This document shows, piece after piece, positions 1 through 64,000 of a stretch of 64,000 nt of DNA. Numbering within the stretch: the first letter of the stretch is position 1; each line of letters begins with the position of its first letter. The notes below the pieces were generated by a model. The model made no database searches and was not told the origin of the DNA. It worked only from the letters and a program-made list of their open reading frames with translations. The position numbers and the translations under genes were made by a program. Origin of the DNA: Mesostigma viride (lineage: Eukaryota > Streptophyta > Mesostigmatophyceae > Mesostigmatales > Mesostigmataceae). Where the stretch lies: the NCBI GenBank assembly GCA_009746045.1, contig RPFO01000026.1, positions 4,525,320 to 4,589,319 of the forward strand. Direction: 5' to 3'.

Positions 1-12
1 CCTGGGGGGGCC

Positions 13-3000
13 ATGGCCGCCACCTGGCCGGTGGACGTGCGGGGCGGGCAGGAAGGCGGGGGTCGGACTGGAGAGCGGCCGCGTTCGGCCCGCCACAGCG
101 CGGAGATGGGTGGTATGGGTAGCCATGGTTTCCATGGCAACGGTGGACACCTTGGCGCTAATCCTGGCGACACGGAACGGGGCAACACGGGGGGCGTCGC
201 GTTCTCGGGGGCGAACACGGCGCTTCTTGCAAAGGACTTGGATGCGTTGTCGCGGGTGGCAGCAGGTAGTATTGTTGAGGGGCCGCCTCGGCGACGGAGC
301 ACGTCGCGCGAGCGTCAGGCGATTCTCGCGGCGGCCAGCAACCACCTGGAGCGGTGCTCGCAAGGGGGGGAGCTGGCTGACGGCGAGGGGAGGGGGGGGA
401 GTGTAAGCCCCCACTGCCGGTCGCGGTCACCAAAGCGAGGCCCAACGTCCGCGTCCCATCCGGAGCTGCCAATAAATGGGCCAGCTCTTCAACTGGCGCC
501 CGTCACCCCGGATAGAGGTTTAGCCCATGAGAACGGCGTCTCTTCCAGTAACACACCACGCGCGTTCCCTCACGGTGCAGTGAGCGGGAGCCCCCGCGCC
601 ATGCCCACCCAAGCCCCAGCCAGCCAGATTTCAAACTACTACGATCATCCCCACCAGCAAGCCCCGCAGTATACCCGGGACCGCGAGCAAGTGGAATACG
701 GCCGCGGCCCCGCGAGGCCAGGGGATGTCTCTGAGGACCGCCTCGCTCGCATGGGCGCACGATTCACTGTGCCCTATGACCGAGAGTACAGCTTGCGTCT
801 GTCGCCCAGGAGGGGGCGCCACGTGTCGCCGTCCCCTCGGCGGTCGGCCGCCGCGGGCGGTCTGTCCCCCCGCCATTCCTCCAGGGGGGTATCGAGGGAG
901 CAAACCTCGGTCGAAAAGTCCAGGGAAAGATCTGTCGAACGATCCAGGGAACGGTCCTCAGTGGAAAGGTTCTCTGTGGAAAGGCCCTCCATGGAAGCAA
1001 ACTCCCCCGGGGGTCCTCCTGGGGTCTCCTCGGCGGTCTCCTCGCGAAGAGGGAGCATGTCCCCTCAAAGGGGGAGCGGGGGGGAAGGTGCGCGTGGGCC
1101 AGGGGTTGCCGGCAACATCACGGTGGCGGCGATGTTCAGTAATAACGGTGGCAGGCCCGTGCACGCGCCACCTGGCGGTACGAGGGCGAGCGGCAGCGTG
1201 GGGGATGCCAGCAGGGAGGGTTCGGCCGCTGTGTTGCGGAGAGTGCTGCTGGAGGACACGGTCGGCGGTGCGCAGCTCGATGGTGGCGGTAATGACAACA
1301 CGATTAGTAATGACCGGGATGCTGCGGACGGCACGGCCGCGCCCGCACCGAGTTTCTCGGCGCCAGGCGTTCATTCCGATGCACGTGCGGGCATTTATCA
1401 TCCCGATCAAGCAGGGCACGTTGCGCCCACGGCTGGGACAGGCCTTGGGCCGGGCGCTGGTCAAAGCGCCGGTCTCGATCCTGGACATCGACCGCATTCT
1501 CTTTCAGGAGGGGCACCCCATCCCTCCTTCACACCCGACGGACGCCCGCTCGCCTCTGGAACCCGTGGCATCCATGACGGCATCCACCACGGGGGCCCCC
1601 CTATAGGTGCTGTTCCTGTGGGAGCTGACGGCCGTGGCGGTGCCAGTCGTTCCTCCTCGACAGCGGAGCATGGCGGCGGCTACGGCGCAGGCAGCCGGCG
1701 ATCGGGGGATGCTGGCGGCGCGGATGTTAGCAGCGGCAGCGGCGACAAGCGGAATCCAGCCCCTGGGGGCGGCGACGGCGGCGTGTGGAGTCGTGTAAAT
1801 GGCAGTGGGGGTGGCGGGGATGGGAACGGCCACAGTGAGGCAAACGGTGGGATACGGGCCTCGGATGAGGGCGGAGGCAAGGAAAAGAGCGGTCGGGCAC
1901 CCGGCATACAGGGGAGGGAGGCGGGCCAGGGTGGGGCAGGGGATATGGAGGGCGACCCGATCGGCGGCCTTCTGGTGGGACAGCTGGCGCGCGTGTGCTC
2001 CTTGTACACAGAACGCCTGCTGAGCGTGTCGGAGGGGAGGGGGCTGCCGGACGCGATTCTGCGGGATATTGGCCGCGAGGTGGGTGTGCGCGTGGGCACG
2101 GGTGGGGGTAAGGTTTTGGAAGTTTTAGAAGGACAGTAGGGCTTAGACAAGGAGAGCAAAGCTTAGAAGTAGAGTGGGGCTTAGGAAAGGTGAGTAGGGC
2201 GTGACGAGGGGAGCAGTGGATGCGTGAGGTCAAGGAAGGGCGAGGTGGGGCGTGGGCATGCGCACAGGGTGGTTTGAGGGACGACGTAGGCGTGCACGAG
2301 GCACGCACTAGGTACGCACGAGGCACGCGCCTGCCAGATGGGATCCACAGAAACGCCGGCCACAGGGTGTTGTGATGCAGGATAGTCGCACAGGGTACGA
2401 TGGCACTGGGCACTGGGTACTTGCGCGGGGCATGTGGAAGTAGTAGATTGCGGAGTGAGCATGTGAATGGGCATGGAACGTGAGCCAGCGATTCTATCAT
2501 TGGCGGCTTCTGCATTCATGAAGGTGTTAAAACAACACTCACACACTCACACACTCACACACTCACACACTCACACACTCACACACTCACACACTCACAC
2601 ACTCTCACACTCACACACTCACACACTCACACACTCACACACTCACACACTCACACACTCACACACTCACACACTCACACACTCACACACTCACACACTC
2701 ACACACTCACACACTCACACACTCACACACTCACACACTCACACACTCACACACTCACACACTCACACACTCACGCACTCACGCACTCACGCACTCACGC
2801 ACTCACGCACTCACGCACTCACGCACTCACGCACTCACGCACTCACGCACCCACCCACTCACTCACCCACTCACTCACGCACTCACGCACTCACTCACTC
2901 ACTCACTCACTCACTCACTCACTCACTCACTCACTCACTCACTCACTCACTCACTCACTCACTCACTCACTCACTCACTCACTCACTCACTCACTCACTC

Positions 3001-6000
3001 ACTCACTCACTCACTCACTCACTCACTCACTCACTCACTCACTCACTCACTCGCACACACGCACAGACACACACACATACACACACGCACAGACGCACGC
3101 ACATTTCTACCAACCCACTTCCATCCCCCGTTAACCCACCCCCACCCTCCTTCACTTTCTCGCAGGTTCTCCACCAGCTCCACAAGCGCAGCGTGGCCGC
3201 GCTGTCTGCCGCCCTGCAGCAAGCGCGCGCGACCCTCGAGCAAGGGGGCGGCGGTGGCGGTGGGGATGCCAGCAGCGGGTTGACGGCCGCCAGCCGTAGT
3301 GGAGCCAAGGGCCCCGGGAACGCCCGCCTGCAGCAGGTATGTGTTTGACTATGAAATTCTTGGAAATGGTGGGAAGAAGCAGCGCGTTCAGGCAAACCGA
3401 GGTCCTTCATGGGCCTCTGGCCTGATGTTTGGAACATGTCGCCGGCACGCATGCCGGCAGATGGGTGAAAGGTGCTTCCAACATAGTAGTGTTTTTGTTC
3501 ATAGGCAACTGGTTAGCAGGCATGCAGGCATAGGAAGGGCGAGGGTGATTGCCCAGTGCCTTCTGCCTCTCTGCAAAACAGAATATCAGCAAAAAATATA
3601 CATCTGTGGAGGAGAAATCGTAAGCTACGCTGGATGCAACGAATAGGCGCGGGGCCGTTGGAACACGGCATCGAGTCCTCTGGGTACTATTGTTTAGGGT
3701 TGTACTCCTGTTTTACCCTAAACAGAGGACGGTGGGTACTAGTCCCCGCGCGCTCATTGCATACTCATACGTCTGTGGTTGCTTGATTGTTGTTGCTTAC
3801 CTTTCTGGCCCCTGCCCCTTGTCCCACCCACCCACCCACCCACCCTCACCACCCACCCAACCCCACCGCAGCTGCTTCTGAACCTGCTGACCAGCCGTGC
3901 GTCCGACGCGGCATCCCCCAACAACTTGACCGCCATCTGCAAGGCCGTGCTGCAGGTGAGGCATGCGCCCCCAGGCCCTTGTGCTGCACATGAGGGGCGT
4001 CCTTGATTACCAATAGCCCATCATCAGGCTAGTGGTAGTTGGAGCACCCCAGCTGATCAGAATTGATGATGCTGCAGGTGAGGCACCCGCCCTAGCCCCC
4101 TTGTGCTGCACGTGAGGCACTCATGTCACGTGGTTGATGGTTGGACGGGTGATACCAGCATACGGATGACTGGATGGATGGATGGCTGCAGGTGTGTGCC
4201 CGAGTAAGGCACCAGGGGAGCTTCGGCATCCCCTATACGACCCTAGTAAACACGGTACATGGTACTTCCATTCCCATGTTTAAAGTAATTGTGAACTTGG
4301 TATTGGCTCATCATCTTAGCAGATCCTACTGCTGTAAATTCCGTCTTACTAGTTTCTACTACAGTTGTACAAGATTACTTTACTGAAAATTCGAATCCGG
4401 GTTCTCGTTATCTTAAACTAGGTAACAACTGGGTATAGGGGTGTTTCCTGATAAGGCTGTTTTCTTGGGCGGGCATGCAACCATGCCGCCACGAGGCCCA
4501 GCGCCCACACCATCGAGACAGGCAGCGCAGACGGCTGGGCATTGCTCCCTCGCTGGCCCTGCGCACACGCTTTTTTTGTATCGAGCCCATGGTGTTGCAT
4601 TGTACAAGGAGTCGTGACGCATTATCCAAGGTGCCGCATGGGGGAGCAGATGCCTGGGCGCGGGTGAATCATCCCAGAGGTCATGGTAACGTTGTGTGGC
4701 AACCTGAGTACAGTAGCAACGGGATACGTTGGGTCATGGTTTAGGGTTTAGGGTTTTATTGTCACCGATATGGTCTGGGTATCGTGACAGACATGGTCGG
4801 CGTATTGTCACCGATATGGTCTGGGTATCGTGACAGACATGGTCGGCGTATTGTCACCGATATGGTATGGGTATCGTGACAGACATGGTCGGCGTATTGT
4901 CACCGATATGGTCTGGGTATCGTGACAGACATGGTCGGCGTATTGTCACCGATATGGTCTGGGTATCGTGACAGACATGGTCGGCGTATTGTCACCGATA
5001 TGGTCTGGGTATCGTGACAGACATGGTCGGCGTATTGTCACCGATATGGTCTGGGTATCGTGACAGACATGGTCGGCGTATTGTCACCGATATGGTCTGG
5101 GTATCGTGACAGACATGGTCGGCGTATTGTCACCGATATGGTCTGGGTATCGTGACAGACATGGTCGGCGTATTGTCTCCGATATGGTCTGGGTATCGTG
5201 ACAGACATGGTCGGCGTATTGTCACCGATATGGTCTGGGTATCGTGACAGACATGGTGATCATGGACGTGTGCTGGATACATTCACAGACATGTGCTGGA
5301 TGTATGCTGGATATGTGCTGGGCATGGTCACAGGTATGGCCATGGACATTTGCCTACTTTAATGTTAATGGATGTGTTGGTGGATATTCTCACAGCTACG
5401 GTCACCCATGCTTTGCGGCGGGCAGGATGAGGCGCTGTCCAAGGGCATCAGTGGTTGATGTGACGGTCAATTGACGGATGCATGCCGGATGAGTGCAGGA
5501 TATTTGCTCAATGTGTTACGAATCTCTTCCGTACCACCGCAGGGCAGTGCGCTGCCAAACATGGGACATGGAATGGATGGGTGTATGCATGCCAGACGTG
5601 TGCCGCATAACTGCTAGTAGGACCACAGGACGAGGCGCTGCCCGACACGTGAGTGTAATAGAATCGACGCATGTGTGCCGGATGTGTGCCTATTTGCTGG
5701 CACAACCACAGGACGAGGCGCTGTCGAATGACATTGAGACGCTCATGGCCTACCTTCTGGCGTACGCGTGGGAGCAGTTCTCCAAGGGTGAGTGACAATG
5801 TGACAGGTGGCAGCGCTCCTAGGATATGTGGGGGAGATTTTCCCAGCGGGCAATCCTCCAGGGGTGAGTGGGCACAGGTTTCCAAAGGTGGGCGGGGCCT
5901 GTTTTCCAAGGGAACATGGGGACAATTTTTGAAGGGTCTGGGGGGCCAATATTGGGATGGCGATTTGGGCCAACTTTTCCCGGGTAAATGGTCGCAGTGC

Positions 6001-6681
6001 AAGGGCTACAGCGTGATCTTCCTTGGTGAGTGACATGTGGCATTTGCTGGGCCACCGCGCTTATTGCCTGGGATGCACATGCAGAAACTACAACCAAGGT
6101 ACTGTTCGTATCAAGAGTGGCTGCTGCCCATTGCTGGGCTTTTGCTTTATGGGCTGGAATGGTTTGGGTGGGCTCTGCCACGGTGGCGTTGTCAGTATGT
6201 AGTATTATGAAGCGTTAGCCAAGTACAGTTAGCACATTGCATACACACCACTGTTGTTTGTATGTGTATGTGTGTGTGTGTGTGTGTGCGCGTGTATGTG
6301 CAAGTTTGTATGGTCGTTTGGGGGGTGGGGGTGGGGGTGGGGGTGGGGGTGGTGGGGTGGGGGTGGGTGGGGGGGGGGGGGGATGGAGCTGTTAGTGTGT
6401 TGCAGGGAGCTGGAGATGAATTGACAGAACAAATGTTCAGCTGTACTATGTAATCTAAGTTTGACAGTTGATGCTCGGAATGAGCCGGCGCAAAATAGTA
6501 AACCACGACCTTCTCTAGTGTAGATCAGTTATATGTTGTTTTGATATATAAGAGGCTGGCATGGATGTTGACGGTGTCATGATTTGTTCCTTGGCATCGT
6601 GCTGTGCCTCCTTGTCGCTTCACAGCTGATTCGGAAGCGCCACCGGAAGTCCCTGGGCAGGTCGCGAAGAGGAAAGCTTGA
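13..6681 (+). CDS. Unknown protein, low-complexity N-terminus and helical C-terminus, five exons
   Basis: I do not recognise this gene. Proposed exons are 13-2079, 3166-3336, 3872-3955, 5712-5787 and 6626-6681. The phases join without a break and give 817 aa ending in AKRKA. The frame is open from base 1, so the true start may lie upstream. Residues 1-640 are Ser/Gly/Arg/Pro-rich with SRSRSP-like and VERSRERS-like repeats, probably disordered. From about residue 645 the sequence looks helical: LARVCSLYTERLLSV, then VLHQLHKRSVAALSAALQQA in exon 2, LLLNLLTSRASD in exon 3 and IETLMAYLLAYAWEQFSK in exon 4. That helical continuity across junctions is the main support for the splicing. Exon 5 is the weakest: it has a good pyrimidine-rich acceptor and the right phase but only 18 codons. 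Introns 1 and 3 hold repeat arrays, and exons 3 and 4 have duplicated edges in intron 3. Confidence 0.55.
2537..3085. repeat. CACACT then CACT microsatellite in intron 1
   Basis: About 550 bp of simple repeat fills much of intron 1 of the first gene. It passes from CACACT-type units (2537-2770) through CACGCACT units to pure CACT (about 2890-3052) and ends in a short CA tract. The graded unit change suggests successive expansions of mutated units. Confidence 0.95.
3946..4200 (+). repeat. Ghost copies of the exon 3 donor junction
   Basis: The real exon 3/intron 3 junction at 3955/3956 reads CTGCAG then GTGAGGCATGCGCC and is followed by CCTTGTGCTGCAC. A degenerate copy of the whole stretch lies 122 bp on, with junction 4077/4078 (CTGCAG then GTGAGGCACCCGCC, then CCTTGTGCTGCAC). 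A weaker third copy has its junction at 4191/4192 (CTGCAG then GTGTGTGCCC). Confidence 0.8.
4738..4757 (+). repeat. Short interstitial TTTAGGG telomere-like tract
   Basis: Two to three TTTAGGG units directly abut the 46-bp tandem array that begins at 4758. Confidence 0.7.
4758..5257. repeat. 46-bp tandem repeat, about 11 copies, each an imperfect hairpin
   Basis: Units start at 4758, 4804, 4850 and every 46 bp to 5218, nearly identical (4850 has one change, 5172 has one). Each unit contains TGTCACCGATA, nine bases, then TATCGTGACA, which pair as a stem with one bulged C. The array sits in intron 3 of the first gene, so a transcript would carry a row of about 11 hairpins. Confidence 0.95.
5423..5711 (+). 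repeat. Ghost copies of the exon 4 acceptor junction
   Basis: Exon 4 starts at 5712 after CACAG with GACGAGGCGCTGTCG. Upstream in the same intron are ACAG GACGAGGCGCTGCC (start 5629), CAG GATGAGGCGCTGTCC (start 5426) and a weaker CGCAG GGCAGTGCGCTGCC (start 5543). All keep the acceptor AG in place. Confidence 0.75.
6261..6382. repeat. TG dinucleotide and G-rich tract in intron 4
   Basis: A TG run (6261-6295) is followed by GGGGGT-type repeats and a G homopolymer ending near 6382. It lies between proposed exons 4 and 5 of the first gene. Confidence 0.9.
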
Positions 6682-9255
6682 GGAAGGAACCCGAAAAAAC
6701 CCAGAAGTTGGCTCGCGATTTGTGACCAACAGGGTTTCTTGGGCACTATGTCATGTAACACGCGAAAGGGAACGGCTTTATAATAGCTTCACTTGGGAAT
6801 ACTGGTATGCCCCACCATCACCTGTTGCTCGTTGCAAGGTTGATGCAAGCACTCCTGGACCAGATGAAGAACCTTTTCTTTGTAGCATTTCCCTTCGGAA
6901 TTGCAAGCGTTGAGGTGTGCGTGTCCAAGCCAGACTTTGACGCAGAACGAATTATTGACGGCCGGCCAGCCGTGTTCGGAACCCTCTTTGGGGCAGGGTT
7001 CCTCCTCCCCTCAGGACCCGTTTGCTTCCTTGAGTACACCCCACGCTCGGCCGGTGCGTCCAGGCCAGCTCGGCATATATTAAGGCCTTCCAAGGTTTGT
7101 AGGGATTGTCAGTGTCGCTCGTCCACGCATGATTGACGAAGAAGTGGGCTGCCATGCAAGCATTATCCTGAAGGGCTTGAGTACTGACGTTTCTGCATGG
7201 CCGCCATGCATGTGCGGCCAGTTGCTAGACAGGTGAAAAACCACTTAAACAAGGTTAAAATTTTTTCCCTAGCTTGATTATTATTGAGCGGTTACACTAC
7301 TGCCGGCCTGGCTCGTCTGCCATTATTTTAGAAGACAGTAAATGCATGCACTTGATCACAACCCGGACAAGGATTAGTTCTATCAATGTAAGTAAGTACT
7401 TGCGTGTCATGCACATGGGCATGCTACGAGTACTATGCTAATCTCATCAGAAAATAATTACACGAATTGTTCCTTATTGAATGCAGGCTGCGGGCAGCTA
7501 GGGACATGCAGATATGCATATACTCCCTGGCTTAATTTTGTAAGTACGTTCTTATGATTATATATAATTCGTTGTCTCACTTCATATAATTCGATCAATT
7601 GTATAATAGTTGTCTCACTTCATGTATTGAGAGCTAGAGGATTATATTCCTCACCACTAGACACTCCCGGCCAGTTAGGCTAGGAAACCATGCACGCCCT
7701 GATCAAGCATGCGAGCTGTTTCCGGCAAGCCCCGCCGTCTATAGGTCATCTAGTCGCTCTACACGTAAGCCAGCCATAATTTAATTCAATGCACAAGGCT
7801 AGCTATAGCTACACATTTCCATCTCCATTCATATTCATCATCCTGAACGACTCGAAAATGCGGACAAGAGAACGGCAGGCTCGAGCTACCTGCCATGGTC
7901 TGGAGTCGCCCGGTCGTTTCTGGCCTGCGCTGAGTGTCTCCTTGATATTCCTGGGCGCGCATGCATGTACGTGGTCATTGAGTTGTCTCACACACAAAAT
8001 TGATCTAGCTAGCTACCATTTGATTTCACGGACCATCTTCTAGCTCTTGATCGATGATCGGCACTACTTATAGCACCGGCCACGTTATGAAGCATGCAGA
8101 CCTAGCTAGCTCCAACCGCGGCATCGAATCCAAATCCTTTGTGTATAGGCATTCAAAGCTCATGCAAATGGTTATGTTCATGCATATAGTTGTCTACATG
8201 AATGCGCCATGTCAAGCTGTCGGTTGTTAAATAAACTACAAGCAACCTAGTATATATGCCGCTCGGGACTCACAGGGCCGCAGCTAGGGCGCTCAGCAAA
8301 TAGACTTGTGCATGCATGCATAAGTACTGCCCCAAGCTCCTATGCATATGTGTGACACTGGCCAGGCTTGCCACCAGTTCATACCATAGAAGAAGTCACA
8401 AAAGCAACTGCCATGATCAGTGACATGGATGGGGCATATAACACTAGCTAGACATCTCCAGCTAGGAGATGGAGATTAATCAATTGGAGGTTAATCTCCA
8501 GTTAGGGCACACCAAAGCAGGCAAACCTTCCCATGTCCTCGCTTCAAAATTGCCAGAAACGCTGCTATTCATGTGAAATAGTTTGGTACCATACCTGATT
8601 ACGCTGCTATTCATGTGGTCCGATCGTATCCATGGTTTGAAATACATGTGTGCCCAGCTGTACAGGCACACCAATATTTGTTTGGATATCTTCCTCTTCC
8701 AAATTCCAGGCCAGGAGGTTAGGACATCTCCCTTCGGATCTTCCCCGCCAGAAACAACATGACACCTGGGGTGTCCATCATAGTGGAGCCCAAACGCCCT
8801 TACCATTGTGAAACAGTTTGGCAGCTGATGGTACAAGCTCACCATATATGTGCCAGCAGGACTCGCATATGTGCATTACTCCTTAAAGCACATCTATTGC
8901 TCAAGCAGTTATGTGCCAACCCCATTCGCAGGATGACACTTCCGCGAGCAGTTTTAGATGCCAGGCCTGTGCACCACACAGGCAGACTGCTATTACACCA
9001 AGGTGCCCTTGCGTTCTTCTCCCTGCCACGACGAGCTTATCCAGGCCACTTGAGCAAATCCAGGCTTGATTACATCCAGGTCAGGCCACAGTGTGAGGCT
9101 GACAGTCCCCGCGGGCCCATGAAGCTGTAGAGCCATTAGTAGAAATACTGGCGATGTTCCCACGTCTTGTGTCGAGAATAATACAACTTCTACCCCTCTT
9201 ACTACTCCCTATCCTTCTACTTTCCCATCCATCCTCTTCGCTCTCCTTTGCCCCT
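6682..9255. other. Intergenic region, no gene recognised
   Basis: Only short open frames without recognisable domains. It holds a dispersed repeat copy near 7360-7475 (shared with 33.4-33.5 kb and 45.84-45.95 kb), another at 7660-7965 (shared with 31.3 kb and 36.8 kb) and a small hairpin at 8468-8498 (GGAGATTAA paired with TTAATCTCC). Confidence 0.6.
7660..7965 (+). mobile_element. Dispersed repeat copy, plus orientation
   Basis: Shares with 36600-36960 (same strand) and 31256-31530 (opposite strand) the succession TACACATTTCC, CTCCATTCATAT, a CGGACAAGA-like block, CTCGAGCTACC and TTTCTGGCCTGCGCTG followed by TGTCTCCTTGAT. No coding capacity seen. Element type unknown. Confidence 0.65.
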
Positions 9256-9447
9256 TGGTTGCCCAAACCGTTGCCCCCCTGAGCCCCCTTGCCCCCCTTG
9301 CCCCCCTGGGCCCCCTTGTCCCCCTTGCCCCCCTTGCCCCCCTTGCCCCCGTTGCCCCCCTTGCCCCCCTTGCCCCCCTTGCCCCCCTTGCCCCCCTTGC
9401 CCCCCTTGCCCCCTTGCCCCCTTGCCCCCTTGCCCCCCTGGCCTCCC
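9256..9447. repeat. CCCCCCTTG-type tandem repeat
   Basis: About 20 nine-base units of CCCCCCTTG with small length changes. It produces spurious Pro/Leu and Gly/Lys open frames on both strands. No gene is supported here. Confidence 0.9.
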
Positions 9448-10518
9448 TTGCCCAGACCACCCCCTCCCCCCAAAAAATTGTCTTCTGCTAGGCCATCACC
9501 CCGACGCTTGGGATCCAATCTTCAAGGATTGTTGAGGTTCTCCGAGACAGCTTGCCTCAATGTCCGAAAGCCCCCAGGCCATGCAGAGCTTTCCGTGGTG
9601 CGCTGACGTGCGCGTGCCATAGGGGGGCTGTCGGCTCCCCGTGTTCCCCAGGAGTGGGGCGGCCAGAGTCGCCAGCCCCCCAAACATGGCCAGAAGGCAC
9701 GCCTCCCATCAAACATGCCTTATGGCCATCCTGTGATGCTGGTGGTGACGGTGGCGGCGGTTGCGGCTGTGGCTGTGGCGGCCGCTGCACCTGCTGCTGC
9801 TGCTGCATGCGCCCATGAAGTCCTAGTGGTAGACCTGCCGGTTTCTCTACATCCGGAGGACTGTGCTTCCCTTCCCAGAACCTGAATGTCAACGATGCCC
9901 GCAACCCTGTGTTTTTTACCGCCATCAACCAACCCTCCATGAAGGTGACACCTGTGCTGAAGTCATCACTTGCCACCTTTACGGGGGTGGCCAGCGCTCT
10001 GGTCGTTCAAAGCATGGCCGTCCCCACCTCCCCTTACAGGCAGGCCACAACCCGTTGTACAGGCTGGGCTCCAGCTGCATCGGGCAACTGGTCAGCAAAC
10101 CAGACTACTTCAGGCTCCCTTTCACAAGTTCGCGTCAGGGTCCCAAGGGGGTCATGGACTCGCCATGGTCCCTGTCTGCAGGCTGGCCATACCCCTTTCT
10201 CAGAGGTTCCCCTCCAGGTCGATCGGGTACCTGACAAAGCAAACCAGAGTTCTCAAGCTCCCTTTCTACAGGCTTGCATCCCGGTCGATGGGTATTGACA
10301 ACTTGTCATGGACCCCTCGTGACGACTCAGAAGCAATTCCTTGAAAGATTTGCCTCCAGGAGCTAGGGGATCAAGCAATACCCATGCTCCTATCCTGCAG
10401 GCTGGCCCTCCTATTCGCAGGTTGGCCCTCCCATTGGTGGGTTGGCCCTCCTATTCACAGGTGTGCTGGCCTTCCTATTCACAGGTTGGCCCTCCTAGTG
10501 GCGGGGGTGCCCTCCTAT
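9448..10518. other. Downstream flank of malic enzyme with degenerate repeats of its 3' end
   Basis: No separate gene is supported. From about 10140 to 10518 short blocks resembling the last coding bases of malic enzyme recur on the plus strand: CATGGACTCGCCATGG near 10151, CTCCAGG followed by GATCGGG near 10209, GGCTGGCCCTCCTATTCGCA near 10400, and several CCTCCTATTCACAGGTTGG units ending at the gene's own stop codon (10519-10521). Confidence 0.55.
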
Positions 10519-13500
10519 TCACAGGTTGGCCTCCAGGTGCATGGGGATCATGGACTCATCATACCGTGGCTCGTACATGTGCGTGCGCACGTGCGCGCAC
10601 AGCTTCTCCTTGGGCGGCACGGGGACCTCGTTGAGCCCCTCGAGCCGTGCCTGGTGCATGACCGCGGCGGCAACGATCACGCTCACGTCGCGCACTTTGT
10701 TGACCGAGGGGAAGAGCACGCCGGCCTTCACGTCAGCATCGGTCTGGTAGAGCGCAAGAGCGCGCGCAGCCGCAATGAACATCTTGTCGGTCACGCGGCG
10801 CGCGCGCGCCAGCACCACGCCCATGCCGACGCCTGCGAGGCATGTTCACAGATGGGGTTCAAAAGAGAGGATGTGGTTGGTAATGGGAAGGAAGGGGGAG
10901 TAAGTAAAGTACTAGGGTGCCGTGTTGGGGCCATGTCACAAGTAGTATGCCAGCCTCAATAGACAAAATCTAAAAGATAACAAAATGCATCTGAATATGC
11001 CCTGGGGGGGAAGGATGAAGGAGTTACCAATGATCAGGGAAGGGAGGCAAGGGGGGAGAGTTCAGGCACGGCGACAAGGGGGAGCGTTAAATGGCAGGAC
11101 CTGGGGGGGTGGGGGTGGGGGGGGATCGAGACCCAGGGATAGCTGAGAATCAAGCTTGCAAAGTCCAACCTTGCAAAGTCCAAGAAATGTTCGCCCAAGG
11201 ATTGCACGCCCAAGAAATGCGCGGTCTCTTGCTGGTCAACAAGACACGGGAGGCTGCAGCTTTGGCGCAAAGGGAATGCAAACCGTGGCACAAACTCAGT
11301 TCACCTGACCAGGGACCGCACATGAATTCCAAACACCAGCCATCTTGCCCTGCGCCGCATGCACACGCGGCGCAACCTGCACGCATGAGTCCCTACATAC
11401 ACCGGCCGTGCATGCCCACTCCCTTAAAGAGAATCTCACGGTTGCTTACCGGGGAAGATGACATGCTGTTCCCCTGAGCCACGCTCACCCACACCCACAC
11501 CCACTCTAAACCCCCGACCGAAATGCCCACCCATAACGCCCAAACGACATGCCCACCGTACAACGCCCAACGACCCTACAATGCACAACTTCTGTCCCCC
11601 AGAAGATGACGGTCGCTCACCCGGGAAGATGAACATGTTATTGCCCTGCATCGGGTACACCATGTGCCCCTCGTACTCAAACGGCGGGTACGGCGACCCC
11701 GACGCGAATATCGCCTTCCCCTTGGACCACCGCATCGCGTCCTCGGCAGTGATCTCGCTATTCGCGGTCGGGTTCGAGAGCGGGAAGATGATCGGAGCGT
11801 CGCAGTTCTCGCACATGGCCTCCACGATCTCCTTTGTGAACGCGGCCGCCTGGCCCGAGAGCCCCATGAGCGCGTTCGGCCGGATCTTCTTGACCATGCT
11901 GAGGATGTCCAGCCCCTCGAACTTGGTCGTGTCGGAGCGCGCAAACTGTTTCTTGTGGTCGGCCAGGTGGGACCGCTGGGCCGTGATGTGCCCCTGCGAG
12001 TCGAGCATGTAGATGCGGGCACGCGCCTCATCCTCGGGCAGACCTTCCTCCATGATGAGGGACACGATCGTGTTGGCCACGCCCACAGCCGCGCTCCCCG
12101 CGCCGAAGAAGAGGATGCGGAGGTCGCTCATCTTGGTGCCTTGGGAGCGCGCGGCGTTGAGGAGGCCTGACGCGATGACCGCGCCCGTTCCCTCTGGGGG
12201 TGGGGAAGATGGCATGAGAAGTTGAGAAGAAGAGAGGTGGGATGACATGAAATAGCATTATAATTAGCATTATGAATGAAAGGACAACAAATTGTGAATG
12301 AAAAGACAACAAAATGAGACGAACTGAATTTCACTGATATGGAATAAATACATGAAATGAAAGGGGACATTAGAAGAGGAGGCTGGGGACAGGGGGGCTC
12401 AATGTTGATTGGGTGGGGGTGGGCGACATGGGGGACGGGGTGTGGCCTGGGAGAGGTGGGAGAGGTGGGGTGGGGATGGGGATTTCGTTGGGGGGGAGGA
12501 GGCACAGGTGGGCAGGGGCAGGGGCAGTAGGTGGGTAAGTGCTGATAAGGGTGCCAGACATGGATATAGGGACAGGGGCAAGCAGCAGATAACGAGCATG
12601 GCTTAGTCTACGTGCTTTTAGTAAATTAATGGCATCCCCCCATATTGCTTCAACTCGCGCAGTCCTCTACCTTTTCCTGCCATCGTGGAGTTGGTGTTTG
12701 AAAAATTAAGACGCTTCAGCTTAGTGGTCGTCCACAGATATCCCAACGCACTGGACAGTAGCAAACTCGCGTCAACCCACGGATGTGCATGCCCTCTGAA
12801 AAAATGCTCCCGATCACATCATCCCGACTAGGGTGTCCATCACCAACCCCAGCCAGCATAAGACCCAGTAAGCTGTCCGCCCACCCCATTAACACTGCGC
12901 ATACAGCCCCTTTTGAAGCCCATTCACGGCCCATTTTTAAAGCCCACATTTAGCCAAATCACAGACCATTTATACCTCATTCATAGCCCACATACAGCCA
13001 ATTGTGGGTTTAGGGTTTAGGGTTTAGGGTTTAGGGTTTAGGGTTTAGGGTTTAGGGTTTAGGGTTTTAGGGTTTAGGGTTCACAGCCCATGTATAGGCC
13101 CCCTAAAGCCCACGTAAAAGCCCACTCCACGCCACGTAAAAGCCCACGATGAATATCCCATGGTCACGCGCCCACTCACGAATGTCGTCGTTGAACACAC
13201 GGTACTTGTCGCGGTGCCGCTCCAGCACGCTCATCGCCTTATCGGTCTTAAAGTCCTCAAACTGGACGAGGCAGTGGGGCCACTTGTCCATGACCGCGGC
13301 CAGAAACTCATCGACGACCGCGTAGTACGCGTCCCCGTCCAGCCGCGTGTGCCGCGAGCCCAAGTACAACGGGTCCGCGAGCGTCTCGTCCCGGTCCGTC
13401 CCCACGTCCAGCATGCAAGGGAGCGTGCGGGAGGGGTGGAATCCGCCCCCAGCGATGTAGAGCGACAACTTGCCCGCACAGATGGGCATGCCATTGATCC

Positions 13501-16061
13501 CCAGGTCCCCCAGGCCCAGGATGCGGCCGCCATCGGTCACGACGATCACATCCACGGCCGGGTGGGGCCAGTTGTCGAGCATGGCGCGCATGTGGCCCTT
13601 GTCCCGCGCGCTGAAGAACATGCCCGTCGCCGCGCGGAAGATGTGGGAGAAGCGCTGGCAGGCCTCGCCCACCGTGGGGGTGTAGCTGGGGTAGGTAGAG
13701 GGGGGAACAAGGGTGGTGGGGGAAGGGGGCGGGGAGGGGGGGGGGGGGGAAGGGAAGGGAAGGAGGGTTGATGGAAGGCAGGTGGTGTGTGTGTGCAATG
13801 GCGGGGGGGGGGGGGGGGGGGGGGGAGGGGGGAAGAGGAGGGCGGGGGGTAGTGCCGTGGTTAATGGTTTACCCAGATGCCAATCCAGAGAATTGCGGGT
13901 CAGAACAAGGGGACGATAAAATGAGATTATACCCGCCTAGTGAAGATAGAAGCAGAGATATTATCTGTGCGAGGTGTCCTAGGTGCAAGGTGTGTACGAC
14001 AGAGTCGGAAAAAATTACTCGCCCATGATGAAAACCAGGGTTTACCCAGGGACGGGTGAAAGGCCTTGAAAGGGATAAGACCGCAGGGGAACAATACACG
14101 ATGTTGACATTGCTGAGTACGCTAACACGTTGCTGGCTCAGGTCCTGCATCACACACTAGGCATTGCAAGGGGTAACCCCTGTAGGGGTAAAATTACACA
14201 CTCCAAGCTCCATTTTCCTTTGCCTGCTGTCGAGTTAGTCTGATTTGTTAAACCCTGTGAGTGCTGTTGCCTGGTCAGGCTATTCCCAATGAGGAAGTTA
14301 CATGGCTCGCCGTTACGAACAATGCACTGAGCAGATAACTGAAATGCCTACCTGTCTGCCCGCCTGCCCAAAGAATCGGACAAAAAAAAAAAAAAAAAAA
14401 AAAAACAGCCCCAATTATTTACCCAGTTATTCACCTGCACCCCCAGGCTGCTCGCCACAGCAATTTGCGACTATCTGGCTAGCACCATTCAGTTTCAAAC
14501 CGATTACCGAGGAATTTATGGGCTGACCAACCAGCGGGCATTATAAATAAATTTAAAAATTAAATACAAAATTTGACAGTATACTTTTATATCATTTTAC
14601 TGCGCAAGCACGCAGATGACCAACTTGGTGGCTTGACAATGGATAAGCTAACTTTACACCAACTACTTGCCAACTAAGTAGCCGCCAGTAGATGAGCCTG
14701 CTAAAGGGCTAGCAGCCAGTCTATTGCTGTTAAAAAAATAATAATAACTACATAAAAAAATATAATAAAATTGATTATCTTGAACCACAAATTTGGACTG
14801 TATTGCAGTCCACTTACCAAAAAATCAATCTAAGGGGAAATGCATGAGATGACAAAAGAAACTAAAAGTTCTTCAGCAGTTCATCATCCAACCAAGCAAC
14901 CAAATCTTGCCATCAAGAGATCAAGAACCAATCATTAGCCAGTCAAGCCATTTGCTATCCAACCAACAGTCCTTACAGTGAAAGCAGAAGCGGGTACACC
15001 AGCTAAATTAATTGAATCCCAAGACACTAATGGCTATATCAAAGTAGGAATGATGCTATGCTAAAAAGAAAATTAAGAAATTAATGTCAAATACAGGGGA
15101 GATACAGAGTGTGAGACAAATCGGAGCTGTCAAGTGACATAACCCCTTGTATGGGCACAATAGCTGCATGGTATAATCTTAATATGATGCAGCGACTGCC
15201 CGCACAAGGCAAAATGTCGATCCTGATACAAAGCCATGAACGTACTAATGAATACAAAGCATATGAGCACTCATAGTCGAGCGCTTAGATTTGTGGGAAA
15301 GTCATCGCAATGCACTCTCCCCTGGCTAAACCTTTGCGACAACAAGAAACAAACAATTCACAAATGCTGGTGGCACAGACCCTCCTGTGACGTGTAAGTC
15401 TTAGCTAGCAATGCAGCACGATCGTGTCCTGGCAGGAGTGAACCGTAGGCATCGCGACACCATGGTCGACGAACAAAACTTGTAAAAATAAACTTACACA
15501 ATAGGCATCAGCTCCATCAGGTTCCTCGATAGCAGGTAGTAGAACAGGGTCTGGTTACTGCTCTGGACGCGTTGCAGGAAGGTGTATCGATTAAGCGGCT
15601 TTGTAAGCGATCGAAGTTGCTCCATACACCGCTCCGCTTGTTCTTGGATGGACTCAACTTTGTCCGGCAGTAACCCACGCAGATGCCAAATCTCCCGCTC
15701 ATGCAGCGTGAATGCAGTACCCTTGTTCGTGGCGGGGTTGCGCATTAAATATTCTACTTTAACCATACCCTCCGCCTGCCTGCTGTGATCTTTAAATAAG
15801 CCCTCGACATCCCACACTTCGTCTTCTCCTTCACAGTCTGTCCTTGTAGCCTGCTCCAAAATATGGCGAAGTAGGTGATAAAAAAGAATGGGGCGGAAGA
15901 GAATTGAGCCATTATAGTTATGGCAGCAACAGGAAATCTTGTTATTCCGAGAGACTGGCATTCAGAAAGAGGCTTACCCATTGGCGATTGACCACCACAC
16001 TGCCACCAGCCGCAACGAGCATGCCGGCCAAAAATCCCGCCCCGACAGCCTGGTACGACAT
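10519..16061 (-). CDS. Malic enzyme (NAD(P)-dependent), five exons
   Basis: Oxidative decarboxylation of malate to pyruvate. Exons on the minus strand: 16061-15978, 15850-15498, 13685-13180, 12193-11621, 10832-10519. Phases match at every junction, giving 609 aa. Family landmarks in order: NPATNKGTAFTLHERE (about 50-65), PIVYTPTVGEAC with the catalytic Tyr near 147, GLGDLGINGMPICAGKL with the catalytic Lys near 218, the malic-enzyme signature FNDDIQGTGAVIASGLL (309-325) rebuilt exactly across the exon 3/4 splice, the dinucleotide-binding GAGSAAVG near 344, and FPGVGMGVVLARARRVTDKM across exon 4/5. The N-terminal exon (MSYQAVGAGFLAGMLVAA) is hydrophobic and unusual for the family; it may be an organelle-targeting or membrane segment. 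NAD versus NADP use is not decided here. The stop codon lies inside a local CCTCCTATTCACAGG repeat. Confidence 0.93.
11449..11475 (-). repeat. Ghost copy of malic enzyme exon 4 donor
   Basis: On the minus strand, the real exon 4 end reads ACATGTTCATCTTCCCGG then GTGAGCGACC (junction 11621/11620). Inside intron 4, 171 bp on, is CATGTCATCTTCCCCG then GTAAGCAACC (junction 11450/11449), itself a good donor. Confidence 0.7.
13006..13079 (+). repeat. Interstitial TTTAGGG telomere-like array in malic enzyme intron 3
   Basis: About ten TTTAGGG units, one with an extra T. This is the plant or green-algal telomere type. It lies within an intron, flanked by degenerate AAGCCCA-type repeats (12900-13155). 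Confidence 0.9.
13700..14406. other. Malic enzyme intron 2 segment with homopolymers
   Basis: Contains G-rich tracts (13726-13757 and 13802-13835) and an A homopolymer (14382-14405). No exon or RNA gene was recognised between exon 3 (ends 13685) and exon 2 (starts 15498). Confidence 0.6.
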
Positions 16062-16986
16062 TTCGGGAGTAAAGCGCTCCTCTAAAATAACTTATATTCT
16101 ATTATTTTCGTTTGAACTTCAGTTCCAGTGTTCAACAAAGAATACAATGCATAGCTCGCCAGTGTTTGCCACAATAGTGCTCAAATGTCGTGAAAGCCGC
16201 GCACCTCCAAGCGACGTAATTACTTACGACAGCAAATGCACCAAAACTCCAAAAGTCGGGTCGCTGTTTCGTTGCCGGGCTCGCACGGGGACTTGCCACA
16301 GTTCCGGACCACACTTGTCACGGAAAAACTGTTGTATCCACAAATAATCAACTACCAAGTGGACACAGTAGATTCATTGGGACGGGATATATAGAGCATC
16401 TATTGAGCATCCAAGGGGTGACAGGTGGGCAGCTGACGTGAGCCGACCTCCAAGCGTCGGGTTTGGATCATGAAGGCCTGACACCGGTTTACAGCTCCGC
16501 TACCTAGCCAACCGTACCAGTTGGACGTAAATTCCCAGGTATAGAATACTTATCCTGTTAAGAAAAAAGATGAATTTGGGTACGAGTAGTTGTGCGTGAT
16601 CTGGTGAAATGTGAACTTAATCCAGTGTCAGAGTCAGAGTCAGACGTCTAGAACACGAGGACATTCATAGCTTGAACTTGCAGTTGGCACGATGGCCAGG
16701 TGCGATCGTTGGCTTGCGCGGGTACACGCGTCGCCATGCGCGCGTTTCCAGGCCGATCCAGCATGGATCAGTTGTGCATGCGGTAGCGGGAATATCTATC
16801 TAGATTTCGAGAAGCCATGGCGCTGGCCGACAACGTCAGGTTGGCTATCCTTGCATTCCTACGTCCTCCTGGTTGCTCGAGGCTAGGATTTCACCCATTC
16901 GTCCATGGTACCTGAATGTGTTTTCAATTCCCTCCGCCTAGGTATTTAATTCTGTGAGAAAGCGCCTGCACATTGCAGTAACGAAG
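16062..16986. promoter_or_regulatory. Divergent intergenic region between malic enzyme and acyl-CoA synthetase
   Basis: About 925 bp separates the two start codons, transcribed away from each other. It should contain both promoters and 5' UTRs, or further 5' exons. No TATA box or named operator could be assigned with confidence. Confidence 0.45.
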
Positions 16987-19900
16987 ATGTCAGCCCCGCG
17001 TATGTGGGTCTGGATGAGACGGGTATGCCAATCGTCCGCGCTGTGCTCTCCGAGGGTACCGCATTGGCGTCACTTTTCTGTTGGCACGGAAGCTGTGTAT
17101 CGTTCTCATCTAACGCCAATCAAGTTCCTGGAAAGGAGCGCAAACGGTAGGCATCAAAACGGGGTGAAGGTTTACATGCCTTTTAATAGTCTGACCTAAT
17201 GGCTTTCCACAAGGTTGTAGTTACGCCGATCTTGTAAGTCAAGTCGATCTTTGTATCCATGTGCATGTGTTTTGTTAATTCAACAGCTGATTAACCCATT
17301 CTGCAACGTTCTGCAAGTGGGTTTCGATCTTGATTTCGCTTAACTTCCTGCCTGAGTGCTTCCTGATGACACTTCTTACTGTAGCCCATATGCATCGCCA
17401 CGTTGCACGTTCATTTTGGTGGCAGTGTTCAGAGATAAGGACGCAATCAAGCTTGATGGGACAGCCTTCACTTACGGCCAATTTTTTGACAGGGCGTCCA
17501 AGCTAGCCGGCGGACTGATTGCTTCCGGCGTACGTCCAGGCGACCGCGTGGCGATCGTTTGCAGGTTCGTCGGCATCGCGATGATCGATTATAAGGCTTG
17601 CCGCGATCGGTTGCCCCATCCACCGGCGTCCGTGATTGGTATGATGGTCCCTGTGGCATTTCATGTTGCATTTCCATATTTCCATTATTCCCTTCCCTTC
17701 CCTTCCCTTCCCTTCCCTTCCCTTCCCTTCCCTTCCCTTCCCTTCCCTTCCCTTCCCTTCCCTTCCTTCCCTTCCCTTCCCTTCCCTTCCCTTCCTTCCC
17801 TTCCTTCCCTTCCCTTCCCTTCCCTTCCCTTCCCTTCCCTTCCCTTCCCTTCCCTTCCCTTCCCTTCCCTTCCTTCCCTTCCCTTCCCTTCCCTTCCCTT
17901 CCCTTCCTTCCCTTCCCTTCCCTTCCCTTCCCTTCCCTTCCCTTCCCTTCCCTTCCCTTCCCTTCCCTTCCCTTCCCTTCCCTTCCCTTCCCTTCCCTTC
18001 CCTTCCCTTCCCTTCCCTTCCTCCCTTCCCTTCCCTTCCTTCCCTTCCCTTCCCTTCCCTTCCCTTCCCTTCCCTTCCCTTCCTTCCCTTCCCTTCCCTT
18101 CCCTTCCTTCCCTTCCCTTCCTTCCCTTCCCTTCCCTTCCCTTCCCTTCCCTTCCCTTCCCTTCCCTTCCCTTCCCTTCCCTTCCCTTCCCTTCCCTTCC
18201 TTCCTTCCCTTCCCTTCCCTTCCCTTCCCTTCCCTTCCCTTCCCTTCCCTTCCCTTCCCTTCCCTTCCCTTCCCTTCCCTTCCTTCCCTTCCCTTCCCTT
18301 CCCTTCCCTTCCCTTCCCTTCCCTTCCCTTCCCTTCCCTTCCCTTCCCTTCCCTTCCCTTCCCTTCCCTTCCCTTCCCTTCCCTTCCCTTCCCTTCCCTT
18401 CCCTTCCCTTCCCTTCCCTTCCCTTCCCTTCCCTTCCCTTCCCTTCCCTTCCCTTCCCTTCCCTTCCCTTCCCTTCCCTTCCTTCCCTTCCCTTCCCTTC
18501 CCTTCCCTTCCCTTCCCTTCCCTTCCCTTCCCTTCCCTTCCCTTCCCTTCCCTTCCCTTCCCTTCCCTTCCCTTCCCTTCCCTTCCCTTCCCTTCCCTTC
18601 CCTTCCCTTCCCTTCCCTTCCCTTCCCTTCCCTTCCCTTCCCTTCCCTTCCCTTCCCTTCCCTTCCCTTCCCTTCCCTTCCCTTCCCTTCCTTCCCTTCC
18701 CTTCCCTTCCCTTCCCTTCCCTTCCCTTCCCTTCCCTTCCCTTCCTTCCCTTCCCTTCCCTTCCCTTCCCTTCCCTTCCCTTCCCTTCCCTTCCCTTCCC
18801 TTCCCTTCCCTTCCCTTCCCTTCCCTTCCCTTCCCTTCCCTTCCCTTCCTTCCCTTCCCTTCCCTTCCCTTCCCTTCCCTTCCCTTCCCTTCCCTTCCCT
18901 TCCCTTCCCTTCCCTTCCCTTCCCTTCCCTTCCCTTCCCTTCCCTTCCCTTCCCTTCCCTTCCCTTCCCTTCCCTTCCCTTCCCTTCCCTTCCCTTCCCT
19001 TCCCTTCCCTTCCCTTCCCTTCCCTTCCCTTCCCTTCCCTTCCCTTCCCTTCCCTTCCCTTCCCTTCCCTTCCCTTCCCTTCCCTTCCCTTCCCTTCCCT
19101 TCCCTTCCCTTCCCTTCCCTTCCCTTCCCTTCCCTTCCCTTCCCTTCCCTTCCCTTCCCTTCCCTTCCCTTCCCTTCCCTTCCCTTCCCTTCCCTTCCCT
19201 TCCCTTCCCTTCCCTTCCCTTCCCTTCCCTTCCCTTCCCTTCCCTTCCCTTCCTTTCCTTCTGTTTCACCTTGCTCTCGTTTGCCTCATTCATCATCAAA
19301 GGCAGTTGTATCTCCTTTCCCAGGTGTGTTCATGACAATGTTCAATCTGAAATCCTTTGGCCATGCTTCAACTTTGGAGTCCCCGGCAAAGCACGTGCCC
19401 CTGTGTATCCCCAATCTAAGACTCACATTCATGCTCCTGTGCCGCAGTCGCGCGCTTCCATTAACCAGGAACTTCATCTGTTCCAGACACGTCAATTTAC
19501 GTTGCAGCCAGTCAGATGTTCCAGATGACAGCAGTAACAGCGAAAGCCCACGATGACACGTATATCTTCACAACGCGAGCACGTTTGCAAAGTCTGTATT
19601 CCAATCAGTAGACCAATCGCACTGTGCACAGTAGTCATGCCGTACCTGCATTGGGGCCTTGGCTTCACCCACGTCACCAGAGTGTGGCACCTCCGTGGCC
19701 CAGCTCGTTATCTTGTGGTCTCGTTGCAATTTGTCGCTGTGCAAATATTTCTGCTAATATTTGTTGTTGTGCAATTTATTGCCTTCGTTACCGCTATTGC
19801 TTCTGCCATGTCATCCTTCGCCCCCACATCTTTCACCCACCCCTAACCCAGAATGCTCCCCCTGGGCACATCGAGGCCCTACGATTTTGGTATATATATA

Positions 19901-22900
19901 TCCTTGTTGTCTCTATGGCCATTTTTAAATCTGCTCGCTCCGTTGCTCGGCGTCTTTCACGCATTTGCCTTCCGTGCAGGAACTTGCGCGCGCACCATAC
20001 GGCCTTTTTCTTGAATTCATTCAGCACAAGATCTTGCTAGCATCCTTATTGCTCTCTTGTGTTTTCTGCTGATTCCGTTATTTCCCTTTACTCTCCCAAG
20101 GAACCTGCCTGAAGACATCGAGGCCCTTTTCAGTCTATCTGGTAGATATCGGCACCATTCCTGATCCTTTCTGTAGTCCCCGACCTCTTCTAAAAGTAAA
20201 TACCATCAGTTCTTGTCGTTTAAATGCCCCTTACCCCCCCCAGGAACCTGCCGGAGCACCTCGAGGCCCACTTTGGCGTCCCCATGGCCGGCGCGCTCCT
20301 CGTGTCCATCAACACGCGCCTGAGCCCGCGGGAGATGGGCACGATCCTCGCCCACTCAGGCGCCTCGATCCTGTTGGTCGATTCTGCGCTCGCCAGCAAC
20401 GTGGCCCACATCCCGGGCCTTGCACACACGCCTGGGAGCGGCCTGGCGGCGACTGTCGGCGGTATGGGGTGTCCCACTAGTGGCAGCGGCGGGGGCGGCG
20501 GGGCCAGCGATGATGGGGCCTTGTCGGGACTTAGGAAAATTGTGACGATTTGCGAGGACCCCTCACACACGGTGCACGAGCATCTGTTCCCGCGGGGCGT
20601 CACGTATGAGGAGTTTCTCAAGTCGGGGGAGAGCGTGGCGGTTGACCCGCAGGGGCGGCTTCAGCATGAGGAGGACAGTATTGCGATCAACTACACATCA
20701 GGGACAACGGTGGGTGGTGGACGGATTTATGTTCAATGGAACTTGGGCGACTTGACCGTGAACTCAAAGTTTTCGTATGTCAAATGGGGCTTGGATGCAC
20801 TGAAAAGTTGGCGAGGGTGGGGTGAAGCTCCCCGTTGGAAACCACAGGGGGTGGACGTTTTAGCATTTCGGCAGAGCTTTGTTGAAGTCGGTTTGATTAA
20901 GTGCAAGAAGCAATTGGTGGGTGGGTAGATCAACGACCCACCAGGGACCACGACGGTTGGTTGGTTGATTGGTTGGTATATTTTCCATTTGATCATATTT
21001 TGTCGATTTGGTTGGATTTGGTCGACAGTACAAAATCTACTTATCATGTGATGAGGGTTGGGTAAATTGCATGGCAGGGCCGATGGTGGTCGTGGCTTGA
21101 GTTAATTTGTCTGATAGAGTTCCGTTTCATTCCGTGGAATAAGCACGTGGAAGGTGGTTGGATCAACTAGACTGTCAGGGAGGACGGTGGGCGGTCGATT
21201 TTTTTAATACGTTCCACTAGAATGCAGTCGAGTGGGTGCAACTAACTAAGCGTGTGGTAGGTGGCTGGGTTTGCTAAAGCAGATGGATCAAGTACATGCT
21301 CCCTGGTTGCGTGGATGCTGTGTCAGGCATGTGCTAGCTGGGTGCGTGGATGCTGTGTCGGGGACCGCGGTGCCGCGGTGGTTGGTCGATAACACACATA
21401 GTCTGTTCGCTTGAGATGGTCTGTTGGACTCGATCTGTGTACTGAAAAATGTCGTTGGTAGCTGGGTCATGTCAAGGTGAGAGAGATGCGCGGCAGCGCC
21501 AGCAACTACCCGACCTACCCCTTCAGGGTGCGAGGCGCTAGGGACTAGTTTGCACTTTCTGGATGATTGGCTCGCCGTGTCCTTGCCAAATCCGCCCTCA
21601 GCCTAGTGCATGCCTTGCCCGCCCGTTACTGTGAGCGCGTTTTCGTCATGCTTGCGCATTGCGTGTTTATGCTTACACACGCGCGTGTTCCTGCTGCTTG
21701 CCCCTTTCGTTCCGTTCCAGGGCGCCCCAAAGGGCGTCTTGTACAGCCACCGTGGGGTGTACCTGAACGCCATCGGCGAAGCGATGGAGAGCGGGCTCAA
21801 TTCTTCATCCAAGTATCTATGGACGGTACGGACTTCTGAATTTTTCTTGACCTGTGTATCTTTCTGGTCTCTCGCCTCGCATGGATCAATCTACCGCGTC
21901 GCCTCGATTGGGTGGTCATGGCACGTGTTTGATAGTAGCGGGCATGCAGCTTACGATGACATTATCAGCATAGACCCCTCGCGGTGTTCAAATTTTGTGT
22001 TGGTGTCTCTAATGCACCTGTTCTCTGTATCTGCCCCCTACTTGCATACCAGCTTCCCTTTGCTAACCGATAGACCGCGCTGCCTCCTTAGCCTTCCTCT
22101 GAATCCATCGCCTAATTAATGAAATCAAATACTTTGTCGTCTACTTTTCAATCTCCGTGCTAAACACTTATTCATCTGCTTATCGGTCTCCGTGCTAACT
22201 ACTTGGTCATCTGCTTATCGGTCTCCGTGCTAACTACTTAGTCATCTGCTTATCGGTCTCCGTGCTAACTACTTGGTCGTCTGCTTATCGGTCTCCGTGC
22301 TAACTACGAAGTCATCTGCTTATCCGTCTCAGTGCTAACTACTTAGTCATCGGAACATGGCCGCGGGGCGCGGGCTATCTACTGCATACACTAGCATCGT
22401 AGTATTTTAGTGCCAAAACTCTTGTCCTCTGCCCTCCCACTCCCTTAGGTTCTCACACTCGTGACCTCACACGCATGATTGTCACTGTCAACAGAATGCA
22501 ATACTACTCTATATATCATATAATTGTCGATGGGGTGCCTCATTTGGACATGATGTCCCCACACATGCCTCTGTGCTGCGTGCTGTGGTGCTGGCTGCGA
22601 TGGCACGTGACACTTCCTATTCTATTCTTGGCTGACCCTCCCCTTCCAGCTGCCCATGTTCCACTGCAAGTCCTCCCATCTACGCATGCCTCCACCCGCA
22701 TGCCTCACGTATGTGCCACGCATGCTGCTGCTGTGCTTCGTGCCATGGTGCTGGATGCGGTGGAACTTGGCATTTCATGGTTTACTTTTGGCTGCCCCCT
22801 GACACGTTCCAGCTGCCCATGTTCCACTGCAACGGCTGGTGCCACCCGTGGGCCGTCACCGCGGTGGGCGCGACGCACGTATGCCTTCGCCAGTAAGTAC

Positions 22901-25900
22901 AAGGGGGCCGTGAGGTTGTCGATAGCATTCCTTGGCCCGATGCACGTCTGCCCCCGCCCATATGTGAAACTGATCGCTCCCCGATGCTTGGTGCGCGCTG
23001 ACCCAACCATTGGGCCCAACCGGTACAGCATGCCTGTGACCGGCGCACGCCATGCCTACTGGACACCCTGCATCATGCCTCTTCCGTGTCCTTGCGCACT
23101 GCGCCTCCTTGCGCGCCCATGCACCGCGCCTGTGCACCCTCCTCGCGCGGCACGCACCGGACCATGCGCCATGCCTGCGTGATGTTCTTGGGTGGGGTCC
23201 GGGTGCCCGCACCGGACCATGCATGATGACTGTGAGTCCGTGCATCCGTACCGGGGGTGGTCGTCGTGAACAGTTGCAGTGCACACACTGTATGATTAAA
23301 GGACCTGCCTTCTGGACAGGCTCATGTGTGCCATCGCGTCGATGGGGGTCCCTGCAGGTGGTGACTTTTGGCACTCTTGCAAGGTCTTAGGGCAGTCAAA
23401 ACACGCAAGAAAGGATACCTCCCATTTTTATGTCTTATTGCATCTGCAACGTGTCGATTTTCATGCCCATCGCCTATCGAACGTTGGTATTATATTCTTG
23501 CTTCTCTTCTTTGATGGAAATTTGATGGTTGTGCGGAGGCCAAACATGAAGGGCAGTGCGCCGGCACCGACGCCCATCCCACGACGTGCCTTGGCTCCTC
23601 TCTGCGATTCAAACAAGCATCGCATTGTCAAGGTAGGCTGTGCCGTGACAATACCCAGCGCGTGTGGCGGGTCCTCGCTCGTGGCCGTTTGTTTGACCCT
23701 GCTCTTCCCTAGTGCTGCCGGCCCTTGCAATCGCCGTTCCTCTTGTCCCTCATCCCCTCTTCGGCTCCCCCCCACCTGCTCCCGTCCTCACATCAACCCC
23801 CGCCCCAGCTTTGACCCCCAGCACGCGTGGCGGGTGATCCTCGAGGAGCGCATCACCCACATGTGCGGCGCCCCGATCGTCCTCCACTCCCTCGCCCACT
23901 CCCCCCACGCGCCGCGGCCGGGAGAGCTCCCCCAGACGCTGACCATCGTGACCGCGGGGGCGCCCCCATCGCCGACCCTCCTCGCCCGCATGGAATCCCT
24001 CAACGTTGATGTCCGCCACATGTACGGGCTCACAGAGACCTACGGCCCGCACACGGTCTGCGCAGTGCAGGACACCTGGCGGGGGCTGCCCTTGGCGGAG
24101 CGCGCCGCTAAGGTTTCCCGCCAGGGCGTTGGGATGATCTGCGCCGACCCTGTCAGGGTGGTCGACGGCGACATGCGCGACGTGCCCCGCGACGGCGCCA
24201 CGATGGGCGAGGTCGTCATGCGGGGGAACAACGTGATGAAGGGGTACTTCAGTGACCCTAGAGCGACCGAGCGCGCGTTTCACGGCGGGTGGTTCCACTC
24301 GGGCGATCTCGCGGTCATGCATCCTGACGGGTACATCGAGCTGAGAGACCGGAGCAAGGACGTCATCATCACGGGGGGGGAGAACGTGTCGTCCATCGAG
24401 GTGGCGCAGGTGGGGGGTGTGGGTGGGGAGAGATGGGTGTTCTTACTAGTTTAGGTGGGGGGTGGAGGACGGCAACGATGTTTTGTTGAATGATGGGGGG
24501 CGATAGGCTTGTTTGTTTCATGTTGATTGTGGCTGGGACAGGCATCCGCATGAGTACTCACATGGAGGACTGTGTTGGTCATTGATTTGAGCACCGGGGA
24601 GGGACCGGAGCAAGGACGTGATCATCTGTCGCGGTCGTGCAGGTGGGGGGGGGGGGAGGAGGGGAGAGAGAGTTGGGTGCTCTGACTCAAGGTGTGGCCG
24701 CGCAGGCGGCTGGTGAAGAAGACAAGGGGGCAAAATTGGCAAACGGGTGTCGCTGGTGGTTTAGATGGCGTCGGTGGGTGGTGACAGATAGTAGGGGTGC
24801 CTTGCATCCAGTTTAGATCACCAGGTGCTTGGGTGGGGAGGGGCAAAAGAAAAATGGGGTGTTATGATAGTTTAGGTCACGCACTTCGGTGTTCAAAGAC
24901 AGCAGGGGTGTGTTTTTGAGTGCGACAGCTGGCACAGGTGGGTGGCACCTAGGCACGTGTTGGGGCACGTGATGGGCCAGCTGGCACAAGTGGGTGGGGT
25001 CAACGAGTTTGGGCCCATGACGGGCCAGCTCGAGCAGGAGGCTCCAGCAGGAGGGTGGCAGGTTGTTGGGTTGTTGCAGTTGCGTCGTGAGTGCAAGTGC
25101 ATGTTTGGTAATTACCCCGCACATACTATGCATCGAATGGCGACCGTGGTTTCCAGGTCTCCCTTCATGTTTGTGGCCTTGAATGGCCAGTGATTCCTTT
25201 AAGGTATTTGCGCTTAGCGCCATGTGGCATATTGAACCAAGGAAACTAGCTTTGGCTAGGCCAATGTGTGGCTTTTAGCCTATAAAAATCTGGCTAGGCA
25301 CGGCCACGTGTGGCGACTGGCGGGCGGGCGAGTCAACTGGCTTCCCTGGTCACACAATGCTCCCTTCTTAACCTGTCACCTGCCACTTGCGGGCAGCCTT
25401 CCGAGTCACTGAGTCCTGAGCGCAGAATTCTTCACGTACACTGCGGCGTGGCGCGGCGCTTTGTGGCCAGTCAGCTAGTGAGCTTCAGGCGACCAAAGCA
25501 CGCGAGTCGACACTCGACAGCCACGGGGCACTGGGCCATTGTTGACTGGCGGAAGCTACTCGTAGTACTACTAGGGAGACTTGCGGCGGAGAGCCGGCTG
25601 GAACACAGATTGACATGGCCAAGTGTGGCGTCACTAGGTAGTAGCTTTGGATTCAACACGGCCATGATGTGGTGACCAGCAATTGCCAAGTAGCACAGCT
25701 CCGCCACATTGTGGCGTCTTGGGACCTGTCATTTGGGGTTGATATCGCCACAATTTGCTAAAACAGGCGCTACAACGCCACATTTGGCGAGCAAACGCCA
25801 CGAATAAACACTGTGTATGGCCATTCGTGCGCTAAATTGTGGGCTTGGGTGTGCTTCATGCCCATACAAGGTATGCATGCGTGGAGCTGTGTCGGTCTAC

Positions 25901-26643
25901 CGCGTCGCAAGGCGACGAACCGACGCCTATTTAAGAAGTGGTTGGGTGCCATTTTTTCTAGGTTTCATGTCATTGGACTTTCCTGTGATGAATCTGTCTG
26001 ATATGATGCAGATACTTTCTCGACAACCCTCATGGCGTTTTGGTTAGACATGGGAGTGGGTTAAAGAAGACGCTTATGTGCCCACTTGTTGTCACATAGC
26101 CAGCTGCTCTGTTTCTACTTCATTTGACTGGGCACATGAGCTGTGGTGTCTTCCGTATTCCACATTTCGTTCTCAAAACAACGTTGGCATGCACAGATCC
26201 TGGAACGGCACCCTGCTGTGATGGAGGTTGCCGTCATCGGCGTTCCCCATCCCAAGTGGGGGGAAACTCCCAAAGCATTCGTAAAGCTGTGGCCATCCCA
26301 TGCCAGTCCTGGGTCCAGTCCCCCGGGACCCTCTGCGGCTGCTGCATCTCCAGCGGAGGGCGTGACAGGTGGTAGCATAAATCATGCTAAGGCTGTTGAG
26401 AAACAAGCTGCCTCTGTCAGCGAGGGAGGTGCACATGACACGGATGCATTGGCAGCCCACTGCCAGCTCATGGAGAAAGAGCTCATCACATTCTGCCGGC
26501 AAAACCTCTCGCATTACAAGTGCCCGACGGCGGTCCAGTTTGTGCAGGAGCTGCCCAAGACGAGCACGGGCAAGATACAGAAGCACATTCTGCGGGACAA
26601 GGAGTGGATGGGGCATGGGACTATGCGAATCCAGGGGTCGTGA
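16987..26643 (+). CDS. Acyl-CoA synthetase, acyl-activating enzyme (AAE) family, seven exons
   Basis: ATP-dependent ligation of a carboxylic acid to CoA through an acyl-adenylate. Exons: 16987-17146, 17426-17564, 20244-20709, 21721-21825, 22813-22892, 23809-24409, 26197-26643. All phases agree, giving 665 aa. Landmarks: [20 protein letters not shown] across exon 1/2; the AMP-binding P-loop YTSGTTGAPKG split by intron 3 (about 251-260); [10 protein letters not shown] at the start of exon 5; YGLTETYGP near 388; [16 protein letters not shown] near 477; [15 protein letters not shown] near 498; and the C-terminal [14 protein letters not shown] near 638. Order and motifs match plant-type AAE (short-chain or benzoate-CoA ligase-like) proteins; the substrate is not predictable. 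Gly- and Ala/Ser-rich inserts lie in exons 3 and 7. The N-terminus ([21 protein letters not shown]) looks like a mitochondrial presequence. There is no C-terminal peroxisome signal. An in-frame GTG at 16954 was not used. Confidence 0.93.
17689..19253. repeat. CCCTT pentanucleotide array, about 1.57 kb, in AAE intron 2
   Basis: Almost uninterrupted CCCTT on the plus strand with scattered CCTT four-base units and one CTCCC. It is a pure polypyrimidine/polypurine tract, so triplex (H-DNA) formation is plausible. It gives 600-aa spurious frames on both strands (LPFPS and REGKG repeats) that are not genes. Confidence 0.97.
19861..20133 (+). repeat. Ghost copies of AAE exon 3 acceptor edge
   Basis: Exon 3 begins at 20244 with GAACCTGCCGGAGCACCTCG then AGGCCCA. 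Within intron 2 are AAG then GAACCTGCCTGAAGACATCG and AGGCCCT (from 20101), GCAG then GAACTTGCGCGCGCACC (from 19980), and CACATCGAGGCCCTACG (from 19868). The 20101 copy is the clearest. Confidence 0.7.
20929..21720. other. AAE intron 3, GGTTGG-rich
   Basis: Intron 3 runs 20710-21720. Its sequence has loose GGTTGGTTGG-type and GTGGATGCTGTGTCGG repeats (21308-21362). No exon or RNA gene seen. Confidence 0.5.
22150..22352. repeat. 35-bp tandem repeat, about 6 copies, in AAE intron 4
   Basis: The unit carries GCTTATCGGTCTCCGTGCTA then ACTACTTGGTCATCT, with single-base changes between copies. Confidence 0.85.
22570..22732 (+). repeat. Tandem ghost of AAE exon 5 with its acceptor
   Basis: A segment about 163 bp upstream of exon 5 repeats both the intron end and the exon. 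The ghost acceptor CCCTTCCAG is followed from 22650 by CTGCCCATGTTCCACTGCAA, identical to the first 20 bases of exon 5 (22813). Flanking similarity extends through TGTGCTGCGTGC and GTGGTGCTGGCTGCG, and later through CTCACGTATG. The rest of the ghost exon has decayed. Confidence 0.85.
24592..24660 (+). repeat. Ghost copy of AAE exon 6 donor edge
   Basis: Exon 6 ends GACCGGAGCAAGGACGTCAT ... GTGGCGCAG then GTGGGGGG (junction 24409/24410). In intron 6, GACCGGAGCAAGGACGTGAT and CGTGCAG then GTGGGGGG recur (junction 24642/24643), followed by a similar GAGAGAGTTGGGTG block. Some exon bases between the two blocks are missing from the ghost. Confidence 0.8.
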
Positions 26644-27330
26644 GTTGCTCATGCAACTTAACTTGCGGATCCAGGGTTCACATGAGTTGCTTGACCCACG
26701 GGCAATCGAAATCGCTTAACGGCCACGGGAACAAGATTGAGACGGCTGATGCGATGCATCGCTCATGCTCTGCCCTCTCCTGCTGAGGATCTGGGCTCTG
26801 GGGAGCTAGACTCTGAACAAATAGAGTTGCAGCAAGGGAGGGCTAGGCCAGGGAGAGCTTGTGCCCACATTTTGAAGGGAGGAAGCTCATACATCCTTAC
26901 ACGACGTTGAACCGCCATGCGTCCAGGAATGTTACAGTCTCGCTTAATACCAGTGCAATACTTAAATGGCCGTGATTCGGGAAACCACGAGAATATCGAT
27001 GCGTGCAGACAGATTCATGGCATCACATGCATGACGGTTCCTCATTCGTTTCCTGGTGGAGTATCACGTCCGACAGCATGAGAAGTTAAGGAATCCACAT
27101 GCATGTAATTTCATCGATATGCATGTGACCCACCAACACAAAAATTGACGATGCCACGAGCCACGAGCGGACATGGCTGACGGCGGGGCTCAGAACTTTT
27201 GCGTCTGAGCCCCAAATTAAGTCGGGCTACTTGCATCAGATGCCGGCGTCTTTTCAAGACGCATCTGCTAGTATAATCGGTTACGGCTGTAACACAGTAC
27301 GTATATTTTGCCAATGCCACCAAAACGCAG
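26644..27330. other. AAE 3' flank, nothing recognised
   Basis: Downstream of the AAE stop there is no supported gene up to the dispersed repeat beginning near 27330. The first bases after the stop repeat the coding end (GCGGATCCAGGG near 26666 against GCGAATCCAGGG at 26626). Confidence 0.5.
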
Positions 27331-27465
27331 CCTCGACAAACAAATCGAGCTGCTGTCGGCATTCCAGTCGACAGCAGCTCGTGCGACATGAACTCCTGCG
27401 GACGCGGCAACCCTCTCGCACTGATATCCCAGCTCTCCCCCCCGGTCTGCCTGAGCCTCGATCGA

Positions 27466-27878
27466 CGCAATTAATTAATTAGACTCGTGCTCCCGTTGGG
27501 GAGTCACGGAGCATTAACCCCGATGGATGGATGGATGGATGGATGGATGGATGGATGGATGGATGGATGGATGGATGGATGGATGGATGGATGGATGGAT
27601 GGATGGATGGATGGATGGATGGATGGATGGGTGGGTGGGTGGGTGGGTGGGTGGGTGGGTGGGTGGGTGGGTGGGTGGGTGGGTGGGTGGGTGGGTGGGT
27701 GGGTGGGTGGGTGGGTGGGTGGGTGGGTGGGTGGGTGGGTGGGTGGGTGGGTGGGTGGGTGGGTGGGTGGGTGGGTGGGTGGGTGGGTGGGTGGGTGGGT
27801 GGGTGGGTGGGTGGGTGGGTGGGTGGGTGGATGGATGGATGGATGGATGGATGGATGGATGGATGGATGGATGGATGG
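27466..27878. repeat. TTAA-hairpin motif followed by GGAT/GGTG/GGAT composite array
   Basis: An (TTAA)n stretch and a hairpin motif (CGTGCTCCC ... GGGAGTCACGGAGCA, 27487-27513) precede a tetranucleotide array. GGAT runs about 27522-27628, GGTG about 27629-27828, then GGAT again to about 27877. The symmetrical layout suggests GGTG expanded inside an older GGAT array. Confidence 0.9.
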
Positions 27879-27974
27879 GTGCATGCAAACAGTCCTACCG
27901 GTCTAATCTATAGATCTACATCAGCTACAGGTACAACATCTACGTAACAGCGTCACTAACTACAACATCTATCT

Positions 27975-28870
27975 AAACAGCATCACGCTATACCCTAGGG
28001 GAGCTGTCTGGCGTGCCTCCCGCAGGTTTGCACACGCGGGCGCTTCCCCACAGGGGGGGGCTCGTTGTCCTCTATGACCTGGGCCCACTTGGCCTTGTCC
28101 ATCATCTTCTTCCAAATCACAGAGAGGCCTAGGCCCCCCATGTCCTCTACTAGCTGTTCTTTGAAGGTGCGGGCCTGGCGGCATCGATCTAACATCACGG
28201 GGCCCGGCCCACGTCAGGAGGTGCCGGCCAGGCTGAGCTGGTCGCAGTCCCGCGGGGGGGGCACGTGAGGTGTCTACCTGGTTGGTGCGAGCTAGGTGCC
28301 CTACGAGCTGCAGGCGCCGCTGCTTAATGGTGCTGGTGATATATGGCATGCCCTGGTACAGGTCCTCATTGCGGACATGAGCAGCATATCCTACTCTGAA
28401 AATGGATCGCAGCATGTTGGTGACCGTGCCGTCCAGCTTGCGGGCCAGGTCGGCGGTGAGGGTCCACGTCTCGGCCCCATACGTGAGAACAGGAAGGACG
28501 AGGACCTTAAGCAGGTCCTGTTTCTCGATCTTGCCCAGGGGCTTGCGCCACAGGGCCCGGTACTGGCGTAAAGCGTGCCAGGCGAGGGAGATGCGATGGT
28601 CCACATCAACCTCGCAGCTGGGGAGCAGGCTGCCCAGCAGCTCAAGTGACGCGGTCCCGATACAGGACTCGAGAGCCGTCTAGGAAATAGAGGGGTGGCG
28701 GTGAGTGGGTGAGCCCAACCGCCAGGGCCTCTGTCTTCTTGCTGACCTCAAGCCCCACTAGTGCACGGGCCTCGATTATTAGCCAGGCAGTCAAGCCATG
28801 TCTGCACGTGCCCAGCTAGTGTCCTCGAAGAGGGTGGTGTCGTCTGCGAAGATGACCGACGCAATGCTCT
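27975..28870 (-). mobile_element. Non-LTR retrotransposon remnant, reverse transcriptase C-terminal part
   Basis: Read on the minus strand in several frames: VIFADDTTLFEDT (catalytic FADD box, about 28860), GLEVSKKTEALAVGL, then LPVLTYGAETWTLTADLARKLDG and LQLVGHLARTNQVDTS. These are the late palm and thumb/connection motifs of LINE reverse transcriptases. Stops and frame changes break it, and the N-terminal half is absent. Confidence 0.8.
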
Positions 28871-29068
28871 ATATACACCAAAGTCGTCGCCCATTCCAAA
28901 GAAAACCCAAACTTCCCATACCAAATGGCCCGAGGTCCGCCGCTTCGGCGCCGGCCATCATTGCAGCGGGATTTTCATGCATCTTGGAAATCTTTAATTT
29001 ACGCTCACGAAGGAACAATGTGACGATGTTATCAAGCTCCTGGCCGGCCTGCCACGACGAAGTTTTAA

Positions 29069-31155
29069 CCCTTAAATGGTGCTCGCGCCTATTTGTAGGC
29101 GCGAGTTGAACTCGCGCCTACAAATAGGCGCGAGATGGGAAGCGGCGCGGCGCGAATGCCAGTAGACATTTCCGTGATATTTTTAGGTCTGCTGCTAGAG
29201 CTAGATGTGCTCTACGCCCTGATACCGGACATCACTATGTTTCGACCAAGTCTACAGGGACTAATTAACGGTTACAGTACAGGGGGTACCCAGGTCCACC
29301 GGGACGAAAGTGAATGTAAAATAATTACGAACATGCATATTCGAGGCTATGGCGGTGCAGAAAACTGATTGGTGTAGGAGCATCGATGCATGGATTCGTT
29401 CCAAATTTTGTAGGCATTATTTATGCGTTATAAAGATGCTGTAGCCGCAGTCGCGCAACATTTACTGAGGTGCGCAATCATCTCGGTCTGGGTTTTACTG
29501 CGTCAACGCGTGTTTATTGTGACGGGAGTGACAATGAAGCTAGCACTTGTTATCGGCGGCTTTATAATTGAATATTTCGCATCGAGTAAATTTGTTACGA
29601 TGTATTTCGAATATTTCATTAGTGTCGTGGGCCAGGAAAGTCTTGACGCATCGGCCCTGTCGTCAGCTTGCTAGCTGTCCTTGAGCCTTTTTTTTGCGGT
29701 TTCGACCTGGCGTAGTTTAGTGTCCCTGCGGTTACCGTCGACAAGATAAAGTCGTCGTATCACTCGGTAAGTAATCTCGGACTCATTGTTGAAGGTTTGG
29801 GATGTCAAAGTTGCTTCGTTACTACTTTTCTGTAATGGTTTGTGGTGGTGGTTGCGCACAGCCATTACGGTCAGATTTTCATCAGTTTTGTGCATGATTG
29901 GCTGCGTCTGCACCAAATATACTAGAATAATGATTGGTGTTACATGTAAATAAGTTCTATATGGTATCATGATGGTTTCTATAGCCTAAATCCTTAAGAA
30001 TAGATGGTATCCTGGCCTGTTTTTGGTTAGCCTTTTAGCTTTGTTAGTATTGCTGTTGTGCAGTCACCCCATCTGTCTTCATGTAACACCTGTGGAGGTC
30101 CCAGTGCCCTGCTTGCATTCAAAAGAAGGTCCATGAGTTGTCTCTGTGTCATTTCATCTCAGGCAAGCATATGGAGGTCATTTTTTATGTTGTGGATGCA
30201 TGGGCTACGTAGCCCCTTGCACACGTGCATTTGGGCCTTGGCACAGTGGTATACCTGCTAGTAGAGCTTGGTAGCCACCACATGGTGACGTTTTCTTTAG
30301 AACAACATGAGCATAGTTTAAGCTGTGTGTTAGTGATCATTTTGAGCATTACCCGGCCATTCAAAAGCACCATTGTGCACGCCTCATACCATTGTAATGC
30401 CACTTAGTGCCGCATGTCGCCCCGTAGCCAGTTAACAGCTGAAATGATGAAGCCCAGCATATAAGGAGCTCCAGTTAGCATTTCCAATGATCTAGGCTTA
30501 CTTTTACTTATTTAGTGTAGCACTGACATGTGAGAAAAACTGTGCATGTGGTAGGCTTGTGTGGTGGGTAGTCATTGGCCTTACCATGCCATGATACGCG
30601 CGAATGTGACTGTGCACTGGCATGGCTACCTATGTTTAATCGCTGTTATGGATGTTCTGTATGCTGGAATTGATGAAATAATGCATGTTTGATCATTTAT
30701 GATGTTTTATGATGCTACGGACTGAGGCGCCTGCCTTGTAATGCTAGCAAATGTCACCAGCCAAACTGGCTCCTATTTTTAGGCGCGAGTTATTTTTAGA
30801 TAATGCATCTGGGTCCCTGGGACAACCTGTCATGTCAGTGTTCAGAAGCCATGCCTGGCTACCCAAGCAACTGCCTTTAAAATGTTGGGAGCAACGGAAC
30901 TGTTTTCAGGTGTAATAATGCATTATACATGAGTGTTTTTCTCGCACTCGCGCACCCCCCTGAGGGTGGTGCTATATTTAGCACCCATAGGACATTGCAA
31001 CATGACCAATGACATGACCCCCAAGTAAGTCCCTATATGTGTGTGCTTTGGTCCCAGTATGGACCCTAAATTGTTTTTAGGTTAGGTTGTGGACATTACC
31101 ATGCAAGGTGCAACTGGAGCCTATTTTTAGGCGCGAGTTGGACACCATTTAATGG
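29069..31155. mobile_element. piggyBac-like DNA element with TTAA target duplication (2087 bp)
   Basis: TTAA at 29065-29068 and 31156-31159 flanks an insertion absent from the paralogous copy near 49108. Inner ends are inverted: CCCTTAAATGGTG on the left, and CCATTAAATGGTG read inward from the right, each followed by CGCGCCTA-containing sequence. The left end holds a perfect 24-bp inverted repeat (29082-29105 and 29111-29134) with spacer TTGAA. TTAA target sites and CCYT-type ends are the hallmark of piggyBac elements. I see no intact transposase, so it is a non-autonomous or decayed copy. Confidence 0.7.
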
Positions 31156-31255
31156 TTAATTCTGCCTATACTCCTGGCGACAATGTCACCAAGCCCAACT
31201 GGGAATGGCTGCTTCAAGAACCGGAGGCGCACTTGAAGGGCAGTCCTCATGTGCA

Positions 31256-32937
31256 GCTATCAAGGAGACAACCAGCGCAGGCCAGAAATCGGGAGAATCC
31301 GAACCAGGGTAGCTCGAGCCTGCAGTTATCTTGTCCGCGTGTTCGAGTCGTTCAGGATGATGAAGATGAATGGTGATGGAAATGTGTATCCTTGTGCATT
31401 TAAATTATGGCTGGCTTACGTGTAGAGCGACTAGATGACTGACCTAGACGGTGGGGCCGGAAACAGCATGCTTGATCAGGGCGTGTGTTTCGAGCCTATA
31501 ATTGGCCGGGAGTGTCTAGTGGTGAGCACCATTGCTGCGATCGCTCTCCCACCATTTACGAGGAAATACCCGCAAATGGAAAACCACTGAAAAGCTCTAG
31601 CTAGTCAGTCATCACGTTAGCCATGCCATGCTTCCAAACGTCCAAGACTATCCCGTTTCGTTTAAGTGGCCAGCCGGAGCGGCTGCTTAGGTTTTAGCGG
31701 GCAAGTGTTCGAAGCGCGTCATTGGTGAATTACTCGGGAACTTGGGTTTCCCCGCGAAACTCCAACCGCACGTTCAGATTTCCAAATCTCAAGTAAAGTT
31801 CGGCGCAACTTTCTGAACGGGGGCAGTTGACGAGCAGCATTCCTCCGGACGAATGAATTGCGTTCCATACTTGCGCAAAATTTTGAAAGGTAGCTTGCGT
31901 GCAGCCCTACTAAAATTTGCGCGCACGTTCAGATTTCCAAATCTCAAGTAAATTTCCGCGGAACATTCTGAACGGGGGTAGTTGGCGGGCAGCGTTCCTC
32001 CAGACGAATGAAATGCGTTCCATACTAGCGCAAAATTTTGAAAGGTAGCTTGCGTGCAGCCCTACTAAAATTTGCGCAAAGTGTAGGACTGAAAATTCGT
32101 AACGGAAAGGTTTTGGTAGTTGCCGTCACTTCCTCTTGTGCAAACGTGTGGGAGTGAAAATTCGTAACGGAAACTTTTTGGTAGTTGCCGTCACTTCATT
32201 TTGCGCGAGTGTTGGGCTGAAAATTCGTAACGGAAACTTTTTGGTAGTTGCCGTCACTTCCTTTGGTTCGACTGAAAATTCGCTGAAATTCGCTGAATTC
32301 GTACCGTAGCCTAATTTTTAGTACCTCGAAGTGACGGGGCACCTAAAAATTTGCCCACAAGTACACTTGGCAGCGCGCTCACTGGGAAAAATTGTACAGC
32401 CGCTCCGGCGGGCCACTTGAACGAATTGTAATTGTGACTGCACACGGTGCAAAGGCAAAAAGCCGTAGGACAGCACTTTTAAATGTGCGGCGGGAACCAA
32501 AAGCCTGCGTATGCCAGAAAACATCGTGTTGCTGCAGCGATGCGACGATGTGGACAACGAATCCAGTGCCAAGCTCGGAACGGCCGCAAAGGAGATCTGG
32601 CATCACAGAGCTCAGATGTGCGGAGATACTATGCGATCCAGCCGGTCCACGACCTGTTTGTAGAGCTTGTGCCAAGGGGCACCACGTACCGAACAGATGT
32701 GGGTGATCGACGTTGCAAAAAACACCGGACTTGACGGAGCATAATGTCTCGTTCATAGTCTTTGACCAACAAACGATGCAAGAGTTCAACAAGAGTCGTG
32801 ATGAAATCGACACGATAACAACAAAGACGGGAAAAACGATGTAACTGAGAAAGAACAACACCATATTTTGCTGTGTGGGAAAGGAGACCAGTTGTGAATA
32901 TCGGGGTAACGAATAAAAGCAAGTCGCTGGTATTTAG
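31256..32937. mobile_element. Second insertion in the ORF1-type element
   Basis: Sequence between GTGCAGCTAT (left) and GGCTATACCTGCG (right) is missing from the copy at 48.8-50.6 kb. GCTAT may be the target duplication. The left end, CAAGGAGACAACCAGCGCAG, is the reverse complement of a terminus also found at 36600-36650, 36900-36940 and 34545-34588, so this belongs to the dispersed family seen at 7.7 and 36.8 kb. Short frames inside show no recognised domain. Confidence 0.6.
31768..32265. repeat. Two tandem repeats inside the second insertion
   Basis: A ~155-bp unit (GCACGTTCAGATTTCCAAAT ... CTACTAAAATTTGCGC) occurs twice at about 31768-31921 and 31922-32075. It is followed by three ~62-bp units containing GAAAATTCGTAACGGAAA and TTTTGGTAGTTGCCGTCACT (32088-32258). 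Confidence 0.85.
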
Positions 32938-33219
32938 GCTATACCTGCGCTGCGATGCATGCAGGACGTCACCCAGACAACTGGCTACGCTGGCCTCAGA
33001 AGCCTCCTCAGGCATGAGCGCAGACGGGCACTACCACAGCAGCTGCAGCATCCTTGCAGAGCGGCACCTCCCCCAGCACGGACTCCATCCGAGCTGCAGT
33101 GGCGAAGCAGCTGGCGCCGATGGCTGAGCAGCTTGCCGCCCTGAACGCGCCCGATGGCCCACTCAACACTCTCTCGGCCGAGGTCAACAACATTGAAGCC
33201 AGAGTCACCATGCAGCCTC

Positions 33220-33535
33220 TTTTCAATAAGCTTCCAGCCTCAGTGTTTTCTCCCCACGGGCCCCGCGGCGCGTTGCTATAGCCAGGGTGAGAAGTCCGCA
33301 GGTGGAGGTTCATTGCCCCTGAGGATAGCCGCTACACTACCGCCTCGTCTGCCATTACAGTAGAGGACAGCTCGGATGAGGATTACATCCCCATCTAGTG
33401 CTTTATAATGGTTGGGGAATGATGCAGACGATATTTGTTTAAACTTTAGTGTATAATTATTTTCTCTAATGAGTGAGATTAGCATAGTACTCCGTGGCAT
33501 GCCTTTGCGCATGACACGCAAGTACTTACTTACTC
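33220..33535 (+). mobile_element. Short retroposed element with TTAC tail and 11-bp target duplication
   Basis: CATGCAGCCTC occurs directly before (about 33209-33219) and just after the insert (33537-33547), which is absent from the copy near 49485. The insert ends in ACTTACTTACT, a tetranucleotide tail. Its coding-like part ends EDSSDEDYIPI then a stop near 33396. A related copy in reverse orientation at 45779-46140 carries a much longer GTAA run. This is the structure of a 5'-truncated non-LTR insertion. Confidence 0.7.
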
Positions 33536-34754
33536 ATGCAGCCTCAGTTTACTGCTACGCAAGAGCACATTGTCACCAAAGTTTCCGAGGCCACAGCCAC
33601 TGTGACCGCCTGCCGGCAGGTGGAAGGCCCAGTCGGCCAAGGCACGGCCGTTCGAAACTTGAGGCAGTTGCTACTGACCAAGAGTAGATGCGACCTGGCC
33701 ACGCGAGTCCCCGAGATCACCGAGCAAACGGCCACCATCGCCGCCCAAACTAGCTGCTGGTAGGGCTATCGATGACCCCTCGACTCGCGCCTCCTGGGCT
33801 GAGGCCTGCTCAAGAGCCATGCAGGCAACCTCTCAGTACCACCACCACCATCACCACCAAGCTCCAGGAGATGGAAGACACGCGCTGCGAGGCCGCTGAC
33901 CGCGACCGTCGCCGCTGCCGGGTCATCCTCAGGCGCTTCGACATGCAGCCGGAGGAGACCCCAGACTCTCTTCTCCACGAGCTGAAGAAACAACTCTTGG
34001 CGTGCATGGAGCTGCCAGGTGCGACACTGCAGGGCGCCTACCGTGCCTGCCCCATCCACGGGACGGCAAGGCTGGGCCCCCTCCAGTGGTCCTCACCTTC
34101 AGCGACATTACAGCCCGAGTTCGGTTCCTCTCTCGCCACAAGAAGCTGGTGAACACCTCCTCAGTGGTCGCTTGACGACGACCTGACGCCAGCCCAGCAG
34201 CAGCAACGCATCGATCAGTGGCCTGACTACATCCGCGCCACAAGCCCAATTACCCCGAGAAGCCCCATGCTGGCGGGGCGCGGGGACCATGTCAACAAGA
34301 AACTGTGGAAGCCCCACCGGGCTCCCCGGCCCTGGGATAGAGCACTCGAGCTAACTAGTTTTCTAGATGGGGGCAATCGATTATGAGATTGCTTAGGCAT
34401 TACAGCACTTGAAATGATATTAGCCGGCCCAGCGAACGTATAGTACCTTCAATTAGCTCTGCCAGGCACCAATAGTGTGGCCATCAGCTTAATTGCGCCT
34501 TAGCCGGTGTCTTAATTGAGCCCACCTCACCTTTGTAGAATTCTCCCGATTTCTGGCCTGCGCTGGTTGTCTCTTTGATAAGCTATGCGTCAGCCTACCT
34601 ATGGTGTTGCACTGGTTGTATCATGCACCCACAGTGATGCGCCGGCCCCAGCACCATGCTGTGGAGAGAGCGCTCTCTGGCTAGCTGCCCACTTGCGGCA
34701 GTGAGAGAAGCTTGGGCGCGCCCTCCCTCCTCGCTGTGTGTATACGTAGTGCCT

Positions 34755-36458
34755 CCAAGCGGTCCATGCTGCCCACCCGGCGGTCGCTATTCAGGCCTAC
34801 TTGGATGATATCTACCTTCTGGACCCTGTGCCGGACACCACCGCGGCTCTGCTGGCACTGCAGACCGCGGTGGCCGACATCAACCTCCAGTTGACCCTGG
34901 CCAAGTGCGCGGTGTACTCGCCCCAAGGTGATTGCTCCGGCTTTCCGCCCCAGCTCTTGGGCCGGGACGAGCGCCTCCATGGGTTGGATGTCCTCGGCGT
35001 TCCGGTTGGCGACCCCGCGTTTGTCATTGATGCTCTGCGGGCCGCCCTCGAGGCACGCACTGAGGTACTGCCCTTGATTGCGCGCCTTCATGATTCGCAG
35101 ACCAAGGGTCTGCTTCTGTGGTTTTGCGCTCACCCTCGCGTCGTTCACTGGCTCCGGGGCGCTCTTCCGGCTCAGGTCCGGCTGGCCGCCGAGGGCCACG
35201 ACGAACGCATCCAGTCGGCCTTGGCGCAGCTGGTCCCGGGCCCCGACCTCCCGCCACATGCTATTCGCATTGCCTCCCTGCCTGCACGGATGGGTGGCTG
35301 TGGTCTGACTCGTGCCGCCCGGCTGGCCCCAGCAGCATTTTTGGGCTCCGTCGCTCAGTCGTGGGCGGAAAGCTGCCGGCTCCTGCCCCTTTTGGCAACG
35401 GCAGCGCCTGACCTCCTGGACCCCAGCAACCCCTTGCCCTTCGTCACTGCCATCCAGGAGGCCTATGCTGAGATCCAGCAGGCCTGTTCTCCCGTCCGTG
35501 CCGCTCAGGCGGTACAGCGCCACCTCCCTCGCGGCACTCCCTCGGTCGCCTCCGTTCAATCTCCCGCCGCATTCCCTGCTCGCGTCATCGATAAACACCA
35601 GAAAACCTACGCGGGTATTCTGCACACGGCTGATTGGATTGCTCTTTTCGCGGACCTCAACGCCCAGGGACGTGCGTGGAGCCCTGTTCTCGCTTTCCTT
35701 GCGGAGTGTGGGCTCGGCGTACCTTCGTGCTCTTCCCATGGCCCCCCCATTCGCCTTGGCTCCCAGCCACTACTCGGTGGCGCTCCGGCACCAGCTATTT
35801 GCCCCGCAGCCTCTTGTTCCGGCCGGGCGGCCTTGTGGTAGCTGTGGGCAGCCGCTGGATCCCACGGGGACTCACTACCTTTCCTGCATGGGGGGCCAAC
35901 AGAATCAGAATTGGTATTTGTATTTGCACACTGTCCTCCTGACGGTGGTGCTCGCCATGATTCGGTCGGTTTTCCCTCACGCGAACATCCGGTCCGAGGA
36001 TGCGGATGGCGCTGCCTTCTATTCCCCCAACCACCGGCCTGACATCGTGGTGCTGGACTTTGAGGGGGGTGGCCAGCATCTGCTTATCGACGTTTCGGTG
36101 GCGCGGCCCTTGGCTCTTAGCCACGTGGCTGGGGCCTCCCTCACGGCAGGTTACACGGCGGACTGGGCGTCCGGAGCGGGCCAAGCTCCTGGCCTACGGC
36201 GACGTCGGGCACCATCGTGTGGTGCCCTTTGTCCTGGAGGAGTTTGGGGCCATGGGGCCCCTGACCGCCGCCTTCTTCAAGGAGTGTTGCCGGCTCCGGG
36301 AGGACCGGCTGGACCTGGAGGGCCAGCGGGCCTCATGGTCGGCGCGGACCTGGACGTCATATTGGCGTCAGCGCTTGTCGGTGGCGCTGACTCGGGCCAT
36401 GGCTGACATCATGCTCCGCCGTACGCGGGCTGATTTTGCGGTGCAGCAGGGCTATTAG
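34755..36458 (+). mobile_element. Non-LTR retrotransposon with restriction-like endonuclease, 5'-truncated and frameshifted
   Basis: Starts inside the reverse transcriptase at VAIQAYLDDIYLL (the YLDD catalytic box, near 34800), and continues through a thumb region with LPARMGGCGLTRAA. After a frameshift near 35700-35740 comes the zinc knuckle CGSCGQPLDPTGTHYLSC, then RPDIVVLDF and LLIDVSVARP, the PD-(D/E)XK restriction-like endonuclease. A second shift near 36165 leads to AKLLAYGDVGHHRVVPFVLEE and a C-terminus ending RRTRADFAVQQGY. CCHC plus endonuclease after the reverse transcriptase defines the R2/R4/NeSL-like group. Not functional as it stands. Confidence 0.85.
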
Positions 36459-36599
36459 GTTCCTCCCGTTAGGAGTTTCCATTGGTCTTATCGTAGTATA
36501 GAGATTTGACATGGCTCTGTATAGAGGTTAATAGCTGGGCGTTTGCTTTGGTTTGAGTGATTTCACTCTGCTGTAAGTAATTATATTATTAATGTATAC

Positions 36600-36965
36600 G
36601 TAGTATAGGATTCTCCCGATTTCTGGCCTGCGCTGGTTGTCTCTTTGGTATACGTAGTATAGGGTTGAAGGATCCTTTACACTGACTACTTGGCACCCAC
36701 GTGACGCAGTCACGTGCTTTCATGAATGTGTCCCAGGTGCCGTCTAGGTTGTCTACTCGCTCTATCTAGTAGAGCGTTCGCAAGCCATAATTTCAATGAG
36801 CAATACTACACATATTTCCCTCTCCATTCATATCCGTCATCCGGAACGAGTTGAAAATGCGGATAAGATAACGGCAGTCTCGAGCTACCATGGTCCGGAT
36901 TCTCCCGATTTCTGGCCTGCGCTGGTTGTCTCCTTGATGATGATCTTCCACCCCATGCCAGCTAG
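36600..36965 (+). mobile_element. Dispersed repeat copy, plus orientation
   Basis: Two occurrences of TTCTCCCGATTTCTGGCCTG followed by CGCTGGTTGTCTC (36610, 36900) bracket a segment matching 7700-7960 and, inverted, 31256-31440. A palindrome CACGTGACGCAGTCACGTG lies at 36699-36717. Confidence 0.65.
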
Positions 36966-37089
36966 GCCGCCTTCTTAGCTATCAATATACATCATGGTGG
37001 TGCAGGTGTGCACACTTTGTGCACCCAGAGCAGGTTCATAGTTTACACCCTACCATTGCAGGAAGTAGCCCAGCTAGAATGTTATTAAT

Positions 37090-37555
37090 TAATAGACACT
37101 GAGCATAATTAAGTCCTCAGTGGGAGGGGAACATGGGATGGAATGGATGGTATAAGCTATCTAGTAGGTCCTAGTTACAGGGGTGTGGGCACCGCGGCCC
37201 GAATCGCTATGAATGCAATACTTGGTCACACGCGGAGCAGGCCCACAGGCTTGGGGGTGGTCTCCTTCATCACTACTTGCCATCTATCCTTGCGCACCAT
37301 CAGACTGCCTCCATTAATTAATTAATTAATAGACACGTGACTGCGTCACGTGAGCATAAAGTCCTCAGTGGGAGGGGAACATGGGATGGAATGGATGGTA
37401 TAAGCTATCTAGGTCCTAGTTACAGGGGTGTGGGCACCGCGGCCCGAATCGCTATGAATGCCATACTTGGTCACACGCGGAGCCCCCACAGGCTTGGGGG
37501 TGGTCTCCTTCATCACTACTTGCCAGCTATCCTTGCGCACCAACTGCCTCCATAT
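37090..37555 (+). repeat. Direct tandem duplication, about 230 bp
   Basis: Copy 1 at about 37090-37320 and copy 2 at about 37325-37555 share CCTCAGTGGGAGGGGAACAT, GGCACCGCGGCCCGAATCGC and later blocks with only small differences. Copy 2 carries the palindrome CACGTGACTGCGTCACGTG (37334-37352) where copy 1 has only CACTGAG. Confidence 0.85.
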
Positions 37556-37929
37556 TACAGACAAACCAGGAGGCTGCCCGGGGGTGAGCCCGTCACGTCT
37601 AGTGTAGCACATTTTCTGATCAGGCACTCCGCAAAGGTGAAAACCGTTTGCGTTCAGGGCCGGGCCGCGGAAAACGCGGAAAAACGCGATCTGCAAATGA
37701 ATCCGACCGTAATCGAACTGGGGACCTCTCGCACCAACTTTCGCTGACTATAGGACGGACGTCTCCGGTTACCATGGCATCGCCAACTGACACCTACAGT
37801 CATCCGCAAAAGGTCTCCTTTCCGGGGAGTGATGCAAGCCTTTCGGATTTGGTACTAGATAAATCACTCGAGATCTGTGTGTAGGAGTACTACACACGTG
37901 TCCACTCGAGACTTGTTCAGCACATGTCC

Positions 37930-38870
37930 ATGCCGAGTCTATCACGAAAAATCCACGGGTGGCGGCCCTGCCGCGCGCGGCCGGGGGCACGCCAGGTGAG
38001 GACATATATCGCCCAGGCTGGGCCCGCGGGCTTGGTGCCAGCTAGTCTATCTGATGTATCTACCTGATCTGTGCGGGCCAGGTGCCCGGCTAGGCCCAGG
38101 CGCCTGTGCCTAATAATGTGGGAAACATAGGGCAAATCAGCGTACAAATCCTTATTACTGATGTGCAAACCAAAGGGGATGTTAAGGGCCTTGCGCAGCA
38201 TCTTGGCGACGGCGCCGTCGAGTCGTTGCTCCAGCTCCTGCGTCAGTGTCACACGTCTCGGCGCCGTAGGTCAGGATCGTCCGAATGACGACCTTGAAGA
38301 GGTCACGCTTGACGATCCGGGGTAGGGCGGGGTCGCTCCACCAGTGAGCGGCGGTGGTCATGGAGGTGCGCCCACGCCATGCCGATCCGTGTCGTCATGT
38401 CGTCCTCGCAGTCGGAAAGCCAACTGCCGAGCAGCTTGAAGCGGCCTGAAGGAGGGTAGTTGACCTCGGCATTGTCTAAGAGGCGGAGTGTGGGTGGGGG
38501 CCCTGCCATGCCGAGGGCTAGGGCCTCCGTTTTGGGGCTGATTTCTAGACCAACCGCCCGAGCCTCGAGCGCCAGGCAGTCCAGCCAGAGTTGGGCAGAC
38601 TCCGGCTTCTCGATGAGCGTGATGCATGTCGTCGGCATAAATGAGGTCAGCTAGTAAATTCTGCTTGTTAGTCGGCCCCCCTTCCCCAAGCTCGTTCGTG
38701 ATCGCTAGGCCAGGGGCACGGCCTGCAATGCTAGCTAGCAAAGCGAGCACGTGCCTGGCGCATAACATAATCCACTACAATAATAAATAGGTACGGCGAC
38801 AGGACGCAACCCTGCCAGACGTACGCCGGTCTGCAGTGGGCATGGCGGGGTAATGCCGTGTTGAGTGCGC
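37930..38870 (-). mobile_element. Non-LTR retrotransposon remnant, reverse transcriptase palm to C-terminal part
   Basis: On the minus strand in broken frames: QGCVLSPYLFIIV near 38800, DLIYADDMHHAH (YADD box) near 38650, SPKTEALALGMAGPPPTLRL near 38530, then LEQRLDGAVAKMLRKALNIP and LGLAGHLARTDQVDTS near 38070. It is related to the copies at 28 kb, 45.4 kb and 47 kb, with multiple stops. Confidence 0.8.
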
Positions 38871-39581
38871 ACCGAAGTGGTCGACCCCTCATACAGCGTG
38901 CGGATAGCTAGAATGTAAATTAAAAGCCATACGCCCCTTCTCAGGGATATGTGCTACATGTACTCCCAACGGAGATATGTTTCGATTTTTTTTTGTTTAA
39001 TGTGACGCAGGCACGTGTTATTTAATTAGTTCATGAGAAAAAACATGCTGTATTAAGTTGTCTCACTCTGTAGCATGCACATGTTTGATATAAGATATCA
39101 CATGCGAAATCATGCAGTTGTATCTCTTAACATATACATGCTAAGTCACACAGTGCTGAACACATGTCATTCCGTTTTCATTGATCGAAGTGAGCTCCAC
39201 CATGGCTCTTATAGCACATTTAAGAGCGGATTTACGCGATCACGCTTGGACCCCACTTACTGTTTTCGACACAAATACCTACGTGTCAATGCTTTGTAAC
39301 AATGCATTCCTATACCTTATCCATGGCAAGATTTGGTGGCATTTTTTAACGCTCATGAGTTGCGCACCATTCCAATGGCACTAGAAAAATGACCATGCAG
39401 ACACCACAAAACAATGTCTTCTATGCAGCTGCCCCCCTCGGAACAGGATCACATTTTGGACCGGGCAGGTTCTGGCTCGCATTGGCCCTGCTGGAGGGCA
39501 ACCAGGAGATGCATTGCCCCTGGTTTCTAGCGGCTGCTACCAGGCAGGGGAGGGAGACAGGAGGGTATCAAGGGCCCCGAT
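38871..39581. other. AT-rich intergenic stretch, nothing recognised
   Basis: No supported gene. It contains GTGACGCAGGCACGTG (39001-39016), similar to the palindromes near 36.7 and 37.3 kb. Confidence 0.5.
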
Positions 39582-40302
39582 TCAGCAGCGAATCGAGCTA
39601 TCCAGGTCAAACAGATATTCATACACGTCAGGATCCGTGCTGTTCAACCGGGAGAAAGCCACCCCGGTGACTTCCCCGAAGCCCGCTGTGCCCATGGCCA
39701 GGCCCTGCGGGTCACTCAGCTCACTCGTGGGGGTCGTGTCCTTGTACTCCAGGGAAATGGAGCTAATCCGTCCGAGGCCGGTGAACTGGAACAGCTCGTT
39801 GCAGAATGATGTGAACTGCTGGGACATGCTGACACAGTCGGAGACGAGCTGACCGTCCACTGACCGGTACGAGTCACTCCAACTGGTTTTCGCCTCGAGC
39901 GAGTAGGTGTATAGGTTCCTGCATGCGGGGGTCCAGCTCTGCCCGCCGCCGAGGCTGCCACGCAATGCATTATGATGAAACCACGCGCAAGCGAGAAAGA
40001 CATTAAGTTGTCGCGCATACAGACAAGAGACAGGGAGGTATAAGCGGACACTTGCGCCCAGGCGTCTCCCCCTGCCCTATAGGGACGAGGAAAACGTATT
40101 GAAACCAGGAAGAGCAAGGAGCACTAACTCACTTGTCGCAACCGGGATCGGCGGAAAACACGGTTGTGTCCTCGGTGGCGCGCACCCACAAACCCTTCTT
40201 GCCGCAGAGGAAGCCGAACGATCGTGCCGCCTCGACAGGGGCCAGTACACCCGCCGTTAACACGATGAGGGCCAGCACCGCGGCAGGAAAACTGCGCGCC
40301 AT
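39582..40302 (-). CDS. Small secreted protein of unknown function, two exons
   Basis: Exons on the minus strand are 40302-40133 and 39954-39582, joined in phase across a GTGAGT...CAG intron to give 180 aa. The N-terminus MARSFPAAVLALIVLTAGV...APVEA is a clear signal peptide, with cleavage likely near residue 25. The mature part has six cysteines (FLCGKKG, PGCDN, PACRN, SDCVS, SFCNE, SIRC at the very end), which suggests disulphides. I recognise no family. The frame extends upstream through LRPTS repeats without an ATG, so the ATG at 40302 was chosen. It sits alone among mobile-element remnants. Confidence 0.65.
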
Positions 40303-40317
40303 TCTTTTGCCTTCAGC

Positions 40318-40390
40318 AGAACGTCGAGACGTTGGTCGCAGAGACTTTGGTCGCAGAGACGTTGGTCGCAGAGACGTTGGTCGCAGAAAT
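40318..40390. repeat. 15-bp tandem repeat just upstream of the secreted-protein start
   Basis: Four to five units of GTTGGTCGCAGAGAC lie 16 bp or more upstream of the start codon, in the 5' UTR or promoter. On the gene strand they are in frame and encode LRPTS, but no ATG precedes them. Confidence 0.85.
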
Positions 40391-41896
40391 GCCAACGACT
40401 TTCAAGCTTGCCGTTAAACACTTCCCCACAGCTTCCCCTACCGCATCACCCATCATCGAGGTATCGCCGCCTAACACCCATCTGGCCTGCGAATGCCACC
40501 AAAGAAGATCTAGGAAGATCACAGCTCGCAGTAGAAAAATTAGGAAACATAAGCACGGTTACAAACTGACGGGCTGCCATAATTGTCATTAACACAGGTT
40601 GACGTCCTGCGTCAATTCCTGACGGAAACTGTGAACTCAGCTCGCCCCTTTCTTGCCTGTAACCTGAACAATTATGGCGAATCGGGGGACGGCTACGCGT
40701 GCCAGTGGTAACGCAACCACAACCGCCATGTTTGATCTCAAATGATTAACACGTTAGGTCAGGGCACAGGCTGGAGCGCAGGCATCAGGCGTGGCAAGGC
40801 ATCGGGCATGCTATTTAGCAGACTGGCAAGAGGCAACTGGCAGGACTGGTATTGCTCATGCATGAGTCATGGCCTGTGTTACACACACGTGGTGGGCATG
40901 TGGCAGCGCCAAATGGCGTACCTATATTCGTCACAAACCAGTTAGTAGCAGCAGAGTCTATAGTGCCGAGGGGGGGACAAACCAGCTTATTGGTGTCCTT
41001 GAATCAACAGCTATACGGTACCAAGTTGACTTGTCCACTTGGCCTCATCTTGAACGGAATGGTCAATCATTACCGTAATCATGGGGCAAGGGCCCTTCGC
41101 TATCAAGGATCACATCAAACAAAAAAAACATAATCGGGCTCCGTCGCTCCTAAGAAGCTAATAATATTTATTATTGTGCGGCACTGTTGTTGTTGTTGTT
41201 GTTGCCCGCGCCGCACATGGGCACCAGAGATTTGCGATTTGTGCGGCACCGAGAGTCTGAGACTGGCGAATGAGACTAAGTAGCGGCCTAGCGGGGCAGC
41301 CGGGGAGCTACTTAATTAAGTAGGGAAGCTTACTGGTAAGGTAAGATACGTAATTTTGTAGTCTAGCTCGGAACAACAGCCGTAGGCCTGTACTACCGCT
41401 GTACGCCCGGCGTAGCGGTCGACGCACGACGTGACAGGAAAGGGATCGAAGTCATAAAACTCGTCAAATTAAAGTTCTTATACGTAAGTGACAGCCACAG
41501 TATTACGAGTCTGCAGAAATTGCGATTTCAGGATCTAGATAATAGTATCAAAGATACAACCATTATGCAAGTTTTTTGGATATTAAACTGAATAACGCGG
41601 CTGCGGCACGGATTAAAGGTCATGTTCACCATCGCCCATCGAACATAGGGTCGTATGTGTTACTTATATATTATCAATATTAGAAGAGGATGCGCGTGCA
41701 CATTATCTATAAAGATCGGCTGCTGAAGTCTTTCTATCTGCATGCAGTGGCTGCCAGGTTTTGGGCGCAGGTTAGAACACCGACAATGAAATACTTGAAC
41801 TGGATCGAAACTTCAAAGAACGGAGGGGTGTATACTTTAATTGCGTAGTGGTATGATAACATGCAAAGCAATGGTGATATGATAACGTGCAAACTG
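40391..41896. other. Intergenic stretch, nothing recognised
   Basis: Short open frames only. There is a TTG trinucleotide run near 41187-41205. No gene or RNA supported. Confidence 0.5.
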
Positions 41897-41932
41897 CCCT
41901 AAACCCTAAACCCTGAACCCTAAACTCTAAAC
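41897..41932 (-). repeat. Degenerate CCCTAAA telomere-like tract
   Basis: Four to five CCCTAAA-like units with changes (CCCTGAA, CTCTAAA). Orientation is opposite to the tracts at 4.7 and 13 kb. Confidence 0.7.
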
Positions 41933-41939
41933 TTGCCCA

Positions 41940-43600
41940 GGGAGCCTTGGGTGGGAGGCTTAGGCTATCGATGCTTCAAAAGATGCCTAGACGTGGGTGG
42001 GTTCAGTGGCAGGTTGGAGGCTGATGCCTTGGTGTATGCCTTGGTCCATGGCTGGCCGAGTAGCTGGGAGCACTGGCAGTTGGACAGGGTGGGTAGGTGG
42101 CTGGCTGGTCATGGTGGATGGATGAGTGCAAGAGTGGTCGGTAATAGGCGGAATGCCAGGTGGTTGGGTGATCGATAGGCTTTTGGGACTTTTAAGTGGG
42201 TGGGCTGTTGGATGCGTGAGTGAAACAATGGCATGGGTTTCAGGGTGGTGGGTTAGTGGTTGGGTGGTTAGTGATGCGTGTGGGTGGATGGGTGGGTGGG
42301 TGGGCCATTCGTGGTTGGTGGCTGATGGATGTGTAGATGAATGTGGGTGGGTGGGTGGGTGGGCGAAGGGACGGGCGGTGTTCGCACAGATATGGATGTG
42401 TTGGTGGGTCAGTGGGTGGGTCAGTGCAATTATGAGGGTGTGGGGGCAGTGAGTGGTTGAGCACTTGAGTGGGTAGGTGTGTGGGTGGGTCAAGGGTGGG
42501 TGGCCGGATGGGTGCATATGGGGCCAGCTGCCTAGGTGTTTAGGTGGGTGGGTGGTTTGAAGTGGTGGGTGGCTCAATTGGATGGGTGAATGCCCCCTTA
42601 TTACCTATAGGTGTGTGGTTTGCGCAGGTGACTGGCTGGTTGGGTGGATGTCCAAGTGGGTCGGTAGGTGGCTGGGTGCCTAGGTGCACGCGCGGTTATA
42701 TAGGTTGGGTGGGTGGGTGGGTGGGTGGTTGGTTGGGTGGTTGGGTGGGTGGGTGGGTGGGTGGGTGGGTGGGTGGGTGGTTGGTTGGGTGGTTGGGTGG
42801 GTGGGTGGGTGGGTGGGTGGGTGGGTGGGTGGGTGGGTGGGTGGGTGGGTGGGTGGGTGGGTGGGTGGGTGGGTGGGTGGGTGGGTGGGTGGGTGGGTGG
42901 GTGGGTGGGTGGGTGGGTGGGTGGGTGGGTGGGTGGGTGGGTGGGTGGGTGGGTGGGTGGGTGGGTGGGTGGGTGGGTGGGTGGGTGGGTGGGTGGGTGG
43001 GTGGGTGGGTGGGTTGGGGGGGGGGTCGGGGTTGGGGGGGGGGGGGGGGGCGGGGGGGGGGCGGGCGGGCGGGCGGGCGGCGGGCGGGCGGGCGGGCGGG
43101 CGGGCGGGCGGGCGGGCGCGGCGGGCGGGCGGGCGGGCGGGCGGGCGGGCGGCGGGCGGGCGGGCGGGCGGGCGGGCGGGCGGGCGGCGGGCGGGCGGGC
43201 GGGCGGGCGGCGGGCGGGCGGGCGGGCGGGCGGGCGGGCGGGCGGCGGGCGGGCGGGGGCGGGCGGGCGGCGGCGGGCGGGCGGGCGGCGGCGGCGGGCG
43301 GGCGGCGGGCGGGCGGGCGGGCGGGCGGGCGGGCGGGCGGGCGGGTGGGCGGGTGGGTGGGGGGTGGGGGGGGTGGGGTCATTGGGTGGGTTACTGGGTG
43401 GGGGGGGGAGTGGGTGGACGGGGCACTGGGTGGGTGGGCGGGTGGGCGGACAGGTGGGTGGACGGGTGGGTGGACGAGTGGGTGGAAGGATGGGTGGACG
43501 GGTGGGTGGCTGGGCGCACGCGCACGCGAGTGCCGTTATGAGCATTTGTGCGTGTGGGTGGCCAGGTGGCTTCATGGGTGGGTGACTGCATGGGTGGCTC
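41940..43600. repeat. GGTG/GGGC low-complexity domain, G-quadruplex prone
   Basis: Degenerate GGTGGGTG sequence from about 41940 tightens into near-pure GGTG (42706-43014), then a G-run (43015-43060), then GGGC with GGC interruptions (about 43061-43345), and back to degenerate GGTG. For over 600 bp the plus strand has GGG runs every four bases, ideal for stacked G-quadruplexes. All frames here are spurious. Confidence 0.95.
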
Positions 43601-43739
43601 GGTGTGTGCAAAGCAAAAGAGATGGAGTCATGGAGACATGGGATATGCCAATACCATATCACGGGAGCATACATGGATGCCAATTGCCAGGTGACACATG
43701 TCAGCTTGGTGTCACTGCGCCTTGATTTTAAGTGAGACA

Positions 43740-44436
43740 ACTTGATGTTTGCTCGGCATATTCTCGACATGTATTACACGCATATATCATGCATGGTGTG
43801 GTAGCAATCGAATTTCTGGGTTAGTGATGTGGCCTGCATTGTTCACCTTTCTTCCCATTTTGCAATGTGCCACTTGAGTAGTTTAGAGGTATGGTGTCAT
43901 CGGGAATATATGGGCGTGCACTGCACATCACAGCTTTGTGGCATACTGGCAATGTCAACCTAGCAATGATCACCACTCACTGCTCAGGCAATGATTCATT
44001 CGCATAAAGGTTTTGCACACTTGCTTGCTTGTACTATTCAAAGATTGAACATGATGGGCCCTGGCTCGGGAAGCGTTTTGGTGGTTTATCTTGCATGTTT
44101 GAAAATTTGTGAGTAAAACAGCGAAAAAAGGCGACAAATGCTGGCAAAAGTCACCATTTGGGGCTCTGACCGATCTGAATTTTTTTGCACATGTGTGCGA
44201 CTTGTTGAGACCATATATATGTGTCAGGTGCTGGCATGACGGCAAATTAGGTTTGGTGGCCTGCGCAGTTTGTCTCCTCGATATGTTTGGTGGCGATGTG
44301 ACATTAATTGGATGAAATGTTGATTTAAATGGCCAATGATGACAAATGCTAGCAAATTTAACTTTGGCTAGCATTTGTCACTTCCCAGGGCTCCAATTAA
44401 ATTCATTCATTCATTTGAATTCATTCATGTCCATTC
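43740..44436. other. Intergenic stretch with a hairpin at 44341-44379
   Basis: No supported gene. GACAAATGCTAGC (44341-44353) pairs perfectly with GCTAGCATTTGTC (44367-44379), with AAA/TTT able to extend the stem past a bulge. Confidence 0.6.
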
Positions 44437-45261
44437 AATCATTCACTCACTCACTCACTCACTCACTCACTCACTCACTCACTCACTCACTCACTCACTC
44501 ACTCACTCACTCACTCACTCACTCACTCACTCACTCACTCACTCACTCACTCACTCACTCACTCACTCACTCACTCACTCACTCACTCACTCACTCACTC
44601 ACTCACTCACTCACTCACTCACTCACTCACTCACTCACTCACTCACTCACTCACTCACTCACTCACTCACTCACTCACTCACTCACTCACTCACTCACTC
44701 ACTCACTCACTCACTCACTCACTCACTCACTCACTCACTCACTCACTCACTCACTCACTCACTCACTCACTCACTCACTCACTCACTCACTCACTCACTC
44801 ACTCACTCACTCACTCACTCACTCACTCGTGAACTCACTCACTCACTCACTCACTCACTCACTCACTCACTCACTCACTCACTCACTCACTCACTCACTC
44901 ACTCACTCACTCACTCACTCACTCACTCACTCACTCACTCACTCACTCACTCACTCACTCACTCACTCACTCACTCACTCACTCACTCACTCACTCACTC
45001 ACTCACTCACTCACTCACTCACTCACTCACTCACTCACTCACTCACTCACTCACTCACTCACTCACTCACTCACTCACTCACTCACTCACTCACTCACTC
45101 ACTCACTCACTCACTCACTCACTCACTCACTCACTCACTCACTCACTCACTCACTCACTCACTCACTCACTCACTCACTCACTCACTCACTCACTCACTC
45201 ACTCACTCACTCACTCACTCACTCACTCACTCACTCACTCACTCATTCATTCATTCATTCA
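44437..45261. repeat. CACT tetranucleotide array, about 0.8 kb
   Basis: Pure CACT with a single interruption (CGTGAACT near 44828), flanked on both sides by CATT units (44400-44436 and 45244-45261). It generates THSL-repeat frames that are not genes. Confidence 0.97.
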
Positions 45262-45399
45262 CGCGCCTCCGTTGTGAGAGTCACGGGATACCCAATTTTG
45301 ATTTAGGTACCTTTCGGTTTGATGCACTGCAAGAAAGGGGCATGGCTCTCGCGTATTGGGACCGCGTATTGGGACCGCGTCAAGTTGCTGGGTAGCTTA

Positions 45400-45776
45400 C
45401 TACCCAGCTGTGAGGCCGACGTCACTCAAGTGCTGCCCGACGTGGACTACCGTATTATCTCCCTTGCCTGGCATGCTTTATGCCAATACAGGGCCAGGGC
45501 TGTGGCGCAAGCCCTGGCAAGCTAGCTAGAGAAACAGGACCTCCCTGTTCTTACGTCCTGCATGGCGCGTCCTGGCTGGTCCCCCCTGTTCTTACGTATA
45601 GGGCCGAGACGTGCATGGACCCTCACACATGCCAAACAGCTGGACGGCGCGGTCACCAACATGCTGCGGTCAATAAGGCCAAGTCAGGCTCAGGTCATAG
45701 AGGATAACGACCCCCCTCCAGTGGGGAAGCCGCGTGTTTGGAAACGCGGGAAGCATGCTAGACAAGACCCCTATAG

Positions 45777-45780
<4 letters not shown>
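45400..45780 (+). mobile_element. Non-LTR retrotransposon remnant
   Basis: Broken frames read LLGSLLPSCEADVTQVLPDV, DYRIISLAWHALCQYRA, then QLDGAVTNMLRSI and VIEDNDPPPVGKPRV, matching the minus-strand copy at 27.98-28.65 kb block for block. It runs straight into the GTAA repeat at 45779. Confidence 0.75.
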
Positions 45781-45848
<68 letters not shown>

Positions 45849-46160
45849 CTTGCGTGTCATGGCAGCGCAAAGGCATGCCACGGAGTACTATGCTAATCTC
45901 ATTAGAAAAATAATTACACAAAAGTTTAAACAAATATCGTCTGCATCATCCCCCAACAACCGTTAAGCACTAGATGGGGATGTAATCCTCATCCGAGCTG
46001 TCCTCTTGTGTAATAATGGCAGCCGAGGCGGTAGTGTAGCGGCTATCCTCAGGACCAATAACCTCCACCTGCGGACTTCTACCCTGGCTAGCAACGGGCC
46101 GCGGGGCCCGTGGGGAGAAAACAGGAGCATACCCCTCAGGAGGGTGCTTATCGCAGATCT
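45779..46160 (-). mobile_element. Retroposed element copy with long GTAA (TTAC) tail
   Basis: A 69-bp GTAA run (45779-45847) is followed on the minus strand by the same 3' end as 33220-33535: CTTGCGTGTCATG, GGCATGCCACGGAGTACTAT, and a coding-like block with GAGGACAGCTCGGATGAGG. Confidence 0.75.
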
Positions 46161-46369
46161 ATGGCAGCCCATTTCTCCTTGTCAATCATGCGGGCGCGGA
46201 GTACGGATATAGTCCCAGAAGCCCTGCATCTTCAAGCAGTTGTGTCACATAGGTCCGGGTCGCGCCGCGCCGGTGCCCGGCGCGCGCAAGTTTGCCAGTG
46301 CCAGGTTGCGATGGGACAAGGGGACCCTGCCATATATATAGGAGGCGTCTGTCACTCGCCCTCACTCGC

Positions 46370-46432
46370 ACCGTGGCTGATGTGTTATTCCGCCGCACCC
46401 GGGCCGACTTTGTCGCGACCCATGCGGTCTAG
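46370..46432 (+). mobile_element. C-terminal scrap of a restriction-like-endonuclease LINE
   Basis: Reads ADVLFRRTRADFVATHAV then a stop, parallel to ADIMLRRTRADFAVQQGY at the end of the element at 36.4 kb. Confidence 0.6.
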
Positions 46433-46639
46433 ATTCCTTCCAGGCCTGCATGGTGGGCCGGCAGCGCTGTTGCTGCGTGTAGTTTTGTGATGTATAGTTA
46501 GTTGTACCTTGTGCCGCTGGCGTGATCCTTGGATGTCTGTGTCAGATTACTATTAATTTCTTCAGGGTTATTCTCCCAGTTCTCGGGTTTTTCCTTATGT
46601 TGCATGCCTATCTCACCTCCGTAATCTATCATTCTCAAT

Positions 46640-48120
46640 GAATATATATAGGAGGAGGTGTCTACCTGGTTGGCCCGTCTTAAGCCCCCCGGCAGGGCCC
46701 ACATCGGTATTCACCTGGTCTGTGCGGGCAAGATGGCCGGCAAAGAGGAGGCGGCGGTGCATGTCGGATGGTATGGGTGACAAGAGGGAGCTCGCAACTT
46801 AGAGCTCGGCCCGGGTGCGGCGTTCTTGGTAGCGGACGCCGAAGATATGACGGAGCATTCGAACTTGACGGTGCCGTCAAGCTGCTGGCGCTCAGCGCCT
46901 GGTCCAGGGTCCACGCCTCGCAGCCATAAAGGAGGATGCTGAGGACAAGGGCCTTGAACAGAATGCGCTTGCGTCGCTCACTCAGGTAGCGACAGGTCCA
47001 GAACCTGTCGAGGCGGCAGAGGGCCGCCCAGGCCTGGCCAATGCGGGTGTTGATGTCGTCGGCCGTGGAGAGAAGCCAGCTGCCAAGGAGCTTGAAGCGA
47101 GTCGCCGAGGGGACGGGGAGCCCTGCCGTCCAGCAAGAGGAGGGTGGGTGGGGCTACACCAGCAGGGAAGCCGATGGCCATGATCGACCTCCGTTTTCTT
47201 GCTGATCATAAGCCCCATGCACCGCCCGCGCTTCCAGTGATAAGCTGTCTAGCCAGAGTTGGGCTGACTCCGGGGTTTCCACGAGTGTCATGTCATCAGC
47301 GTAGATCAGATCGCTCAGGCGGTAGGGTGGGTCAACCCCGCCGTATAGCTGGCGTACTCCGTGACCTCGATCCCCGGCAGGCGCCCCTCCACCCGGGCGA
47401 AGCGGGCTTGTGCACGCCGCATCATATATAGTCCACCATTTAATGATGAATAGATATGGGGAGAGCACACAGCCCTGCCACACCCCGGTGTGCAGGGGCC
47501 CGAAACGCCGGAGTGACGCCGTCGGCGGTACGGATCGACCTGGCCGGGCTTGGGACCCTTCATAGAATTGGCGGATGATCTCATGCAACGATGTACGATG
47601 AGACACGGAACAGGTGAAGGACCACCCACAGGGCGTCCCATGCATATATATAACCGTAATGAATGCCTGGGTACGTGTAATCCACGAAGATCAATAGCAA
47701 TGGCAAGAGGCCGGGGGCCAGGCGGCCCACCGGCTTCCTCGATCAGGCGGCGCGCAGTAATAGTGACCATAACACAACTGCGACCAACACGGAAGCCCAT
47801 CTGGGACTCACCTAGGCGGGGATCGAGGCTGGCGCGCATGCGGTTGAACAGCAGGAGACGCATGAAGACTTTCAGCACGCAGCTTTGGAGGCATACGCCG
47901 CGGTAGTTGCCGGTATCCGCGGCGGACCCCTTGCCCTTGTAGAGCATGACCCGGACAGCGCGCGGTCTTCCAATACGTCGGCGGGGGGAGGCCATCTCGT
48001 AGAATCCGGTTGCAAACACCCCGGAGGAAAGGCTCAAGCTCAGGCATCTTAACCACCTCCGGTGAAATATTGTCCACTCCCATGGCAGCATCATTGCGGA
48101 CCCCTAGGGCTGAGGGCACA
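46640..48120 (-). mobile_element. Non-LTR retrotransposon reverse transcriptase remnant, most complete copy
   Basis: Minus-strand order: DNISPEVVKMPELEPFLRG (48070), VMLYKGKG and NYRGVCLQSCVLKVFMR (47940-47870), QMGFRVGRSC, IEEAGGPPGPRPLAIAIDLR, GVWQGCVLSPYLFII (47490), DLIYADDMTLVETPESAQLW (47310), then thumb sequence down to GHLARTDQVNT near 46720. This covers most reverse transcriptase blocks in order but in several frames, so it is dead. No endonuclease was seen upstream. Confidence 0.85.
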
Positions 48121-48684
48121 ATAGATATAGAGTAGGATTAATTGTTTTATTAGATATATCTATGATTACTGAGACCGGAAGGATTGCGTGTACCCATCCA
48201 TGGGCTTCCATGGATCCATGCATCCATCGGCGGGGGTTCGACTCCGTCACTGACTCCGAGCAATGGGAGCTAGCACGAGTTTCATCATATTAATCGGACC
48301 TCCGGGCCCCCTTTGATCTCTCATTTACCTTGATCGAAAGGCAGGCCACGTACAGGTTCGATCAATGAAACTTTCTGATGTGCTCCAAGCCTATCACCCA
48401 TGTGTGGGTGTTCTGGACCATGTGGGGCAGCCTTACAGTAAGCTGCCTTACAGCCCTTAAATTGCATCCGCCACGCTTTTGCTGTATGCTGAAGCTTTAT
48501 TGCACCCACAGTTGCGCCGCGGCCCGCACCACATGTGATGTGGAGAAAGGGCTTTGTGGCCTGCCCACTATGTAATTATGAGGGCAGTGAGAAAAGCTAG
48601 GGCGCCCTCCCTCCTCATTTTGTGTCCGGGTTGAAATTAGGTCATTCCATTATTGGTACATATATACACCCACATAATATAATT

Positions 48685-48765
48685 AATTAATTAATTAACT
48701 AATTAATTAATTAATTAATTAGACTCGTGCACGGGAGCGTGCTCCCGTTGGGGAGTCACGGAGCA
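48685..48765 (+). repeat. TTAA run plus hairpin motif
   Basis: (TTAA)n is followed by GACTCGTGC, an inserted ACGGGAGC, then GTGCTCCCGTTGGGGAGTCA and CGGAGCATT. It immediately precedes the uninterrupted ORF1-type element. Confidence 0.85.
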
Positions 48766-48769
48766 TTAA

Positions 48770-50590
48770 GGTCCCCGATGGATGCTGTCGGCATTCCCGT
48801 CGATCGACAGCAGCTCGTGCGACATCAAATCCGGCCTGCGGACGCCAACCCTCTCGCGCTGATCCCAGCTCTCCCCCCCAGTCTGCCTCCCTCCTCGACG
48901 CTATGCTCTACACCAATTCCCAACAATTCGTCACCCATTCCCAAGAAAACCCGAACTTCCCATATCAAATGGGATGTCTGCCGCTTCGGCGCTGGCCAGC
49001 GGGATTTTTGCATCTTGGAAATCTTAACGCTCGATCAGGAAGGAACAATTAATGTGACGATGTTATCAAGTTCCTGGTGCATGGCCGGCCTGCCACGACG
49101 AGCTTTTTCTGCATACTCCTGGCGACACGGTCACCAAGCCCAACTGGGAATGGCTGCTTCAAGAACCGGAGGCGTACTTGAAGGCGCAGTCATCATGTGG
49201 CAGCAGCTACGGCTGCGCTGCCGCGACGCCCAGGACTTCACCCAGCTAGATTGGCTACGCTGCATGGTCTCACGAGCCTCCTGCATGAGCGCATACGGGC
49301 AGCCACAGCAGCTGCGGCATCCTTGCAGAGCGGCACCTCCCGCCCAGCACGGACTCCATCCAAGCTGCAGTGAATGGCGCCGATGGACCCGTGAGCAGAG
49401 CAGGTTGCATGCCGCCCTGAACGCGCCTGACGGCCCACTCAACACTCTCTCGGCATGAAGGTCAACAACATTGAAGCCAGTCTGAGCTAGTCAGTTTGCT
49501 GCTACGCAAGAGCATGCATGCACACATTAATTGCCACCACCAAAGTTTCCGAGGCCACAGCCACTGTGATCACCCTCCTTAACCCTAGGTGGATTCAATC
49601 AAGGCCGAGCTAGTCGGCGAAGCTAGGCATATGCACCGTGAAACTTGAGGCATGCAGTTGCTACCAAGGTAGACACCCTGGCCAGTGGCCACGCAGGTCA
49701 TCGAGATCGCCGAGCGAACGGCCACCATCGCCGCCCATGCAACCTGCTGGTAGTAGGGCTAGCGATTAATTAATTAATTAATTAGACTCGTGCTCCCGTT
49801 GGGGAGTCACGGAGCATTAACCCGGATGGATGGATAGCGATAGATATAGGGCTAGCGATGACCCCTCAACCGGACTCGCGCCTCGATCCTGGGCGCTGAC
49901 CTGCTCAAGAGCTAGCCAGGCAATTAACCTCTACCACCACCGCCGTCACCACCAAGCTCCAGGAGATGGAAGACACGCGTGCCGCGAGGCCGCTGACCGC
50001 GCGACCGGAAACGCTGCCGGGTCATCCTCAGGCTCTTCGACATGCTGCCGAATTAGACCGGAGGAGTCTGACCCCAGACTCTCTTCTCGACGAGCTGAAG
50101 GAACAACTCTTGGCGTGCATGCATGGAGCTGCCAGGTGCACGATGACTAGCTGAACTGAGGGCGCCTACCGCCTGCCCCATCCACGGGGCAAGGCTGGGC
50201 CCCCTCCAGTGGTCCTCACCTTCAGCGACATCACAGCACGAGTTCGGTTCCTCTCTCGCCGCAAGATTAAGCTGGTGAACACCTCCTGGTCGCGCTTGAC
50301 GACGCGTCTTACGCCAGCCCAGCAGCAGCAACGCCGCAATCAGTGGCCCGCGACTACATCCGCCACAAGATCAATCACCCCGAGAAGCCGGCCCCAATTC
50401 GTGTACTGGTGGGGCGGGGATCGCCATGTCAACAAGAAACTGTGGAAGCCCCCCCGGCTAGCTCCCTCGGGATAGAGCACTCAAGCTAACTAGCTAGTTG
50501 TCTATAATGGGGGCAATCGATTATGGGATAGCTTAGGCATTACAGCACTTGAAATGATATTAGTGCCCAGCGTTATATTACCTTAAATTA
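48770..50590 (+). mobile_element. LINE ORF1-type element, uninterrupted copy
   Basis: Relative of the 28.9-34.4 kb element without its three insertions. It carries the blocks MEDTRAARPLTARPE, DSLLDELKEQLLACMHGAA, and VVLTFSDITARVRFLSRRK with LTPAQQQQRRNQW. This resembles the RNA-recognition and C-terminal parts of L1-like ORF1 proteins. Frames are broken in several places. A further hairpin motif copy (49767-49817) is inserted at about 49766-49850. Confidence 0.65.
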
Positions 50591-50833
50591 GCTCTCTGGC
50601 ACCTTGTGGCAATCAGCTTGCGCCTTAGCCGACGTCTTGAGCCCTCCACACCTTTGTAGCATATTAAGCTATTAAAATTAAATAAAATTATAACATGACA
50701 CCGTTGGGATCGGATCATGTAGCACATATCCCTTGCTGGATGCGGGGTGGAGGTGGGCGAAGCCGCGTAATCGAAGTCTAAGCTAATTCTCTAAGCTATC
50801 TAGTCTAGAAAATCCTAATAACTACTACACGAC

Positions 50834-51240
50834 TCAGTGCTCAAAACTCCCCTTCCGCTTGGGAGGAGGGGGCTTCATGCCCACAGGGGCTGGCGTGTGA
50901 GCCTGGACAATCTTCTGCCACCTCTTATTGTTCTGCATGTCAGTCCAAAGAAGAGAGAGGGAGTGAATGTGGTGTTCAAACTGAGCTGGGACCACTAGGT
51001 CAGCCAGCAACATCTGGATGTAGTTCATGGCAGGTTTACCCAGCTTTCTAGGAATGCCCTTGGGGCCAGACCAGGTCAGGATGTGCCGCCCTGGTTGGCC
51101 AAGCCGCTGGGGGCCGGCCAGACCAATTCGCGGTATCTACCTGACTGGTGCGAGCAAGATGTCCTACAAATGCTATCCTACGCTGCCAAATCTCGTCCGA
51201 AATGCAAGGCATACCCTGGGGTGGATGCAGCGGAAGATGG
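50834..51240 (-). mobile_element. Non-LTR retrotransposon C-terminal remnant
   Basis: On the minus strand: RIAFVGHLARTSQVDTANW near 51130-51185, then HIHSLSLLWTDMQNNKRWQ and IVQAHTPAPVGMKPPPPK, ending near 50834. The GHLART-QVDT motif and the closing VGK/VGM-P tail match the copies at 28 and 45 kb. Confidence 0.65.
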
Positions 51241-51524
51241 GGGTGGGGATGGAACGGAGGGGAGGGAGATTGATGGATTGATAGTGCTTTTCATCGCATG
51301 GAGCTTGTCCTGCATGCAGGCGTAGGATGCGAGCCTGCCGCCTGCTCTGGGTATTTGGGGGTGATTGCGCAACGCCGAGGCGTAGGTAATCTAGCAAGCA
51401 CACGTTGTGTACTACGAATCTGACTGCTGAGAGCTGTTGTTCTAGCCCGAAATACCGGCACCACCATGTCTATCAATCGACTAGGTCGAGGCATGGGGAC
51501 CGTGGAACGGGGACTGTGTTAGAT

Positions 51525-52424
51525 TAATTAATTAATCAATTAAACACGTGCTCCCGTTGGGGAGTCACGGAGCACCGAAGTGCTTTTAATCCCTGTGCGT
51601 ACACTACAGGAGAAAGGGCAGAGACCCCAGTCTCCTTCAGTGTGTTAGATGCTGTCCCCGTTCGAAGCCCGGTAGCCGCGCGAGCCAACGAGTAGTGTTG
51701 TCTACCTATACTGGAACCACCAGAGGGAGCAACCTTCTTACGAGACATATACTCCCAACGGAGTTATGTTCCTAATTAATGATCAACCACAAGAGGTTGA
51801 CGCCCCCTGCGGGCTAGAACAGCCCTAGCTTGTAGCCATTGGTAGTCACTAGCTGCCGCCCTGGCAGCCATGCCTAGAATGTTTGCCTAGCCGTGCCACC
51901 ATTAATTAATTAATTAATTAGACTCGTGCTCCCGTTGGGGAGTCACGGAGCATTAACCCCGATGGATGGATGGATGGGTGCAAACATTCCTACCGGTCTA
52001 ATCTATCTACATTGGCTACATACTACATCTATCTAACAGCATTCTAACTACAACATCTGTCTAGGCGTGCCACCATACCTAGTCACGTGCACCGCTAACG
52101 CAGGCCTGGTATACACAACCAGCCATAGCCTTATAGCCTAGCCCTTGTACAGCCATGCTACGTCCTGGCTATCCTGGCTATGATCAGATTACTTGCCCAC
52201 GCTCCTTGAACATTATGATATGCCCACATGCACGGGTCTTATTGCACCCGCAGAACTTGCCAGATCGTCTATCGTGTCCGATTGCTGCTGTGGCATGCCT
52301 CTGGCATGAAGGAGAAAGGGGGTCTCTGCCCTTTCTTCCTGCTGTGCACATACAAGCATTATTAAAAGCACTTTGGTGCTCCGTGACTCCCCAACGGGAG
52401 TACGAGTTTAATTAATTAATTAGT
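51525..52424. mobile_element. Candidate inverted-repeat element (about 900 bp)
   Basis: About 100 bp at each end are inverted relatives. Left (51525-51628): TTAA run, GTGCTCCCGTTGGGG, AAGTGCTTTTAAT, AGAAAGGGCAGAGACCCC. Right (52310-52424) read on the other strand gives the same order. The inside has a further TTAA-hairpin copy (51897-51955) but no recognisable transposase. Confidence 0.65.
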
Positions 52425-52717
52425 TGCAGGGGCATCGCACATCAACCATCATGCACACAGGAGCATGGGAAAGCACTCTCAACGAAGCTCCTGCTTGAAT
52501 AATAATACCTGAAATTACATACTTAGCTGTCAATCGATCGATCCGCTACACGTAGGGCTCCCAAATCTTGCCCTCCCGTGCCCCCTGGCGCCTGTCTAAT
52601 TCAACTAATTATAATTGTACAAGTTGTTTTGTCGGGGAGCCCATGGAGCTGCATCATGACTGTGATCGGAAAGAATACTTATCTACCCTACCGGTCCTGG
52701 GCTGCCCAACTAATTCA

Positions 52718-55700
52718 TCACACAGAGCAGATCGTGGCCCTGCCAGACGCGTGCAACAAGCGCCACGCGGCCGACTCCCCGCTCCAGTCATGCACGCGGA
52801 ACGCCGTGTTGGGCTTCCCCTTGCGCCCGCGGTACTGGTCGGGCCCTTTACGGCTCGACGGGTACGTGGTCATCCCGTACAGGCTCACGTGCTCGCACAG
52901 CCGGAGCATAATGAGGATCCCGTGGGCCCCGCTCGTGAGCTGCTGCTTGGAGCGACCGCCGCGGAACCGCTGCAACGAGAGCGACCCGCCCGCGTCCCTG
53001 CGCAGCGCGAGCAGCGACCGCTTGAGCTCGGATTCCACGCGGGGGGAGGTGGATAGGACCTTGAGCCGGCGGCCATACTTGCGCTTGAGGCAGGAATGGA
53101 TGCGGGCGCGTTCGAGGGGGTGCCAGAGGAGCATCATTTTGAGTGCCCAGCGGCCGGGGGCGGGCGAGGAAGGCGGTTTCGAGGTCGTTTGCGGCGCAGC
53201 GGCCACGGTCGGGTACCCCGTGGTGGTGAATGAGAATGACTCGCTCAGCAATTTGCGTGTACTGGATTCCCTCGTTGCATCGCTCATGGACTCGCTCATT
53301 GCATCGGCCATGGCTTCGCTCATTGCATCGGCCATGGCTTCGCTCATTGCTTCGCTCATCGATTCGCTGGTTGCATCGCTCATTGAGCCGCTAGCTGTTG
53401 CTTCGCCCATCGATTCCCCCCAAGATTCGCTCGTGCTGGATGGCTCGCCCGTGTCGCGCCAGGACTCACCCTCGCTGGTGCTCCACGGCTCCTCCGTGGC
53501 AAAAGATGCGGATGCACTCGAGTTCAAGGATCCAGAGTGTCCCGAGGCTGGCCCGGGTGGTAGGGACCACGATGTTGTTGGCGATGGCGGTGATGGTGAC
53601 AATAGCGGTGATGGTGGTGGCGTCGTGAATGGCTTCCCTCCCCCCTTCTTCTTGTTGTTGTTCGCAGCTGCCACCTCAGGCAGCTTGTTCTCTGTACGGC
53701 ACACCGACTTGGAGTGCCTGCATGAATTTCCGCCAGCAAAAACAACAATATGCACCAGCAGTGCGACAATGCGCAGCAGCAAAACGAAGCAGTGAGCAAG
53801 CATGGTCACTTCCCTAAAGCACATTCGGCACACATAAGCACCCGTACAGCACCCACAAGGCGAAAGCACCTATAAAGCACCCATACTGCACACTCGGGAG
53901 AGGCACAAACGCAAGTGGTGCTTACACACATACAAGGCTATCATGCCGCGATGTGGGTGGTCGTTACAGCCCGCGGACACGCCGAATGGTCCCTATCCGT
54001 TAACCCAACATTCCCAACAAACCCTCTCACAAATCAAGTTATGCCCCTTACCTCCGCTTTGCCCTATAATTGGTCACTACCCCCCCCCCCCCCCCCCCCC
54101 CCCCCTCACATAAGGTTGAGCCCCTCACCTATAGCGGTGCCACCCGGTATGGCTAGCGCCCGTCACCTCGGGTAGCTGTAGAACCGGTATTGATACTGGC
54201 GAGGCTCACCGCAAGGGTCACTCAATATCTGTACTGGTACCCAAGCGGCAACAACTGGTACCTGTGCCTACCCCCCTCACCTGAGGTTGAGCACCTCACC
54301 ATAGGTAGAACGTGCACCATTCCCATTACTGTTGCAGTTGGTCACTCTACTTGGTCACTATGGCCCCCTCACCTGAGGATGAGCACCTCACCATCGCTAG
54401 TACCGTGCCCCATTCCCATACTTCTTGCAGTTGGTCACTCTACTTTGTCGTCAGAAAGCAACATACGTGAAAACGCTAGCTGCCCAAATCTGAGATTCCG
54501 CGGAACACAGAAAGTAAGAAAGCCTAGAAGCTACCAGCAAGGAATCGAACATAGGACCTTTGGCATGATTTCGCAGCTGTGTGAGTCTCCTGATCCGAAG
54601 GCATCTCACTTAACGTTTAGAAACAGCCCAACTGCGAAAAACCTCTTTACCGGAGAGGGGTGCCAATATGTCCGATATTGCTGAATCTATAGAAGATGAC
54701 TCACCACTAGACCTAAGTGCGCAGGAGTACTACTTGGTCACTCTACTTGGTCAGCATGGCCCCCTCACCTTAGGTTGAGCACCCGTATCGTCGTCTTGGT
54801 GCCGATATGCGGTGCAAACCGCGGCGAGAGAGAGAGTATGTTGAACCGGACGACCGCATCATGCCTGTCGATGTATGGCCCGTATTCTTTTTTCAGAATG
54901 TGGCCCGAGTTTCCCACGATCGCGCACGATTTGAAGCGCGCGAGTCCCCTCATGCCGCCCTTTCGGAACCCGCCGATTCGCCGAATACTCGTCATCGAGC
55001 GCGCGGCCAGCGCGGCGCTCATCCCGCACGCGCTGATGTCACGCAGGCACTTCCCGAGCTCCTTTTTCGCGCTATTTTTATCGATGGGCTTGCGTGGCAC
55101 ATCCCTGAGCGAAGGCGAGGAGGGGCTCCAGGGCTTGACCTTGGGCGGCGCGCCACCGCACCAACGGGAGAAGCTCGAGATGCGGTCTTTGAGGACCAGG
55201 CCGGAGGGGGAGCCGAGGGTCGAGTTGGACGGCTCGGGATCCACAGGGTCAGTTTCGGTTTCAAAGTCGATTACCACATCATCGTCTGTGAGGGGGGGCA
55301 GCGGCTCCGTGTCCTCCTCCGTGTCCTCGACGTCGGCGTCTTCCGCGTCGGTTTCTTCTGCATCGCGTTCGGTTTCATCTCGTTCGGGCGCCGCTTCGCG
55401 TTTTCCGGGCGCCGCTTTCTTCTTTTTCTTCTTGTCGCCTTTCTTGCCACCTCGCTTCGCAAATGGGTCCAGGATGACGCCCCTGTTTGCGTCCACGATG
55501 ATATCGCCGCTGTCCTCCTCGAGCCAGCGGTCGTCAAGGTTTGACGGGCCCACTTTGAGGATTTCGAGAGTCCCACTGGCGCTCTCAACAGGGATTGGAA
55601 TGGTGACGCCGCTGCTGCTGCCTATAAACAGCCACGGCATCTTCATGACGAGGGTCGCAAAGAGGCAGAATAGCACAGCTCCCACCGCAATGGCAACCTT

Positions 55701-55718
55701 CTTGGCGTGCGGGAACAT
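52718..55718 (-). CDS. Sialyltransferase-like glycosyltransferase (GT29), two exons
   Basis: Type II Golgi membrane protein expected to transfer a sugar, classically sialic acid, to glycans. Exons on the minus strand: 55718-54769 and 53270-52718, phase 2 joined, 500 aa. The N-terminus MFPHAKKVAIAVGAVLFCLF has a short cytoplasmic tail and a signal anchor. Residues about 80-175 are a charged Lys- then Asp/Glu-rich stem. The L-motif CAIVGNSGHILKKEYGPYI ... VVRFN ... GTKTTIRVLN lies at about 265-312. Exon 2 supplies LLWHPLE, the S-motif LTSGAHGILIMLRLCEHV near 427, and HDWSGE near 477, the expected late histidine motif. The exon 2 acceptor (53272/53271) has a weak pyrimidine tract; it was chosen because phase and RVLNLRESSTRKLL continuity fit. 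An ATG upstream at 53794 and its hydrophobic stretch were not used. The acceptor substrate is unknown; GT29-like proteins also occur in plants that lack sialic acid. Confidence 0.85.
53271..53400 (-). repeat. Ghost copies of GT29 exon 2 acceptor edge
   Basis: On the minus strand the acceptor edge GATGCAACGAG then GGAATCC is preceded by GATGCAATGAG then CGAAGCC (twice), GAAGCAATGAG then CGAAGCC, and GATGCAACCAG then CGAATCG. They form a degenerate 18-24 bp repeat leading up to the exon. Confidence 0.6.
54081..54380 (-). repeat. Ghost copies of GT29 exon 1 donor edge
   Basis: The real junction (54769/54768, minus strand) reads GTGCTCAACCTAAG then GTGAGGGGGCC. In the intron are GTGCTCATCCTCAG then GTGAGGGGGCC (54373/54372), GTGCTCAACCTCAG then GTGAGGGGGG (54281/54280) and a weaker GGCTCAACCTTAT then GTGAGGGGG (54110/54109). 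The last is followed by a C homopolymer on the plus strand (54081-54105). Flanking TTGGTCACTCTACTTGGTC is also repeated. Confidence 0.8.
54520..54660 (-). repeat. tRNA-related SINE-like copy
   Basis: On the minus strand: CTCCGGTAAAGAGG, CGCAGTTGGGCTG (A-box-like), GATGCCTTCGGATCAGGAGA, GCGAAATCATGCC, then AGGTCCTATGTTCGATTCC (B-box and T-arm-like). A second copy with the same order lies at 60372-60500. It does not fold as a sound tRNA by eye. Confidence 0.6.
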
Positions 55719-58700
55719 GGCGCATTGCAATTGGATAGATACGACCTACCCAAGCTGTCCTGGGGCACGATATTGTGCCGCAAGGCAGGCACAAAAAGGT
55801 CATCTAAGCATTTTAACGCCCGAGATGCGGGCACATGTGACGTGAGAATGTGCCTCTCAGGTTTCGCTTGTTGATTTCACCGGCGTTTTTGTATGGTTGT
55901 CTCCTTGGCCACTACCTTCAGTCATGCAGCCAAGAAGTAGTGCCATGATAGACTTCGTCCAGCTTCTTGCCTTTAGCGTAACAAATTGTTACCATCAGGT
56001 GGCCAGGCAACGGCCGTAATGCCCACCAGCCACCGCTCACAATCGACACAACTAAATGCAAGCAATTATTGCCCCGTTATGCCACGCCATACTTGGCCCC
56101 CCATTGTATATAACCAATATAATTATGCCATGCGCCCCTGATGCGCCTGTGTACTGTAGTCTTCGTGCCCACTCATCGTCATGGCTGTTCGAGTCCAAAT
56201 TTGGCGCCAGTAGTGCCGACTGCCGACTGCCGAGCGCGGGGAAATCTGCGCCTGAGAACAGAGATTCTGATATTAATTCTGCCGACCGAAGGCACATTGC
56301 CAGGGACAGCCGTTTTATCCAACAAAAGAGCAAGGTGGCCCCCAGGGCCCAATGCGTCCAAGAGGTACTGTACAGTACAGGCTGGTTAGGCTATAGTGAC
56401 CCTTATAGTGTCAGCAAGCGCTTCCGGAAAATTGAGAGCGAATCTGGAGAAACTGAAAGTACATTTGCCTGGCAGTTTTTCACGACGGATGCGACTGCAG
56501 CCATGCCGGTGACATACAGCCATGCTATTTGGGGGCCCAATACCGCCACCGCCAGGTCGAAATGTCCGGCCCCCATATTGAACTCAGGGTCCAATGCCAA
56601 CCGCCGGAATGAAACTTGCTGGCCCCCAGTATGCTAGCGCCCCCCTGGGGCGCCGCCACCGGTGCGCCGACAGCCGGCCCCCATATGCCCCCCCCCAACG
56701 CGCTGAATTCGTGTTCAGTGACCAGATCACACTTTGATCCGGGAGCAAAATGATTGGCTGTACGTTACGAACAAAAAACGAAATTTTAGTATCTAAGTTC
56801 CGCAGCGCTTGCTGAATTTGCTCCCTTTCCAAGGCCCGCTGACAATACTTGAGAAATTCACCAATGAATGTTCGGTTTGAAACTGACCATGGATTGTTAC
56901 TGGTCGATACACCTGGTGTTGCTCACGTCGGAAGCCCGGGGGCACTTTCCCCGCTGAAAGGTGTGCACGTATTCCTATGCCCCCTAAACGCCGCTTATTC
57001 CTAGTGCAGCTGGAAACACCCGCCGAAGTCCAAACACTGCAGACGAGCACTTGCCACGTGGCAAATCCCCTTTGGCAGTAGGCTCGCCATATGGGGGCCA
57101 TGACCACCCGCCGGCAGGCTATTTCAGCCGCAGCCCCTAAATAAATATAGGGGCCAGACCAATGCAGCCACCGGCAGCCTTGGGGCCAGACCCTAGTACC
57201 CGTGAAATTTTGGCTGGGCATGTCACCGGTCCTGAGTCGAGCGGTCGAAAATTATTTGATCTACTGTCGGTTACAGAAGTACTTTCTGAACCAGACAGAT
57301 ATCTCCCAGTTTGTATCGCCTTTTTACCGTACAAGCCATCGGTTTCCTCGACCGCTCGACTCGCAGTTCGATGGGGAATAATGAGCTGCGTTCAAATCTG
57401 GTCTCAGAATCTTTAGATCCCAAGTATTTTTTCCGAAAGGTCAAGTTATGTCCAGGGTATGGTTAGTGGCAGTATCTTGCAGCCATATCTGTACTATGTG
57501 AATAACTCCCAGATTCATGGGAATCTTGCCTGTGCCCCGCAGGAACTTATTTCTTACTTCTTATTTCTGATTTGATGAATATTTTTGCAATTTTTTTTGA
57601 CCTGCCACACTATTGGCTGGAGCTGTGGCTTGTCTCCATGTTAACTTAACCAGGGGAAACACTAGGTATATGCTTGTTTAGCCGTAAGTTTGGTCAGCAA
57701 AAGTGGCATTTTCTCAACATAGATGTTTTAAAAATATTTTTTCACGAATTTTGAGCTATTTTGCACTATTTTTGGAAAAGTGTGTAAAAAGTTAAGGGCA
57801 CCTCAGGGGGGGTGGAAAAAACAAAAATATCAGACACCATGCTGAAATTTTCCAAAAGTTGGCCCTTGGACCCTACCTACCTAGCACCTAGGCGCTATAC
57901 CTAGCAAAACCCTGAGGTCCCAAGGGTTATAGGGGTCGACCTAGGGTGCAAAATGATCAGCTCCGCGAGCTCTACCGTTTGAGCATATTGGTGCATGGGA
58001 AAATTCCGGTTTTCTTAAATGGGTCGTTGGCCGGCGCGACGCGATACTGGCACGGCACGGCGCTGGATAGCCGAAGGCTTGTAGTGGTGGCAGACGGCAG
58101 CATACTTCCGTGCCTAGGGGCAGCACCATCTTGCGGGCAAACCCCCCCCCCTCTATGGTACCTGCCAAAATTTTGACTGCAGATTTGGGTTCAGCTCGCC
58201 AAGTGCTATCAGTTTGTCCGTCAAACCGTTTCAAAATTCCGACCATACAGGGAGCTAGCAGAAAATCCAAGTGTTTTGTTGTAAAAAACCCATATCGGCC
58301 CGGCACCCTACCTACCTACCCTTTAAGTTAACGGTTTTTGAGGCTCTGTAACTTCTAACCTAGAGACCCCCTGGGGTTGCGACCAGTGGCAAACATGCTT
58401 GTTTTCGCGAGATCTACTCGAATCCAGCATGATGATACTCATTTCCCCTCTCACCTCGGTCCATAATTGGCTAATAAAATATACCCATTTCCCCGAAATC
58501 CAGCATGATGTAAATTTTCTTGTTTTTTTCCACCCCCCCTGGGGCACCTTACACAATTTCGGCTCTTTTGGCCTAACCAGCCTGTAGGAATGCGGCGCTG
58601 CATCCGGACATCCAAGAGCATTCGAGTGCCCGACGCGAGTCACGCGACGCGTCATCGGCACAATGCAGCTCTCGTTGGTGACTGTAGACAGCATTGCCCA

Positions 58701-59091
58701 TTGAACACGCAGACGGTGCAGGCCCATATCCCGGGCAAATTGTCGTCTCGGGCGACCGGGCGAGTCGTAAAAAAGCCATCGCATCCCCTTCAACGTTTTG
58801 GCACGCGCACGAACGAAAACGTGAGCAGCGACGTGCAAGCTTCATTCTCAGTTCTTGAAGGCTGCTGCTTACGTCGAGCAGGGAATAGGTCTTTTGCGGA
58901 AAACCGCATTCCAGCAAGTGTCAAGCTATGAAAATGGCGCATCGAACGAGTTTCCCGCTCGTGCTGAGAGCTGTCTAACTGACCCGGAATTTGTCGTCGC
59001 CGTCAGTAAATTTTCACTCCCTTCCTGCGAGGCGTGGCACGGGTCCGCATTGCCCGAATCTCGTAGCTTCGATTTTGGCATTCCACCAACC
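55719..59091. other. Intergenic region between divergent GT29 and histone deacetylase genes
   Basis: No supported gene in 3.4 kb. It must hold both promoters. Short direct repeats include GAATCCAGCATGATG (58420) with AATCCAGCATGATG (58498), and repeated ATTTCCCC blocks. The frame into the deacetylase is open from 58855, but the ATG at 59092 matches the family start. Confidence 0.55.
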
Positions 59092-62000
59092 ATGCCGGAA
59101 GTCAAGAAAAAGGTTTCGTACTTCTACGACAGTGAAGTCGGCAACTACTACTATGGGCAAGGGCACCCGATGAAGCCTCACCGCATTCGCATGACACACG
59201 ACCTGCTGCTGCACTACGGAATGCACAAGCACATGGAAATTCTAAAACCGGAATTGGCTCTTGCCTCAGAAATGTGCAAATTCCACACCGACGATTTCGT
59301 TGAGTTCCTCCGCCTCGTCACGCCCGACAACCAGCATGAAATTTCCCGCCAGCTCAAGCGCTTCAACGTGGGCGAGGATTGCCCGGTCTTCGACGGGCTC
59401 TTCGAATTCTGTCAAAAGTACACGGGAGGGTCGATTGGAGGCGCCGTCAAATTGAACAGCCAGGACGCGGACATCGCTATCAATTGGGCCGGCGGGCTGC
59501 ACCACGCGAAGAAAGGCGAGGCATCCGGGTTTTGCTATGTCAACGACATCGTGCTCGCCATCCTGGAGGTAAGCTTGGGTGAACCACGGAATCGATCCAC
59601 AGTAGCTGCTAGCAGCTTAGAAACGGGCACCAGGGTTCTTGTTTTCTGTCTGGATACAGTGGCGTGCTGCGTCCCTAGTGTGCGGGCTGTATGTTGCCAC
59701 CTAGCTAGCCACTGGTCTTTGTGCTCTTGGTCCAAACTATACTTGGGTGATTCCAACATATGAAAACCATACTTGGTTGATGTAGACTCGGGCCTCTTGC
59801 ATGCATGTGTTTTGAATATCAGCAAGTTCTAGTAATTTTCATGTTCCCCGCTTTTGTCCCGTCCTGTCGTCCTCCTTCTTTTCCCCCCTTCCTTTTCCCC
59901 CTCTCATCAAAGCCCCCGCTCCCCCCCCCTCCCCGTGCATGGAGCAGCGGTCCCCTATATTGTCTGCGTGCTTGTGTGCTCCGCTCCGCAGTGACATTAG
60001 TGCTCACTCGTCGTGTTGGTTTAGCCGTATGTGCACTCTGTCACCCCCCCCCCCCCCCCCCCCCCCCCCCGCCCCGCCCTCCCTGTGTCTGGGCAGCTTC
60101 AACTCCTGGGGTAGCGCTCAATCCTGTGGCGTAGGCATCTCTCCCTCCTGGGGTGGAGTGCTCTCTCCTGCGGTAGAGGGCTCTGTCCCGTCCAGCCCCA
60201 TTCTTGTTTGTGGGTGTGGCAGGGCCATGTCACACCCACACCCACACCCCATGGCCAGCTGGCGGTTCCCGTTTCCTCATCCTGGCGTTGTCACGTATCG
60301 GCTGTTTCCTCTCCTGTCCATAACCCTACCCCCCTACCCCCCTTACGACGCAGACTCCCCATGGTGAACTAGTTTGGTACCATACTGGATTCGAACACAG
60401 GACCTCTTGCATGATTTCGCGGCTATAGGGGTCTCCTGATCCAAAGGCATCCCAAGCGATAGCCCAACTGCGTAAAAGCTCTTTACCGGAGAGTGGTGCA
60501 AGTGCGTTCGAAATTCTCCAATATGAACCAGTGGATCGAATCTAACTGCAAACCCACTTCTGCTCCATTGCTAATGCGGCCGCGGAGCACCTCCCCCCCA
60601 TGGTCTTATCCTTTACCCCCCCCAAAAAATAGCTGCTCAAGCACCAGTACCGCGTGCTCTACTGCGAGCTGGCCGTCCACCTCTACTAACATGAGCACAT
60701 GAGCTCACACACCCATGTTCCCATACCCTGTTGTTCACCCACGCATCGACACACCTTCCAGCTGCTCAAGCACCACTACCGCGTGCTCTACTGCGACATT
60801 GACATCCACCACGGCGACGGCGTGGAGGAGGCCTTTTACTCCACCGACCGCGTCATGACAGTCTCCTTCCACAAGTTTGGCGACTACTTCCCAGGGACGG
60901 GCGACCTGTCGGATATCGGATACGGCGCGGGCAAGAACTACTCCCTCAACGTCCCGTTGAAGGACGGCGTGGACGATGCCACGTTCCAGTCTCTCTTCCG
61001 GCCCATTCTCCAGAAGGTGGGTGAGTCATGCCATGTTGGCCCATCCTGCACAAGGTGGGTGAGCCATGCCATGTTGGCCCATCCTGCACAAGGTGGGTGA
61101 GCCATGCCATGTTGGCCCATCCTGCACAAGGTGGGTGAGCCATGCCATGTTGGCCCATCCTGCACAAGGTGGGTGAGCCATGCCATGTTGGCCCATCCTG
61201 CACAAGGTGGGTGAGCCATGCCATGTTGGCCCATCCTGCACAAGGTGGGTGAGCCATGCCATGTTGGCCCATTCTCCAGAAGGTGGGTGAGCCATGCCAT
61301 GTTGGCCCATCCTGCACAAGGTGGGTGAGCCATGCCATGTTGGCCCATCCTGCACAAGGTGGGTGAGCCATGCCATGTTGGCCCATCCTGCACAAGGTGG
61401 GTGAGCCATGCCATGTTGGCCCATTCTCCAGAAGGTGGGTGAGCCATGCCATGTTGGCCCATCCTGCACAAGGTGGGTGAGCCATGCCATGTTGGCCCAT
61501 CCTGCACAAGGTGGGTGAGCCATGCCATGTTGGCCCATCCTGCACAAGGTGGGTGAGCCATGCCATGTTGGCCCATTCTCCAGAAGGTGGGTGAGCCATG
61601 CCATGTTGGCCCATCCTGCATAAGGTGGGTGAGCCATGCCATGTTGGCCCATTCTCCAGAAGGTGGGTGAGCCATGCCATGTTGGCCCATCCTGCACAAG
61701 GTGGGTGAGCCATGCCATGTTGGCCCATCCTGCATAAGGTGGGTGAGCCATGCCATGTTGGCCCATCCTGCACAAGGTGGGTGAGCCATGCCATGTTGGC
61801 CCATCCTGCACAAGGTGGGTGAGCCATGCCATGTTGGCCCATCCTGCACAAGGTGGGTGAGCCATGCCATGTTGGCCCATCCTGCACAAGGTGGGTGAGC
61901 CATGCCATGTTGGCCCATCCTGCACAAGGTGGGTGAGCCATGCCATGTTGGCCCATCCTGCACAAGGTGGGTGAGCCATGCCATGTTGGCCCATTCTCCA

Positions 62001-63693
62001 GAAGGTGGGTGAGCCATGCCATGTTGGCCCATCCTGCACAAGGTGGGTGAGCCATGCCATGTTGGCCCATCCTGCACAAGGTGGGTGAGCCATGCCATGT
62101 TGGCCCATCCTGCACAAGGTGGGTGAGCCATGCCATGTTGGCCCATTCTCCAGAAGGTGGGTGAGCCATGCCATGTTGGCCCATCCTGCATAAGGTGGGT
62201 GAGCCATGCCATGTTGGCCCATCCTGCACAAGGTGGGTGAGCCATGCCATGTTGGCCCATCCTGCACAAGGTGGGTGAGCCATGCCATGTTGGCCCATTC
62301 TCCAGAAGGTGGGTGAGCCATGCCATGTTGGCCCATCCTGCACAAGGTGGGTGAGCCATGCCATGTTGGCCCATCCTGCATAAGGTGGGTGAGCCATGCC
62401 ATGTTGGCCCATCCTGCACAAGGTGGGTGAGCCATGCCATGTTGGCCCATTCTCCAGAAGGTGGGTGAGCCATGCCATGTTGGCCCATCCTGCACAAGGT
62501 GGGTGAGCCATGCCATGTTGGCCCATCCTGCACAAGGTGGGTGAGCCATGCCATGTTGGCCCATTCTCCAGAAGGTGGGTGAGCCATGCCATGTTGGCCC
62601 ATTCTCCAGAAGGTGGGTGAGCCATGCCATGTTGGCCCATCCTGCACAAGGTGGGTGAGCCATGCCATGTTGGCCCATCCTGCACAAGGTGGGTGAGCCA
62701 TGCCATGTTGGCCCATCCTGCACAAGGTGGGTGAGCCATGCCATGTTGGCCCATCCTGCACAAGGTGGGTGAGCCATGCCATGTTGGCCCATCCTGCATA
62801 AGGTGGGTGAGCCGTGCCATGTTGGCCCATCCTGCACAAGGTGGGTGAGCCATGCCATGTTGGGTTGCGCGTGGAAGGGATCCAGGCTCCGCTTTGCTGG
62901 TTGCTGCTTGCACCCGTACGCACATTTACGTATGTTCTCGCTACTTTTAGATCTTTTACCGTTCCTTCTGCATCTTTTTGTTTTTCTTTCAACCTTTTTT
63001 CTACATTTTATTACACAGCTTTTGCACCGCTTTGAGGCGCCTGCACATTGTCATCGATGCGGTTGCGCGGCTGCCAGTGTACTGCCCATGGGATGACCAC
63101 CTGACCGACGTTGTATCGACACTCATATGAGTGAACCACCTTACCGACGATATATTAAATGAGACACTCGTATGAGTGAAAAGTACACAAGTGGTGCTAA
63201 CATGAACGACAGGAGCGCTGTACATAGACGGAAGCGCAAACATTACATTTCTCGCTTGTTACCTGTCGCAAAGCATCACCCAACGCTTTTCCATTCAATC
63301 ACTATCAACCACATCCACAACTGCATCAATGTTGCAACCTCCCACATACGTCACCAAGTCAACATCGCTGTCAACATTGCTAGCAACACTCCTGTCAACA
63401 TCGCTAGCAACACTCCTGTCAACATCGCTACCAACATCGCTACCAGCATCGCTGTCAACATCGCTCTCCCCTGTCTTCCTTCACACCAGGTCATGGAGGT
63501 CTACCAGCCAGGTGCCGTCGTTCTCCAGTGTGGCGCTGACTCACTATCTGGCGACCGCCTCGGCTCGTTCAACCTGTCCATCAAGGGCCACGCGGACTGT
63601 GTGCGCTTCATGAAGAGCTTTGGGGTGCCCCTGTTGGTGCTAGGCGGGGGTGGCTACACCGTGCGCAACGTGGCGCGCTGCTGGTGCTATGAG
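59092..63693 (+). CDS. Class I (RPD3-type) histone deacetylase, 5' three exons, runs off the window
   Basis: Zinc-dependent removal of acetyl groups from histone lysines, normally in nuclear co-repressor complexes. Exons: 59092-59568, 60762-61016, 63490-63693, all phase 0, giving 312 codons; the rest lies beyond 64000. The start [20 protein letters not shown] is typical of the class. Catalytic parts are complete: [16 protein letters not shown] (His 137, 138), DIDIHHGDG with zinc ligands Asp 173 and His 175, [11 protein letters not shown] with zinc ligand Asp 261, and [14 protein letters not shown] with Tyr 299. Length to this point equals that of RPD3-family catalytic domains, so the missing part is the domain end and tail. 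Intron 2 (2.47 kb) is mostly a 38-bp repeat grown from the exon 2 donor. Intron 1 contains a near-perfect copy of the exon 2 start. Confidence 0.95.
60036..60072. repeat. C homopolymer in HDAC intron 1
   Basis: A C run of about 24 bases followed by GCCCCGCCC. Confidence 0.85.
60372..60500 (-). repeat. tRNA-related SINE-like copy in HDAC intron 1
   Basis: On the minus strand: CTCTCCGGTAAAGAGC, CGCAGTTGGGCTATCGC, GATGCCTTTGGATCAGGAGA, GCGAAATCATGC, AGGTCCTGTGTTCGAATCC. It is a clear relative of 54520-54660. The terminal TGTTCGAATCC block is a good B-box. Confidence 0.65.
60630..60690 (+). repeat. Ghost of HDAC exon 2 start with intact acceptor AG
   Basis: AG then CTGCTCAAGCACCAGTACCG and CGTGCTCTACTGCGA starts at 60633, 129 bp before exon 2 (60762). 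The first 35 bases differ at one position. It then reads [18 protein letters not shown] and stops at TAA (60687-60689). Confidence 0.9.
61006..62862 (+). repeat. 38-bp tandem array of the HDAC exon 2 donor junction, about 48 copies
   Basis: The unit is GGTGGGTGAGCCATGCCATG then TTGGCCCATCCTGCACAA. The first unit spans the real junction: CCCATTCTCCAGAAG is the exon 2 end and GTGGGTGAG the donor. About ten later units keep the exon-like TTCTCCAGAAG, most have TCCTGCACAAG and a few TCCTGCATAAG. Each therefore presents AAG then GTGGGTGAG, a usable donor. All three minus-strand frames stay open through the array, which is why long spurious proteins (600-680 aa) appear there. Confidence 0.97.
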
Positions 63694-63945
63694 GTGGGTC
63701 GACATGAGCCTCCCCCACACCCCCACACCCCCTGCCCGGACCCGGTACACCGTCCGCCATCCCCCAACACACACACAAACACACACAAACACAACTATGC
63801 TATAGTGTCAAAACCACACCCCCAGCCCCACCCCCGTCCTGACAAAGAAATGTGGTGGTTTAATACATGGAGTTTAGTTTGAATTAATCCATTCTTAATC
63901 GCCACGTTATGGGGTAGGGAGGCCTTCAGCGATGAGGGTGGGATG

Positions 63946-63984
63946 CGGGTGCTTTGAGGTGTGCTATGAGGTGGGGTCAACATG
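63946..63984 (+). repeat. Ghost copy of HDAC exon 3 donor edge
   Basis: Real junction: TGGTGCTATGAG then GTGGGTCGACATGAG (63693/63694). About 277 bp on: GTGTGCTATGAG then GTGGGGTCAACATGG (63970/63971), preceded by a further GGTGCTTTGAGGT. Confidence 0.75.
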
Positions 63985-64000
63985 GTTCCTTCCTGGCCCT

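Follow-up and report, generated by a model that had tools for sequence, protein, structure and literature searches.

Results

About one third of the splice junctions in the DNA analysed here, a 64,000-nucleotide stretch of the Mesostigma viride genome (the window), are accompanied by a short, decayed copy of themselves in the adjoining intron. Each junction, taken with 30 nt on either side, was aligned by the Smith-Waterman method with its own intron more than 60 nt away, with low-complexity sequence removed and a score of at least 18 required; a direct copy was found at 11 of 35 edges (8 of 18 donors and 3 of 17 acceptors), and a twelfth copy, of the HDAC exon 2 acceptor, starts at the AG itself. 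A sequence-only reading of the window had reported that exon-edge blocks recur in neighbouring introns and had suggested mid-exon segments as a control; in the window, the same test gave no match at any of 399 mid-exon points (1 of 399 at a score of at least 16, and 6 of 399 at 14). At the threshold of 18, intergenic points matched in 59 of 1610 and 48 of 1610 cases, one figure per direction, and the non-splice borders in one of five stop codons and none of five start codons. The copies are in direct orientation, lie nearby and are specific to their gene: junction blocks matched none of their own introns as reverse complement (0/35), no other intron of the same gene (0/112) and no intron of another gene (0/518; 1/518 on the reverse strand). 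They lie approximately 83-488 nt from the junction, much as that reading had put it (about 80-490 bp).

Six multi-exon genes were rebuilt, namely A (unknown), S (small and secreted-looking), ME (malic enzyme), AAE, GT29 and HDAC, with 37 splice edges, 35 of them testable; the sample is one window, chosen for its striking look. For three of the genes the model is 100% identical to a public Mesvir1 protein (ME, 609 aa; AAE, 665 aa; HDAC, 312 aa), so that their splice sites are independently supported. The GT29 model is backed by PF00777, found in both of its exons, and genes A and S were modelled solely from open frames and GT-AG borders. Introns in Mesostigma are long, with a published mean of 1,142 bp (PMC6947507).

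Ten of the eleven edges listed in the sequence-only reading, in which HDAC exon 2 counts as two, do have a copy (Table 1): the gene A exon 3 donor and exon 4 acceptor, the ME exon 4 donor, both edges of AAE exon 3, the AAE exon 5 acceptor and exon 6 donor, the GT29 exon 1 donor, the acceptor and donor of HDAC exon 2, and the HDAC exon 3 donor. The exception is GT29 exon 2, for which no copy was found, the exonic side of its acceptor scoring 8.0, the mean of its null, and its stop edge giving none. Beyond that list, the analysis adds the copies of the ME stop codon, a weak G-rich copy of the gene A exon 1 donor (score 18) and a weak copy of the gene A exon 4 donor (score 15), which is under the threshold; these two weak matches may be due to chance. 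The AAE exon 5 donor and exon 6 acceptor gave weak exon-only matches (score 15), which were left uncounted because no junction-crossing copy was found.

Table 1. Copied borders and their copies, in coordinates of the window
Feature	Position	Strand	Details
Gene A exon 1 donor, weak G-rich copy	2240..2272	+	score 18; real junction after 2079
Gene A exon 3 donor, block	3948..3995	+	junction after 3955; self-BLAST E 1e-6
Gene A exon 3 donor, intronic copy	4070..4117	+	40/48 identical; 122 nt downstream
Gene A exon 4 acceptor, copies	5423-5448, 5469-5508, 5569-5640	+	real exon start 5712; BLAST 5536-5640 vs 5622-5723
ME stop-codon CDS end and four downstream copies	10059..10533	-	stop ends 10519
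ME stop, individual copies	10472-10415, 10373-10341, 10166-10115, 10101-10059	-	tandem unit 20/64 bp
ME exon 4 donor, intronic copy	11430..11476	-	38/48; exon end 11621; 171-172 nt downstream
AAE exon 3 acceptor, intronic copy	20076..20126	+	41/53; real exon start 20244
AAE exon 3 donor, copy with GT lost	20928..20970	+	score 21; real exon end 20709
AAE exon 3 donor, second copy	21142..21198	+	score 23.5
AAE exon 5 acceptor, copy	22559..22669	+	62/80; BLAST 78% over 117; exon start 22813
AAE exon 6 donor, intronic copy	24599..24687	+	real exon end 24409
GT29 exon 1 donor, intronic copy	54338..54387	-	46/50; real exon end 54769
GT29 exon 1 donor, two more copies	54295-54272, 54124-54101 (span 54101..54295)	-	
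HDAC exon 2 start, copy beginning at AG	60631..60681	+	45/51; real exon start 60762
HDAC exon 2 donor, 38-bp minisatellite starting from it	61000..62863	+	exon end 61016
HDAC exon 3 donor, intronic copy	63961..63984	+	22/24; real exon end 63693

Similarity to the neighbouring intron falls away quickly inside the exon. Exon 30-mers reached a score of at least 15 in 7 of 24 cases at the edge (a bin that misses some exact donor edges, since donors were sampled every 5 nt), 7/72 at 1-10 nt, 3/145 at 11-30 nt, 4/202 at 31-60 nt, 0/323 at 61-120 nt, 0/672 at 121-300 nt and 2/985 deeper than 300 nt, these last two both from gene A exon 1; 46 of 2,469 were removed for low complexity. At exact edges, an exon-only 30-mer passed for 4 of 19 donors and 5 of 18 acceptors, and a junction block of 15+15 nt for 8 of 19 donors and 4 of the 17 acceptors kept. 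The raw-score thresholds with matched controls replaced a first significance test against same-length segments of other introns. That test was dropped because, of 160 mid-exon controls taken as a random draw from a larger set, 15 reached p<=0.01 as well.

The blocks are short and partly G-rich, and long repeats are difficult to assemble, which might suggest chance similarity or an assembly artefact. We give this next to no credence, however, given the 0/518 matches in introns of other genes and the fact that, outside the near-identical HDAC array, copies differ from their originals by approximately 4-30%, differences that misassembly does not yield. The published Mesostigma genome is also described as resting on 113x long reads (PMC6947507), although the window may come from another assembly.

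Copies are found at a border without a splice site as well. The ME stop codon has four downstream copies scoring 19-34.5; one-kb pieces elsewhere reached no more than 13 in 62 comparisons, and introns of other genes, on either strand, no more than 15. Contrary to the proposal that duplication is centred on splice junctions, splicing is thus not required. The common factor may be the border between coding and non-coding sequence. Since none of the five start codons has an edge copy and only one of five stops does (the AAE stop, at 12.5-13.5, falls under the threshold), only one clear case speaks for extending the pattern to every coding border. It is possible that splice junctions are true mutational hotspots, owing for example to R-loops, to breakage at G-rich donors or to breaks linked to the spliceosome, and that splicing itself is what the process acts on, as the 11/35 junctions, the apparent lean towards donors and an array anchored exactly at a G-rich donor would suggest. 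We nevertheless think this unlikely, as the ME stop codon is copied in the same way and donors and acceptors do not differ significantly (p=0.15; counting the HDAC acceptor, p=0.29).

That array, at the HDAC exon 2 donor, comprises 49 copies of GGTGGGTGAG at exact 38-bp spacing, with the exact exon end present in 11 copies, the real one included. Recognisable copies make up 1,847 bp (75%) of HDAC intron 2. The first donor is the one used in the public HDAC protein; one extra 38-bp unit would shift the frame.

Enrichment at junctions over intron interiors is strong in introns free of arrays and weak to modest when introns with arrays are included. In the array-free introns, a division made after the data had been seen, 5 of 25 junctions matched as against 7 of 900 interior tests (450 points in two directions; p=7e-6); with array introns included, the figures are 11 of 35 junctions as against 127 of 844 interior points in each direction (p=0.016). 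All five passing array-free junctions are donors (5/13; acceptors 0/12), one of them being the weak, G-rich gene A exon 1 donor, and AAE intron 3, which itself has junction copies, holds four of the seven array-free interior matches. GC content was rejected as a cause, GC-rich interior tests in array-free introns giving 0/233.

When the local duplication families in gene bodies are considered instead, 10 of 12 touch a coding border as against 16% expected for each (P=2e-7, or 4e-5 with two-fold detectability). These 12 leave out a poly-G pair in ME intron 2 (13725-13842), an in-exon pair in GT29 exon 2, the repeat common to GT29 and HDAC introns, a telomere-like match, microsatellites of gene A intron 1 and AAE intron 2, and wholly flanking families such as a 15-bp array upstream of gene S, together with 11 further short tandem families that TRF detected in introns, none of which touches coding sequence. 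Adding 10-12 TRF-type intron families moves P to approximately 0.001-0.002, to 0.007-0.015 with detectability at 1.4-fold, and to 0.045-0.08 at two-fold.

These comparisons bear on whether there is any border preference at all. Duplication could be even across non-coding DNA, with exonic duplications purged and border copies easier to recognise by virtue of their conserved exon half, and this would account for the lack of mid-exon matches, sit well with the interior matches in array introns, and draw some strength from the family test as weakened by the TRF families. We consider it somewhat unlikely, as the simulated gain in detectability at borders is only 1.3-1.4 fold, and the array-free counts, the GC-rich interiors and the original family test all argue against it.

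Most of the copies are short displaced blocks and not intact tandem units. Thirteen copies were compared with the real junction, the HDAC exon 2 donor array being outside this set, and in 11 of them similarity stops 2-40 nt from the junction, the remainder of the supposed unit having no in-register similarity. Because the null for this comparison includes some self-overlap, its standard deviations are inflated, and the conclusion is drawn from the raw scores, which are 6-12.5 as against the roughly 35 or more that we estimate for intact units at 76-79% identity; the register can also be disrupted by an insertion at a later time, of which GT29 is an example. The earlier description of the process as tandem duplication thus holds for the HDAC exon 2 donor array and the gene A exon 4 acceptor (spacing 85), both tandem over the whole unit, and fails for these 11. 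The AAE exon 5 acceptor is suggestive of a whole-unit tandem, and the GT29 copies form a tandem series among themselves, with a 93-bp unit. The earlier view of the copies as a means of intron lengthening is also not borne out as it stands: they account for 2,693 of 20,789 intronic bp, most of this in HDAC intron 2, and for 2-11% of each of the other ten introns concerned.

Blocks shorter than their spacing, with abrupt ends in 11 of 13 copies, are what might be expected if a transposon or filler had inserted with a long target-site duplication, leaving the border block on both sides of it, and the GT29 gap does hold a repeat common to HDAC intron 1. An insertion of this kind is nonetheless very unlikely, for self-BLAST found nothing shared between different introns beyond that repeat and one 21-bp telomere-like match, multi-copy cases would require repeated insertion, and target-site duplications are generally shorter than these blocks of 24-80 nt.

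The divergence of the copies is that of neutral relics, although the statistical support is modest. In the 11 best copies, 37 of 249 exonic and 70 of 331 intronic positions differ, with the exonic differences falling 9, 9 and 19 on codon positions 1, 2 and 3; divergence is thus approximately 11% at positions 1 and 2, 23% at position 3 and 21% in intronic parts. A two-fold ratio is what would be expected if constrained sites changed in the relic only and other sites in both copies. The excess at position 3 (19/37) gives p=0.024, and the difference between exonic and intronic divergence alone p=0.066. In look, the copies bear out the picture of DNA-level relics carrying decoy GT or AG sites. The splice dinucleotides are kept in all 11 best copies, the HDAC exon 2 donor array excluded, and a further AAE exon 3 donor copy has lost its GT. 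Such retention might indicate that selection keeps the copies as decoy or regulatory splice sites, but this seems barely plausible to us, since divergence resembles that of intronic and third-position sequence and the requirement that alignments cross the junction itself favours retained GT or AG. Splicing at the copy would introduce an in-frame stop in 10 of the 11.

Discussion

We observe directly the position, orientation and locality of these copies, their neutral-like divergence and their presence at one stop codon. On balance we favour the explanation that they arose as local duplications of the break-repair type at coding borders, which were tolerated, leaving the inner copy as a neutral relic. 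Stretches straddling a border, mostly of about 24-80 nt, would have been copied directly some 80-490 bases into adjacent non-coding DNA, probably through error-prone local repair, by fill-in or by patched end joining. Unrelated filler would often have come to separate the copies, and minisatellite expansion would sometimes have followed, as may have occurred at the HDAC exon 2 donor. Duplications at a border would be tolerated because the outer border copy remains intact and in use, whereas copies in the exon interior would disrupt the protein; the inner copy would be non-functional and drift. Use of the outer copy alone is likely, and for ME, AAE and HDAC the public proteins support it.

A broader reading, which we put forward tentatively and which may well not hold, is that short local duplications in Mesostigma favour exon borders or splice junctions, and that decaying junction copies steadily build up in the introns as a result, by a process distinct from intron birth. 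If true, border-seeded duplication supplies both intron sequence and ready-made cryptic splice sites. Were the pattern to extend across the genome, past duplications could be dated from the relics, with the unchanging exon as the reference. One could also see how near-perfect decoy splice sites come to lie in the long introns of genes unrelated to one another, and exon borders could be tested as weak points for DNA breakage. Mesostigma represents an early streptophyte branch and its introns are long, and comparison with other streptophytes is therefore feasible.

Among the matches listed from open-licence literature we find no published description of this pattern, but several known systems resemble it in part. 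Introner elements, described as copies of one element in many genes (PMC9860276), likewise involve recurrent intron-linked sequence events; each copy here, by contrast, matches its own gene alone. Intron gain by tandem genomic duplication of AGGT-containing sequence, as outlined in PMC3443670 and PMC2891723, also involves local duplication of splice-signal sequence neutralised by splicing. The copies described here sit within introns that have their own ends, however, and in none of the 18 complete introns does either end look like the exon edge across from it (scores of 5-9.5, in the chance range), which upholds the distinction from intron birth drawn in the sequence-only reading. The small duplications reported at DNA breaks, attributed to fill-in synthesis and end joining (PMC8355091), are small, local and direct, as are the copies in the window (11/35 direct as against 0/35 inverted), but are tandem and come from experimental systems, whereas those in the window sit at coding borders and mostly have unrelated sequence between them. 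Lastly, in human IFI6 (IFI-6-16; Turri et al. 1995) a minisatellite is described as providing multiple splice donors (PMC4526556). The remaining cases in the window, unlike IFI6, are mostly not arrays, and the downstream units that are alternative donors in IFI6 differ in this respect from HDAC, whose public protein uses the first. Nevertheless, HDAC exon 2 presents a tandem array of the IFI6 type, with its 49 donor motifs running from the exon end, and these units could serve as donors.

Results

The malic-enzyme model (five exons, minus strand) gives 609 aa that are 100% identical to jgi Mesvir1/15402, the seven-exon acyl-activating enzyme (AAE) model 665 aa 100% identical to Mesvir1/15403, and the three HDAC exons within the window 312 aa 100% identical to Mesvir1/15407. 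PF00777 is present in both GT29 exons, and no Pfam match was found for gene A (of unknown kind) or gene S (small, secreted-looking) in the parts tested. Together the 19 introns, one of which is truncated at the window edge, make up 20,789 bp; at ~1.1 kb apiece they agree with the mean intron of 1,142 bp that an extract of the published work gives for Mesostigma viride (PMC6947507), the species we take the label Mesvir1 to denote. The intron-rich AAE gene is possibly of bacterial origin, since among the best 120 of 7,998 matches those that are named, its own record aside, are mostly prokaryotic acyl-CoA synthetases.

With 60 exon and 60 intron nucleotides at each edge as the query against the remainder of the same intron, we recover decayed direct copies of splice-junction blocks, bearing out the sequence-only reading that exon edge plus splice site recur in adjacent introns. 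Exon-blind self-BLAST of the whole window recovers most of the same copy families, missing the copies of the AAE exon 3, HDAC exon 3 and gene A exon 1 donors, which are too short or diverged. A 38-bp minisatellite starts at the HDAC exon 2 donor and holds 49 donor motifs at a spacing of exactly 38 bp, 11 of which, the real donor included, carry the exact exon end.

Junction copies and other repeats in the window
Feature	Position	Observation
Gene A exon 3 donor copy		40/48 identical
Malic enzyme exon 4 donor copy		38/48 identical
AAE exon 5 acceptor copy		62/80 identical
GT29 exon 1 donor copy		46/50 identical
HDAC exon 2 acceptor copy		45/51 identical
AAE gene	16987-26643	
Telomere-like TTTAGGG repeats, malic-enzyme intron 3	13006-13081	
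Telomere-like TTTAGGG repeats, intergenic	41897-41932	
Array immediately upstream of gene S start codon	40326-40387	15-bp tandem array, 4 copies
Repeated stretch of ~50-120 bp	within 48702-52425	near 48702, 49765, 51523, 51901; inverted near 52425
GT29 exon 2 repeat	53263-53413	in-frame 24-bp/12-bp repeat, repetitive protein stretch; a tolerated mid-exon duplication
GT29 intron 1 and HDAC intron 1 repeat	54541-54679; 60387-60515	~139 bp, 76% identical

In a matched test, each junction with 30 nt on either side was required to have a copy at least 60 nt off with a Smith-Waterman score of at least 18, the alignment reaching 4 nt past the junction both ways and low complexity being dropped; both edges of malic-enzyme intron 1 were left out as too short. 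Within this one 64-kb window, picked for its striking look, 8/18 donors and 3/17 acceptors passed against 0/399 mid-exon points, so that exon edges do stand out in the comparison with mid-exon segments that had been proposed from the sequence. The HDAC exon 2 acceptor misses solely because its copy starts at -2. The junction copies are local, direct and specific, because junction blocks found no match in their own introns reversed (0/35), in other introns of the same gene (0/112) or in other genes' introns (0/518; 1/518 on the reverse strand of those).

The copying is not tied to splicing, as one clear case shows. At the other coding borders, 0/5 starts and 1/5 stops passed the matched test, and the malic-enzyme stop is the only one of the five with clear copies: four copies of the end of that coding sequence lie beyond the stop codon, on its downstream side (scores 34.5, 24.5, 19.5 and 19), although this border is no splice site. 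Controls peaked at 13 in 62 comparisons against 1-kb pieces from other places, at 12.5 in introns of other genes and at 15 when those introns were reversed. The earlier description of duplication as centred on splice junctions seems too narrow in view of this one case.

It is likely, though unproven, that duplication in this window prefers borders over intron interiors. In introns without arrays (tandem repeats), a label assigned after data inspection, 5/25 junctions passed (donors 5/13, acceptors 0/12) against 7/900 interior tests (450 points in two directions; p=7e-6), and GC-rich interior tests in these introns gave 0/233. When array-bearing introns are included, interior points, adjoining ones being non-independent, pass at 127/844 in each direction against 11/35 junctions (p=0.016); intergenic points pass at 59/1,610 and 48/1,610 in the two directions. 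Of the 12 local duplication families lying within gene bodies, 10 touch one of the coding borders; placed at random, each would do so with a chance of 16% (P=2e-7, or 4e-5 if border detectability is doubled). With 10-12 extra short tandem families counted as interior (TRF gives 11 further ones), P is 0.001-0.002, rising to 0.007-0.015 if detectability is also multiplied by 1.4 and to 0.045-0.08 if by 2; simulation puts the gain from a frozen exon half at 1.3-1.4.

Plain tandem duplication is expected to leave similarity across the whole spacing. In an in-register test 11/13 copies have no similarity outside the block, and thus the usual copy is a short border block moved 120-490 nt, with unrelated sequence in between. 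The tandem duplication first proposed does describe the gene A exon 4 acceptor copy (spacing 85, similarity throughout) and the HDAC donor array, and is suggested for the AAE exon 5 acceptor copy, where BLAST stretches the match to 117 bp, but it is not borne out for those 11. The GT29 exon 1 donor copies are tandem to one another, and the sequence separating them from the original includes a repeat also present in HDAC intron 1. By eye this repeat looks tRNA-derived and SINE-like; ARAGORN over the window reports no tRNA. As the sequence-only reading suggested, the pattern differs from intron birth by AGGT-segment duplication, whose expected geometry was found in none of the 18 complete introns. 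Of the 20,789 intronic bp, 2,693 can be recognised as copies, or 846 bp without the HDAC array, so the copies are a minor contributor to intron length rather than the recurrent lengthening process once supposed, HDAC intron 2 excepted.

Discussion

Across the 11 best copies, identity is 212/249 in exonic and 261/331 in intronic parts, and exonic differences at codon positions 1, 2 and 3 number 9, 9 and 19. Divergence is thus ~11% for positions 1+2 taken together, against 23% for position 3 and 21% for the intronic parts, and in this the copies resemble neutral relics of a constrained exon. GT or AG is intact in all 11, in register as had been claimed, and is absent from one further copy. Use of a copy would create an in-frame stop in 10/11; at malic enzyme exon 4 alone the frame would stay open (171 nt), and the public protein does not use that copy. 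Given this neutral-like divergence, these stops and the unused open copy, it seems unlikely that the copies act as regulatory decoys.

The best-supported account is that small local direct duplications, as made in break repair, would arise at a coding border, that a border-spanning duplication would be tolerated since the outer border is intact, and that the inner copy would then drift. We infer the repair pathway; the fill-in route is one documented maker of small direct duplications in break repair, according to an extract of PMC8355091. Among the titles and abstract openings of the matches listed, we found no description of the border-copy pattern. Judged from excerpts of the respective sources, neither of two known relatives covers the scattered short blocks of this window: duplication-born introns are kin in general idea, and the donor-bearing minisatellite of IFI6 resembles the HDAC array.
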